Shown: piece by piece, positions 1-64,000 of the stretch
How the letters are laid out: the number at the start of each line of letters is the position of its first letter
How positions within the stretch are numbered: position 1 is the stretch's first letter
Assembly (NCBI GenBank): GCA_037043015.1
Contig: CM073322.1
Span: forward strand, 29,620,864 to 29,684,863
From: Bryum argenteum
Lineage: Eukaryota > Streptophyta > Bryopsida > Bryales > Bryaceae
Length of the DNA stretch: 64,000 nt
Direction: 5' to 3'
The notes under the pieces: generated by a model
Told to the model about the DNA's origin: nothing
The model's input: only the letters and a program-made list of their open reading frames with translations
Databases searched by the model: none
Translations under genes and position numbers: made by a program

Positions 1-200
1 CGTTTTCAATATGATTTGTGTCCCTTTGTTCTCAATTTGTCTCCCGTCTCTTGTTCTCAATTTGTTCCCTGTCACCTGTTCTTGGTTACGCGTTCCTTGG
101 TCCTTAAATCTCCGGTCCCATGTTCTCTCATTTCCTTGATCTTCGTTCTCATCCCCATGTTCCTCATTCCAACGTTCTTCCCTTTACTTATTCAATACAA
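1..200. other. T/C-rich imperfect repeat segment
   Basis: The segment consists of degenerate reiterations of phrases such as TTGTTCTCAATTTGT and GTCCC. The same strand bias continues into the GGACCAAA phrases of the adjacent MITE. No gene is recognisable; the open frame at 16-216 is low complexity. Confidence 0.4.
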
Positions 201-202
201 TA

Positions 203-532
203 GAGAAATCCGCTAAGTACGACGAACTAGGGACCAGATCACCCAGTTTTGGTCGAACTGGGGACCAAATTTTTACTGTAAGATCGAACTGGGGACTAAA
301 CTCAAAAACGCATGATTTTGATGGTTTCCTGAGTTTGATCCCCAGTTCAACTTGGTGCCCAGTCCACAACGTGATGCGCGGAAGACCGAGTGATTTGGTC
401 CCTAGTTTACATCTGGTCCCCACTTTGGTGCATTTAGTCTGTTCTACTTAGCGAATAACTGAAAACATGGCACAAACCAAGAGACTGAGGACCAACTTGA
501 GTTCAAACTAGGGATTACTTAGAGGATTTCTC
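203..532. mobile_element. MITE with TA duplication and GAGAAATCC termini
   Basis: The left end GAGAAATCCGCTAAGTA pairs with the right end TACTTAGAGGATTTCTC. TA lies directly outside each end (201-202 and 533-534), which fits a Tc1/mariner-type non-autonomous element of 330 bp. The interior repeats phrases of the type AACTGGGGACCAAA on both strands, so the whole element can fold back. There is no coding capacity. Confidence 0.7.
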
Positions 533-534
533 TA

Positions 535-1563
535 ATATGTATCGAATATAATACCAGAAGCGAGAACTTCACAAAATATTTTAATCTTTGAAACTTCCGA
601 AATATGGGAAACCAAAATTCTTTAGCCGTGTATGCATGACGGTTACATGAGGAAAATTGTCATGGAGCTTTACTTTTGGAGTATCATGTAGGCAATTGAT
701 TGTATTGATAGTAGTGTTGGCTATATTTATCCGAATAATTAATTATACCCGATTCAGGACTTGCTACAAACAAAAATATCCATCTCCCAATTACTTTGGT
801 TCTATTCTAGAAATATCACTCCTACCGGACCTACTCTCAATCTAGGATAATTTAATCTAAAACCAAAGTTTTTTCCTATTACACACTCAACTTTGTACTG
901 ATTTAGCCAACCTCCACAAATCATCTCCCTTATCACCTTATATCCGTCTTGCTCTGACCATGAGAATTTGTATTGAAGTACTTACCATATGTCATATGGT
1001 AATGGGCATATTCTAGAATATTCGAAGTATATTTTAGGAATATGGTATATTCTCAAACAAAGGGTATGTTGTTTGTCTAACATGTCGTGTCGAGTTTGTC
1101 GCACAAGACAACCCTGCCGAAGACCAATGTGATGAGTCGCTTGCGGTGCTGTGCCGTGGTCGGTGATTGAAAAGCTTTGAAAGCAGCTTTCGGATAAGCA
1201 AGAGAGAAGAGAGCCTGGGCGGCAAGACAAAGGAGTCATTCTGAAGCTATTATTTAGTCTCAGAGCATGCCAAGCTCTGTGCGCTAGGATGCGCCAAATC
1301 CTCCTATACATACATTGCTTAGCTTGGGGTTGAAAACCCCATCCGAGGCCGGAAGACATGCCAACTGAAGACCAACCAATTTTTGTCACTCTTCGACAAG
1401 TGGTCATGATAGAAACCATTTTCTGCCAATGAAAGTTCTGCCACATAGGACTTGCACATTGGTTGAAGGGAACGCTTCATTAAAATGTGAGTGGAGGCCG
1501 GGGATAACTTGGAATAATACCTGGGGTGTTAGAATCAAGAGGACTTCAACCCTCTTGGCCTGG
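535..1563. other. Gene-free stretch, nothing recognised
   Basis: This is AT-rich sequence without repeat boundaries that I can see. A 154-codon minus-strand frame (982-1446) has no recognisable motif and an unprotein-like composition, so I do not call it a gene. Confidence 0.4.
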
Positions 1564-1566
1564 TTA

Positions 1567-2082
1567 GAGCATCCTCAATGGACACTGAATAAGCTCCCTC
1601 TAAACCAAATTCTATCTTTTGACTGATTTAAAATTAGAAATTAAAATTATCATCATTAGAAGCGTATGTAAATAAACGTGGGATATTTCTCAAGAATTAT
1701 TTTTTGTGAAATTGGGACGTAGGTGAAATCCCTCATTAAAAATACCACATTTTCAAAATTTAGAGGGAGTGCACCAAATCTTGCATAAAAAGTAGGTGAC
1801 CCCCCCTTATTCCCTCTATATTTCTAAAATTTAGAGGGAGCGTGTGAGAATCTTCCCATTTTTAAGCAAGATTTGGTGCACTCCCTCTAAATTTTGAAAA
1901 TGTGATGTTTTCAATGAGGAATGTCACATGCGTCCCAATTTCACAATTTTTTTTCTTGAGAAATATCTCACGTTAATTTTCATGCGCTTCTAACAGTGGT
2001 AATTTTAATTTCTAATTCTAAATCAGTCAAAAGATAGACTTTGGTTTAGAGGGAGTGTATTCCGTGTCCATTGAGGATGCCC
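1567..2082. mobile_element. Tourist-like (PIF/Harbinger-type) foldback MITE
   Basis: The terminal inverted repeats are GAGCATCCTCAATGGAC on the left and GTCCATTGAGGATGCCC on the right. TTA occurs immediately outside both ends (1564-1566 and 2083-2085), the typical PIF/Harbinger target duplication. The two halves are complementary almost throughout, including ATTTAGAGGGAGTGCACC and its complement, so the 516 bp form a long hairpin. No transposase is encoded. Confidence 0.85.
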
Positions 2083-2329
2083 TTACAAGGATACTCTGTG
2101 GGTTGGGCTTCCTCGCACTCCAAGCCTCGGCCCACATGCTCTTAGTAGTAATGTACCTCTGTAGTAGTAGTATAATGTTTCTAGAACATTATTGTAGGTA
2201 TAATTGTATGATTCTCTATCGCAGGCTGGGCTGGCTGACAGGCTTTGTAGCAAGCAAGCGGAGCAATCACAGGAGGGTTTCTGATGCAGCAGAAATCATT
2301 CTTTTTCCAAGCACAAGAGAACAAGAGCG

Positions 2330-2333
<4 letters not shown>

Positions 2334-2410
<77 letters not shown>
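2334..2410. repeat. (AT)n microsatellite
   Basis: A 77-bp uninterrupted AT dinucleotide run. The open frames reading IYIYIY across it on both strands are artefacts of the repeat. Confidence 0.98.
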
Positions 2411-2413
<3 letters not shown>

Positions 2414-3663
2414 GTTAATTGAAAGGGAGGGAGGCAAAAGGTGCCTGGGATGTCGAAGCATAAAAGCCTGAGCTATGGAGATTCGGGGCGATCTTGAGGA
2501 AGCGTATATTTTGTAGGGAAAAGCAACGATTTATGGCAGTAGCCCCTTCCACCAACATTGCCCAGACCGAACTCACTCCTCATCGCCACTTTCTGCTGCA
2601 GCTCGTTTTCCGTGCACCTTCTCCCCTTGTCTCTTTTGTTCTCTTTAGCAATCAATGTATCACAGACCTACACAGGTACTATTCGGCAATGAATACTTGT
2701 CTCTTTTGGTACTGTACCTTCGTCTCGCTCTTTTCAATTTTACATGTTTTTCTTCGAACCTATTGGTGGGACCGTAAGGATTTGGTGCACGGGTAAAATA
2801 ATGTCATCCCTTCATCAATATTTGAAGTCTTTAGAGCTCAGAATTTACTTTTCAGATTCCTATGCATTCAAAACTATACATGTTTTTTTCTTGTCGAGTT
2901 TATGTATGGATGCAATATCATTTTGAAGTTGATGTTGGGTTTTTATTGGACTCCGGGGCCTGCTCATTTGATTTGTGATGGGGGTAAATAATAACGGCGG
3001 AGAGAATTTACGACGTACTTTGGGTTCTTTGCTCTTATAGTAATGTAATTAAAATAGAGTTGTCATGTTTTGTCATACAAAGAGGTAGTGGGAAAAACAA
3101 GAGGACAAATTTTAAAATAGAACCCGATGACTTGAATGTTCATTTATTCTATTGGTTAGTGAAGATAGACTATAATTGTATTGTAAAATTGGAGTGTTTT
3201 TAGAGGAATTGTGCAAGATTCTAAGGTTCAACCATATACTTTTGGCATTGACTACAACAAGTAAGAGCAAGTTTGTTAGGTTGTACCGTGACAGTGTCTT
3301 CAAGACATAGGTGCATAAAAACTTGCCTAATCAAATACGTTATGAATATTTTTTAAAGTCGTCTAAGTTGCCAAGAAATAGTTCCAAAACACAAATAAGA
3401 AACCGATGTATTTTCAGGAGTCGCCCTTGTTTTGTATCTAAGTTGTTCCGCCTTTCTCGTATAGTTTCTCATGAATTAGCATACTTTTGGCGATCTCTTT
3501 TAAATTACAAGTCGTATATGTGTTGTGGATTGAGAATGTCCATTGGATTGCCATTTAAACTCTCATGGATAAGAGGTCAATGCCACTCTTAGCATTAGAA
3601 GATATCATGTGCTATATTTTTACAATGAAATTAAGAAAGAAACATGGTACACATGCAAATTGT
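2411..3663. other. Gene-free stretch, nothing recognised
   Basis: No repeat boundaries, motifs or convincing coding sequence were seen. The short open frames here overlap on opposite strands and match no family I know. Confidence 0.4.
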
Positions 3664-4272
3664 TTAACGCCTATACGTCTTTGGGTATTTTTAGCCAAAA
3701 ACTCATTTAAAGAAAAGTGCTATAAACAAAAATGAAGATAAGGAATTTGAATTTCAACCGAACAAAATTGTAACAAACTAGTTATAGGTCGTGTGGATCA
3801 AAATTTGAGTCATGAGGCTCATAGGTTATGAGCTTGTAATTTATTAGTATTCAAAGCAAGCTACAAATTTTTATTATTTTCACTTTTGAAGTGGAAGTGC
3901 TATCAATGAACCAATTTCATTGTAGTGCTTGTTGTAAGAATATACACCACTTAGAAGTTGTTTATCTCTTTGTCAAAAACACTCTTGTACCGGAAAATTT
4001 CATCGAAAAAATATCTTGGTTTAAATGATAGCCTTGCAAGGGTAAAAACTTCCAAAACATCAACGAAGGAAATAAGAACAAAAGTAGACCCCTTGAACAC
4101 CATATCTTCCTCATATCTTGGATCAAGAAGATATCCTTACGACAAGCACTACAATGAGATTGGAATCCATCCCATGAAATGAAGTTGAAATCTAACAATG
4201 GATGAAGGAGATCTAGCTCCTCAAAAATCATCCTTTTTTCATTGTACAAACATCATTGCAAATCCAATACCA

Positions 4273-4506
4273 TGTAAGAGTCTAGCTGTCAAAACAAGCA
4301 AAAACTACAAAAGAAATATATTGATCCAAGACTTAGGTTTACAATGAATAAGAGTCCCTTATATACTAATCTCTTGGCTCAACTGCCGAGGCTATACTTT
4401 AGCTCTACTACCGAGGCTATACTTTAGCTCTACTGCCGAAGTTCTATTTATAAAATTAATAGCGAGTGAACATCCGAGCTTATCAACGAGGCCTTGGCCC
4501 ATGACA
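4273..4506 (-). repeat. 3' LTR of the chromovirus
   Basis: This 234-bp LTR is identical to the one at 9574-9782 except for one extra 25-bp tandem copy of the segment beginning CCGAGGCTATAC. It is the 3' LTR because the coding strand is minus. Confidence 0.97.
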
Positions 4507-4510
4507 AATG

Positions 4511-4529
4511 CCTCCTCCTCCTCCTCCTC
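4511..4529 (-). promoter_or_regulatory. Polypurine tract of the chromovirus
   Basis: On the coding strand a run of GAGGAGG repeats ends four bases before the 3' LTR. That is the position expected of the primer for plus-strand DNA synthesis. Confidence 0.8.
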
Positions 4530-4654
4530 ATGTGCTGATGAATTAACAAGTGTCATACAAGAGAATGTGCCCAAGGAATATCGAGACAGGGCGCGCGCAA
4601 CAAGCGCTCGTAATCGTCTAAGGCCATGACATTTTGTAATTGGCAAACGGAGTT

Positions 4655-5005
4655 CCCAAGTAGGCTCCGACCATCCCGTCCACTTTACAAGTAGTTGCCA
4701 ACCGCGCCACGACGCGTCGATGTTGCAACACTCTTTCAACAAAGATACTCGTCCCTCGCTAGTGAATGCCCGAAAGCGGGATTGCTCAAAACAACACCGG
4801 GCTCATTATCACGAGGTAGTTGGGAAGGCAACGGATCCTCACCGCCTTCTTCACTAAACTCACATGAAAAAACAGGATGAATACCGACGGTGTATTCAAA
4901 CGAACCGCATGTGTACTCTACGCACTCCAATACACGATAAGGAAGAGCAATCCAATCAAGCTTCTTGATTGGCGGGACGTGTTGATGTTCTTCAACTTCA
5001 ACCAC
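4655..5005 (-). pseudogene. Integrase C-terminal region and chromodomain remnant
   Basis: The peptide WQLLVKWTGWSEPTWE (about 4658-4709) matches the chromodomain core, in which an LVKW-G segment is followed by TWE. Chromodomains at the integrase end of Ty3/gypsy elements direct integration towards marked chromatin. The upstream frame at 4736-5005 probably covers the link from integrase and ends in a stop, so a frameshift separates the two pieces. The domain lies directly before the polypurine tract, the usual chromovirus position. Confidence 0.75.
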
Positions 5006-5256
5006 ACACGATCACCCGGACGAAAATCCTCGGCCACCGAAATACGTCGTGTATTTGACCGTTCTTGAGTCTCTTGAATGATGGCCATTGCCGTTGTTGC
5101 GCTTCACTGAATTACGCCCGTCTTCAACAAGCTTGCGTCCTTTTTCGCCGGTGACAACGAAGAACCCGCCTCCTCGGGTATAGTAATATTCATGACCGAA
5201 TGATGATAACCGTGACTCATAAAAATGCGGACATACCTATAGATCGCGACACACGA

Positions 5257-5640
5257 TTATTCAACGCCATCATCGCGATCGGCAAATCGAAAAGCCCAAT
5301 CTTCTTGCTCAAATGTCGTGAAAATACGAAAATATGTTTCAAGCTCTTGATTCGCCCTCTCTGTTGCACCATCTGTCTCCGGATGGAAAGTCATCGACAA
5401 CCGACGCGTAATCTTCATCAATCTGCATACTTCACATCCCAAAGCGGACTAACAAATTGACTACCACGATCCGACACAATTCTGCAGGGCAATCCGTGAT
5501 CTTGAAAAACTTGCTCTAAAAGTTTGTGAGCCACATCAAGTGCACGAAATTGTCTTCATAAAAGACAAAGAATGATAGATTTGACAAACGGTCTGTCACA
5601 ACCATGATATTTGTGCGACGATCGCTGCTTGGTGCCAATC
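5257..5640 (-). pseudogene. Integrase core remnant
   Basis: Three pieces of the retroviral-type integrase core are visible in successive frames. They are a VDR-like block near 5590-5620 (CDRPFVKSIIL), the second catalytic aspartate block IVSDRGSQFVS near 5450-5490, and FHPETDGATERANQELE near 5340-5400, which carries the catalytic glutamate region. Two consecutive stop codons and a frame change lie between the last two blocks. The family normally has one uninterrupted frame, so this copy is inactive. Confidence 0.85.
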
Positions 5641-6274
5641 CGTAATAAAATCAATGGAGAGCTCGGTCAAAAATCCGTGCGGAATTGGCAAAGGTTTTAA
5701 GAACCTCGCTTCTCGCTCCCCCGCCAAATCTTCGATTTTCCACACACGTTGCGCCCGTAAATCTCAACATCTTGTGTCAACCTGCGCCACGATATTTACG
5801 TGCAATCAAGTCACGCGCACCCTCACGACCTGGATGTCCTGCTAGTGGTGAATCACGCAGTAGATTGGATCAAACGCTTCCGAAGAGGTTCGTGCGCGGA
5901 ATCCATATTCGTCCACGCCAACGCAATCGATGACCAATCTACGTAACACTCACTAATCGTGATAGGTAAGCCCCATTCTTTAGATAGTCGGCGCCACCAT
6001 CCATAACCGCCTTTTCGCATCTTCCAATAACGATGATTTGTTTGCGGGGCAACATCCCATAATGAAATCATCTCGCGTGATAAAAATGGACATATGGGAT
6101 GCGGGGTCATTATCGACTCAGAAGCGAGAGCCTCTTTCTCTCGAATCGCATCACCATCTCGCGATCCATGCAGATTTAGCGACAACCTTCAAAGCGCCAT
6201 CATCATCTCCGTCCAAAAGTCGTGATATCGATTCATTAATACGATCATCATCTGCGTGTTGGGAAGATCCTGCT

Positions 6275-6922
6275 TAAAACGAGAAAGTGCATCCGATTGA
6301 ACTTGATCCTTGTCGGGCTTGTCTGACGATCTCAAAGTCAAAATCATTCAACTCGTAGGCCCAACGATTTGCTTCTCGCTTTCAAATGTTGCTTCTTCCG
6401 AAAATAAGCCAAATGCGATGATCAACTCACTTCAAAATGTTGGCCAACAAGTAATGTACGCCACTCGCGGATGCAATGTATAAATCGCTAGCATTTCCTT
6501 GTCGTGAATCGGATAATTGGACTCACGATCAAGTTTTCTTGAGAAATAAGAAACCGCACGCCAAAGTCCGTCCACCTTTTTGCATTAAGGTGCCACCAAA
6601 AAGATAACCAGGAGGAATCACATTCAATGGTTGTTTCCAAACCTGGAGTCCATTTAACGAAAGACCGTGCATGAATTAATGCCTCTTCAATCAATCGATC
6701 AAAGGCGTGTTGACATTTCGATGTCCAATGGAAAGGTTGATCTTTCCGCGTTAGTCGAGTAAGAGTGCCCGCAATGTTAGAATATCCATCTACGAATTGT
6801 CGATAATAATTGCGAAAACCTAAAAATCCACGAATTCCTTTCACTTTTGTTGGCGGCTCCCATCGACGAATTGCCTCAGTTTTTCTTTGGATCGGCCGCA
6901 AACCCCAAACCGTCTTCACCAA
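6275..6922 (-). pseudogene. Reverse transcriptase thumb and RNase H remnant
   Basis: The frame 6488-6922 contains IRGFLGFRNYYRQFV and FHWTSKCQHAF, the conserved link between reverse transcriptase and RNase H in Ty3/gypsy polyproteins. Further downstream a different frame reads ANRWAYELNDFDFEI and then DALSR (about 6275-6400), the C-terminal RNase H signature. At least one frameshift separates the two. Confidence 0.85.
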
Positions 6923-6999
6923 ATATCCAAGATACTTAATAGTGTACTTTCAAACTCGCTTCTTATCAAAATCGAGTTGAAGCCTCGTTAGCGAACTAC

Positions 7000-7459
7000 G
7001 GATGATCCTCGAGAATTGCATCACGATGTTCTTTTTTGAGATCACTATAGATCACCACGTCATCAATATATGCGGAGAAGATATATCCAATTCGTTCTTC
7101 GAAGATCCAATTGATATATCATCAAAAAAGTTGCAAAGTGCGCTACCACGGTCAAACGGTGTGACCAACCACTCATATAAGCCAAAGCGTGTTTTGAACG
7201 CCGTCTTCCACTCGTCACCTTCTTTCACACGTATCCGATGAAACGCAGAGATTACATCAACCTCGAGATATATTTGGTCACAAAGAATGGATCTTAACGT
7301 CTCATCAATGCGCGGAATCGGATAGTCGTCCTTCCGACTCATCTCGTTCAATCGCCGATAGTCAACACGTAATCGCAATCCTCCGCCAGGTTTTTCACAA
7401 ATATGACCGGAGTCTGCTGCAGGTGAATTACTTACGCGAATAAATCCATTATCCAACAA
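7000..7459 (-). pseudogene. Reverse transcriptase palm remnant
   Basis: The frame 7052-7459 carries LRVDYRRLNEMSRKDDYPIP and DVISAFHRIRVKEGDEWKTA, the first palm blocks including the catalytic aspartate. The second active-site block, YIDDVVIYSD, is intact but lies in the next frame at about 7040-7070. A frameshift therefore separates two otherwise well-preserved catalytic blocks. Confidence 0.9.
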
Positions 7460-7707
7460 CTCCGTAGGGTCTTGCGCAAAACTAATAATTGATCCTTGGA
7501 TCCGACATCAATGGCGTGGCGGGGATGTCATCATTAGTCTTCCTTCAATAAGATTGATCTCGTGATCAACCCCTTTCCTATCGCAAGAAACGACTTTGCA
7601 TCTTGTCGATTAAAAGCGTCAATAAATCGCATGAGCCGCTTCATGAGATGTTGTGCGGGTCCCTATACACCTTTTGTAGTGCCCTCCGGATGTCAACCAA
7701 ACCGACA

Positions 7708-7983
7708 CTAAAAACCTCTACCTGGTTCACCGCTTCTCGCAAAGTTTGAATCACTGATGACGTATCTCTCGTGATTGGCTCCAACGTAATCGGTCCGAGT
7801 CTTCACAATCATCTTGAAAGGTTTTCGAACGCAAACCTTCTTTTTAGCAGGTCGAACACTTGCATCACGTCGCTCCATCCAACCTTTTCCCAAGATTGTA
7901 TCATCTATCCGTCCCGGAATAACATAGGCAACAATCCTCTCCTCCATACCATCAATATCGCCATAAAATTTGCAATTTGGCAA
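7708..7983 (-). pseudogene. Retroviral-type aspartic protease region remnant
   Basis: The peptide DDTILGKGWMERRDASV matches the end of the pepsin-like protease domain of Ty3/gypsy polyproteins, where ILG is followed a few residues later by W and a D. The active-site DTG block was not located. The region lies between gag and reverse transcriptase as expected. Confidence 0.55.
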
Positions 7984-8298
7984 ATCATAGGCCGCTTCTT
8001 CATTGTCGTAACTTGCTCCAAAGATCTAGGTTGAATAGATGACGATCCAACCCTCTCCGTCGAACAAATTGCTGCATACGCTTCAGAAAGCATTGGCATC
8101 CGAATCACACAAAGACGAGTAAATATAGTTGAGTTTATTAAAACATCAACATACATACCACTCGTGTGTCTTAGCTGCCTCCTGGATTCTTCAACTTTGA
8201 CAACCCCGCTCCACGCCTCCGATCGAGTCTTATACCGGAAGTCGCTCGTTTTTCCGACTCTACATCGTAGTCACAACTCTCCATCTCTTTGACCTCCT

Positions 8299-9153
8299 CT
8301 ATCTTGACATCGCTTCTTCTTTCTCATCATCGCGCGCTATCGAAGTTTTGTCCGCTTTCTTTCTTCTTCTTCTCATTGCCTTCACTATGCTTGGATGAGC
8401 AATCGTTTGCACGACGTGGCCTCGCTTCAAACATAAAAAAAAATATCCCTCTTGGCGACACCGTTGTTGTTCCTCCAAAGTCAGACGTCTTCGAAGCTTG
8501 TTTATTTGGACTGTAGGCATCCAATCCATCTCATCTCCATCTGGACATACGCGATTTGATGTCGCGATCGGAGCTGCACGACCCTTCTGATATTGCAAGC
8601 AATCAAGTTGAGAGCCGACCGCCAACAAAGCTTGGACAAACATACCATAATCGATGTACGTCATAGGTCCAATCATCGCGCGTTGCATCTCTGAGTTGAG
8701 AGCACCGCGAAGATATCCTATCTTCACCATATCCGAACCATGGTAAGTTGACTCTCACCAAGCTCCTTCTCAAACTTGGGCAAGAATGTTGCGAATGACT
8801 CCTCTACTACGCTTCATTCTTGAAGCCGATTCAACGCTTGTATTTCTTTGCATTCGGGTCGATGTAAACGCTGTCAAGATGTTGAATAAAAGTCGCCGCA
8901 TTGAACCACGTTGATTTTGGTAGAAAGATACTACTATCATCCGCGCCTTCGTCCCACGCCGAAAACAAGTATGCGGCTTGATCTTGAGGTGTACCAAGAT
9001 ATACTCCATCAATTCGAAGCTTGTTATCTCGCTTCGACCTTCCATATCGGGTAGCACTTGCGACTCCACAAACTTTGAAATATCCGGCAATCGCTTGCGC
9101 AATGCGACGGCAGCTTCCTCCATATTGTTCTTTGCGATCGATTGCGGCATCAT
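8299..9153 (-). pseudogene. gag region of the chromovirus
   Basis: Two frames (8770-9153 and 8299-8730) cover the gag position. The second contains the phrase RRLTLEEQQRCRQEGYFFLCLKRGH split over about 8440-8490. It resembles the linker into a CCHC zinc knuckle, but most of the cysteines are lost. The first frame shows no diagnostic motif and is assigned by position. Confidence 0.55.
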
Positions 9154-9560
9154 CTCGCGATGAAGACGGACCTCCTAAACTCGTGAATTGTCCACCACGG
9201 AGCCACTGCGGCGATCAAGCAACCAACCAATCGCTGATAGCCAACTTCTCGACTGGCGAGAAGCTTGAAGTGTGTGCGCAACCTCACGATCTCCGTTGAT
9301 AGTCTTCCGCCGTAATTTCTCCTTGCGCTTCATTGCCGCCGCAAGATCTCATCATCGATCATCCGGGCGTTTCTCCATCTCAAAAAGCAACACCTCTCAA
9401 TCAACTTTTCGAGGCTTATGCAAAGCCTTCAAATGCGTCCCGTTACGTGGCTATCTTCAATCACTACCACGAGGGTGGATAAGTTCCTCAATCTAATCAA
9501 TGTCCTACTTTTGTCGTTTAAAAAAACAAGGGAGGATGAAGCCCTTCAGAAAATCAAGAG

Positions 9561-9571
9561 AAGTCTTGGAT
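9561..9571 (-). promoter_or_regulatory. Primer-binding site complementary to the element's own transcript 5' end
   Basis: Two bases inside the 5' LTR, the coding strand reads ATCCAAGACTT. It is perfectly complementary over 11 nt to AAGTCTTGGAT at 9625-9635 in the same LTR. It does not begin with TGG, as tRNA-primed sites almost always do. The paired LTR segment starts 31 nt downstream of a TATA box, where transcription should begin. Confidence 0.75.
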
Positions 9572-9573
9572 TA

Positions 9574-9782
9574 TGTAAGAGTCTAGCTGTCAAAACAAGC
9601 AAAAACTACAAAAGAAATATATTGATCCAAGACTTAGGTTTACAATGAATAAGAGTCCCTTATATACTAATCTCTTGGCTCAACTGCCGAGGCTATACTT
9701 TAGCTCTACTGCCGAAGTTCTATTTATAAAATTAATAGCGAGTGAACATCCGAGCTTATCAACGAGGCCTTGGCCCATGACA
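9574..9782 (-). repeat. 5' LTR of the chromovirus
   Basis: This 209-bp LTR starts TGTAAG and ends ATGACA on the plus strand. It matches 4273-4506 exactly apart from the 25-bp duplication there. On the coding strand U3 runs from 9782 to about 9636, with R and U5 from about 9635 to 9574. Confidence 0.97.
9660..9666 (-). promoter_or_regulatory. TATA box of the LTR promoter
   Basis: TATATAA lies on the coding strand with its first T 31 nt upstream of position 9635. In plants transcription typically starts about 30 nt downstream of such a box. That places the RNA 5' end at the sequence complementary to the primer-binding site. Confidence 0.7.
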
Positions 9783-10492
9783 TACCAAAGTTATTTGGAT
9801 CAAAAACTTATGTAAAAATTTATGAAAGTCTATTTTTATTTCACATATATGGCTTGCAATTACAAAGAAAGCCCCATGTTTTAAAACTCAAATGCAAAAA
9901 ATTTCTTCACTAAAATGCAAGCCATTAATTGTATGGCTATGTAATTTTTAATTTTTCAAACAAACTAAACTAGCTTTGTCACCCCATCCAAGTGATTTCG
10001 TTGATACATAGTTTGTATGAAGAAGTTCCTGCACTTCAAAATTTTCTACCTTTCATCCAAAATGTCCTTTTTTTGACACTAGGGACGTTCAGAGGTTAGG
10101 TTGAGACTTTTGACAATCTCGTTATTATTTTGGACGTTAGAAGTAGTAATACACTCTTGTACCAAGAAATTGGGACGTTTAGGGGCTTATGCTCCTCTCA
10201 AGCCACAATTTGTTGGTCATACAATGCAAACCAGAGAGCACAAGTGTACACTCTAAGCAATAAAATCACATGAATCCCAAACATACTCTCAACTTTAAAC
10301 GACTACCCTATTTTCAAAAATTCTCCAAATTGCAGTCCACATAGTGCATTTGGATAGTTTACTTGATCATCAACAGTTTGGTGATGGTCTCACTAAAATT
10401 GGTTGTCTAATCTAGAAGATATGATTATCCAAAGTTATGCTTCTTGAAGATTGATACTTCATGTAGTTCCTGTCAAACAATTTTTTTAGAGG

Positions 10493-11489
10493 GCAGTGTA
10501 CAGTCGGGTACTAGCCGACAACAGATTACCTTTTCGAAGGAACTTTTTTCAAAGTTTGAAATTTTTTTGTGAACTCAAAAACGGTCGGATTTGAGAACCG
10601 TAAAGCGATTTGGAATAACATTAGAGTAATCTACAATTTCATGGTAAGTAAGTGATTCTTTTTTTATAGCATTCAACAAATTTCAAGTACTTCATACACC
10701 ATCCACCATTGCCTACCCTTACTTCTTGCTTCAATTACAATTTATAAGTACATTTTCAATTCCAAATTTAAAATGAGTTTCCAAATTTGTTCTTAGGATC
10801 CTTGAGCACATCCCTGAATGATCTAAGATTTTTCTCATTTAAATTCTTTGGTTTGGAGTGATTTCTTGATGAGTTTTCAATCAACACTCAAAAGAAATGG
10901 AAAATAAATCTATGTTTGAACCAGGCAAGAATATTACAAGATGTTGAGCCTAAAAATGGGGTAATGAGAGTTATCACTCTAATAGACTTTGACCATCCTT
11001 CAAGTTGTGGGAGGACACTTGTACTAGTGTGGAAGACCTACACATGATATAGTACGTAGTCATTAGTAGTCAGTAGGACTTATCAAGGAATTTCTCCATG
11101 CCAAAAGACACACAAGAAATATATCTTGTGTTTCAACTAGGATGTACGCAAGGATCCTGAGAACAGCTTTGGAAGGTCATTTCACATTTGAAGTTAAAAA
11201 TATGCTTCGATTAAATTCGAAGTTAGAAATGTACTTCTAATCAAAGCAAGACGTAAGGGTAGTCAATGGTAGATGGTGTATGAAGTACTTAAATTTTTTG
11301 AATAATATACCAAAAATAATCCATCACTTACCATGACATCGTAGATTACTTTGATTTGATTCTGAATCACTTTATGATTCTCAAATCTGATCGTTTTTGA
11401 GTACACAATAAATTTTCAAACTTTTGAAAAAGAAGCCATTCTGAAATGGAATTTGTTATCTGCTGATACCCTACTGTACTGTACAATGC
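10493..11489. mobile_element. Foldback element, family W copy 1
   Basis: The left terminus GCAGTGTACAGTCGGG pairs with the right terminus ending CTGTACTGTACAATGC. The outer 250-300 bp on each side are imperfect inverted repeats, for example AAGTACTTCATACACCATC on the left and GATGGTGTATGAAGTACTT on the right. A second copy lies at about 55117-55835. There is no coding sequence and no clear target duplication. Confidence 0.75.
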
Positions 11490-11639
11490 ACACCCTTCAA
11501 AATGGCCTTCATGTCGAATTGGAGCATGCTTGTATGGACCCATAAAGTAGGCATGCCATGTACAGGGCCACAAGCACTCCAGGGAGCTGCTTGCATGTTT
11601 CATCACGCGTGCTCCAGCAAGTGGCGCCTGCAGGCTCAC

Positions 11640-12095
11640 ATCATTGAATGGATCACACAAGGGCAATCCCATGGATCGACCATCCATGGATCGACCGTCC
11701 ATGGATCGACCATCCATCGATTGACCATTTGTCGATCGACCATCCATTGATCGACCATCCGTTGATCGACCATCCATTAACCCCCGACTCTCCTTGTTGC
11801 AAAACGGTCTAAGTCACAAATTTTGACCTTCCTTTAGATTAAGTTCAAAAAATCTCACAATCCAAGCATTATTCGAAAGATTCAATCGTAAGATCTTAAA
11901 GTTCACTTGACATTCTTCTCACATACCAAATTTGAACCGTTCATTCTTCCTCATTTGTGAGATTATAATGGTCAAAGTTGGTTGAGTTTTTCTCCTGCAG
12001 GAACCTCCAAACCCCGTTTCGGGTTTTAAGGAGAGTTAGGGGTTAATCGACCATCCATCGATCGACCATCCATCGATCGACCATCCATTCATTCC
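11640..12095. repeat. 15-bp minisatellite interrupted by an F2 element
   Basis: Tandem copies of a 15-bp unit, consensus GATCGACCATCCATG with variants, run from about 11670 to 11776 and resume at 12043-12090. The interruption is a TTAA element at 11781-12042. The array translates on the minus strand as MDGRS repeats, which is an artefact. Confidence 0.9.
11781..12042. mobile_element. F2 TTAA element inside a minisatellite
   Basis: The ends CCCCCGACTCTCCTTG and its near-complement AAGGAGAGTTAGGGG are flanked by TTAA at 11777-11780 and 12043-12046. Array units on both sides read ATCGACCATCC in register, so the pre-insertion site is easily inferred: a unit with TTGA changed to TTAA. Length is 262 bp. 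The interior shares a GAACCGTT...GTGAGATTATAATGG module with the copies at 30939 and 40352. Confidence 0.85.
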
Positions 12096-12099
12096 AAAA

Positions 12100-12807
12100 T
12101 GAGGACACATACATAGCAAAGGCAAACCCGATCAATCAAACGCGAACCTACACTTGCTACATGGCCATAGACACACGTACCGCACAGATTTACAAGCTTA
12201 CGTTTTTCCGTCTCATATATCTTCTCTACTCGAAGATGAATCTATCTTCATCATTTATCGACCGCGAGACTACATGTGATTGAAGCGCTCCCACACATTC
12301 ACGCAAGGAAAAATCAAGTTCATGGCCGTTGACGCTCTTGCATCCAGATTACGATTGATCTTGCCCAATGAGTAAGTCACTCTCATCAATGAATGATGCT
12401 TGCTACCTACCTACCTAATTGGTATGTCTTGCTACCATATCGTTCTGTTCTGTAATTAGACAGACAGTCAATGTACTTTAAAACTTTAATTGTCTGTACT
12501 AGAGGTGTGTATTTTACATGCACAATGATTGAGGAGGTAATTTCACATGCACATGATTGTTGTGCAGTTTAGAAGAAGAAAAAGACTGGTGCTTTTGTTG
12601 TGCAGTTTAAACGGGTTTGATTGGTGCTCCCTACTGCAGTTTATTTTTGTTTCGATTGGTTAGCCGGTAATGAGTAAAGCAAAAGCGAGTCACTAGGCTA
12701 GTCCTGTGATCAAGATCTCAGTCTGGGGTCCGATGTATCTGATCGAAGAATCAGCCAATGATTTGCATGATTATTGTCCAGATGCAGTATTCCAAGATTG
12801 TTGAAAT
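12100..12807. other. Gene-free stretch, nothing recognised
   Basis: Unique-looking sequence with no open frame, repeat boundary or motif that I can support. Confidence 0.4.
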
Positions 12808-12886
12808 TGGCATGTATTTTCTCAATTGGGTACGAATTAATGGCATGTATTTTCTCAATTGGGTACGAATTAATGGCATGTATGAG
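12808..12886. repeat. 33-bp tandem duplication with a partial third unit
   Basis: The unit starting TGGCATGTATTTTCTC begins at 12808 and 12841, with the start of a third at 12874, so the period is exactly 33 bp. Confidence 0.95.
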
Positions 12887-12889
12887 CTA

Positions 12890-13140
12890 CAATGAAGCAT
12901 GAATAAATGGCATGCATTTTAGTGAAGGCAGTTTTTGTTTTTGAGTTTTCAAATTTTGTGTTTGTTTCAGCCATTGCAAGTGATTTGTGTGAAACCATAA
13001 ATAGATTTTGATGAATTTTTTTACATGATTATGATCTCAAGGTGAAATCAAACAACTTTTTAGTTGGAATTTTTTAGATCCAAATACTTTTGGTATTAGA
13101 TTTGCAATGATGTTTTCTCAGAGGAAAAAGGGAAAATTTT
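12890..13140. mobile_element. F1 fragment without ends
   Basis: The segment follows the F1 interior: AATAAATGGCATGCATTTTA, then GTTTTCAAA, CCATTGCAAG, TTTGCAATGATGTTT. It matches 22443-22680 in order and spacing. No TTAA or CCCC terminus remains on either side. Confidence 0.7.
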
Positions 13141-13162
13141 GAGAATGGAAGTATGCTAGACT

Positions 13163-13228
13163 GACCTACTTTGCAGCCGACTATATTGTACATGTGACCT
13201 ACTTTGCAGCCGACTATATTGTACATGT
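13163..13228. repeat. 33-bp perfect tandem duplication
   Basis: Two identical 33-bp units starting GACCTACTTTGCAGCC lie at 13163 and 13196. The period equals that of the duplication 320 bp upstream, but the sequences are unrelated. Confidence 0.95.
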
Positions 13229-13229
13229 G

Positions 13230-14320
13230 CCCTCGTGAAAGAGTACTTGGGTACATAATATACTTATGTTACTAATGCATGAGTGGTGGGCCGTGTATGG
13301 CTAGTGATCGAAGCTTGGCACCATAATAGACGCAATTGTAGAACGACACATAAGCGAAATCAAATACTAAAAGTAAGTGAGAGAGAAGAGAGGGCACGGA
13401 CTCTGGGAACTGGAAGCTAGAGGGTGCGCGAACATTGGAGGCACGAGGGCTGGGCCGCGGACGCAATAAGACACACCTCCTTGTAAAAAGTCAAGCTTTT
13501 CTCTCGATTTTATAGGTCCTATGAGTTTTATAGGTAATGTTCATGTAGGCACATTCTCAACTTAGGAACAAGAATATGGAAAATTTCTAGAGTTAACCTC
13601 TTTCAGAAATGGTTTTGCCCCCAAATCTCTAATTTCCCATTGTTCACTAAGGAGTAAGAACTTTTTTGCAATTTTGAACAATATGATCTTATAAGTACTA
13701 AAGAAATTGGATTTAAGGTGTAACATACGTATTATCGTAAGGATAACTTGTGAGTCTTCTTTGAGTTTTAAAGAGATTTGTATTTTTAGACTTGAGATGT
13801 CTCTTGCTGTCATTATAACTTTGAGCCAATGAAAGATCAACAACCGACACAAAGAGCAGTAGCTCGCATAAAGAGCAATAATTCTCATACCAAGAATGTC
13901 AAGCAAGTAGCCTATCGGCCAATGAAAGGTTGACAAGCCGACATGAACAATCCCTACCTCATTCACGGATCAAGAATATCGAGGGGCAACCTATCTTACT
14001 ATCTAGGGTTGCCTTCCATGACACACTTTCCATAATGGTAGTTTTAATTTTCATGTTTGACATGTTTATCTGACGACGAAAGTCCGACTATACTAGAAAA
14101 TGTGTAGTAAAAACAAGAAAATTGCCTTTTTGATGTTGTCTACCTCTTCCGAGGATAAATGTTTGTCTGACTATTGTATTTGACGTTCAACACTGTCGCA
14201 TAAAACAATCATGAACACACCTCGAAGTCTAAAGTTGTCCAAAATTCTTATTCTTTAATGAAATTGCTCATCTTCAAGGATTATAATTAAATGACACCAA
14301 GAGGCAATGGGTACAATGGC
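13230..14320. other. Gene-free stretch
   Basis: No gene is recognised. Around 13800-13950 short phrases of the type CCAATGAAAG, CAACCGACA and AAAGAGCA recur, suggesting decayed tandem repetition. The 134-codon minus-strand frame at 13562-13966 has no motif. Confidence 0.4.
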
Positions 14321-14323
14321 TTA

Positions 14324-14628
14324 GAGCATCCGCAACCATACTCGCCAAGTGTATGACATATGCAATAAGTGGATGAGAAATGCAAAGGGCCCTTCAAAAA
14401 TGACTCTTGGCTCTCTACTTTGGCGTTTCAAGAAACCCTCCAAAACTAAGTTTAGTTGACTACATCTCACATTCTACTTGCGATTGGTGCATTGACTAAT
14501 TCACATGCACTTTTGATGATTAAGGGGCATTTAAGGATGGAGGAGTGTGATTTCAAGGGCTCTTCAAATATAGATATAGATGAAAATTTTTAGCGAGTCA
14601 CCTTTAGCGAGTATGGGTAGAGATGCTC
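14324..14628. mobile_element. MITE with GAGCATC termini
   Basis: The left end GAGCATCCGCAACCATACTC pairs with the right end GAGTATGGGTAGAGATGCTC. TA lies outside both ends (14322-14323 and 14629-14630). The wider flanks read TTA and TAA, so either a 2-bp or a mutated 3-bp duplication is possible. Length is 305 bp with an AGCGAGTC-type subterminal repeat near the right end. It is probably a Tourist- or mariner-type non-autonomous element. Confidence 0.7.
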
Positions 14629-14639
14629 TAACTGTGCAT

Positions 14640-16030
14640 AGCTCGGATGCGGCCAATGCAATCGTCAAAAGGCAACCCCGAGTGCCGGTGAGGCGGCAGA
14701 AAAGCATGTGGAGCTGCACGAAAGTTTTGTCTCCAATTGTCAACGAACGCAGCAGCAATTCCCAGGAGCAATGAAAGCAAACAGAGCAGGCTTGCAGGAG
14801 GAGCATTCATTGATTAAGAGACGACTCATCGTCTTCCCTTGCTAGACAAAAGTACTTCTTTCGGTCGAGTACCGTTGTAGACAAAGAGTGGCAAGCTTCA
14901 TTTGCCACATGATTGTAACTAAGTAACAAAATAACAATTCTCCTCTGGCGTCACATTCTAACTAAATGTCGACTCCACTGAGGCCCTAATCATTGAGCTC
15001 ACAAGCAAGGGCAGATTTGCTCTTACTAACTAAAGTCTCTCCACTGCGCCACAGAGACAACGTACGACGTGGTACACAAATGATCGAGTTGAATCCCATC
15101 AAGGGTCGTGGAACTTAATGGAAAACGATGCTTCCTACGTGTTATCACAGATTCAGTATTATCGTTTGCATTATTTCCACTGACACAAACATGCTTATGT
15201 ACTACTACGTTCCAGCCTCTGTCAAGTCAAGTACGTTCAATCATGCTGGATTATCACAGCTGATTCAGATATTTCCTAGATCTCCATCTGCATGTACGCT
15301 CCTCTCCAAAACATTCTACGATATTGCAGAGCACTGACCTGGGCAGGCTCATTTATTATCCGTTTCAGTTTGAAAGAGTTCAGTTACTGTTACTCCGTTC
15401 AGTCTGTAGAGGTTTGCGTACGATTCAACTCACAGGGCCGGTGTGATCAGAGATTCCGGGAAAACGTACGCAAGTACGTATAATTAACGTTGGCATGGGA
15501 CGGTGGAGCCAGGGTCTTTCCATCCCGCGAATCTGTGTGTGGGCCGGCCTACTGCCTGTACTTGCAGGTAGCTGCACCCTGAACTTGAAAAGCTTTCCCG
15601 GTTGGGTCCCGCATTGCAGGAGGTGTTCATTTGTTGCAGGTTTGTCACCTATTCTTTTCAAAGGAAGGCCGCGCGCACAACCCCACCACAGCAAGTCAAA
15701 ACAAATTAAGTTCAATGGCTGATCACAATCTGGCTTACGATTTTTCTGCTTCGAAACGATGTCCTTGAGAAGTGGACTCGAGCTACGATCGAGGATCCTG
15801 AAGGGGATGGTACTACTGTGGTTCAATTCAAGATCAGATGGCGAGGACAATGCTCGGTGCTAGGTACAAATTGCCTCATGCTGTCACAACGAGATTTGTA
15901 ATCCCTTCGCTGAACAAGAAGCATACATATTTACGTGGTCTTTTACAATTGTATAATAATAACAAAAGCATCTGTATGAATTTCGGTTTTCAAGCTAAGC
16001 GGTAATGCACGCTGCTTTTACCTCAAAGTG
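14640..16030. other. Gene-free stretch, nothing recognised
   Basis: The region has slightly higher GC than its surroundings. A 141-codon minus-strand frame (15425-15850) is open, but no domain, signal or repeat can be recognised in it, so it is not called as a gene. Confidence 0.35.
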
Positions 16031-16039
16031 ACACCACAT

Positions 16040-16229
16040 TGATGGGCTGTTCCATTGAACATGGCACTCAAAAGTGCCATTCGACCACACCAAAATTTGT
16101 ACTATTACCACATTTTTAAATTTTTGAACTGTATGTCCAAAAATATTATAGCCTCATTCATTTCTCAGCCCAAATGGCCCCAGTTCGCATGTTTTTGATC
16201 ATACTTCATTGATTTCTAAACTCCATGAA

Positions 16230-16273
<44 letters not shown>

Positions 16274-16312
16274 CTTTTCAGAACAGTGCCATTTAACGGA
16301 ATTGAGATTTGT
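16040..16312. mobile_element. Decayed F5 foldback remnant carrying a poly(T) run
   Basis: AGTGCCATT phrases at the left and TGCCATTTAACGGAATTGAG at the right recall the ends of the F5 element at 24491-24893. A 42-base run of T (16232-16273) lies inside. Boundaries are not defined. Confidence 0.4.
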
Positions 16313-16631
16313 TGCTTGTATTCCTCTCCGTTGCAAGAACAGAATGGGAGAATCCAACCTGAAGCGGACTGTGTTATGAAATTTCTTTGAAGAAATAATA
16401 AACTATTGACATTGACCAATCACACGCACGCCACATACCTCTCTGTGAACAGTTGAGGTTTACTCAGTCAGTTACATAAGTGAAGCCACTCAAAGAAAGC
16501 TTCTTCTTGAAGTGAAGAGCTCGTGTTAACGAAGAAATGGCTAGTGTACGCCGGAGCTTCCAAAGTAATAATTTGCTTCGACTTTGTTTCCAAGAAAATT
16601 TGAGAAGAGCAATCTAAAATAATTCGACACC

Positions 16632-16996
16632 AGATGGATAGAAAGTCCGGTCCATTTCTAAGGGGCCTGCGTGAATGAAGGGTCTGTTCGTAATGTTGAT
16701 AGCCCGATGGCCATCAGACAAGGGGAAATTGATTGAGACAATACTATTTTCCCCTCTCGAGGGTGGACACTCTAAAGTCTAAGCTAGTTTCTAGCTAGTT
16801 ACTGGTGCCTTGAAGATACCCGACATAGTATCCCCTAGAGGGCTTTGAGATACCCATACAACAAGGTCCAAGGACCCCTCACAATAGTTGGGTGGACTGT
16901 AGTGGTGAGCACCATGCCGGCATGGGGAATAGAACCCACGACCTCCTCATTGGGGGCCATGCCAAGGCTTTTGGTCCCTTAATTCGAGACCATATT
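16632..16996 (-). mobile_element. tRNA-derived SINE-like element, copy S1
   Basis: On the minus strand a tRNA-like head contains GTGGGTTCTATTCCCC, close to the polymerase III B box. The body that follows is shared with the copy at 28645-28975 over more than 300 bp, to the shared end GGACCGGACTTTCTATCC. No coding capacity is present. The A box is degraded here. Confidence 0.65.
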
Positions 16997-17289
16997 GGTT
17001 CTAAGTTTCAGTTATAGACATGCTAACTCCATACAACAAGTGGTCCGTGTGACTAATTTATTACACTGATATACAATTTTACATCTGATCATCTGGACAT
17101 GTTTTGAACGACCATGTGAAAGTTTAATTTTCTTAGTGTAAGGTGTATGTACAAACAATGAGCATTCAAGGGAAACTTTGTCAGATTAGAACTTTGGGAA
17201 GTCTCTTCTTACTTCACTCTTAGAAGAAGAAGATAAAAATCCAACATATTTAGAGGCCAACGTGAATAGAGTGAATAGAGTGTTCGTTT

Positions 17290-17592
17290 GACCCATGCTT
17301 GGATGTATGCCCGGAGGTCATTACAATGACAAGACTACTAATCCCTCTCATGGTGAACACTCTTCTCGTTCCTACCTAGCCACTAGTGACTTACTCATAC
17401 CCCACATGCTATCCCCCAAAGGCTTTGAGGTACCCATACAACAATGTCTAAGAACCCCTTACCATAGTAACTATTGTGTAGACTATGGTGGTGAGCACCA
17501 CGCTGGCATGGGGAAACCTACAACTTCCTCATTGGACGCCATGAGCCCTAATCACCAAGCTAAGGCTTGTGGTGCTTCTGCTTGACCCCTAG
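17290..17592 (-). mobile_element. tRNA-derived SINE-like element, copy S2
   Basis: On the minus strand TAGCTTGGTGATTAGGGC resembles a polymerase III A box and is followed about 35 nt later by GTAGGTTTCCCC, a degraded B box. The body (GTGGTGCTCACCACC, GTATGGGTACCTCAAAG) is shared with S1. The 3' part differs from S1 and ends near GGGCATACATCC, so this is a sister subfamily. Confidence 0.65.
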
Positions 17593-17878
17593 AGGAGAGA
17601 GAGGCCCGGATCAGGTCAATATGCTAAAAAAACATTACAAAAACTCAAACTTTGACTCAATTTATCTCAAGATCCGTATGGTGAAATTTGATAAAAATTG
17701 GTGAATAGACCAATTAGACAATTCTAAACGATCTTTTAGGATTGAAATTCCCAAAATCAGAATTCAAAATACCTTGTTTGCAGATTTCAGATATGCCTAT
17801 CTAGACTCTAGAGGTCACTGTTGAGCTTCTTCTTTAGGGATGATGGATGCTCATAATTATACTCTTTACCAGGTATAG

Positions 17879-17998
17879 CTCATAGATTGCCAACATTGAT
17901 TTACCAACATGCGGCAACTTTGCTATTTCTCTCACACTACAACCTTTTAGAAGCAAAGAGAGTGCATCTTGTTGCTTCCCCCGAGACAATGGTCGAAT
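17879..17998 (-). pseudogene. Helix-turn-helix fragment resembling a Tc1/mariner-type transposase
   Basis: The minus-strand peptide LSRGKQQDALSLLLKGCSVR followed by EIAKLPHVGKSM has the layout of the first helix-turn-helix of Tc1/mariner/IS630-type transposases: a charged helix, a G-S-REIA turn, then V-KS. A possible splice acceptor precedes it at about 18015 (CTTTACAAG). The frame closes soon after and no DDE region is visible on either side, so this is a fragment. Other homeodomain-like DNA-binding proteins cannot be excluded. Confidence 0.45.
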
Positions 17999-18349
17999 GG
18001 CCCCACAATTTTCACTTGTAAAGCTAAACACCAAAAAAAAAGAAACAAATATATGACACAAAAAGAACACATACACACAATTGAACACAAACCAATCAGT
18101 TTACAATACATGTACACTTCACTTGCTATGCACACAAGATTCACTCATATGTACTTCCAAAATTGTCTCAATGAAGAGGAAATATCTAGATGTTCAATTG
18201 AATAAGACTTGCTCCTTGAATACCTTGCTCATAACAGAATGTAACTAAATTGATACCATGTCACTCTAACATGCAATCACTATTTGGTGAATGGTGAGTT
18301 GGTGACTCACCAAACTTCCATATTAAGAAAATTCGGACAGTTTTGAAGG

Positions 18350-18352
<3 letters not shown>

Positions 18353-18387
<35 letters not shown>

Positions 18388-18414
18388 ATTTATTTATATA
18401 TATATATATATATT
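18353..18414. repeat. (TA)n microsatellite with a TTTA interruption
   Basis: Two TA runs are separated by TTTTATTTATTTA. Confidence 0.97.
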
Positions 18415-20275
18415 TATTGAGCGGGTGTAAAGCAATTATTCCGTTCCCGTAGTTAAGCCGTGGCCCTTCCTTGCATGCCACTCCCATTTTCAGAGCCAAT
18501 GGCGATGCTCTTAGAACTCCTTCACACTGTAATAGCTTGCAAAATATGTGTAGGACTTTGAATTAAACAATTGAGGGCGTACATTCAATGTTTCAATGGC
18601 TTTTTGAGGAGGGGGGGATTAGAGAAGAAGAACCAGTACATATGATCTGTGATCATCTTACATCCTGTGGATGAAGCGGATCATGCGGAACTGATCATTT
18701 AACAGCAACTGTAACTGCAGGAACAAACAAAGTGGAGCATACATCATCGAGTTGTGCAGCTGCACTGATGCACACTAAAGTGCTATTTTTCAGGACCCCC
18801 GATATTTCAACATCACACTTCTAGCACCCTCCTGAATCAAGCGCTTCAAACAAATTGGTGAATCCCTTTCGGAAGTACGATCTAATCATTATGACGACGA
18901 CCAATTTGCTTACTGCTTCCGACTAAGTCAAGTTCCATGTAAGCCGCTTACGACGAAAGTAATAAAATCAAAACAAGTGCAAGAAGGCATCGATTACGCC
19001 CCCAGTAGGGTCCTTGAAAGGTTCTAGAACAGCAAACAACAGTCTGCTGATTACTCAAACCTCCCGCCCAGAACGACGGTGCCTTCAAATGGAAAGCCAG
19101 GTGAATTGAAGGTGCCCTAAATTTTTATAATTTTATATTTTTGGATACAATCAATGTTTTAAAGATGCACTCTTCAGAAGTTGCACCTGACAGCGAATAA
19201 TAGTCACATCTGGGTGCTTTCAAGCTCTGCGTCCGGACCCAGTGCATGATGAGCGGAGCTGGGCGGGCTGGCCACTAGAAAGGTCGGTGAGGAACATTTC
19301 AGACATGGTCCGGGAGATCAGGCAGTCATGAACTATCCTTTACTTTGTGGTTCATCGCCTTCGAAACCGTCTGACAACAAAGTGCCTTTAAGTTACTTTT
19401 TGAAAGCGACATTTGCAGCGATCTAAATATTGTAGCTTGAAAGTGGCAACGCAATACCTTTTGAACCAATTAAAGTGACAACCCATAACATATTGGATTG
19501 CGTTCGAAAAAACATGTGTACGAATGATTAGCACCGCCAGTGGAAACTGATAACGTTAGCTTGCAGCGCGCTATTCGAAGCCTGCAACTCAAACAGCGCG
19601 CACCAGTGGCCGCCCTCCACCCGTGATGGATGAGCTACAATCTTGGTCCGATCAGCTGCAGGATCCGTCCACGAACGCATCGGCAATACCAGACATTCCG
19701 CGTGCACCACTTTTACATATCCATCATCAGGACCAACCTGCATTCGCATCATACTATTTGTCATTCAAGTGTGCCGCACTTTCGTTTCAGACATCATCAC
19801 AGACTTCCCTGAAACTGGTTCTATTTGTTTACAACTTCAATCCCCAAAGGACACTCAAGTTCGTTGAAATTATGTCAACTGCTTCAAGAACGACGTTTAC
19901 ACGCCCCCCTCTACATTGTTTGGTGTTTCCACAAGCGGACACCTCAGCCGGAGGCTCCTCGATCTTGTCAATCTTATTCTTATTTCTTTCATCGTAGAAA
20001 CACCAATGCTGTCACTCCTTTCTTCGATACACCGGTGGTGGGAACAAAACAGAAGGCGATCCATCCAGGGGTTCACAAAGAATTTAACGAAAGAAGATTA
20101 ACACTTCGATCGTCACCGACATTGCCTTGGTGAAGAGAAGAGAGTAGGCGGATTCATTGACCCCGGCGAATCTGCTGGTTTTCCCTCTACTGCTGCTACC
20201 CCGCCGAAGTCTCTTTCCAACCCTCCTTCCTTTACAACCGTATTTGAAGAAGACAACTCTGAACATATGGTTCAT
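18415..20275. other. Gene-free stretch, nothing confidently recognised
   Basis: Several overlapping plus-strand frames lie at 19620-20130. Short segments such as one near 20030-20100 look protein-like, but the frame changes repeatedly and I recognise no family. They may be a decayed gene or element. Confidence 0.3.
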
Positions 20276-20279
20276 TCCA

Positions 20280-20500
20280 CCTATTCTTGAATGTATGCCC
20301 CAACTCCCAAGGTCATAATACCAATGGTGTGACTACAATAATTTCTAACTACTCTAATTTCTAACTACCTGTTATTCTGTTAATGATTTGAAGATGTCTA
20401 ACATGATATTCCTGCAAAGAACTTTTAGGTACCCATACAATAAGGTCCAAGAAACCCCACCATTGTTGAGTGGACCATGGTAGTGAGTATTTTTTCTTGG
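20280..20500 (-). mobile_element. Decayed SINE-like copy S3
   Basis: The phrases GGTACCCATACAATAAGGTCC and GAGTGGACCATGGTAGTGAG occur in the order seen in S1 on its plus strand. The ends are lost. Confidence 0.5.
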
Positions 20501-21760
20501 GACATGACGGATGCTCCCTTACTATCGTAAATGTATGTTAGAGGCACCTACAAAGATGACTTTGATGCTGTGCGTGCAATCATGCATCCTTCCATCAGGA
20601 TTTTTAATTTTACTGGTTAATCTTTTAAGGAATTGCAAGAAGATTTTAATACAAAGATTATGTGAATTTCCTTCAATGTGAACCTTTGTCTGGCTTCCCT
20701 GGACATGGCAAAGGAAGCTCTTGTATTCTTGTCCCCTTAATTTACGTCAAAAATAATTAAAAATCCAAGATTTAAAAAAAATAAATATAAATATATATAA
20801 TGTGAATATTCTACATCAAAATCATTAAGAGTCAAAGTTTGATTTGAGTTTTTTTTTATTATTTATTTCTCATTTATGTTGCTTGTTTTTATTCCAGAAA
20901 GTCCCGTTTACAGCCCACCAAATTAGCTCGGAGGAGTAAAGAACAAAGATGCGTTTGTGAAAAGTTGTATCGTGAAGATATCTAGACAAATAATCAGCAT
21001 TTACCTAGAATCTACTAAACTTGAAAAATCATACATATATGTACCTTATGTGCACATGGAGTAAACTGAATCCTTTGATATGATTTGGTACAAATCACTC
21101 TCAAATTCTAACTTATGTTCAACACTTACTTAAAGATTTGACATAAATGCAAAATTTAATCAATCTTTTTTCTTTGGTTGAAGAACATTGATCCGCATGT
21201 TCCAAGTTTTCAACTGCAATGCATATCTTTAATGCACAGTTAAAGAACAATATGGCCCAAGTCAGCAATTCCATCAGCTTCAATCAGGCTCTCAGTGGAG
21301 AGCCGCCCTCGTGACTCGTGAGAGCATGCCCAGCCCGCACTATGGGCCGGAGAGTGGAGCCTTGTTTAGAGTGTGAGAAACCCCATCCCATACACAATCC
21401 CTGTAACCCGGTCAAGGGCGTTGAGGTCTCCTAAATTCTAGGACACCATAACTCCAAGTTATCCCCTGCCTTCATTCACATTTCACCATCTCCGTTTACC
21501 AATGGAAGAGTCCCACGTGGCAAGCACTTTATTGGCAGAAAATAATTTCTATTATAACCGGTTTGTTCGCAAGTGTGATTGGTGAGCGGCCTTTTCCTCT
21601 GCCCTGTCACTTGACTTAGGATGGGATTGCAACACGTGGCCGCATGGCCCCTGTAAGCTTTTCATGTTGCCGATATTAGAATAATTGAGCATGTACTGTA
21701 GTTTGGGCCAATTTGGGGAGATTCAAATAGTGTTTTCAAACTTTGACTGTGGATATCTCT
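20500..21760. other. Gene-free stretch, nothing recognised
   Basis: AT-rich sequence with a slightly GC-richer part at 21290-21660. No open frames or repeat boundaries were supported. Confidence 0.4.
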
Positions 21761-21769
21761 TAGTATGAG

Positions 21770-21984
21770 GGGTAAGCGTTCATAGCAGCTACCAAGGAGG
21801 ATGGAGGAGGGGTAATGAGCCCCCTAATTTTTGATGTATAGACATTAAATGCCAAGGAGTAGGCTTCCAATGGTAACTTGGGGTCGCAGACTTCAAATTT
21901 AAATTCAAAATTATCAAAAACGGCCTTGGGAGGTCCCTACGGATTCTAGGGTGCCTCCTTGGTAGCTGCCATAAACCATTGCCC
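21770..21984. mobile_element. Mutator-like MITE with a 9-bp target duplication
   Basis: TAGTATGAG is duplicated exactly at 21761-21769 and 21985-21993. The element starts GGGTAAGCGTTCATAGCAGC and ends GCTGCCATAAACCATTGCCC, an imperfect inverted repeat extended inward by CTACCAAGGAGG and its complement (about 31 bp in all). A 9-bp duplication is characteristic of the Mutator superfamily. The 215-bp element is non-coding. Confidence 0.9.
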
Positions 21985-22276
21985 TAGTATGAGGAATTTA
22001 GAAGCATGAGATGACTTTTTCGAAAGGTATGGAAAAAATCTCCAACTTGCCAAAGGTTTCAACTTCATGAGATGTATATTCAATCAAGGAGAACTGGAGA
22101 AGTTGATCGAAGGCAAAGCGTTGTGATTTGGGTCGGCCTCAACTTTAGGAGTAAACTTTATAACGGAGACGAGTGAGTGTGGGTGTGTGTCTTATGGACA
22201 CTAGTTTTCTTATGTTTTTTTTCCTTTGAAAGGATTTTGTGAAATTTGAATACCTTTTTCTAATATCCAACCCTAA

Positions 22277-23247
22277 CCCCTAAACGTCCCTAGTGTCAAA
22301 AAACGACATTTTGGATGAAGGGCATAAACTTTCAAGAGCCATAACTTCTTCATCCAAACTCCGTTTTTGACGAAATCACTTGGGTTAAGTCACAAATCAA
22401 GTCTAGTTTATGCGGTAAAAATTGCAGACTCATAAAATAAAGTATGAATAAATGGCATGGATTTTAGTGAAGGCAACTTTTGTTTTTGGGTTTTCAAACA
22501 TTTGGCATGTTTTACAATTGCAAGCCAATTATGTGAAATCTAAAATAGTTTTTCATGAATTTTTTTTCATAGGTTTGATATTTAGATGCATCCCAACAAA
22601 TTTGTGGTTGGAAGTTTTTGATCTAGATAACTTTGGTATTGGCTTTGCAATGATGTTTCTACGATGAAAAAAGTGAAAAAATGGATGATTTTTGAAGAGC
22701 TAGATCTCCTTCATCCACCGTTAGATTTTGACCTTATTTTCTGGGATGGATTCCAATTATTGTCTATTTTTAGTGGCAGAAACCTTGACCCAATTGAGGA
22801 TATATTGAAGAAAAGGCATGGATTTGAGTGCGAGGGGTCTAGTTTTGGACTATTTTTCCTTTGTAAAATTTTTGGCAGTTTTCACGACTACAAGGCTATT
22901 ATTTGAGCCAAGATTTTTTTTTGATGAATTTTTTTGGTACAAGAGTGTCTTTGAGATGAAGATGAACAACTTTCTAGTTGCTGATTTTTTTATTGCAAAT
23001 TTCATGTTGGTAGTATTTTCACTTCAAAGTGGAAATGATGGTATTTTGTAGCCTGTTTTGCGTACTAATATGTTATGATCTCGCAATCTATGAGGTCCCA
23101 TGAGTCAAGTTTTGGTCCACATGATCTACTACAAGTATATTACAAGTTTGTATGGATGAGATCTGAATAGCTTATCTTTATTTTCATCTATATCACTTAT
23201 TTTGAAAATGAGTTTTTGGCTTAAAATACCCCAAGGACGTTTAGGGG
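22277..23247. mobile_element. F1 TTAA element, copy B, full length
   Basis: The left end CCCCTAAACGTCCCTAG and right end CCAAGGACGTTTAGGGG are inverted repeats. CTAA lies at 22273-22276 (one change) and TTAA at 23248-23251. Length is 971 bp, AT-rich, without a credible protein; the short frames at 22664-23051 are shared by sequence homology with other F1 copies. Confidence 0.85.
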
Positions 23248-23249
23248 TT

Positions 23250-24486
23250 AAAAAAGTGAATTCAAATCATGAACTTTTATTGTTGCAAGAAGTTGCACAA
23301 ACATATGTCCATAGAAAAGATTATAATGCTTAAAGGTGCATCCCACACTAAAGGATTGAGTTGCACCAAGTGTGCTTGCTAGAAAGCGGTTGTTTGCACA
23401 ACTATACTAAATCAGCTTGATCGTCATGGCGACCTCATCAACTTCTTACAACCCTATCTGATGCAACTCTAGCACTGACTTCGTCGTATACCATCTGACT
23501 ATCTAGCTAATCCACTTTTCTACAACACCTCGACGGCTTTGTTCTTTGTGTAGTTGATTGAACATGTAAAGAGGGAAGCTCAGAAATGGCTCACTTGGTG
23601 CATCTAAGCAAGAGATACATTATAGTTTCATAATTCGATGTATCCAAAGGGGGATTTTAGTGTGATCAATTTATACCCTACTTTCAGATTTCACTTTCAA
23701 ATTACATAACTGAAGAAAGATAAATTCCAATTTTTTAATTGCATTTTTTAAAAAAATTCATTGGTTTAATTTTCTACAATTTCAATTTTCCATTTTTTCA
23801 AGTTTGATTCTCTAAACCATTTCTCAACGAGCTTGCTGATTTAAGAAAATTGTAGTTCTTGAGTCTCCTACACTACTTTTTACTTCCAAGGTCAAATGAC
23901 CTTAGTTCTTTTAAATTTTGCATCTCCGAAAGTGTCCTCCTTCAATGTAAGGTGAAAGTTTTTAATTCCATATATGTTTTGAGGGCTTTGATTGTAGGAT
24001 TCTAGTACCTAGCTTGTAAATGTACATGTACACCAAAACTTAAATTCAAATTTCTTACCATTCATGAGATGGTAAACCTTAAAATTAAATGAGTTCCTTT
24101 TTATCCTTGCTACCAAAGGTGAGGTTCTCTAAGAAGAGTCATAAATCTCAAAGATTTACAACTCCAAGGAAACAAAATCATCTTGCAATTTCTAAGGTCA
24201 AATGACGAATGAATTTTTTTCACACTTTCTTGTAAAAGTAAAATACAAGTCAGATCTCATTGTTCAATTTCATCCCAGGAACAAAACCTCTTAATGCAAT
24301 TGCACTCCCATTTTTGGGTGTTTTGGCCAAAAAAACTCTACGTATTAATCATCTTCAATTTCATTGATGAATCCGTGATTGACATAGCTCTCCATTGAGA
24401 AAGGGGGATAAATAAATAAGCTACAGAAAACTCTCATTTCTTTAGTGGAAAAGTGTGGTATTTCCATACAGCTGAATAACAAATTC
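23250..24486. other. Gene-free stretch, nothing recognised
   Basis: AT-rich sequence with no supported feature. Confidence 0.4.
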
Positions 24487-24490
24487 CACT

Positions 24491-24893
24491 AACCTCAATT
24501 TCATTAAAATGGCACTATTCCATGTGCCATTTTAGCAGAACTAAAGTGCCATATTGTGCAAACGTGCCATTTTACAAGCATATTTTTGAAGTGAAGTTCA
24601 AAAGTATTTACGCTTACAAAATGGCATGTTTATTAATATCACACATGTGCTCCATAATATCACCAAAATTTCCATAATATCACACATTTTCATGGTTTTT
24701 GACCTTTGGACACAGTAAAAGGGCAATGTTTATGAACGACCGTTCGGAAACATTGTTGTTTTTGAACGGCCGTTAAGAAATATTAACCCTATCATGTCAA
24801 AACTCGACAAAAATCAACATCATTTTTTTCATTTTAAGCACCTCAAAAAGCGCCATTTTAGCGGAATAACGCCATTTTAGCGGAATTGAGGTT
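24491..24893. mobile_element. F5 foldback element with CACT duplication
   Basis: The left end AACCTCAATTTCATTAAAAT pairs with the right end GCGGAATTGAGGTT, and CACT lies outside both ends (24487-24490 and 24894-24897). Each arm holds repeated GCCATTTTAGC units. TTAA at 24834-24837 is the empty-site counterpart of the insertion site of the F1 element at 38606-39580. Confidence 0.75.
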
Positions 24894-24899
24894 CACTCT

Positions 24900-26583
24900 A
24901 CTTTCTACCAAACTTGGTGAAATAGGACATTCTTGATGAAAATATGGAAATACTGCACTTTCCACTAGGGATTTTCAATTCAAAAGATATCAAAATAAGT
25001 TTGTTTTTATAGTAATTCTTTTTTGCAGAGTTCAATGAAGTTGTGCTCGTAGATTCAGTCACAAATCACGTCGGAGTGAAAGTCTTCGCAGCAGTTCATT
25101 TATAGAGAGCTGTCCAGAAATCGGGAGGAGTCATAATTCGATCCCACAAGAATTACTCTCGGCATCAAAACGACGACCCGGGAGTGCAGGAGCTAGAGAC
25201 CAATTCGGGAGGGTTTGTCCGTGAGGGGGCAACAGGGCAATAGGATTCCTGTGCAACAGAAGGAATTTTCCGGGACCTGAGCACGGGGAAGAACCGATCG
25301 ATCGAAGAGTGTGAAAGGAGGATGATCGAAGCGGGCAGTCTAGATTCTAGAGAGAGGAGGGGTGCGAGGCCCGAGGGGATTTGTGATTGAGCCGGGGTCG
25401 CGTATCCCGGGCGAGCGGGAAACGCGCAATCGGAATCAAAGCCTGCGAGGAGGCAGCCTGGTTGTCCATCATGCGAGAAACAGTGCTGGATATTATTACC
25501 GTCGCCCAAGGGGAGCGCAGTGCACCTAGCTCGCGGACCCTGCAATTGTTTATTCCCCTTTGATCGTACGGAGTACGGACCACGACTGTAGCATTTGAAG
25601 CAGCCTCGGTCCCCACTTTTGAATATACAATCACACTCCTCACCAGCAAGTTCCTGCAGGGCCCCACTGTCACGGATTGGCTCGAGCAGGCGGGCAACTG
25701 GGGCTTTAACCTACTCGTGGTGTTAATTACTCGGCTCCGGGCTCCGACAGTGGCCCCAAACAATTTCTTCTTTTTCCCCCTTTCCAGTCACACGTCTCCC
25801 CCATTGTGAGCATAAAGCCGCAAGCGCCTGTACTATTCTCGCTGACAAAGATTCAGCAACCCGATTGTGCAATCCCTCCATCCTAGCTTCGAATCGCTTT
25901 GCTTGCTTCCTGCTCACGGAATCATAATTTGCGATGATTCTCCTTTCCCGGCCGGACCAGCTGTGCCTGCCACCTTCTTCGTCTTCTTCTTCCTACATTC
26001 TCCGCTCGAAATCCTTCCATGCTGATCCCATGATGGCTCTTGGACACCACAATCAATTTGGAATCTGGGGTTGGAATTGCTTCTTATTCACTTTTGCGTC
26101 GATCAGAGGTTGGATTAGAGCCTCAGTGCCTGCATGGCCAGACTCGTGGCCGGGCCTCCGTGGGAGATTGGGAAGGCTTTGAAATGAAGCCAGTGAAGAG
26201 CATTGGGCTCCGCTGGCAGAGGATGTCGACCATCCATGCAAAGCGGAAGATGGGTGTCTGCTCCCTCGAAGAGAATGTACTACTAGGTTTGCCTTCTTGC
26301 TTTGCAATTCATACTCTTCTACAATCTAGTTAGGCAAAGACATGGTAAGCATATTTACTTTGCATGGTCAAATTTATTTAATTTCCTCTGATTTATTTAG
26401 CATTCAGAGATGCTTTATACAATAAGTCAAATCAATCATGAGGCCTAAGAAGGGCAAGAATTCCTCTCATGTTATTGGTTCATTCAAAATATTACAAGAG
26501 ATGAACCAATCACATAGGATGAATTTTATTTTATTGTTTCCTACGGCCTAATGATTCGCTTGACTCCTCATGTAAAGCATCCC
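24900..26583. other. Gene-free stretch with a GC-rich block at about 25140-26280
   Basis: The block is markedly GC-richer than its surroundings. It carries overlapping minus-strand frames of 126 and 138 codons (25165-25763) and one of 64 codons (25723-25917). The last looks protein-like, with a basic amphipathic segment, but no family is recognised and no exon structure can be established. It could be a captured gene fragment or the leader of a decayed retroelement. Confidence 0.3.
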
Positions 26584-26587
26584 TTAA

Positions 26588-26848
26588 CCCCTAAAGGCCC
26601 ACGGCCGCCGATTCGGCTTTTACGGTCAAGGCCAAAAAAAATTTACAGTCAACTTCAAATGTTATGATCTCACATCCAGTGATGATCCAACGGTTGAAAA
26701 TTTTCACACTACTACCTATGGTAGTCTACTTCAAGATCCTACGGTTGAAGTTATCAAAAATTTCCAAAAATATTGGACGTACCTGCATTAGTACATAGTG
26801 GTCAGTGTTGGGATTTCAAGCTCCCAAAACATCATGGGCCCTTAGGGG
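26588..26848. mobile_element. Short TTAA element (F2-sized)
   Basis: CCCCTAAAGGCCCACGG and CATGGGCCCTTAGGGG form the inverted ends, with TTAA at 26584-26587 and 26849-26852. Length is 261 bp. The interior carries GATCCAACGGTTGAAAATTT and AAGATCCTACGGTTG, the module shared with the F2 and F3 elements. Confidence 0.9.
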
Positions 26849-26961
26849 TTAATTATTGCTCCCTTTGTCGTGGAAAGATGAATGGTACAGAGCTTTCATT
26901 TTGGCCCAAATTCTTTCATTGGTTCAAAACATGTTCAAATGCAACACTTTATTGAGCCCTA

Positions 26962-27075
26962 TGATCACCTCACTACAATTTATGAAGTGATTTGATCACC
27001 TCAATACAATCTATAATGTCATTTGATTACCTGACTACAATCTCTGAAGTTATTTGATCACCTTATTACAATATT
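26962..27075. repeat. 31-bp minisatellite, four units
   Basis: Units beginning TGATCACCTCACTACAAT start at 26962, 26993, 27024 and 27055, a constant 31-bp period with point differences. Confidence 0.9.
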
Positions 27076-27113
27076 ACTTTACGAGTTCGTTCAATTTATG
27101 TGCCCATCATCAA

Positions 27114-28444
27114 CTCCTAAATGTCCTTGAGGTATTTTTAGTCAATAACTCATTCTTGAAAAAAGTGACATAGCTAAAAACAAAGATAAGTTATTCAAAT
27201 TTGAACCGTACAAACTTGTAAAAGACTTCTTGTAGATCATGTGGACCAAATCATGAAGTGGGAGGTTATTATCATGGGGCCTTATAAAGTGGGAGATCGT
27301 AACGTTTTAGTGTGCAAAATAGGCTAAAAAAACTATCTTTTTCACTTTGAATTGAAAATACCAACATGACTCTTGCAATTAAAGAATTACCAACAAGATA
27401 GTTAATCTTCATCTCAAAGACTCTATCGTACCATACAAATTCATCAAAATAATATCCTCACTGGCTCAAATAGTAGTTTTGCAATGGTGAAAATTGCCAA
27501 GCATTTTACAAATGATAAATAGTCCAAACCTAGTCCCCTAACACTCAAATTCATGCCTTACTTTCAATACATCTTTATTGGGGTCAAGGTTTGTACCACT
27601 AAACCTAGACTATGATTTGAATCCATCCTAAAACTAAAGTAAAAATATTACGGTGGATGAAGTAGATATAGCTCCTCAAAAATCATACATTGTGTCAGTT
27701 TTTTTCATCGTAGAAACATCATTGCACATCTAATACCAAGGTTATCTGGATCAAAAACCCTCCAACTACAAAGTTGTTGAGATGCATCCAAAGATCAAAC
27801 TAATATTACAAAGTTTCATGAAAAACTATTTTTGATCTCCCATAATTGGCTTGCAATGAACTGATATTTAACTAATTATGGACTTATTTTGAACTTATGG
27901 ACTTTTTGCAACTACTGAAGAACCTTGGTTTTATCGGCGGCCAGCCGACACATCCCCATATCTGCGACTTTCAAAAGGTCACAACTCACTCAATTTTTGT
28001 CCAAATGAAACATATGAGGTGTTTTTTGACATCTACATTTTCTGTAGATATCAAAAAACACCTCATATGTTTCATTTGGACAAAAACTGACTGAGTTATG
28101 ACCTTTCAAAGATTACGGATGGAGTCTCAAGGTTATATCGGCGGACAGCCGACATTATTTCTGGACTATGAATTTGTCCATAATTAGTTAAATATCAGAT
28201 AATGGTAAAAAATGCCAAATGTTTGTAAACCCATAAACAAAAGTTGCCTTTACTAATGTGCATGCTATTTATTCATACTTAACCACTTAGGTTTGCATCT
28301 ATCACCACACAAACTAGACTTAATTTTTGACCCAACCCAAGTGATATTGTCCAAAACGAAGTCCACGTGAAGAACTTATGGCTCTTCAAAGGTTTCTGCC
28401 CTTCATCCAAAATGTTGTTTTTCCACACTTGAGACATTTTCGGG
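27114..28444. mobile_element. F1 element, copy C, carrying a nested hairpin element
   Basis: The interior runs in the same order as copy E (38606-39580). The ends CTCCTAAATGTCC and GACATTTTCGGG are mutated and the TTAA sites are no longer exact. The foldback element at 27859-28200 interrupts it, leaving about 985 bp of F1 sequence. Confidence 0.75.
27859..28200. mobile_element. Hairpin (foldback) element nested in an F1 copy
   Basis: The outer inverted repeats CTGATATTTAACTAATTATG and complement enclose a second inverted repeat TCGGCGGCCAGCCGACA. They also enclose a long central hairpin with about 62-nt arms (about 27976-28037 and 28044-28106) and a loop of a few bases. AATG lies on both sides (27855-27858 and 28201-28204), consistent with a 4-bp duplication. 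Comparison with uninterrupted F1 copies shows that the sequence is an insertion. No coding sequence. Confidence 0.8.
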
Positions 28445-28644
28445 ATTGACAGTTTAACCCTTAAAGAACACACCGTGTGTTCGGCCCTCAAAACCAAAAA
28501 CTCCGATTTCTTGACCACTTTTAACAACATTCTTATACCTTTCACACACCTTCAAATCCAACTTCAAAAATCCACTAGAAACCTCAAAAAGGTCCAAAGT
28601 TGACAATTCTAGTATGTCTAACCTTCAACTAACTTTGTCCATGC

Positions 28645-28975
28645 ACACAATGGCCTGCAATGAGGAGGTCGTGGGTTCCATTCCCCATGTCGACGTGGTG
28701 CTCACCACTATAGTCCACCCAATTATTGTGGGGGGTTCTTGGACCTTGTTGCATGGGTACCTTGAAGATACTATTTCAAGTATCTTCAAAGCACTAGTAA
28801 CTAGGCTAAAAACTAGCGTAGTCATAGTGTCCACCCTCGAAAAGGGGAAGTAGTATTGTTCCAATTTCCCCTTGTCCGGTGGCCATCGGGATATTAGCAT
28901 TACGAACGGACACTTCATTCACGCCTGCCCCTTAGAAAGGGACCGGAGTTTCTATCTATCTCCACGCACACAAAA
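28645..28975 (+). mobile_element. tRNA-derived SINE-like element, copy S4
   Basis: GTGGGTTCCATTCCCC resembles the B box. The body and 3' end (GACCGGAGTTTCTATC) align along their whole length with S1 in the opposite orientation. An A-rich run follows the 3' end at about 28972, as retroposition would leave. Confidence 0.7.
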
Positions 28976-28979
28976 AAAA

Positions 28980-29840
28980 ACTTGCTCCACTAATTCACTC
29001 CGAATTTACCAACATTGTAGGGTAGGTTACATTCGTTGCAAATTGTGTTTTGTTTAACAAATCAACAAGAATGTTACCCACGAGGAACAAGCCCTAGTGA
29101 GGTACGCACATGACTACAATGTTGTATAGAGCATTGTAAAGAAGTGGTAGATGGAAACAGACGAGAATAGAAATATCCGGTATGACATTGGACGATAGAG
29201 AACTGGGGAAGATAGAATAGTTACATGCTCCATTTGTAGAATTGAATGATTATCAGGTTGCTGCAAATAGGTCGACAGGTCTCCCGATGGTAATTATTGT
29301 GGAAAGCAGTTAGTGGCCGGTGTCACTGTGTCAGTGCCATTCAGTCTCGCATTCAGTCAAGAGGAAAGTGGTTTTTTTCCTTCATTCCTGGCTTCTGACA
29401 TTCCCAGACCTCCCCTTCCTCTCTCCACAGAGAATGCCCTTCTCCTGCCCAGCGCTTGCCCGCCTCTACATCATTCTTTATGGTAGACTGTCCTAAAAGC
29501 ACCACCTTAAGAGATCTGACCTATTTTTAGCACTACTAAATTCAAAATTAAATTATGACCACATTCGAAATAGGTTTTCGGGAGGATTGCAAAAATTTGC
29601 AACATGTAATTCGCATTTGTGAATTTTATACAAAATTCCAAAGTGCTAAGTAAGATTTGACCCAAATGCGTTATATACAAATGAGGTACATCTGTATTTT
29701 CACAATCTACAAATGAGGTACAGATCGCTTTTGGGTACAAAGCGCTTTTAAGACTGCCTACCTTACTTCTCATAAGGTCGAGACACCCATGCCCGACCAA
29801 TTTAATTATTATTATTATTTGTTTTAATTTTTTTAGTTTT
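28980..29840. other. Gene-free stretch, nothing recognised
   Basis: A pyrimidine-rich GC-richer patch lies at 29370-29470 and a short (ATT)n run near 29804. The 97-codon minus-strand frame at 29507-29800 shows no motif. Confidence 0.4.
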
Positions 29841-29845
29841 TAATT

Positions 29846-30430
29846 TTAAAATTTACTAGTGACTATCGTTGGCTTCTCCGCGTTGAGGATGGGTATTAGG
29901 AACTTAAGGACTCTGAATTCATCGTCCTCGTACGCGGAATAGAGGAACTTTGATGCTAAAGCCTTGTCCGCCGTAACCTCGATGTATCTGGTTTCCAAGG
30001 TCAAGAACCCATAGATCATCTTCAGCACCCCTCCTCTCGGTAGTCCGCCTTGCCATGGACAAGGTTGTCGAGGTATCTTCCCTGTGAACACCTCATCAAT
30101 GATCTCCGCATTCTAGACCTCTCATAGGACGTAGATGATTATGTGTGCGCAAGGTCTCCATAAGCTCCCTTCTTCCTACGGTGTCCGCCAATATCTTCAA
30201 CCTAACAGCCCTTTGGTTGATCTTCATCACTAAAGTGTAGCCCATTGCTTTCATGCGCTAACAACTTCTCAGGTGGCACATGAGGATTTCCGGTGAACTC
30301 GGGATACAAAAAAATGCACTTCGTACAAGAAAGACACGTGCTTCGATGAATGGAAAGTGCACTAGGTCGTCCAAATGGTCGCAGCCCAATTCAAAGGTGT
30401 CGCACAAGGTACTAGCCCACCCCGCGGTCG
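29846..30430 (-). pseudogene. Unidentified protein-coding remnant with frameshifts
   Basis: Three successive minus-strand pieces read as protein-like sequence. They are one around 30275-30400 (LDDLVHFPFIEARVFLVRSA), one at about 30110-30255 (MKAMGYTLVMKINQRAVRL) and one at 29846-30091 plus a few upstream codons (TLETRYIEVTADKALASKF). A stop separates the first two and a frame change the last two. Composition differs from the surrounding AT-rich DNA. I do not recognise the family; it may be a captured gene fragment or an element gene. Confidence 0.45.
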
Positions 30431-30938
30431 AACTCGGAAAACCACTATTAACGGCCCCTACCTTGGACCTATTTATTTAGTTAATTAAGGCTAAGGGTCT
30501 GCCTTAGGCGTAATTCCAACCTCTACTCTATTCTAAACATCAAATATGCAAGAAAGGCTAGATATAACCCCTATTTATGCTTCTCTTTGCCAATTCTAAT
30601 GACAATAACTATTTTGCAAGAGAACACAATATGGAGTCTCTTATTTTTCAATTGAAGCTACGAGCACTTCCAACTCTTAAACCGCAAATTTGCATGTTAA
30701 TTTATTGATTCCAAGAATATCTTGTACTTAAGAAAGAGACGTAATTTGATTTTTCAGGGTTTTGATCATGTTTGCCAAGACTTGTAACTCTTACAGTCTT
30801 GCCACAATATTGGTCCACCATGTATAAATATCAGTAGAAGTATGGTTTTTCAGTCTAATTAAGTGCGTGCTATTTGTACATTATGCTTTGATTGCTTGAA
30901 ATAATGATTTGAGTTGGTTGGTGCTAAGTAAATTTTAA

Positions 30939-31198
30939 CCCCTAAAGGTTCTTGATACAAAATTGTTTAAATTATCAAAAAGAACCTTCTTCTACTTCAG
31001 GTGCAAATAAACTCAATCTAAGCATTGATTAGAAGATCCAACTGTATGATCTTGAAGTTAACTTGACCCTTTTCTCGAATGTCAAATTTGAACCGTTAAT
31101 TTTTCTCCAATTTTGAGATTATAATGGTCAAAGTTGGCTGAATTTTCTCCCTGCGGAAATTCCAAAAAGCGATTTCCGCTTTCTTGGACCTTTAGGGG
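30939..31198. mobile_element. F2 TTAA element
   Basis: CCCCTAAAGGTTCTTGA and TCTTGGACCTTTAGGGG form the ends, with exact TTAA at 30935-30938 and 31199-31202. Length is 260 bp. The interior is shared with 11781-12042 and 40352-40595. Confidence 0.92.
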
Positions 31199-31341
31199 TT
31201 AATCAAGTGCACAACTTATGGTGCTCGAGTCACGGAATCATCAATGTGCGTTGTCGTCATGTTGTAAATAGTTTCATATATCAAAAGTAATAAAATGAGT
31301 GATAGTGGAGAATAAGAATTGTGAAGGGCTACTTTAGTTAA

Positions 31342-31906
31342 CCCCTAAAGATCCAAGAGGACCAAATCAGGCAATTGCTATTTTGGGCAGCCTTGATGAA
31401 TAGGTTAAAAGTAATGTTTTTGCCTAAATTTTTTAATGGATGCTCCCTATAGTGCAAAGTGTATGTGGTAAAATTTGCAAAGCCAAATTCCAATTTTTGA
31501 GTCTTCTACAACAATTCTTGGTTTGCGAGCCAAACTGGGACAATTTAAATTTAGTGTTTTTTTGAGATTTCTTTTTGGAAAAATGTTCATGACCATATCA
31601 CTACTTAAGTTCCAAAGGGCCCCAAGTCACAAAGAGTACCAATTTTACAAGGGCAGCCTCCAAAAGTGTCAAAAATTATCTCAACAATGCCCAAAAAAAC
31701 TTCGTAGACAAACTTTGGATGTTACGATCTCTCAAATGGTAAACATCCAACGGTCAATTTTTAAATCAGATACTGAAATTGACTTATTTACAAGATCTTA
31801 TGGTTGGTCTTAAAAAATTTGTTTCGCACCCCTTGAAGTGCATAGACGTAGAAAATTGAAGTTTTGAGGTTTCAAGCTCCCAAAAACACCCAAGGATCTT
31901 TAGGAG
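31342..31906. mobile_element. F3 TTAA element, 565 bp
   Basis: The left end CCCCTAAAGATCCAAG and right end CCAAGGATCTTTAGGAG are inverted repeats. TTAA lies at 31338-31341 and the mutated TTTA at 31907-31910. Near the right end the interior carries the reverse of the shared GATC/CAACGGT module (31715-31805). Confidence 0.85.
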
Positions 31907-31910
31907 TTTA

Positions 31911-33600
31911 GAGTATTGAGGGAGTTTTGGAAAACAAAGGGGAAGAAGTGCTAGTTTGAGAGATTGTATCCACCTGCCGCAGTAATCCTGGTTCATTTGG
32001 TAGGCGGGTTATGGCACATAATCACGGCTTAAGCGGTATTTCCCTCCCAACTGGCGATTACGGGAAATTCATCCACAGAACCACATCTCATTTAATTTCT
32101 AAATGATTTCTTGTTAATCAAGCAGCAGCGTTTACGTTGGACAATCACCGCCTCCTCTGATGATATGAAAATAAATCTCCCTCCTTGTCGAGCTCCGCCC
32201 TCCTCATCAAAAGATTTACTTCATATGACCCTTATCCTGAGTGATTGCCCTGTACAAAACGGAAAGTGCTGGCTTTGGAGAACTAGAGGGAAAAGTGGAT
32301 TTTTGGGAATAGATAATTTGAGGTTCCTTCCCTTACCAAAAGGCCAAAAGGTTTCATGAAGATAAGGTGTAGTGGACGTGATTTGTCACTTATGAGAACA
32401 AAATTGGATTCAATGTAATCAATAGATAAATTAAAGGCATAAAACCAAATGACATGTGAGTATTTGATTTGCAACTCATACTTTTACATCTTTTATTCAT
32501 GAAACTTAGATGTGATAAAAAGTGTGAGTTTCCCTACTCTTTTGAAACTACCTTCTAAAACAAATATACAAACTTTATTCCTTGGATTAGATCAAAACCG
32601 CTAAATTCCTTAAAACAATAATTATCAATTGTCTAGTGAAATAATGAGATTTAAAGTTTGAAATCAATAGAAATTATACATTCAAGATTATTGATATTTG
32701 AGAATTCATATAATTGGCTAAAATCAATTTTTATATGGTAAATTAGAAAAAGGCCACTAATAAGAATACTACTATTAATTTCCAAAGTAGTAAATTTCCT
32801 TACACTAAGTTACTACTTGAAAACTATAGATATATATGAGTAAAAAAAATCAATATAAGTAATTTTACGTGTCTTAAAATTTTGATTTCACTTGTAAATG
32901 AATTATGACATTAATTAATTGAGAGGTTGAGATTGATAATTATAAAATTGAATAAGAAAACCAAGTGATTAATGAATTATGTATGATGTGTTTTGAAATT
33001 GGACAATGACTAGGAAGAATGGCAAAATTGTTACTTAATTGACACATAATTGAAATCAAATCATAAAGAATATTAAAAACTTAGTTGTTTCTTAGTGAAA
33101 AGGGGATATATAATGGTGGATGTGGAAGAAGAGAGGGAAAGTAAAAGGATGAAAGGGAATAAATATAGAAAGAAGTAAGGGAAGGTGGGTCATGGAGGTG
33201 GGAGTAAGTTGTAGTTAATTGGGTAGTGACAAATGGTAAGTCACTTGTCATTTTTTTTGTGTTTGGGCAAGTTAGGGCAGCATGCTGCTCGACTTGGCTG
33301 ATGAGCCCTGAAGTTGGAAACGATCTCCTCCATTACCATCGAAGAGAGCTCACGGCAGGCTGATGAGCTCTCCATGAGTCCTCCCTCAGCCTCATGTGCG
33401 CGGCCCATCATTATGCCAGTGAGTGTCATGTTGGGAGTTAATTCTTATTGGTTAAATTCTTCATTATCTTGAATTAATACCAATCGCTAAACCTAAATTA
33501 CTACCAATACATACATTAACGGAATTGGCTATCTACAGCTCATACACTAAAGAAACCCAATTGGACAAATTTGGTAAAAGAAAAATGACTACATAAGGTT
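31911..33600. other. Gene-free, very AT-rich stretch
   Basis: No gene or bounded repeat was found. Between about 32500 and 33200 the sequence is exceptionally A-rich with no discernible structure. Confidence 0.4.
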
Positions 33601-33604
33601 CTCG

Positions 33605-34325
33605 TAAGAGAGGGTTTGAAGATGAGTTCTTTTTATCCTAAGATTTTATACTTGAACCTATTTTTAGTTACTATTCTAAAAGTTGACGGCTGGATCTTCT
33701 CATTTGTGAGCATAGCGATCAAAGTTGGTGTAAAAGTTTTTTTTGGCCATTCCATGATACACATATTGTAAATGGTCCTAAGGGCAAGTTGATGTTTGTT
33801 ACTCCAAACAATTTAAGCATTTTTTTCTCCATGCAAGTAATCAAAGTGGGTACGGCTATGCAAAATTTTAGAAATCATCGTGCTTTTTTGATCTTCATGC
33901 AAATTGTTTTCTAAAAGAAGGTTTAAAAACAATGATATAGAAAAACATGCACCACATTAGATATATTTATTTTTAGAAAAATGTTGAACAATGAGTAGGT
34001 CTATCTATGAGTTTGTGAATTTTGGCACAAAAAAAATGGAAAAGTCTCAAATTTAGACAATCTTAGAAAGTTTTTTTTTGGTAAAACCACTAGAAATTGT
34101 GAAGAATGTTCTTGTACTTTTTGGAGGTTGTTCTTGTAAAATTGGTAAACTTTTTAACTTGGATCACTATTGAGCTTGAGTAGTGGTTTGGTCATGAACA
34201 TATTTTCAAAAACAATTCAAAAAGTCTAAAATCAAACTACCCCTTTTTGGACTTGAAACTTAAAAATTCTAAATGAAGGTTTTAAAATTGTAAGTTTGGC
34301 TTTGCAAGTTTCACCACCAATGGTG
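33605..34325. mobile_element. F3 fragment without ends
   Basis: The order of phrases matches 35402-36325: TCCTAAGATTTTATACTTGA, GTTGACGGCTGGATC, TTTGTGAGCATAGCG, TAGAAATTGTGAAG, then a TTTGCAAGTTT. Neither CCCC terminus is present. Confidence 0.6.
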
Positions 34326-34329
34326 ACCG

Positions 34330-35397
34330 CCCTCATTACCCCCAACTCTTTTTGTCCTTCACTAAGCCTTACTTGGTAGCGGAATCATGACTCACTTCGT
34401 TGGTAGCAACTGGCGACAACTCAGTTAACACTGCCCATGCCACGCACATAGAATGTCAATACTACTTCTGGTTAAGGTGTCCAACCCACCTTGACTTCCC
34501 CAACTTGTTATCTGAAACTCGTAACCTCGAACTCCTACGAAATACATAGGCATGTCACTTGGTGGCACGAGACCACATTTTACAAATGTCCAAGTTCTCA
34601 AGGGTGGCACTACTCACCCTAGAGCTAACCGCCCTTGCATGTAATCCAACTCCCCACTATTCCCCTTCCACTCGACATGTCTCTCACTCTGTTTGGGACA
34701 CTACGAAGAACTGACACTACTCTTCACAAGGACTAGTTTGGAGCGGGACACTTTACCAACCCAACGTTTGGGATGCACACAAGCATTCCATAATGCCCGA
34801 GGTAGGGGAGTAAGGCCTCGTCTCAAGCCTCATCCTCTAGAGCCACCCCCGCTCTCCTTGGCACCATGTGGAAGTGGAAGGGGAGATCCTCCCTCCATGA
34901 CACACTTTTTTTTGGAAGACCACCCATTTTTGCATTTGTCTCAGAAGCCGCCCAAAACTTCCCCTCGAGCCAGCTCCTAGCTCAAGCATGTAAATGGGAC
35001 GTGCAAACACACATTCAACATCTATTCTTCAAGCAGATATACCTACTTGATTACCTACTTCACATAATCAAACCTTTTTGAAGGAAGATATGCTCCTCTA
35101 AACATTCGCTGTCCGGAGAGGCAACATTCCAAAGTCTCGAAGTCACGACCACTTTCAAAAGCCATATCTCCTAAATAATTTCTTTACTTATCATATCTCA
35201 TCTCGTGACTGACAACTTCAAATTGCACATTCTTTGGACTCTAAGGTGCGTGCTCAAACAAGGTTTCCAACCTCATATGAACTACTCAATTTGTACCAAG
35301 CACAACGCCATTGCATGCTATTTTCTCAAGACTCTCCTTGGTCACCTCACCTTGGCTCTTGCCGAACCGAATACGTCACTCCTCAGGTCCTCTCGGC
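34330..35397. other. Gene-free stretch, nothing recognised
   Basis: Moderate GC content, several short overlapping frames on both strands, none with a recognisable motif. Confidence 0.4.
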
Positions 35398-35401
35398 TTA
35401 A

Positions 35402-36086
35402 CCCCTAAACTACCATGGTGTTTTGTGAGCTCCAAACTCCAAAATTGCAATTCCATACCACCTTGTAAACTTTGAAGTGTGAGAATATTTTTACACTTTT
35501 TTGAAACTTTCAACCGTATGATCTTGAAGAGAACTATTATTAGAGGTAGTGACTTAAATTTCAACCGTTGGATCGTAGCCATTTGTAAGATCATAACATT
35601 CAAAGTTGATGCAATTTGTTTTTTTCAGCAAACAAAGTCGACTTTGTGCAAGGAAAACGTGATGCTTATTACCTTAAACATCTAGCTCATATTGTTTTCC
35701 ATGTATATAACTAAGTTGGGCATGCCCATGCAAAATTTTAGAGACTCATTTTGCTTTTTGAACCTTCATGCAATTTATTTACTAGAAGAAGGTAGAAATA
35801 AGGATTTGGTAAAACATGCACCACGTTTATTGTCTATGGTTTAGGGGGAAAATGAATGGTGAGTATATACCTTCTTGAGTTTTTGAATTTCAAGAAAAAA
35901 TAAATTCCAAAAATTCCAAAATCTCAAATTTTGGCAAATTTTGAAAGAAAAAATTGAAATATCAAAGAAAACTTTGAATCTAGCTCTTGTAATTTTTGAA
36001 GGGTGCCCTTGTAGGATTGATAAAAGTTTCAACTTGGGTCACTTGGAAACCTAAGTACAAAATCAATCAAGAGAAGATTTCCAAAT

Positions 36087-36122
<36 letters not shown>

Positions 36123-36325
36123 TCTGCCCGCTCGAAGGCTGAAAACTAAAATTTGCGTTTAAGAACTCCATAGGTGGAGTTTGACTTTGCAAATTTTCCC
36201 ACATACACCTTGTAGTGTAAGGAACATCCAGTAGAAATCTTAAGCAAAATTATTACTTTTACCATCTTAACTTAGGCTGCCCGAAATCACAAATCTCCTA
36301 ATCGGAGGCCTTGGTAGTTTAGGGG
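35402..36325. mobile_element. F3 TTAA element, full length
   Basis: CCCCTAAACTACCATGG and CCTTGGTAGTTTAGGGG are the ends, with exact TTAA at 35398-35401 and 36326-36329. Length is 924 bp. It is a longer version of the class seen at 31342 and carries the shared module at 35508-35610. Confidence 0.93.
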
Positions 36326-36539
36326 TTAAGATGGTATTCAGATTTTTAGAGGTTAAAACAATTAAAGAGCTACTAAAAACAAAATGTACTTTTAAAGCGA
36401 TAGTGCAAATTCAACAACAAAACGGTAGAACTTTAATCTCCCACTACCCTTAAAAACAAAATTGTTCTTTTGTAAATCTGGGTACCCTAGGTTTTTGAGT
36501 TAGAATCTCCCACTACCCTAGAACTTAGAATTACCGAGT

Positions 36540-36618
36540 TAGAATTTTAATATTTTTGCCTAAAAGTTTCATTCAGAGTTCTTATAGTAGAAGGTGTGTA
36601 CAACAAATCGCAAAGTCA

Positions 36619-36675
<57 letters not shown>

Positions 36676-37451
36676 TTTTATTATTATTATTATTATTTTT
36701 AATCTTGTAGGGCAATTCTCAAGAGGCGATCCGAGATAATAGAGATTAGATTTATTTATTTATTATTTTTTTTCCAATTTTTTAAAATAAGTTTTTTTTT
36801 CTTTTTAAAAAAAATATGTTCGTAACCAAGTCACTACTCAAATTCCAAAGTGACTCAAGTCAAAAAGTTTACAGGTTCTACGAGTGCAACCTCCAAAAAA
36901 CAATGTCCATGGTTTTTAATAATCATTTCTCTCAAAATTTGTCAAAATTTGAGATTTTGAAATTTTCAAAAAACACTTTGCTCAAAAATCACAAGTTTAT
37001 GAAGGCACCCAACCGTTGTTCATGTTTTTTCACATTCAAAATTTACATTCCACATTATTTAGTTTTCCATATTTGGACATTTTTACCTCCCTATAAGAAC
37101 ATGGGGAGCCCTAAGTTTTTGAATACACATACTCAACTTAGTTACCTACATGGAAAAAAATATGAGCAAAATGTTTGAGATTACAGTCATCAATTTGCCC
37201 TTTGCACCATGGAGAACACATATATGCCCAAGAAAAATTTGATAAAAATTTGAACGTTACGTTCTTTCAAATGATAAACATCCAACGATTAATTTTTGGA
37301 ACAATACCTAGAAACTGGGTTAGGTACAAGATCTTAGGCTAGAATTCAAAAAAAGTAAAATTATTTGTTACAAACTCGAGGGAGTCCATAGAGGTTGAAG
37401 ATCACAATTTTGAGATTTCAAGCTACCAAAAACAAAAAGGAAATTTTGGAG
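36540..37451. mobile_element. F3 element, reverse orientation, left end lost
   Basis: The right end GGAAATTTTGGAG is followed by TTAA (37452-37455). The interior runs as the reverse complement of 35402-36325 and includes the shared module at 37256-37345. The left terminus is not identifiable. An (ATT)n run lies inside. Confidence 0.65.
36619..36712. repeat. (ATT)n microsatellite
   Basis: A nearly uninterrupted run of ATT trinucleotides. Confidence 0.97.
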
Positions 37452-37631
37452 TTAAGATTGCAAGCCTAATTGTTAGATTGTTAGGAAAAGTGGATATTGA
37501 TGTCAAGGCTAATAATTTGTCAACCTATAGTTTTAGACAAAAAAAAGTGAGGCCAAGAAATCCTCAACACATGAAAATAAAATCTTGAAATTATAGAAGC
37601 AAAAATGAAAAAAATAGCTTTAACGGCTTAA

Positions 37632-38460
37632 TCCTTGAACATGCCCAATGTCATTTTGACATTTTTGATGGAAGGTAGTCACTTTGAAGAGCCATAACTT
37701 CTTCATTTGGAGTCTATCTCGATAAATTACTTGATGGAAGTTCCAAATCAAGTCTAGTTTATGTGGTAAAGATTGCAGACCCATACAAGAAAGTATGAAT
37801 TCATAACATGCATCTTAGTGAATGCAACTCTTGACTTTGGGTTTTCAAACATGAGGCATATTTTGTGATTTTGTCATTGCAAGCCAATTTTGTAAAATGA
37901 AATTTAGTTAATTTAATGTTTCTATACATTTATAAAGAAAAATACATGGTATTTGAGAAGCTATTTCTTCTTCGTTCATCATTGGATTTTTATTTATTTA
38001 TTTTTTATTTTTTTTTTTAATTTTTTTGGGTTGGATTCTAATATGACTCTCCTCATAGTGTTAGAAGAAGCCTTGAACTCATCCATTGAGTAAGGCAGAC
38101 ATAGCATGCATGTTAGTGCAAGAGGTCTATTTTTGGAATTTTTTTCCTTTGTAAATTACGAGGCAATTTTCACCATCAAAAGGCTATATTTGAGCCAAGG
38201 AATTTTTTGCTAAATTTTCCTTGGCAAATGTGTTATCAAGATGAAGGTAAGCATCTTTGTTGTTGATGATTTTTTCATTGCAATAAGTCCATTGGTAGCA
38301 TTTTCACTTCAAAGTTAAAAAATTGAGGATTTGTGATGCTATTTGAGTACTATTACATTATGATCCAGCAATCATCGAGGCCTCGTGACTTGACAAGGTT
38401 TGACCCACATGATATACAATATGTCTACTACAAGATTGTATGGTTGACACTATTATTTCT
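37632..38460. mobile_element. F1 element, copy D, right end lost
   Basis: TTAA at 37628-37631 is followed by TCCTTGAACATGCCC and then the F1 interior in the orientation of copy B. The sequence passes into F5-like sequence near 38490 without a recognisable right terminus. Confidence 0.65.
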
Positions 38461-38489
38461 AAACCGTGGTTGAGAAATATTTTGTTGAA

Positions 38490-39640
38490 ATGCAAATATT
38501 ACTCGGCCGTTCAAAAACATGGTTGTATTTAAAGTGCGGTTCATGAATATATGCCCTTTCATGTCAAAAATCGACAAAAACCAATGTTGTTTTTTTTCAT
38601 TTTAACCCCTAAACGCCCGAGCCTATTTTTAGCGGAAAAGCACATTTCCATAGAAATCGTCATAGATGAAAATCAAGAGAAGCTATTAAGATCTCAACCG
38701 TACAAACTTGTAATAGACTTATCAAAGATCATGTGGACCAAAATTTGAGTCATGAGGCCTTATAGATCGGGAGATCGTAACATATTAATACTAAAAACAA
38801 ACTGCAAAATTTCATCATTTAAACTTTGAGGTGGAAATGCTACCAATATACCTATTGCAATGAAAAAATCACCAACTTGAAAGATGTTCACCTTCACCTT
38901 AATAAGTCATTTACCCAACAAAAATTCATCAAAAAAATCTCTTGGCTCAAATAAAAGCCATGCAATGGTAAAAACTACCGAACATTTTACAAAGGAAAAA
39001 TAGTCCAAAACTAGACCCTTTGCATTCAATTTCATGCCTTATCTTCAATTTCATGCCCGATCTTGTTAAGTTTTCTACCACTTAGACTAGACTCTAATTG
39101 GAGGCCATCCCAAAAAGTTAAGTTGAAATCCAACCGTGGATGAAGGAGATATAGCTCCTCAAATATCATCTATTTTCTCACTTTTTGTGTTGACAAAACA
39201 TCATTGCAAATCCAATAGCAAAATCATTTGGATCAAAATACTTCTCACTACAAAGTTGTTAAGAATCACCTTAAGATCATGACCATGAAAAAAATAATCA
39301 TGAAAAACTATTTTTAATTTCACATAATTGGCTTGCAATGGTAATACATGCCCCATGCTTGGAAACCCAAAAACAAGAGCTGTCTTCACTAAAGTGCATT
39401 CCATTAATTCATACTTTATTGTATGGGCTTGCAAATTTTACAACACAAACTAGACTTGATTTGGAACCTAACCCAAGTGATTTCATCCAAAACGGACCTC
39501 GGATGAAGAAGATATGGCTCTTCAAAGTTTCTGTATGTACATCCAAAATGTCGTTTTTTGACATCGTGGGCGTTTAAGGGTTAAGTACATCAAAACACGC
39601 CATTTTACCAGAATAACGCCCTTCTAATAGAATTGAGGTT
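38490..39640. mobile_element. F5 foldback copy split by an F1 element
   Basis: The left part (TCGGCCGTTCAAAAACAT, TCATGTCAAAAATCGAC) and right part (CACGCCATTTTACC, GAATTGAGGTT) match 24740-24893. The two halves are separated exactly by the F1 element at 38606-39580. The far left arm is missing. Confidence 0.75.
38606..39580. mobile_element. F1 TTAA element, copy E, with empty-site paralogue
   Basis: The ends are CCCCTAAACGCCCGAG and GTGGGCGTTTAAGGG, with exact TTAA at 38602-38605 and 39581-39584. The flanks join to match the uninterrupted F5 sequence around 24834-24837, so exactly one TTAA existed before insertion. Length is 975 bp. Most of it is identical, in inverted orientation, to copy F (41640-42613). 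Confidence 0.95.
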
Positions 39641-39677
39641 GAGGGCAATTTTGAGGCCTTAGGACATAAGGGGTTAA

Positions 39678-40015
39678 TCCTTAAACACCCATGGGGTTTG
39701 AAACAAGCAACCCAAAAGTGGATCACAACATCTTTCGGAGTTGGGCATCATGGATAGTCAGCACTTTTTGAACTTGGGCATCATGAATGCACCAATCAAT
39801 GATGAGCTTGGAACCTCCTACAACCCCAACCTACCTACCTACCGCAATCCTTTCTAAGCACAAAATCACTCACACAAATTGTGATTTAAATTCTAAAATT
39901 TTCACTTTTAGAATGCACCACAAGAAGGTAACCAGTTTGACAACAAGAAATAAGTGAAAAGTTTAGTACAGTGAGAGCTACAGAGCAAATTCTGCTGGCA
40001 AAACAACCCGAGCGC
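39678..40015. mobile_element. F4 TTAA element, right end lost
   Basis: TTAA (39674-39677) is followed by TCCTTAAACACCCATGGGG. The interior (CACAACATCTTTCGGA, GAACTTGGGCATCATGAAT, CACAAAATCACTCACACAAA) matches 56645-56996. The right terminus is replaced by unrelated GC-rich sequence near 40010. Confidence 0.65.
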
Positions 40016-40351
40016 TCGCTCGCGTAAAGTAAGCGAGCACTGCTCCAATCGATGGGCGCACGAGAATGTGAGAGAGTGGACTTTTACGAGTGAGATATTC
40101 GAAGCATATAATTTCTGCATGCTGACGGCAGGGAGGGTGTGCCTTGGGAAGGGTGGATTCATGTAATAATCAAAGGCTAGTCAGACGGAGCGGATATCAA
40201 TGCAGAAGTGGGGCAGTTTCAGATTTCAATGTTGCTGTAAAAAGGAAGCAAAGCATTGGAGCTTAGCTGCAGTTGGGAGTGGTCCGTGGCAAGGGGATTA
40301 CACAGCCAACAAGTATTTGTGATTTGGCAGTGAATACAGTTAGTAACTTAA

Positions 40352-40595
40352 CCCCTAGAGATCATCCTTGATTCAAAATTGCTTAAATTACACCAATATG
40401 ACCTTTGCTTACTCCTGGCTCAAAAAAGCTCCATCTAAGTATCGAGTAGAAAATCCAACCGTAGGATCCTAAAGTGAACTTGCCTTCTAACTTGTACGTA
40501 TAATTTGAACCGTTAAATCTTTTTCATTTGTGAGATTATAATGGTCGAAGTTGGCTGATGCGAGAACCCCGAATAGCCATTTTGACATTCTTGGA
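40352..40595. mobile_element. F2 TTAA element lacking its right inverted repeat
   Basis: CCCCTAGAGATCATCC follows TTAA at 40348-40351, and the interior matches 30939-31198. At the right, TCTTGGA joins TTAA (40596-40599) directly, so the terminal CCTTTAGGGG has been lost. Confidence 0.75.
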
Positions 40596-40599
40596 TTAA

Positions 40600-41190
40600 T
40601 CGAGCCTTTGTGTGCAAAAGGAATATCAGCCAAGTGGGGAATGATGAGCAAAGCAACAGGGGAAAGGTCCCCATTAAATAATTTACATCCTCCCCCATTT
40701 ATATGTGAGCTGCTTGCCTATGTTTACTTGCAGAATGTTCCTCATCCAGGATATTGTGTGATTTTGTATTCCCTTTTGCCAAAAGCCAGATTATGAGCTG
40801 ATCTGTGGCTCGTTGCGCTTGTCGCTTCCTCTGTCTTCACTTACCACTCTTTCGCCATGCAATGGCTGGCCCGGGGGAAGAAACGGGGGAAAGTGTGAAG
40901 AAGCTGCAATCAAGTGACACATGTGAGAGAGAAGCTTTTACTAAGTTACGACAATCACCCCGTTTTCCATTTTTATATGAGGAGATATTACTTTCACAAT
41001 TAAACTGCCTTCTACTTTTAGGTGAGGATTTTCAATTTTCAGGTGCCCTATTTTGAAGAATATATGACCGTATTATGATCTAGAACCTAACTTGTACATG
41101 TATAAGTACACCAAATTACCTGAGGTTCTTGATTTTGGTGAGATCTTAATGTTCAAAATTGGGGAGAAAGAAACTGTCTTCCTTGGTGAA
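40600..41190. other. Gene-free stretch, nothing recognised
   Basis: No supported feature; the short frames at 40551-41056 have no motif. Confidence 0.4.
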
Positions 41191-41194
41191 GAAT

Positions 41195-41612
41195 GAGAAG
41201 GCCATACAAGATGTGGGGAAGACATGGTATGCATTTTTGTGTAAGGAATCTAGTTTTGGACCTTTTTTTTCTTTGTAGATTTTGGTGCAGGCTTCATTAT
41301 GTGAGCGAAGAATTCTTTTGGTAGATTTTATGGTATAAGATTATTGTTGATATGAAGGCAAACAACTTTTTGATGGTGATTTTTTTCATTGCAATGGGTT
41401 CGGTAGTAGCCATTTCACTCCAAAGGCAAAAAATGATGAAATTTTGTGATTTTTATTTAGTATTTATTACTATTACAATCATGCAATCTATCACGCCTCA
41501 TGATTCAAATTTGATCGACATGACCTAAATCAAGTCTTGCCTATTGTATAAGATTGCACGGCTCAGATCTAGATAGCTAACCTTCATGTTTATTTGGAAA
41601 ATTTTGTGTTTC
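41195..41612. mobile_element. F1 right-half fragment
   Basis: The order TTTTGGACC, GTAGATTTT, AACAACTTTTTGATGGTGAT, TTGCAATGGGTTCGGTAG, CGCCTCATGATTCAAATTTG follows the right half of copy B. No TTAA terminus is present and it lies directly beside copy F. Confidence 0.65.
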
Positions 41613-41639
41613 TAGGCTCTTGACCCCATAGGCATGTAA

Positions 41640-42613
41640 CCCCTAAATGCGCCGAATGTCGAAAAACGACATTTTGGATAGAAGGCAACAACTTTGAATA
41701 GCCATATTTTCTTCATCCGAGGTCCGTTTCGGATGAAATCACTTGGGTTAGGTTTCAAATCAAGTCTAGTTTGTGTTGTAAAATTTGCAAGCCCATACAA
41801 TAAAGTATGAATTAATGGAATGCACTTTAGTGAAGACAGCTCTTGTTTTTGGGTTTCCAAGCATGGGGCATGTATTACCATTGCAAGCCAATTATGTGAA
41901 ATTAAAAATAGTTTTTCATGATTATTTTTTTCATGGTCATGATCTTAAGGTGATTCTTAACAACTTTGTAGTGAGAAGTATTTTGATCCAAATGATTTTG
42001 CTATTGGATTTGCAATGATGTTTTGTCAACACAAAAAGTGAGAAAATAGATGATATTTGAGGAGCTATATCTCCTTCATCCACGGTTGGATTTCAAATTA
42101 ACTTTTTGGGATGGCCTCCAATTAGAGTCTAGTCTAAGTGGTAGAAAACTTAACAAGATCGGGCATGAAATTGAAGATAAGGCATGAAATTGAATGCAAA
42201 GGGTCTAGTTTTGGACTATTTTTCCTTTGTAAAATGTTCGGTAGTTTTTACCATTGCATGGCTTTTATTTGAGCCAAGAGATTTTTTTGATGAATTTTTG
42301 TTGGGTAAATGACTTATTAAGGTGAAGGTGAACATCTTTCAAGTTGGTGATTTTTTCATTGCAATAGGTATATTGGTAGCATTTCCACCTCAAAGTTTAA
42401 ATGATGAAATTTTGCAGTTTGTTTTTAGTATTAATATGTTACGATCTCCCGATCTATAAGGCCTCATGACTCAAATTTTGGTCCACATGATCTTTGATAA
42501 GTCTATTACAAGTTTGTACGGTTGAGATCTTAATAGCTTCTCTTGATTTTCATCTATGACGATTTCTATGGAAATGTGCTTTTCCGCTAAAAATAGGCTC
42601 GGGCGTTTAGGGG
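41640..42613. mobile_element. F1 TTAA element, copy F, inverted relative to copy E
   Basis: CCCCTAAATGCGCC and GGGCGTTTAGGGG are the ends, with GTAA (41636-41639) and TTAA (42614-42617) outside. Length is 974 bp. From about 120 bp inside the left end to the right terminus it appears identical to copy E read in reverse, with one difference noticed. The first ~120 bp are clearly diverged. Confidence 0.93.
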
Positions 42614-42969
42614 TTAAGAATCGGATAGGAAAAATTTGTTGAAACAACAACATTCCTTCCAAGGGTTAAATCTAGAAATCTTGCTTTTTACTAAGATGAG
42701 CTTATGTCCCTTGAACACACGTAATATTCAATTCTTCTAAATTTGTTCATAGACCTTTTTATTATCATCCCCCCATACTCCCTTCCATGTACCTATGCAG
42801 TGTCACCTCCGACGCATACAATGTCACCATTTTTAGATTTTTAATATCACCCATATGAAATCAACAACATCACTCCTACAACCTTTACACTAGCACCCCT
42901 CCGCACATCGTGGCTCACCACTCTCACTTATATTACTTTTTTTCTCCAAAAACTCTTATCCCTTTTTGA

Positions 42970-43096
42970 CACAAGTGCATATGTGGTTTAGGTAGAAGGA
43001 ACAAGTAGACCCAAAGTGGCTTCAAAGACCCAAACGTGAAGCCACTTGGGTCTTTTAAACCACTTCAAGTCTACTCGAACCACATATGCACTAGTG
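42970..43096. mobile_element. Short CACTA-like foldback element
   Basis: CACAAGTGCATATGTGGTT and AACCACATATGCACTAGTG are inverted ends enclosing a further palindrome (CAAGTAGACCCAAAGTGGC and complement). A relative with ends of the same type lies at 45980-46171. Confidence 0.55.
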
Positions 43097-43275
43097 ATTG
43101 AACCACACATGCATTAGTAAACCACATATGCATTAGTGAACTACATATGCACTACTGATTGAACGACACATGCATTAATGAACCACATATGCATTAGTGA
43201 ACCACATATGCACTAGTCATTGAACCACATATGTATTAGTGAACCACATATGCACTAATGATCGAACCACATATG
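43080..43275. repeat. Minisatellite of AACCACATATGCACTAG units
   Basis: Imperfect head-to-tail copies of a motif of about 20-28 bp, consensus AACCACATATGCATTAGTG, with variable spacing. The motif equals the terminus of the foldback at 42970-43096, from which the array probably grew. Confidence 0.85.
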
Positions 43276-43906
43276 CACTACACTAAAATTACATTTAGTG
43301 TTGGGTGACAAATAGTGTATTTACCCCTAACATGTGCACAACACCAATTATCACATATTGGACAATTAGTGTTTGAGCTCCCATATCTTTATCACAGTCT
43401 CTCCTCCACCACCCACATTCCTCCTTTATATGTCAAACTTCACCTGCTTCTTTCCAAACCCCAGTTGTTTCTAACCTCCCCTTCTCAAACACAAGGTTGA
43501 TTACAAAGGGTAGCAGGAAACTCAACGGAGGATAGGAAGAAATCGTAGTGTAGTTGGCCCCAGGCGCTCATTCACTCATAGTAGGGTTTATCTCATTCTA
43601 TCGTAGTTGGAGTTGCCACAGAGGATTAGAAGTCGGAGCTTCTTGAGGGTAAGGAGTTAAAGCTATCGACATCAAGTCGAAGTTGTTGGAGCAGTGTGTT
43701 AATTGAGAATTTACACTGCAACAATTGGTTCAAAGTGGCCATCGCTCCCAGCCCGTCACACATTTCATATAGTTGCCATACAATTAATCATTTGATAATC
43801 CGAATCCTCTCACAATTTGAAAGAATGTGTACAATTATATTCTACAATCCAACACTAAATGTCAATGTATATACTATTTGATCCTTTAACAATCTTTGGT
43901 GTAGTG
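43276..43906. mobile_element. CACTA-type non-autonomous element
   Basis: CACTACACTAAAATTAC on the left and CTTTGGTGTAGTG on the right share the terminus CACTACAC-AAA. Subterminal ACACTAAATGT motifs recur near both ends, as is usual in CACTA elements. The flanking 3 bp are ATG and ATC, so the expected 3-bp duplication is imperfect. Minisatellite sequence lies on both sides. No transposase is present in its 631 bp. Confidence 0.65.
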
Positions 43907-44440
43907 ATCGAACCACATATGCACTAGTTCCAACTTTTCCTCAAGGTAAAAAGTTAGAAACCAAGCACTTACTAACCCTATCAATTCCCTAATTGCGAAA
44001 AGCAAAAATTGTCAAGTGAAGGTTGGATGTGTACATCTTCGAGTGGTGGTCTTTGGTTTAGTTTTGCCAACACTAAATACAATCTTTGGTGTAGTGATCA
44101 AACCACATTTGCACTAGTGCGAACTTTTCCTCGAGGTGAAAAGTTAGAAACCAAGCACTTACTAACCCTATCAATTCCCTAATTGCGGAAAAAGCAAAAA
44201 TTGTCAAGTGAAGGTTGGATGTGTACATCTTCGAGTGGTGGTCTTTGGTTTAGTTTTGCCAACACTAAATACAATCTTTGGTGTAGTGATCAAACCACAT
44301 TTGCACTAGTGCGAACTTTTCCTCGAGGTGAAAAGTTAGAAACCAAGCACTTACTAACCCTATCAATTCTCTAATTGCGGAAAAAGCAAAAATTGTCAAG
44401 TGAAGGTTGAATGTGTACATCTTCGAGTGGTGGTGGTCGA
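43890..44440. repeat. 190-bp tandem repeat, three units
   Basis: Units starting CAATCTTTGGTGTAGTGATC lie at 43890, 44080 and 44272 (periods 190 and 192); the last is incomplete. Each unit contains the last 17 bp of the CACTA-type element plus its flank, so the duplication came after that insertion. Units 2 and 3 are nearly identical and unit 1 differs more. Confidence 0.95.
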
Positions 44441-44449
44441 CGAGACGAC

Positions 44450-45975
44450 GAAGATTTGCAATTATCTACAAGATCGAACATGTCATATGAGGATTGTTAC
44501 AAGATCGAACATGTCATATGCAGAGGATTTGTGAGAGAGGCGACGAGAAGAGCTTATCATACTAGTCACATCAACGAGATTGCTAGCGAGCACTATAAAT
44601 ATCGATGCAGTAAACTGCGGATTTTATGACGAAATCTTTGTGCCGGAGTTAGTACACATGCAAAAATCTATGAATGACTGATGGGGTGTGTATCTTTGCC
44701 TCATGGTTCCATGGAATGGGTGCTGAGTGAGAGGAGACAGGCCTTTATAGAAAGATCAGTGGTACATGCAATATTACTAAAGCATAACATTAGACATGAA
44801 ATGTACCCGGGCACCCATGGCAAGCAATTGCATGCTACATGCAGTGACTTGTCCAATTTTTACTATACTGAGATTTTTTATCTATTTTAGGAGAAGTATT
44901 ATGGAAGATTCTTTTGACTCTAACAATAGTGATCCACATGTAGTGAATGATATTCTGATCTGGAACAATGATCATTCTCAAGGGACAAACTATCAATGTT
45001 CATATATGATTCATCTTCGGCTGTCTTGAGCTGCCCTAATAATTTCAGATGTAATCATCACAATTGTCTCCAGGACGCTTTACATGGGGACAAATCTCCA
45101 AGCCAATTTACTCACATTTTGAGCCCAAGTGGCCCCATGGGCCACTTGGCGAACACATTAAATAATAATGAAGTGGGGGTCAATTCTCCCATATGTAAAG
45201 CCCACTTTATGAAAGGTGAATTCATGGCCTAGAGTCCGTTGCTTGATTTCAATCCAAAATCATCATGAACGGTACTGTGAACAAATCAAAAGCACAAAAT
45301 GTAGCTAATAATACGAATAGGCCCCATGGCCTTGTTTTTCCTTCAGCAAATCAACGACTTTTCCATCGTAGTAGCTTTGCTGATAGTATTTTCACTCTAA
45401 AGTAAAACCATGGAGATTTACACTCTACTTTTGTAGCCTATGTCCAGAAAGAGCATTATGAAATATATGCTTAATATGGTTTCTTTCCTCCAACAACTTA
45501 CTGTACTCTATTCATGGGCTCATGGCATAAAACTGCTTTGAACCCAATTCTTTCTAACAATGTGTAGTTTCCTATTTTATTATGAAATTTTAGTTGAAAT
45601 GAAACTATATTTGAGTTCTTGAAGTTGTTTCAATTATCAATTATTTGAAACTCACAAAAGCAATAATGAAAAAAGAGCAAATATTGGAATGTGATTTTAG
45701 TAACAAGACCATAATATACATGCAATTATTGTCATCTCAATCATTATTATGAAATGTAGTGCAATCTAGTGATGTGATTTCACATATCTTGCACATTATT
45801 GTTATAAAATTCACATCTAGGACTTTCAATGAATGATATATATCTTGCAAGCCTTAGAGATGCATAGTAGCATTCTAGGATTTACTGTACAAAAAATGAT
45901 ATTTAGTATCTGGGTATACTTATTGTTACTAAGTACTTGTATAGCTTACCCAACATCGATGATATTTTTGTTCAC
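44450..45975. other. Gene-free stretch, nothing recognised
   Basis: A short direct repeat containing ACAAGATCGAACATGTCATA occurs twice near 44470-44520. No coding sequence is supported; the frames at 44411-45232 have no motif. Confidence 0.4.
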
Positions 45976-45979
45976 ATTT

Positions 45980-46171
45980 CACTAGTGCATATGTGGTTCG
46001 AGTAAACCCAATGTGACTTAAAAAACACTTAATAGTAAAATTTGGTTGCTTGATTTTTCAAGAACCCAAATGGATCATATTATTCAATCTCTTATCATGA
46101 ACTGGTTTGAGTAGACTAAATCTTACTACGTCTACTCGTTCCCTCTACTCAAACTACATAGTGCATTAATG
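45980..46171. mobile_element. Second CACTA-like foldback element
   Basis: CACTAGTGCATATGTGGTTC is on the left. On the right, ACTCAAACTACATAGTGCAT is its decayed complement. Related to 42970-43096. Confidence 0.5.
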
Positions 46172-46179
46172 TCAAGTCT

Positions 46180-46800
46180 TAAGGACGAAAGGTACCACTA
46201 GAGCGTGCCACCTCGGTAAACTTGTCGATAGCTTTTAGCCAAACAACCCAAGCTTTAATTTGTCAATGTACGACAACTTTTGGATTCTAGAGTTTTGCTT
46301 GATGATAAAGACTAAGGAGCCAAAGTTGAAAACTCTTTAGCAACTTTAAGGTTTCAGAGTTTGTCATATTCAATTCTAGCTTCCAGCTTTCAACTCATTC
46401 CACTTGAAGCTTCATTGCAAGACTATGCTAATAGCTTCAAATTCAAAGCATACTTCGATAAGCATGGTACTCTTACGCTTAAAATTTGGTTACTTAATTA
46501 TTCAAAACCCAAATGGATAATATTATTCAGTCTCTTATCATGAAGTGCATTTATCCTTGAAGCTATCACTTAGTCTAAAACCACGCTCACATGCACTACA
46601 TTATGAACATGAGTGCATTGCCAGCTGCATTAGGGCTCACTGCAACTTGTGAGGCAATCACTAAGCTTCCAAGGTTTTTTGAGGTTTAATGGGCTCCCTT
46701 TGCTCACAACTTTTATTAGTTTCTTATCTCATAAACATTCTATTTAAATATGCATCATAAATTACCATAGTCAGTATTTAACATTTGATTTGGCATTTAG
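46180..46800. other. Gene-free stretch, nothing recognised
   Basis: AT-rich sequence. The phrase AAAACCCAAATGGATAATATT at about 46500 repeats one near 46065, so a decayed duplication is possible. Confidence 0.35.
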
Positions 46801-46814
46801 TGATACTTTCTTTT

Positions 46815-47100
46815 TAGGGGTCATTGGTTCCTAGTGATTAGTGTATGCCTTTGTATGAAGAAGAAGGACTCCAACCCTACTCGAGGAATTGAGGCTATTG
46901 GGTGTCAGTTTGACCTATCCTTGAATGCATGTCGGGAGGTCACAAGCACCAATGGTGAAACTACTATCTTATCGTGGAGTGGACATTTATGTTAATTCCC
47001 ACCTAGCTACTAGTGCCTTAGAAATTCCCAAAGTGGTATCTATCCAAAGGGCTCAAAGGTACCCATACAACCATGTCCACCTTTGTATGCAATGTACAAG
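46815..47100. mobile_element. SINE-like copy S5, rearranged
   Basis: TTCCTAGTGATTAGTGT at 46827 resembles an A box on the plus strand. From 46910 the sequence matches the plus strand of S2 (GAATGCATGTCGGGAGGTCA, CCCACCTAGCTACTAGTGCC, GGTACCCATACAACCATGTC), the reverse orientation. The two parts are probably separate remnants. Confidence 0.45.
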
Positions 47101-47109
47101 ATACTAAAT

Positions 47110-49650
47110 ATTATCTTTATTGTGATTCTTGAATGTAAATACACCGTGAAGAAGTTCACTCACATTACTATATAAATATCTGGAGTATAAGAAAGTGGAA
47201 AGTAAGTTCTGAAACACAAGAGCAAGTTAGTTAGCGTAAGGTATCGTGCTCCATAAGTAATTAGATTTCTAGAATAACACCCACTTAAATTGGTGATGGA
47301 AACAATTTTCATGAATTGGCAAAGCATCAAGAAGGTTGTCCCTCAAGTAATAATAATATTTCTTTAAAGCACAAAATAACATAAAGTTTGATAAATGGAC
47401 CTCAAATGAAACACCCTGGACTATAGCTATGCTGTAACTCCTAGGTCAATACAAATAGAATATGAAGAGAATAAAATAAAATCTTGTCAGTTCTTCGTTG
47501 AATGTGTGGAATGTTGGGAGTTTGGTGCTGTTGGGCGATGGAACCTCTTGCCGTAAGTGGACAGAAGTAGGTACATGTTGGCAACAAGTAAGGTAATGTG
47601 GAATGTGCAGGCAGGCAGGCAAAGGGGCTCCGAGGACCTTCATCGAAGAACAAGGGATGTTGCCATGTTGGTGTGTGATGCTTATTTGAGTCATGGTAAA
47701 CGTGAGAAGGGGTAACTTTTTGTCTTCGAATACGGCCCGAAAAGGAGTTTAAATGGAGAACGTGAGAAGGTGTAACAGATGCGGGGAATATTTGCAGTGG
47801 AACAACGCTTGTGTCCTGAGGCCGGCTATAATGGGTAAGCGCCACCGGTTGTCAGCGGTGAGGATCCCAGCGCGGGTGAATGCAGATTCCACAAGCCTGG
47901 CTTGGAGGAGGCTGGTGGTCGGGGAGCACAGTACTGTACAGTAATCTGCTCACGTTTGCCTGAAAGGGTCGGCGCGCGGCTGCCCCGTGCCGGGCCGGGC
48001 TGGCCCCATGTCTGCGAGCGCCACGCCAGGCCGGTTCCAGACATTCCAAAGTCAACAACGAGCTCATCAGGCAGGCTCAGGCACCCAGGCTCGCAGGCTC
48101 ACAGGCAGGCTTGCGAGTTGTTAGCTTTCTAGTGTAGCTAGCTTAGCTTTAGTGCGGTTGCAAGTAAGCCGGAGTATCCTGTGAATCAAAAGGATTGTTG
48201 AATTTGCTCTTAGCTAGTTGGGAGTGGTGCACCCATCTAGTAGTCGAGAACGTCGTCGTCGTCGTCGATGTGCAGTGGGTGTGTGAGTGCCAACCTTAGC
48301 TTGCCGCCTTGCTACTTCTTCGTAGCCCTCCCTTCGCTGGCTCCTTTTTCTCTCCTCTAACTTGCTTGAGCACTCACTCCACGACGCGATTACGTTTGCT
48401 TAAGCTAGATTTAAGGTCTATCATGGTGGCAGCCACTGCTTTCCGTTGCGGGCCTTACCCAGCTCTCTTGGTGAAGCGAAAGAAGAAGAAGCCAACGCTT
48501 GTGTAGCCATACAGAGCCGACGAGCACCAGCTTCTTCTCGCTCCTGTCGCTGGTGCTGCTGCAAGAAGGTAGACCGGGGCGTTACTTTGCTAGCTGCCGT
48601 TGCAGTTGTTGTATGGTGGGCGTGATGATGAGCCGGAGTTGAAGCCTTTGACGTTAGCAGTACTACTCCACCACCGCATGTGACCTGCCTCTGCGCTTGA
48701 ATGCATGGATATATTGCCATTGTCGGCTCCGACTCCTGCAGCAGCAGCAGCAGCTGCTGTACTACTACCCTCTCGGCGATGATCTTGTAACGACAGATGC
48801 CACAACCCTCCACGCGGCTAGCTGTACCACCTACTCCTTCGACGCAGTGAATTCGTTTGCATGTTCGCATTAAGTGAACATTCGTCGTTTCAGAAATCCC
48901 TCCTTCACAGTGAGTCTTCTTAATCGTAATCATCGTGGTAATACTATCCGAGGTTACATGTGGATGCAAGCCAGTCGGTGCCGTCCTGCTACTCCGTCGT
49001 GCATTCTGTTGTTTCACCAGCAACATGCACTGTGAGGTAGAGCGAGTCCGACAGATTCTAGAACTTACAGCAAGTTGAGGTCGTCTGCTCGTGATGGTTC
49101 CTTGATCAAGCTGTGTGTGTGTGCTCTCTCTCTTCATCTATGTCGACCACCTAGGTCGCCTGAATAGGCCAGGTGTCCAGATTGATGGGTACTCGATTGT
49201 ACAAATTCCTACCAATCGGCCGACGTGCGATAGGCTGTAGTAGTAGGAGTTGTAGTGCAGTAGTAGTACTGAATGCCCTAGTGCTCATCATCACCATCAT
49301 CATCAGCCTATTTGTAGATCTTTCCGAGTGACACCCCCTATCCTCGATGTCTTTTCCACTAGAGCTAATTCTTCGCCCAGTACAGCTCTCTTCGGCCCAA
49401 TCGATGCTGCCCTTCCTGCAGAGAGCGGGCTTACTCTTCCCTGCTCCGTTTTTGACTCCCTGACATCGATTAAGTTGATTGCGAACGGAGGCGCCTGGTG
49501 GAAACGCCTTACGAGTGCTTGTGAGTAATACAGATTGTGACGAGCGGCTTATGCCGCAATAGACAGATTCAAGATATCATTGAAAATACTATCGTGATGG
49601 AAAACAGCTAGCAGTAAGGGTGGTCGGCACGAAGCCAACCAGCGGCCGGG
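47110..49650. other. Region upstream of the GARP gene, partly GC-rich
   Basis: No gene is supported. From about 47800 the sequence is GC-richer with CAGG, GCAGCAG and CGTCGTCGT simple repeats, consistent with promoter and 5' leader sequence of the gene starting at 49651. A 238-codon minus-strand frame (48421-49137) is open but has low-complexity composition. A 66-codon plus-strand frame at 49328-49528 could be an upstream open frame if the transcript starts before it. Confidence 0.4.
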
Positions 49651-52600
49651 ATGCAGGGTCAGGTGGATTACAGCAGCGGCAGTGACGGAGGAGGTGGAAC
49701 AAGGAAATGGGGCACTGAGAATCCGAATTCGGGCAAGCATCGACACTCCGGCTCGTCCAGCGGGGAGTACACGCCGGAAAGATCTTCCGAGAGTCAGAAT
49801 GCCAACTCCGGAGGCAGCCCGGGCCGCAGTGGCTACCTCGGCGGCGGCAGCACCACGCGCAGCGGCGGCACTGTGCGGCAGTATGTGCGTTCGAAAATGC
49901 CGCGCTTGCGCTGGACCCCGGACCTACATCACTGCTTCGTGCTCGCCGTGGAGCGCCTCGGAGGCCAAGACAGTGAGTAGTCCTATTGTATATGATTCTT
50001 CCAACTGACAATCATCAATCCCTCGCAGCACAGAATCATTCTTCTTTAATTCACGTTTTAATTCTTTTCCCTCTCGCGCTGCATTTCCCAACGCCTTCTT
50101 GATGAGTTCACAAGCCAACAGATAGACAGTGTGCAGAGAGCAGCAGGGGATGCAGTGGTCCAGTAGTTACATTTCGGAGGATGATTGCTGAGGCTTTACC
50201 TCCCACACGATGTAGTAAATTCTGCAACATGACCAGTCAGACATTTACTAGAGTGATTGCCGGAGCGACATGCGGCACTGCAATCCCTGATCTGAGTAAT
50301 GACATGGTGGTGCACGTAAATGTGTTGCTTTCGGAGCTAGGTTATGTAGGTGGGAGAGTGTATCCCCAGAATGAACACCAACAAATAATATACAGTCTCT
50401 TTGAATCTAAAGAAGCAATAGAAGATTCTAGATGCTACATTTTGCAATCTGCGAGGATTCTCCTTTGTTTTTCTTTGACGAACATGAAAGTTGATAAGAA
50501 AATTTCACAGACCCTCGTCGCAGAGAAAACTCCCTTCTGTGCAACTTTCGATTGCTGTAGGTTGCCCTTCGACTTATCGGCGTCGTGTTCAACTCGAACG
50601 TGTTAGACCACTGACATTGATTTAGTGTCCACTTGGAATGAGTGAGAGGCCTGTCAGATGTGACGAAGATGTGACGAGTTGATATTTATGGTACCATCAT
50701 TTGCCGCTGCAGGAGCAACTCCGAAATTAGTTCTTCAACTGATGGACGTCAAAGGTCTCACCATTGCTCATGTCAAGAGCCATCTGCAGGTAAGGGCGTC
50801 GTTTCAAATTCCTCGTTCCCCACCCCCCCCCCCCCCTCTTTTTACTTTTTTATTGTTGCAATTGCAGTATTGTCTTCTGTGAGTTAAACTCAAGTCTCGT
50901 AATGTAGCTCATTCACTACAGAAACATCACTTTCTTCAGAGAGCAGCGCAGAAGCAATGATGGAGATTCCTCTTACTGAACTTTTGTATTGACCCAGAGC
51001 ATTCAATGTGTCTTTCTTCCAGTAAGTAATTGTTAGCAGAGACGATTACCTGCCAGTACCCAGGCACCTATTGCTTACTAGTACTTGTAATCTATGGATA
51101 TTCGCAGATGTACCGGAGTATGAAGAACGACGAGAACGGACAAAGTGGTACAATGACTATCCTATTTGCTTCAGAATTTAACTCGAACATTTATGTCGCT
51201 CGTGTTTATGGCCTCCGCTGTTCTCAAGATCCATGTGTCGATTTCCATTTCCCAGCTTCCAGATTGTCGGCGTCAGACCATAGTCCAGCTTATCAGAACA
51301 CACTCAAGTTCTGCCGCAAGTGTTAAGATCACCACAGCCCTGATTATGGATTGTCATCTCCCAAGCGTCTACCATGTGACCGATATTAGCTGTTAACCTT
51401 CACGAGCCTAAACTTTCAATACTCTGAAAGATCCCTAGTAGCTTGAGGCAGTGTAAGGTGTTAGCTCCGGAACAATGATCCGCCCGTCGAAGTGTAACCT
51501 TTAGGTTTGGGCGAGAATAGTAAAGTTGAGGATGATCGATAGCTTTAAATAAGTGACCCTTGCGGATGTTTCGACTTCCTATCCAGCTTTTCTCCTGTTA
51601 CTAGATGGGAACACGAAGTAGCTAACGTGTATACAGTCACAATGGCTCAGTTTCTGTTCATTCGACGAGTCTTTAGGATACTTAGTAGTTAGAGTCCTCA
51701 CAATGTGTGTGAAAAGATGCAACGGAGTAAGCTCGGAACCTGCAGATGTTAACACCGGACGGCATTTGCTATTGAGCAGATTGTACGAGAATAATGCTCG
51801 TTAACATGAGCGAGTGATGATATGCAGGATTAGTGCAAGGAGATCAGATGATGGGGGATCAAGGCACTTCCGACATAGCACTTCTGCATTCGTCGTTTGG
51901 GATCCAGCGGAGAGACCAGTTCCAAGGGCAGGCTTTGCACATGAGGGACTCCGACATCACTAGTATACCCATTTTTTCGAATAACCTCCATCGGCAAGCG
52001 GGAGCTCTTCAACCCCCGGACCACCTCCCTGCTGTGACTTCCAGGTAAACTATCACATGGAAACTTTTACACACAGACAAGCCACTACTGTCGACAGTCC
52101 ATGCGATGCAGAGAGCGTAACTATGAGTTGGAATGCTCCGACAGGCACGATGTCCATGAAGAGTGGAGCAACCGGGCTGCATCTGGACCTCCCACTGGTC
52201 ACCGCGACTGGTCAGAAAACGAGATCCAGCTAGTGGAATGGAGGAGGCGTGGGGAGCAGGGTGGTCTAGCTAGAGGAGCTAGTTCGTTCAGTGACCAGTC
52301 CAGACTTGACATGCATGACGACCGATGGTCAGCACGACCGACTACTGCAGTCTCGGCAGGAGACTGGGAGAGGAAGCATCAACATATCGATATAAGCCTT
52401 GGTAAGCACTGTTATTCAAAATCTTGCATGTTTTCGTGGAGAAGTATAATCCAATGAGTTGAAGTTAAGGGAACGAACTCGGATTTGGACTAGGTGGGAG
52501 ATTCGCTGCATTTCAGGATGGCCCTTGGCTTCAGCCAGGAGGTATGAACTCCACAGTAGCTCCGCAGCAGCAGCAACAATTCGAAGCCTTGAAGAGACAG

Positions 52601-53528
52601 GAAATTGCAAGCGAGTGGGATAGATGGCGAGCACACGGAGCGCGGCAAGAGTGGCCTGGCGGCAGGCAATCCACCAGGCACAATGTCACGACGTCCGACG
52701 AACCTACTTCGACAACGCCAGATCATAATCCTCACGTCCACTTCAAGCAACTTCTAGACCACAGCTGCAGTTCTTCCAACATACAGGAAAAGCAGCAACA
52801 GCATCAGCAGCCGCGCACTTGGGAGAACGAGGCCCCTTATCGTTCATCCAGTTGGCCTGCCATGTTCGGCGCCCCAGACCAGCACACCGCTCAGGTGCGA
52901 ATTCTCCAAGTCATTGTTCTTGAATCTCGCGTTCATGACAAATGATGTAGTAAGATCATTCTCGAACCTTTCCTGGTTTCGATCAAGCCAAATATCACGG
53001 TGCACATTGCATACTGGAGATGCCGTAATAATCCGACACTGGTGCACTAAATGCACAAGAACTGGAGTACAGATATCGTAATATGTGCCGGAATAACGTA
53101 CTAATTTAATGCTACTATCGATGCAGAGAGGGTCAGATCGATATCATATAGAAAGTCGGAGTCGACCATACATGGAATTGGAAGCAAACATGGGGAGTCC
53201 ATGGACGTTCATGGCGCGGCGGCAAGATCAAGGCGAGCAGGCGTCGGCTTCGACGAGATCGAACATGGACGGGGAGCCCAATAGCACGACCCTGTCTCTC
53301 TACCCTTCCAGCTCCCACTCGCAGACACACAACAGTAGAAGTAGTAATTATGATAATAAGAGTTTGTCCCCTCGTCATCACCGCCACCACCACCATTCCA
53401 TGAACTTGCCAGATATGAATGAAGACCACGACTACGACTCTTTGGCGCAAAGCGAGGGTGTACAATTACAGCCGCCGCAGGCGGGGATCACCTTAGATCT
53501 CACCATGTCTATAGGTGCTCCAGGTTAG
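49651..53528 (+). CDS. GARP (G2-like, SHLQMYR-type) transcription factor
   Basis: The predicted nuclear DNA-binding regulator has seven coding exons: 49651-49972, 50713-50789, 51108-51147, 51828-52044, 52112-52401, 52539-52894 and 53127-53528, joining in frame to 567 residues. The single Myb-like GARP domain spans residues 82-139: KMPRLRWTPDLHHCFVLAVE, GGQD across the first junction, ATPKLVLQLMDVKGLTIAHV, then SHLQMYR. Splitting this domain over three exons is usual for the family. The pattern KMPRLRW...GGQ-RATPK...SHLQMYRS fits the group containing Arabidopsis At1g14600 and At2g38300 better than KANADI proper. The rest is low complexity: a glutamine run (325-329), a histidine run near 507-514, and a terminal LDLTM (557-561) resembling an EAR repression motif. 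Introns 1-3 are long, 4-6 short. Exon 6 uses the acceptor at 52538 to keep frame; an AG at 52516 would shift it. Function is inferred from family only. Confidence 0.88.
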
Positions 53529-54595
53529 CTTTTTTGTTTCTTCTATTTTCCTTTCTCGTCGTGAAATCATGTCAAAACTTTTGCCTGCCTTACATGGTTA
53601 AGTGCACTATTTTGGTCCATTCTTTACAAGTGAGAGAACTCTATCTAGCTCTCAAGTTTTGTCGATAGCTTTATGACTTCCTGCAGCACCAACTAGGTGA
53701 AGGGACATCGATCGAACCCTGATCAGATGATACCAGCACACTGCAGGAAATGCCACAAGGAACCTGATACCAGTTGCAGATCGAAAAATAACTCGTGATT
53801 TTGGGTACAGATCCTTATTCGGGTCGCCAAATCTGGAAAGCCTGCAGACCGGCTCGTTGACAAAATGAAAGAACCTTGAATATTATTGATACATTTTCGC
53901 CCCTGTCAATGTCGATTACTGTTCATTCTCGTTAGTTCCTGCCTAGATGGATGGATAGCAGGCCCTTGTCAACTTAGGAGCTCAGAAGTGGTACATTCGA
54001 TCATGAACTCCGTGCCACGGACAACCACTGCAAAGTAACGTCTTCGCAAGCCTAACTAGCCACCTGGCTACTTGTTCTATCCATCTTGACATATGGTTAT
54101 ATAACCTAGCTACTCTAACGCCCCACAGCCGTGTAGCACTTGCCATCGACGGTCTCCATGTCATCGACGTGCATTTATCAATGACGACACGTTCGCATGT
54201 TCTGCTGGCAGAATTTCGGCAGAAGTGGAACTGGCACTTGTCTTATTCATTTAAGCTCTTTCTGCTGGATGGGAATAATCCCTCGCCATCACCATCACTC
54301 TGCAGCTGATAAGTCTCCCAACTTGAACCCACCGGTAACTCGATCTCGAGATTTGCTCCGAGTGACGTCCTACGAATATGCAACAAGACGTAACCGCGTA
54401 CAGAATATATTCTGGAATAAGTCGCTGAGGCCGGAACTATACAACTGGTACGCAACAACAACAATGTACAGTTCCACACATCAACAGTGAAACACATTCA
54501 CGGATGTTGTAGATTTGATTCTGTTTCGGACTTCATTGGTTCGCAAGGATCGTGGGATCAGCAACATGCAAATCAACTGATTGTATGGGAGTGCA
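53529..54595. other. 3' flank of the GARP gene, nothing recognised
   Basis: The first few hundred bases are presumably the 3' untranslated region. No coding sequence or repeat was supported beyond it. Confidence 0.4.
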
Positions 54596-54597
54596 AC

Positions 54598-54744
54598 TTC
54601 TACCACAAAAACTAGACTTGATTTAGCATCCAACCCAAGTGATTTCATCCAAAACGGACTCTAAATCAAGAAGTTATGGCTCATCAAAGTTTCTACCCTT
54701 CATTCACGATATTGTTTATTGACATTTGACACGTTTGGGGGTTA
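54598..54744. mobile_element. F1 terminal fragment with TTAA end
   Basis: CAACCCAAGTGATTTCATCC, AAAACGGACTC, TCTACCCTTCATTCACGAT and the end GACACGTTTGGGGG followed by TTAA (54741-54744) match the last ~145 bp of copy E. The rest of the element is absent. Confidence 0.75.
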
Positions 54745-55110
54745 AATGCGTTTCTCTAGTGTATCCTACTCTCAATGTAATCCACCATAGATTACATTTT
54801 TGAGGGGTGGTTACGTGATCAAAAACTACAACTATCGAAAAACAACCTTACTTTCTTATATTCATATTATCTTTCTCATGCCTTTAGTGTCATGAAATAT
54901 AATAGTGTTTGAAGCATGATTGGGGATAGAATCTTATTGCTTTACGCAACTCCATGAAAATGAATTATTTCTAAGACACCTCATGGATGGTAAGAGGTGT
55001 GGTTGGTGGAGAGATCGGACCACTCACAAATTTTAACAAATATTTCAACAAACAAAATATCATAAACATGAGAGGTTGATGTTTGGATCCTTGGTAGGCT
55101 TATATCAAGG
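54745..55110. other. Gene-free stretch, nothing recognised
   Basis: AT-rich sequence without supported features. Confidence 0.4.
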
Positions 55111-55116
55111 TTGTCA

Positions 55117-55835
55117 TCTTGTTCAATCAGATGCTAGCAGTAAACAGTGAATTCCCTTCAGAGGGATTTTTTTATCAAAAGTTTGAGAACTCATTTTCAA
55201 CTCAGAAATGATCGGATTTGAGAACCGTAAAGTGTTTTGGAATCACATTGGAGTGTACTACAATACTATGGGTAAATTATCAATTCTTTCTTGTGATATT
55301 ATTTAACAAGTTTCAACTTTCAAGTACTTCATACACCATTTACCATGAATTAACTCTTACTTCGTGCTTCAGTTACAAAGTAAATTGCAAATTTAATAAA
55401 GCTTCCAAAGTTGTTCTCAGAATACTTCAACACATACTTTTTTGGAGCACTCATATATCTCTTGGTTGTTTGTTTGACTTGAAGCCCAAACACAAACAAG
55501 AGATATATAAATGCTTCAAAAAGTATGCACTCAAGCACTTCTCGAAGCTCATTTCAAATTTGCAATTGATTAAATGGACTTCGTAACAGAAGCAAGAAGT
55601 AAGAGTAATCAATGATAAATGCTCTATGAAGTACTTGAAACTTGTTGAATAATATCATTAATCATTTACCCCTCATATTGTACTACACTCCAATGTGATT
55701 CCAAAACACTTTACTCTTCTCAAATCCCATCACATCATTTCTGAGTCCAAAATGAGTCCTCAAACTTTCGCAAAAAAACTTCCCTCTGAATAGGAAACTC
55801 GTTAACTGCAGGTACCGGACTGTACTGTACAATGG
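55117..55835. mobile_element. Foldback element, family W copy 2
   Basis: The arms share TTTGAGAACCGTAAAGTG, AAGTACTTCATACACCAT and the right terminus CTGTACTGTACAATGGC with the copy at 10493-11489. The two arms are complementary over about 280 bp. The left terminus is decayed. No target duplication identified. Confidence 0.7.
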
Positions 55836-56132
55836 CTAAAGCATGTCAAGCTTTCCTCCAGATGTAAAAACTCACCATCATCCGGTAGAAGGGGTCGTTT
55901 AGAGGGTCTCCGGTGCAGATGCTCTCAACGCTAGCCATTCTAAATACTTGCAGAACTCAAATTCCTACTCGAATACCAGAACGTAGAATGTGACGAGCTA
56001 GCTTCCTCGAACGTTCGGCAGCTGCTGCAAGGAAATGACAATGAGCCGCATTGCCTTTCCAAAATGAGGTCAAGCTATGGATAAAATAGAATTGAGGTGT
56101 GTACTGTACTCTTTATGCAATATTGTAATGTA

Positions 56133-56234
56133 CTCCCTCTGTCCCATTATAACTGTCCAGTAGGTTCTCTCAACTCCATCCCTCAAGGTAGATTTGAGAG
56201 AACCTACTGGACAATTATAATGGGACAGAGGGAG
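56133..56234. mobile_element. Stowaway MITE copy 1
   Basis: CTCCCTCTGTCCCATTATAA and its complement end the element, TA flanks it (56131-56132 and 56235-56236), and the 102 bp form one near-perfect hairpin. These are the defining traits of plant Stowaway (Tc1/mariner) MITEs. Confidence 0.95.
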
Positions 56235-56644
56235 TATATGGTATGGAATAATGTATGGCGCAATAAAATACATGGAAATAATAAAAGAGACTGAGGAGCT
56301 TGAATGGTACGGTACCTAGTGAGTAGTTCACGGCTACACGCCATATGATACACGAGACAGAATAAAAATGTGGGTATTGAACTCCAGGCGTACATCATGC
56401 GAATGATGAACTTACACACTTACCAGGCTCGGAAAGAATGAATAAAGAATTTACTGCAGGATCGACTCTCACTGTGGAAAAAGCAAACATAAAAGAATGA
56501 TTGTCGCAAATAAGTTATTATGTTACAATGGTCAGTTGATAGATATATCAATGTATCTCTGTCTGAACTCGTACGGATCTGACTAAAGGTTTCAGGCTGG
56601 GTTCTGTTCACTCCTTAGAGGCCGTCTAGCTCGGGCACCCTTAA

Positions 56645-56996
56645 CCCTTTGGGGTCTGAAACGGGCAGCCCAAAATTGGATCACAACATCTTTTGGACTT
56701 GGGCATTATGAATAGTGCACTTTTTGAACTTAGGCATCATGAATGGATCAATCAATGATGAGCTTGTAACCTTCTACAAGTTTATGTACAACCTAACCTA
56801 CCTACCACAATCCTTTCGAAGCACAAAATCACGCATACAAATTGTGATTCGAATTGTAAAATTTCACTTTTTGAATACATCATAAGAAGGTGACCAATTT
56901 GACATCAGAATATAAGTGAAAAGTTGAGTACAGTGAGAGCTACAAGGCATATTCTCTTGGAAAAGAGCCCCTTCGGCTTGCTTGGGCGTTTAAGGA
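56645..56996. mobile_element. F4 TTAA element
   Basis: CCCTTTGGGGTCTGAAAC starts after TTAA (56641-56644), and TTGGGCGTTTAAGGA ends before TTAA (56997-57000). Inverted repeats are poorer than in F1-F3, and length is 352 bp. A truncated relative lies at 39678. Confidence 0.7.
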
Positions 56997-57000
56997 TTAA

Positions 57001-58020
57001 ATGAGTGCTAACAGTGTTTCTTGGAGCCCCATCAGTCAATAGGGTTTTTCCTTCACAATTCGTGGAATTTTTTATTTGGACCCCAAACCACCGTTTTTGA
57101 TATTTTTGAATTTAAAAATGGAGCCTGCGGCCGAAAATTACCATAGAAGTCCATTCCTTGGCATTTTAAGCCTGAACATTGAAAATTTAGGGGGCTCTTT
57201 ACTCCTCCCCCTCCCTTGCTCCCAAAAAATGCTCGTAGCACTGATTTACAGTGATCCGTCTAGCTTCTTCATGGGTGGTCACTTGGGCCTTCTTTACATT
57301 AGAAGCCTCCAGCCAAACTCCAATTGGGTCTCGGCCCATACTTGAGAAGCTAATCCTTGCGAAGCCATGGTCTTTGAATGTAGTTTAAAGTGAGAGAAGG
57401 CCAAATACTCCTATGTGGAGCTTTTTCTAGAATAAACTTAAAATATACTAAATGATTAGTCGTGGTTTTTTTGCCCAAAGACCCTCCGGAGGATTTTCAG
57501 TTAGGTTCACCTTGTTGAGGTAGGTCTGACTACAACTCCGGGGGACTGTAAAGAAAAGCAGTTTTTTGTGCCAACAAGGCAAAAAGTGCTTGCCATGTTA
57601 TTTTGGCTCCCTTTTCTCCCTTGGACTAAAATTTGCTTTTGTAAAGCTTCTCTTCATTGGCTTCTCAATTCCTAGTGTAAAGAGGGCCGCAATTGTTGAA
57701 TTTTTTAATTTTTTTAAATTTTTTTTTTCACCCCCGACAAAAAGAAAGGAAAACGTTTCCTCATCATTTAGATGAATTCCTTTTCCGGTGGAAACGTTTT
57801 TCTCAATACTAGAAAGGGTGGCATGCTCCTTTTGGAGAATGGCCACACTTTGTAGGTGATTGAACCAATTGGGGTAATATTTTCGATATTGTTATAAAAT
57901 TCAAAAAGAGGGCTTGTAGGTGCACCACAAACCTAAAGTACTTAGCCTAGATGTCACTTAAAATTTAAGTTCTAGTTATATTGGAACTCAAGACTGAAAA
58001 TCAAAATCTTAATTTTTTGG
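57001..58020. other. Gene-free stretch, nothing recognised
   Basis: Poly(T)-rich sequence lies near 57700-57730. The frames at 57053-57846 occur on both strands and show no motif. Confidence 0.35.
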
Positions 58021-58024
58021 TTAA

Positions 58025-58582
58025 TCCCTAAACGCTCTAGATGTTGAAATTGATCATTGTGGATGACAACCCAAAATTTTGAAGACCCATGTTCTCTTCA
58101 TCCAGGGTCTAATTTTAATTAAATTAAATTTGTTGGGTGAAATTTCAAATGAAATCTTTCTATGATGAATTCATATCTCAATCCACAACGGCATCAATTT
58201 ATAGCATGAATTTTTTTTCAAACTTGATTTGATTTGAGACCCAACCCACATAATTTCGAATAAAAATTTCTATTTCATAAATTTCTTGTTGACTTTTGTG
58301 ATTTTAAGATGTTGAAAGTAATTTTTAGTGGAATCAATTTCCTAATAGCTTCCTATTGATGCTTTCATTTATTTTTAGCTGAAAAAAATGCATAATTCTC
58401 AAAGAGTTGTATCTTCTCTACTCATGATGATTGTATTGATATGTTGGGTTTGATTCCAATTCAAGTCTATTATTTGTGATAGAGAACTTGGTTCAATTTA
58501 ATACGTTTTGAAGACATGGCATGTATTTGAGTGCAAGAGATTTGCTTTGGACTATTTGTCTTTTGGATTTTTTGGGGTATTT
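58025..58582. mobile_element. F1 fragment with left TTAA end
   Basis: TTAA (58021-58024) is followed by TCCCTAAACGCTCTAGATGT and then decayed F1 interior phrases in copy B orientation. The right half is missing because the next F1 copy begins at 58587. Confidence 0.6.
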
Positions 58583-58586
58583 TTAA

Positions 58587-59480
58587 TTCCTAAGGTGCAC
58601 TGGATGTCGAAAAACAATATTTTGAATGACAAGCTAAGACTTTGAAGAACCATAACTTCTTTGTACAAACTCCATTTTGGACGAAATTACGTGGGTTGGG
58701 TCTCAAATCAAATCAAGTTTGTGTGGTGGAAATTACAGATCTATAAAAAGAAACTATGGATCAATGGCATGCATTTTGGTGAGAGCGGTATTTATTTTTG
58801 GGTTTTGAAACATTAGGCATGTTTTACCATTGCAAGGCAGTAATGTAAGATTGGAAATAGTCTTTCATTTTATGTCCTTTGCACAATTATGATCACAAGA
58901 TGAAATCCATCAACTTTATAGTCAGAAATTTATTGATCCAAATACTTTTAGAATTTGATTTGCAATGACAGATGCTTCTACACTGAAAAAAGTGAAAAAC
59001 AAATTATTTTTGAGGAGCTATGTTTCCTTCATTCACAATTGGATTTCATCTTTGTTTGTTGGGTTGGATTCCAATTTGAATATACTCTTTCTAGTAGAAA
59101 CCTAAAAGCCCTCCAAGATGACTGTGAGGAAGTTAATGCATCCGTTTTTGTGCAAGGGTCTAGTTTTTGACAATTTCTTTTCTTGTAAAATTTGGGGCAG
59201 TTTTCACCATTGCAAGGTCATTATTTGCGCAAAGGTATTTTTCTCACCTTCATTCTTTTTGTTCAAGGGGGTTATTGAAACAAAGGTAGACAACTTCCTA
59301 GTTGTTGACTTTGCATTGCAAAAAGTCTATCGGTAGCATTTTCACCTCACACTCAAAATGATGAAACATTGTCATATTTATTTACTATCAACACATTACG
59401 ACCTCACAATCTATGAGGCCTCATAACTCACATTTGAACCACATGACTTAGACTAAGTCTACTACAAGATTGTAAGCAAC
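58587..59480. mobile_element. F1 element, copy G, right end lost
   Basis: TTAA (58583-58586) precedes TTCCTAAGGTGCACTGGATG. The interior follows copy B in order through GTAGCATTTTCACCTCACAC and CTCACAATCTATGAGGCCTC. The right terminus is unrecognisable. Confidence 0.7.
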
Positions 59481-59601
59481 CATTAGCCCGAGGAACCAAC
59501 GAGCTTCGAATTCTAGGCTATCAATTGTTTTAAACTAAATTTAAGTCTAGCCTTTTGCAGCTTTCTAATATTTTGCATGAATGACGTCACATGATGCTTA
59601 A

Positions 59602-60145
59602 CCTCTAAATTTCCTTGTGTGTTTTTGGAGCTTGAACCCTCAAAAGTGCAATTTTCTACCTCTATGCACTCCTAGGAGTGTGAAGCAAACAAGATAACTA
59701 TATTTAGACTTCGAGCAGTAAGATCTTATTTTTAAAGCCTATTTTTAGTCATTGCTCCAAGAATTGACCGTTGAATGTTTATCATTTGTAGAATTACTTG
59801 GACTTTCTAGAAACTTTGAAGCTTGCTCTTATAAAGCCTCGGAGGCTGCCCTTGTAGAATTGGTAAATTTTTGGACTTTAAGGCCCTTTGGAACTCAAAT
59901 AGTGATTAGGTTATGAACATATTTCTTAAAAAATGTTCAAAAAGATCTCAAAAATATTTTTTTAAAAATCTGCCCACCTTGGGTGTGAAAACTGAAATTT
60001 GCGTCAAAAATCTCTAAAACTGAAATTTGACTTTGCAATTAGTTGCATACACACCTTGTAGAATAGAGAATCCTTGGTAAAAATCTTACTCAAATAAATT
60101 AATTTGAACCCAAAAACTTAGGTTGCCCGAAATGGCAAAAGACCA
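59602..60145. mobile_element. F3 element, right end lost
   Basis: TTAA (59598-59601) precedes CCTCTAAATTTCC. The interior matches 35402-36325 through the shared module (about 59725-59800) to AACTTAGGTTGCCCGAAAT. The terminal AGTTTAGGGG is missing. Confidence 0.7.
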
Positions 60146-60352
60146 TTATTAAGCTGTTTCCTGTTTTCCCCCCTGGGAGTAGATTACCTTCCTTCGATGC
60201 TGCACTGCCGGTAATTGCTTACTTTCAGTGTTTACTCTTGTGGTGAAATTTACTCTTTGCTATCGAAGAACGCGAAACATTTCCTTCGACTGTTCGATTA
60301 CCTTTGCACTACTAGTCTTTGTGAGACCGGAGTCGACATTTAGAGCAAGAAC

Positions 60353-60516
60353 CAGTGTTGCCATATCAGACAAAATTCCTATTCATTTGTCAAACACAAT
60401 TTAGATGAGATGTACATTTAATACATTGAAAACATCTGAGATGTGCATCTCATCTAAATTTCATCTAAATTATGTTTGACAAATGAATAGGAATTTTGCC
60501 TGATAAGACAACCCTG
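60353..60516. mobile_element. hAT-like MITE
   Basis: The ends CAGTGTTGCCATATCAGAC and AGACAACCCTG are inverted repeats, extended inward by CAAAATTCCTATTCATTTG and complement. The 8-bp flanks GCAAGAAC (60345-60352) and GCAAAAAC (60517-60524) match at 7 of 8 positions. Eight-base duplications with CAGTG-type ends are typical of hAT elements. Length is 164 bp, a single hairpin. Confidence 0.8.
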
Positions 60517-60524
60517 GCAAAAAC

Positions 60525-61520
60525 CCGTGCAACATCGATGAGTGACGCAATATCATATATGCCTTGTCGTGATGAAACACTAACACTCAGCAGACGTAGA
60601 GCCTGGAATGGTGATGATGCTCCACAGACCAAGGAACTCGACTTGGGAGATTCAAACAAAGTCAATTGCACACCGGCCGAATTCTTGTAACATTCTCAAG
60701 AGGATTAGGTCGAAGCCTCTATGTCTGATATATGCTTAAACGCTGAGAGAAGGGCAGCATAGATCGCAAGTTTTTGGAAGCTAATTACATGTCCTTGACA
60801 ACAACATGAACAACGGCTCGTCCTTGCAAGATATTTGACTGTGGCTTGTAAATAATGGATAGGTCCAGACTTGCACCACGATGAATCAGATGAACAGAAA
60901 TAAACAACAGATAAACAGTGAAAAGATCAAAGTAGTTTGTAAACTTCACTCAGCTTTCACCCACAAGAAGCTGGCTCCCTTGAGTGCTTAGTCGGTAGCT
61001 TCATCTGGCTACAGACCCTGCATTGCTTACTTTGTTCACAAAAGTCCATCCTCTGCATGATTGTGCATGGCTTTTCCAACTAGTTACATTTCATAGCGTC
61101 AGAAAGGACTCTTCAATTACGTATCGTGTTTGTAGGTATGAAGAAAAAGCATTCACCCGGAAGTTCATCGAAAATTTACCATAGGACTGAAAGCACTGTG
61201 ATGAAGCTACAAAACCCTGCAACGGATTTGGCATTCAGCAAGTCTAGTAACGATTAATTTCTTTGAAAAAACCTGACTAGAACCAGAAGGAAGATCCGAC
61301 GACGAGCCCTTAACATATATATACTTTGCATATTCACTGAAATCAACCTAAATACCTCTTTACCTGTGATAAATCATAAGACTAAGAATTAGAGGATGAA
61401 AACTATGCCAAGGTCCACAAAACACTCCCTGCAATGGACTAGCTGCAGTGATCGAAGGGTCCCGAGATTTATTCACAGGCACCCGCTTTTACGAGCTCTC
61501 CGCATGTTACAAGACGAACA
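60525..61520. other. 3' flank of the TPR/metallo-hydrolase gene
   Basis: Unique-looking sequence without a gene call. The part next to 61525 is presumably the 3' untranslated region of the minus-strand gene. Confidence 0.4.
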
Positions 61521-61524
61521 AGGA

Positions 61525-62649
61525 TCAGTGGCCGTGAATACGCAGCCATTCTCCCTCCTTCATCGGCTTTAGGAATCCCTGCTCTCTTTCCCGAGAGATG
61601 GTGGTGTAAGAACCTCCGTAATCGTGACCTGGGTAAACCCTAGTGGAGGCTGGCAATGCAGCAATCTTCTTCTGCAAGCTAGTGTACATAGCTTTGGCAT
61701 TGCAATCAGGAAGGTCCAGACGGCCACAACTCCCAATGAAGAGCGTATCACCGGAGATCAACATGTCCTGCTCGGGACGCTCAATGTGGATGCATTGACT
61801 ACCAGGCGTATGCCCTGGCGTATGAATAAACTTCAACTTCACACTCCCAACAGAGATCTCAGCAGCATCATCCAGCAGCGTCAGATTCTCAGAAGGAACA
61901 CCATTAGCTTTCATCACCGTGGTAGCATCGTTCTTATTCACATACACAGGAAGCTTATCTTCAACCGCAAGCTCTCGAACGCCAGGGACTTTGATCCCAA
62001 GCTGATCAAATGGCGGAGGCGGTGTGCCACCCGTGTGATCAAAATGATAGTGCGTCACTACAGCGCCAACGAGCTTCATATTCTCACCAGCAACGAAGTT
62101 CCGGATCCCCACCACGTCCCACGCGGCATCCACCACAACAGCTTCCCGTGTCCGGGCATCCCCGATCAGATACACAAAATTCTGCATCTGCTTGGCGCTG
62201 CTAAAAATCTGGCGCTCGATGATATTGCTCGCATTCACAGCGAAGTCGCGCCCGGCGAGCAGCTGCCGGAAGTAGAACCCTGACATAGCCTCCCGCGCTA
62301 AGGTTACCTTGTGTTTCAAGGTCGGGTCGTCAACGGCGAGCTCCGAAGCACGCGAATACGACTGCTCCGCACCTGCAAAGTCCCCGGAGGCAAAGAGAGC
62401 CTCCCCCAGGCGGAAATGGGATTTGCTCCAACCAGGATCGGCGTGGACGGCACTCTGCGCCTGCGAGAGAGCCTCGGGGAGCTGCGCCAGCTTCAGGTAG
62501 GCGAAGGAGCAATTGGAATGAAGCGTGGCGAGATCGCGCTGCGACAGATGCGAGCCGGCTTCTTCGATGGCGCGCGTGTATAGGCTCGCGGCAGCCCCGT
62601 ACTCCTTGCGACGCACTGCTGCGTTGCCTTGCTCTTTGAGAGCTTCCAT
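61525..62649 (-). CDS. TPR-metallo-beta-lactamase fold hydrolase (glyoxalase II/ETHE1-like), single exon
   Basis: The 374-residue protein has two parts. Residues 1 to about 110 form three TPR repeats of the co-chaperone type (ALKEQGNAAVRRKEYGAAA, LHSNCSFAYLKL, SKSHFRLGEALFASGD), which usually bind partner proteins. Residues about 135-374 are a metallo-beta-lactamase fold with every metal ligand expected of glyoxalase II: THYHFDH (H200, H202, D204, H205), H280 in HTPGHTPGS, D301 in SGDTLF and H342 in PGHDY. GSCGRLDL (306-313) is a glyoxalase II/ETHE1-type feature. Likely activity is thioester or sulfur-compound hydrolysis; the substrate is not determined. No signal or transit peptide is evident, so it is probably cytosolic. 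The start at 62649 opens directly into the first TPR helix. The frame is uninterrupted, with no intron. Domain order is complete, so the fusion is not an artefact of gene prediction. Confidence 0.93.
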   Translation of the reverse strand: MEALKEQGNAAVRRKEYGAAASLYTRAIEEAGSHLSQRDLATLHSNCSFAYLKLAQLPEALSQAQSAVHADPGWSKSHFRLGEALFASGDFAGAEQSYSRASELAVDDPTLKHKVTLAREAMSGFYFRQLLAGRDFAVNASNIIERQIFSSAKQMQNFVYLIGDARTREAVVVDAAWDVVGIRNFVAGENMKLVGAVVTHYHFDHTGGTPPPPFDQLGIKVPGVRELAVEDKLPVYVNKNDATTVMKANGVPSENLTLLDDAAEISVGSVKLKFIHTPGHTPGSQCIHIERPEQDMLISGDTLFIGSCGRLDLPDCNAKAMYTSLQKKIAALPASTRVYPGHDYGGSYTTISREREQGFLKPMKEGEWLRIHGH

Positions 62650-63020
62650 CGCCTCTCGCTCGCTCCAACACCCGATCCCAGATCACCAACTTCAAACCCT
62701 AAAGCCCACACACAGCACTGCCCATTCAAGTGTGCGTTCCTTTCTCCGTCTCTCTCCTCTTTCCAGCTTCCTTTCCTTTCCCGGTACCACTGCCTCTCTT
62801 AGACTTCCTCATGCTCTTGCCATGATGAACCTTCCTTTCCTTCTCCTCCTCCTCTTCCTGTTCCGATATTTCATTCAATCACCATCTTTGCTTACAAGAG
62901 TGTATGCATACTTCAAATATTTAAGTTTTACTTTGTGACTACTGAAAATTTTCACTTTGGAATATTGGTGTAAAATATACATTAAAAAATTCGATTCAAG
63001 TCTCTCATACAAGAAAAGAC
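62650..63020. other. Upstream region of the TPR/metallo-hydrolase gene
   Basis: A pyrimidine-rich tract on the plus strand (62730-62870) becomes a purine-rich leader on the gene's strand. Frames across it are low complexity. No other feature seen. Confidence 0.4.
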
Positions 63021-63023
63021 TTA

Positions 63024-63125
63024 CTCCCTCCGTCCCATTTACATTGTCCAATATGTTCTCTCAAATCTACATAGGGAGGTAGATTTGAGAGAACCTACTG
63101 GACAATATAAATGGGACAGAGGGAG
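63024..63125. mobile_element. Stowaway MITE copy 2
   Basis: CTCCCTCCGTCCCATTTACA and its complement, TA at 63022-63023 and 63126-63127, 102 bp. It has the same length as the copy at 56133 and shares the inner arm TTGAGAGAACCTACTGGACA. It lies about 375 bp upstream of the start codon of the gene at 61525-62649. Confidence 0.95.
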
Positions 63126-63129
63126 TACT

Positions 63130-63670
63130 TAACAACTTTGTATGTATTTTCTATTGTTTGTTATCCATTTCAAAAAGAGAATTTTGTGATCAATTTTTCG
63201 TTTTATCCCTTTCCGTTTAATATAGTTCAAATTATTTAATTCTACTTGTGGAATTTTGCCAATCTGTTTGGAACTTTGGTTATGTTTATAAGGACATTCT
63301 TGAGTTTAAAAAAATAAAAAATAAAAATCACATGCAGGAAAATGTTTTGGAAACGAGTTGGTTGCTTATTGTGCTCGGTTAAAGTTTGGGGGCAAAATGT
63401 TATGTGAGAGGTTACTTACCATGCATAGACACATTTTGGAGTCTGATTGATTGGTGTTACAAACAAATTCTCTAGACGAGAAAGTGAAGAGACAATCACT
63501 ACAAATGCACATCAAAATATCTTAGATATGGAAACCCATTGGACGTGAAGATTGGTAACAACCGAATGATTTCATTGAAATGGGAGACCTAACAAGAGCA
63601 ACAAAACTAGAGCATCAAATTTGCCCCCAATGATCAAGGTCACCAATATGTAGATGTTGAGAGAGAGAGA
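63130..63670. other. Probable intron or intergenic sequence
   Basis: AT-rich, without repeats or frames that I can support. If the exon at 63680-63977 is real, the nearer part is its downstream intron. Confidence 0.4.
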
Positions 63671-63679
63671 GAGGAATAC

Positions 63680-63977
63680 CTCGCGAGGGCTCATGCCCAA
63701 GGCTTTTCTTGCTGCTGCTACAGCAGCTTGAGCTTGGGACAGATATGGCTCCACAGTACTTGGCGCGCTCTGTGAGCTTTTCTTCATTCGCTGCATTTGA
63801 GCGCAACAGGCTCGTATCATTTGGTAGAGTCACATTGAAATCAAATGGAGGTGGATATGGTTGAGTTACCTCAGTCATAACCTCTTCTTGTTCAGACTGC
63901 CGGCGAGGTGTTGTCTTCGAGAGAGTCACCTTTTGCGATTCAGCAATAAACAGCTCTGCTGCCGTGGTCTCAGGAGA
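63680..63977 (-). CDS. Internal exon of an unidentified gene, cut by the window edge
   Basis: On the minus strand CACCTTGCAG forms a splice acceptor ending at 63978, and CGCGAG/GTATTC a donor after 63680. One frame is open across all 298 bases (SPETTAAELFIAESQKVT at the start, YPPPFDFNVTLPNDTSLL in the middle). A second frame is open only in the last ~150 bases and reads VEPYLSQAQAAVAAARKALG, also protein-like. That could mean an alternative acceptor after ATGCAG near 63810 or a frameshift. I do not recognise the family. The start and other exons lie outside the window or in unrecognised sequence. Confidence 0.45.
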
Positions 63978-64000
63978 CTGCAAGGTGGAAATGAAGGTAC

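Follow-up and report, generated by a model that had tools for sequence, protein, structure and literature searches.

Many MITE families and full-length DDE_Tnp_1_7-encoding relatives of the piggyBac superfamily in the moss Bryum argenteum

Introduction

Transposons of the piggyBac superfamily are well studied in animals and, to our knowledge, hardly described in land plants. The piggyBac system is also a standard genome-engineering tool. In Daphnia, Pokey/mPok comprises two divergent autonomous lineages with differing ITRs and matching MITE lineages, and its target site duplications are TTAA, with TTAT (5.93%) and ATAA (5.09%) as minor variants (PMC3849761, in the portion available). PiggyBac MITEs are listed among the angiosperm MITE superfamilies, at least in the accessible part of PMC10004981.

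Here, we describe elements of this type in Bryum argenteum, starting from a window of 64,000 nucleotides. A sequence-only reading of this window had proposed piggyBac-like MITEs in a plant. DDE_Tnp_1_7 domains encoded inside elements, a 4-bp target site duplication and shared termini support this proposal. We put the probability at about 95% that the moss carries DNA transposons of the piggyBac superfamily, in the form of many non-autonomous MITE families together with full-length relatives carrying a gene for a DDE_Tnp_1_7 transposase.

Results

Elements in the window

The seven elements that the sequence-only reading had singled out are all present where it had placed them. Their location in TTAA holds on both sides for five (starting at 11781, 26588, 30939, 35402 and 38606), but on one side only for the other two: 31342-31906 has TTTA as its right flank, with TTAA on the left, and 41640-42613 has GTAA as its left flank, with TTAA on the right. 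The C-rich termini do form a shared class, but CCCCTAAA is not found at every one of them: on the outward-reading strand, 11781-12042 has the termini CCCCCGAC and CCCCTAAC, and 38606-39580 has CCCTTAAA. The interiors, described as several and unrelated, fall into three groups that differ from each other, but are related within.

The first interior group consists of the 565-bp MITE F565 (31342..31906), which is related both to F925 and to a 5.7-kb transposase element, at the latter's ends; a fragment (33691..34317) related to F925 as well as the left end of this transposase element; the 924-bp MITE e5 (35402..36325, plus strand); a diverged F925-type fragment (36781..37451); and a diverged F565/F925-type copy (59605..60144). 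The second contains an F970 MITE (22277..23247, plus strand; CTAA left, TTAA right), which is 95.7% identical to a full copy elsewhere, the 975-bp MITE e6 (38606..39580, plus strand), and an inverted e6-type MITE (41640..42613, minus strand), 98% identical to the preceding one. The third is made up of the 260-bp elements, with an F260/e1 copy inside a 15-bp tandem array (11781..12042) and an F260 copy on the minus strand (30939..31198) that is 94% identical to another copy. Also present are an F260 fragment (40365..40558), an F970 copy on the minus strand (27116..28439) interrupted by a foreign insert at 27859-28200, a diverged e6/F970-type copy (58603..59474) and, beyond the range originally quoted, a diverged F970-type fragment (3670..4272). 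The 261-bp MITE e2 (26588..26848) has the TIR CCCCTAARGGCCCA. A 1305-bp "family" was dropped, as it proved to be e5 interrupted by about 390 bp of foreign sequence.

The abundance of the ends was assessed in the window and in the 258.8-Mb genome. Exact TTAACCCCTAAA occurs 14,192 times genome-wide (7,028 + 7,164), compared to 172 times (90 + 82) for the reversed control. In the window, 9, 20 and 36 ends lie within 0, 1 and 2 mismatches of TTAACCCCTAAA. In thirty first-order Markov simulations, the corresponding numbers averaged 0, 0.47 and 7.9 and peaked at 0, 2 and 13. A library of 12 element sequences, 5 of them from the window itself, masks 25 stretches of the window, 12,155 bp in total (19.0%), and many of these stretches are only 67-80% identical to the library; the reversed window gave a single match of 44 bp.

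Transposase genes and full-length elements

The sequence-only reading had called for an autonomous partner with the same ends. TTAA-bounded elements of this end class do encode DDE_Tnp_1_7 in the two families that were examined end to end. A profile search with PF13843 yielded 116 scored matches of 775 candidates (best E 7.4e-82); all matches listed exceed the cut-off, and none of 14 control genomes gave one. Among equal-scoring matches, open frames range from 515 to 916 codons.

In the first family, PB_A, a 5.69-kb element was recovered in three copies (L038, L039 and L040) that are 99.8% identical, but have different flanks. They have CCCCTAAAGGCCCA ends and duplications of TTAA, TTAT and TTAA. 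The coding segment is present in at least 40 copies, query included, at 99-100% identity. The copying of elements is very recent, and PB_A is the family with the latest amplification. Slight length differences occur among many of the 40 near-identical segments, and together with the 515-916 codon range of the frames this indicates that not all transposase copies are intact. The second family is represented by a 5,191-bp element (L037:1779-6969) that is flanked by TTAA on both sides and has an open frame of 897 codons, which holds the catalytic and the cysteine-rich domains in one frame.

The 897-codon protein matches PDB entries 6x67 (piggyBac, E 2e-29) and 9c0f (piggyBat), and so does the protein of the 5.69-kb element, whose frame has 831 codons. 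Residues D537, D628 and D745 of the latter, numbered from the start of the frame, align with D268, D346 and D447, the catalytic triad of the solved piggyBac structure (available part of PMC7351741), and the alignment of the 897-codon protein shows the corresponding motifs VDE, CDN and VDV. Judged from these alignments, the moss transposase frames keep the piggyBac catalytic triad.

The cysteine-rich motif was located by a regular-expression search that covered copies with the anchor motif, which was not found in L031, L035 and L036. It is in frame in L030 (the same locus as L037) and L034, and in L033 with one cysteine position changed. In L032, it lies in the catalytic frame, but past a stop. 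In L038 and L040, the motif is intact, but in a frame other than that of the catalytic domain, so the PB_A enzyme may lack the cysteine-rich domain. The search did not detect it in L029 or in L039, which carries an additional lesion. A search of the window with the two transposase proteins did not find a transposase remnant.

Relationship between MITEs and transposase elements

F925, F565, e5 and e2 have terminal sequence in common with the 5.7-kb element. Its left end aligns with F925/e5 over 376/410 columns at 72-74% identity, and over its first 397 bp, e5 shows 73.7% identity to the element's bp 1-406. For e2, the alignment covers 34 bp at one of its ends and a stretch of 135 columns.

It could be argued that the piggyBac elements described here do not serve the MITEs, or at least the F970/e6 group, and merely share with them the target and the beginning of the TIR. 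At the threshold applied, F970 and e6 have nothing in common with the two transposase elements past the TIR, a direct transposase source for them was not found, and the identity of many window stretches to the library is low. Against this stand the subterminal sequence that F925, e5, F565 and e2 share with the 5.69-kb element, the 40 full-length e6 copies (itself included) scored among 6053 candidates at 95-100% identity, and the single difference in 17 bases between the e6 end CCCCTAAACGCCCGAGC and the end of the 5.2-kb element, CCCTTAAACGCCCGAGC. We therefore regard this alternative as unlikely.

TIR bases 9-11 covary. Of the 13 families considered first, three had been paired because their TIRs are similar; with these included, 36 of 39 bases follow this pattern (shuffled mean 14.5), and without those three, the count is 29/30 (shuffled mean 11.4). 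For six families it is 17/18 (shuffled mean 7.2, p 0.001), with the proviso for all these counts that e1, e2, F565 and e6 come from the earlier reading, where they were perhaps TIR-paired, and that the TIR families are not all mutually independent. The piggyBac DNA-binding domain contacts bp 9-14 in the solved structure (PMC7351741, portion available). Since the covarying bases fall within the contacted region, the specificity of transposases for TIRs is testable via natural variants. Separate transposase lineages may serve separate MITE families, reading family-specific bases 9-11.

Target site and duplication

The TTAA-flanked end was counted 14,192 times, compared to 895, 1,124, 749 and 625 times with a single base altered at the first to fourth position of TTAA. 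The outer T and outer A are thus kept about as strongly as the inner TA. Rare insertions are flanked by non-palindromic 4-bp direct repeats, ATAA...ATAA and TTAT...TTAT. On contig C1, 4 of 11 listed ATAA ends face a TTAT end at element distance; as three of the four have common flanks, they represent two independent insertions. The ATAA insertions L027, L042 and L043 have common flanks and go back to a single event that was copied along with the neighbouring sequence.

Evidence for empty sites comes from paralogous sites and a tandem repeat array, in place of alleles of individuals. Excision of 11781-12042 together with one TTAA in silico puts the 15-bp array back in register. The three empty-site paralogues of the L018 element are gapless at the junction, but read TTAG instead of TTAA. 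When the flanks of 35 candidate element pairs were joined, 6 of the pairs yielded a total of 10 matches across the junction, three of them those of L018. The remaining seven (67-81% identity) were set aside, those among the alignments listed being gapped, self-overlapping or too diverged for a judgement.

The TTAA duplication with CCC ends, which had been considered diagnostic, is borne out by the position test and the ATAA/TTAT repeats, and the elements have short terminal inverted repeats starting with CCC. Kolobok and Sola3 are superfamilies that also duplicate TTAA and share this target site. However, PF13843 is the sole Pfam match at E <= 0.001 in both transposase frames, and the PDB matches are to piggyBac and piggyBat only, which makes another TTAA-duplicating superfamily very improbable. 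A Tc1/mariner (Stowaway-like) origin, with ACCCC ends and a 2-bp TA duplication, can be dismissed: the TA-ACCCC and TTAA readings are formally equivalent where the TTAA flank is unmutated, and two of the seven quoted elements have a one-sided GTAA or TTTA, but the outermost T is retained (14,192 versus 895) about like the innermost A (625 changed), the 4-bp repeats refute TA unless mutations coincided, and the transposase inside the elements is DDE_Tnp_1_7. PIF/Harbinger (Tourist) elements, with 3-bp TTA/TAA duplications, are ruled out by the 4-bp ATAA and TTAT direct duplications.

Discussion

With the moss elements, the superfamily probably gains a new branch, in a host group where it is little documented. 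By analogy with animal piggyBac, the transposase would bind both element ends and release the element via hairpinned ends that carry TTAA overhangs. Insertion would occur at TTAA, rarely at ATAA or TTAT, and the donor site would be left seamless after excision.

A more far-reaching reading is given slightly less than even odds. The elements might form a land-plant piggyBac branch apart from the compared animal proteins (a protein tree that left out T. ni piggyBac), with several co-resident lineages that are active or were so very recently, each with its own TIR 9-11 code and MITE families, and might be a principal force in the genome. With its transposase genes, its recent copies that are nearly identical and its MITE ends in the thousands, the moss offers a native plant system for the study of TTAA targeting.

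The ends of Trichoplusia ni piggyBac begin with CCC, as do those of the moss elements. The two are also alike in catalytic domain sequence, aligned D-D-D residues and TTAA target (PDB 6x67/6x68). In contrast, the moss elements are about 5.2-5.7 kb long, with open frames of 831 and 897 codons, and their PF13843 match starts at residues 396/426, whereas it starts earlier in the 594-residue T. ni PDB chain. The angiosperm PiggyBac MITEs resemble those of the moss as plant MITEs ascribed to piggyBac; compared to that listing, as far as the accessible part of PMC10004981 goes, the moss MITEs are linked to transposase genes and full-length elements of the same genome. The moss also resembles Pokey/mPok in its TTAA duplications with minor TTAT and ATAA variants, and would do so, too, in having divergent transposase lineages with differing ITRs and MITE lineages to match. 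However, mPok is present in 90-110 copies of about 750 bp (PMC3849761, in the portion available), whereas in the moss the perfect ends number 14,192 and there are many MITE families.

Results

The sequence-only reading had taken the window's elements with C-rich ends for piggyBac-like MITEs, and a partner with the same class of ends and a DDE_Tnp_1_7 transposase was sought. Such a partner was found in a TTAA-flanked 5,191-bp element and in a 5.69-kb element. For PF13843 there were 116 scored matches among 775 candidates, on contigs C1 to C11, with all listed matches above the curated cut-off, and none in 14 control genomes. Four stretches of about 9.5 kb around transposase matches were retrieved. 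Three contain the 5.69-kb element, which is 99.8% identical across loci, with homology stopping within a few bases of its CCCCTAAAGGCCCA termini. The remaining stretch contains the 5,191-bp element (L037:1779-6969), with CCCTTAAACGCCC termini and TTAA at both sides. A Pfam scan of the two element proteins returned PF13843 only (1e-75 and 1.4e-82), and their PDB matches are piggyBac and piggyBat only; in the protein of the 5.69-kb element, the catalytic aspartates align with D268, D346 and D447.

The cysteine-rich domain is in frame at loci L030/L037 and L034, and also at L033, where one cysteine position differs; at L032 it is found past a stop, and none was detected at L029 and L039. At L038 and L040 it is out of the catalytic frame (cysteine-rich and catalytic domains of the 5.69-kb family, in differing frames, at L038:2326-2565 and 2493-4988). 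The enzyme of this family may thus be without the C-terminal domain, and the family may rely on relatives. At least 40 copies, including the query, exist of a 1,401-bp segment of this family's transposase; 207 candidates yielded 40 scored matches, 99-100% identical and in some cases slightly different in length, which amounts to a very recent expansion. It is the most recently amplified family despite the split of the catalytic and cysteine-rich frames.

A tree of 86 proteins was built by a quick method from seven moss sequences and 79 of 148 homologues, picked by number and length, with midpoint rooting for drawing only. A branch with SH-aLRT 97 has the seven moss sequences and 46 without organism label on one side, and 12 named animal sequences and 21 without label on the other; several animal sequences form long branches, and their placement is unsure. 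The moss sequences fall into at least four lineages. No plant occurs among the organism-labelled members of the 148 homologues; since annotation pipelines often omit transposons, it argues weakly for absence elsewhere.

The MITEs share sequence with the transposase elements to differing extents. Within the 5.69-kb element, family F925 matches 369 bp at the start and 51 bp at the end, e5 (35402-36325) matches the initial 406 bp, and e2 (26588-26848) and F565 (31342-31906) match portions of both ends, all at about 70-85% identity. Family F260 and e1 (11781-12042) have about 105-114 bp in common with a region near the left end of this 5.69-kb element. F970 and e6 (38606-39580) have nothing in common with the two transposase elements studied beyond the TIR, and one e6 end differs from the end of the 5.2-kb element at 1 of 17 bases. 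In the ten library sequences that carry no transposase, stop-free stretches do not exceed 113 codons, and a search of the window with the two element proteins found no transposase remnant. TIR bases 9-11 vary among families and match between the two ends of one element (agreement at 29 of 30 bases over ten families, against a shuffled mean of 11.4), in a sample that takes e1, e2, F565 and e6 from the sequence-only reading, possibly as TIR-paired elements, and whose families are not all mutually independent.

The seven elements originally cited are real, and ends of their type occur in the window much above chance frequency; TTAA was confirmed on both sides of five, and not for the other two. 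The whole assembly (258.8 Mb, 25 contigs) contains 14,192 exact matches to the 12-mer TTAACCCCTAAA and 172 to its reversed pattern. A 12-sequence library, which includes five sequences drawn from the window itself, covers 19.0% of the window. The e6-type MITEs at 38606-39580 and 41640-42613, 2 kb apart in inverted relative orientation, are 98% identical; the other full-length copies scored against the former are all 95-96% identical to it. The terminal CCCCTAAA of element ends includes the plant telomere unit, CCCTAAA. Several CTAACCCCTAAA matches form pairs with a spacing of 71 or 79 bp, possibly representing other repeats.

A TTAA target and the TA target of Tc1/mariner elements are equivalent readings where only one clean copy is considered, and therefore three kinds of target-site test were run. 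Flanks with one base altered at positions 1 to 4 number 895, 1,124, 749 and 625, as against 14,192 for TTAA (reversed-pattern controls: 227, 655, 128 and 77, and 172 for TTAA); each of the four bases is specified. ATAA flanks both sides at L027 and L041, and TTAT at L039, L042 and L043; as L027, L042 and L043 have common flanks and were counted once, these cases represent three independent events. Duplications of 2 or 3 bp cannot account for such 4-bp direct repeats. Finally, e1 breaks a 15-bp tandem array, whose spacing across the insertion point is 15 with one TTAA removed alongside e1, and 19 otherwise. Position counts and direct repeats reject the TA reading, and the array spacing fits the TTAA duplication originally claimed. 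Empty paralogous sites of a 925-bp element at L018 are found at L015, L023 and L025 (about 90% identical); all three have a gapless junction, which reads TTAG. In these four loci, the distance between e5 or its 1305-bp form and one shared repeated sequence is about 0.96-0.98 kb; given this spacing, the loci appear to be copies of a larger repeat carrying the element.

Other features were noted. A foreign element of roughly 390 bp (L015:2850-3240; CTAAAACCACCAC / GTGGTGGTTTTAG near its ends) is nested in e5-type copies, turning them into the 1305-bp form, and is free-standing at L013:5099-5500. An insert of about 340 bp (27859-28200) interrupts an F970 copy and contains a hairpin with 64-bp arms and a 5-nt loop (foldback 27974-28106). 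Two short palindromic elements (56128-56239 and 63022-63127), with ends TACTCCCTC(C/T)GTCCCATT, are presumably Stowaway-like. A 980-bp stretch (L022:4138-5117) with identical 20-bp CCCCTAAAGAATTCCAAGTG ends differs from the TTAA families in having TGTA at both sides, and was excluded from family counts. Broken frames on the minus strand (6488-9174) resemble, by eye, Ty3/gypsy polyprotein pieces. A TPR plus metallo-beta-lactamase protein is encoded at 61525-62682 (minus strand); its best named match is from Ceratodon purpureus (81% identity), the next are from Sphagnum and other non-seed plants, and matches without organism label reach 94%. By these named homologues, the host is a moss.

Discussion

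The piggyBac superfamily is already known, including from plants. It is reported from all groups studied in a survey of TE diversity (PMC4438587), and in reviews it appears among the class II superfamilies of plants (PMC10794571) and the MITE superfamilies of angiosperms (PMC10004981). Repeat tables give 1,230 copies for C-fern (PMC6890710) and a single 75-bp piece for Stipa (PMC8319324), and an abstract names insects, fungi and plants as sources from which piggyBac was isolated (PMC10813416). Among the listed matches that were read in an open-licence literature collection with few subscription papers, none reports piggyBac elements native to a moss. The elements described here therefore add a member to this known superfamily, from a host group in which it is little documented.

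In the solved piggyBac complex, the contact region of bp 9-14 includes TIR bases 9-11 (PMC7351741), and we infer a functional role for their agreement between ends. With respect to target choice, the Bryum argenteum elements resemble Daphnia Pokey, for which minor TTAT and ATAA sites are likewise reported (PMC3849761).
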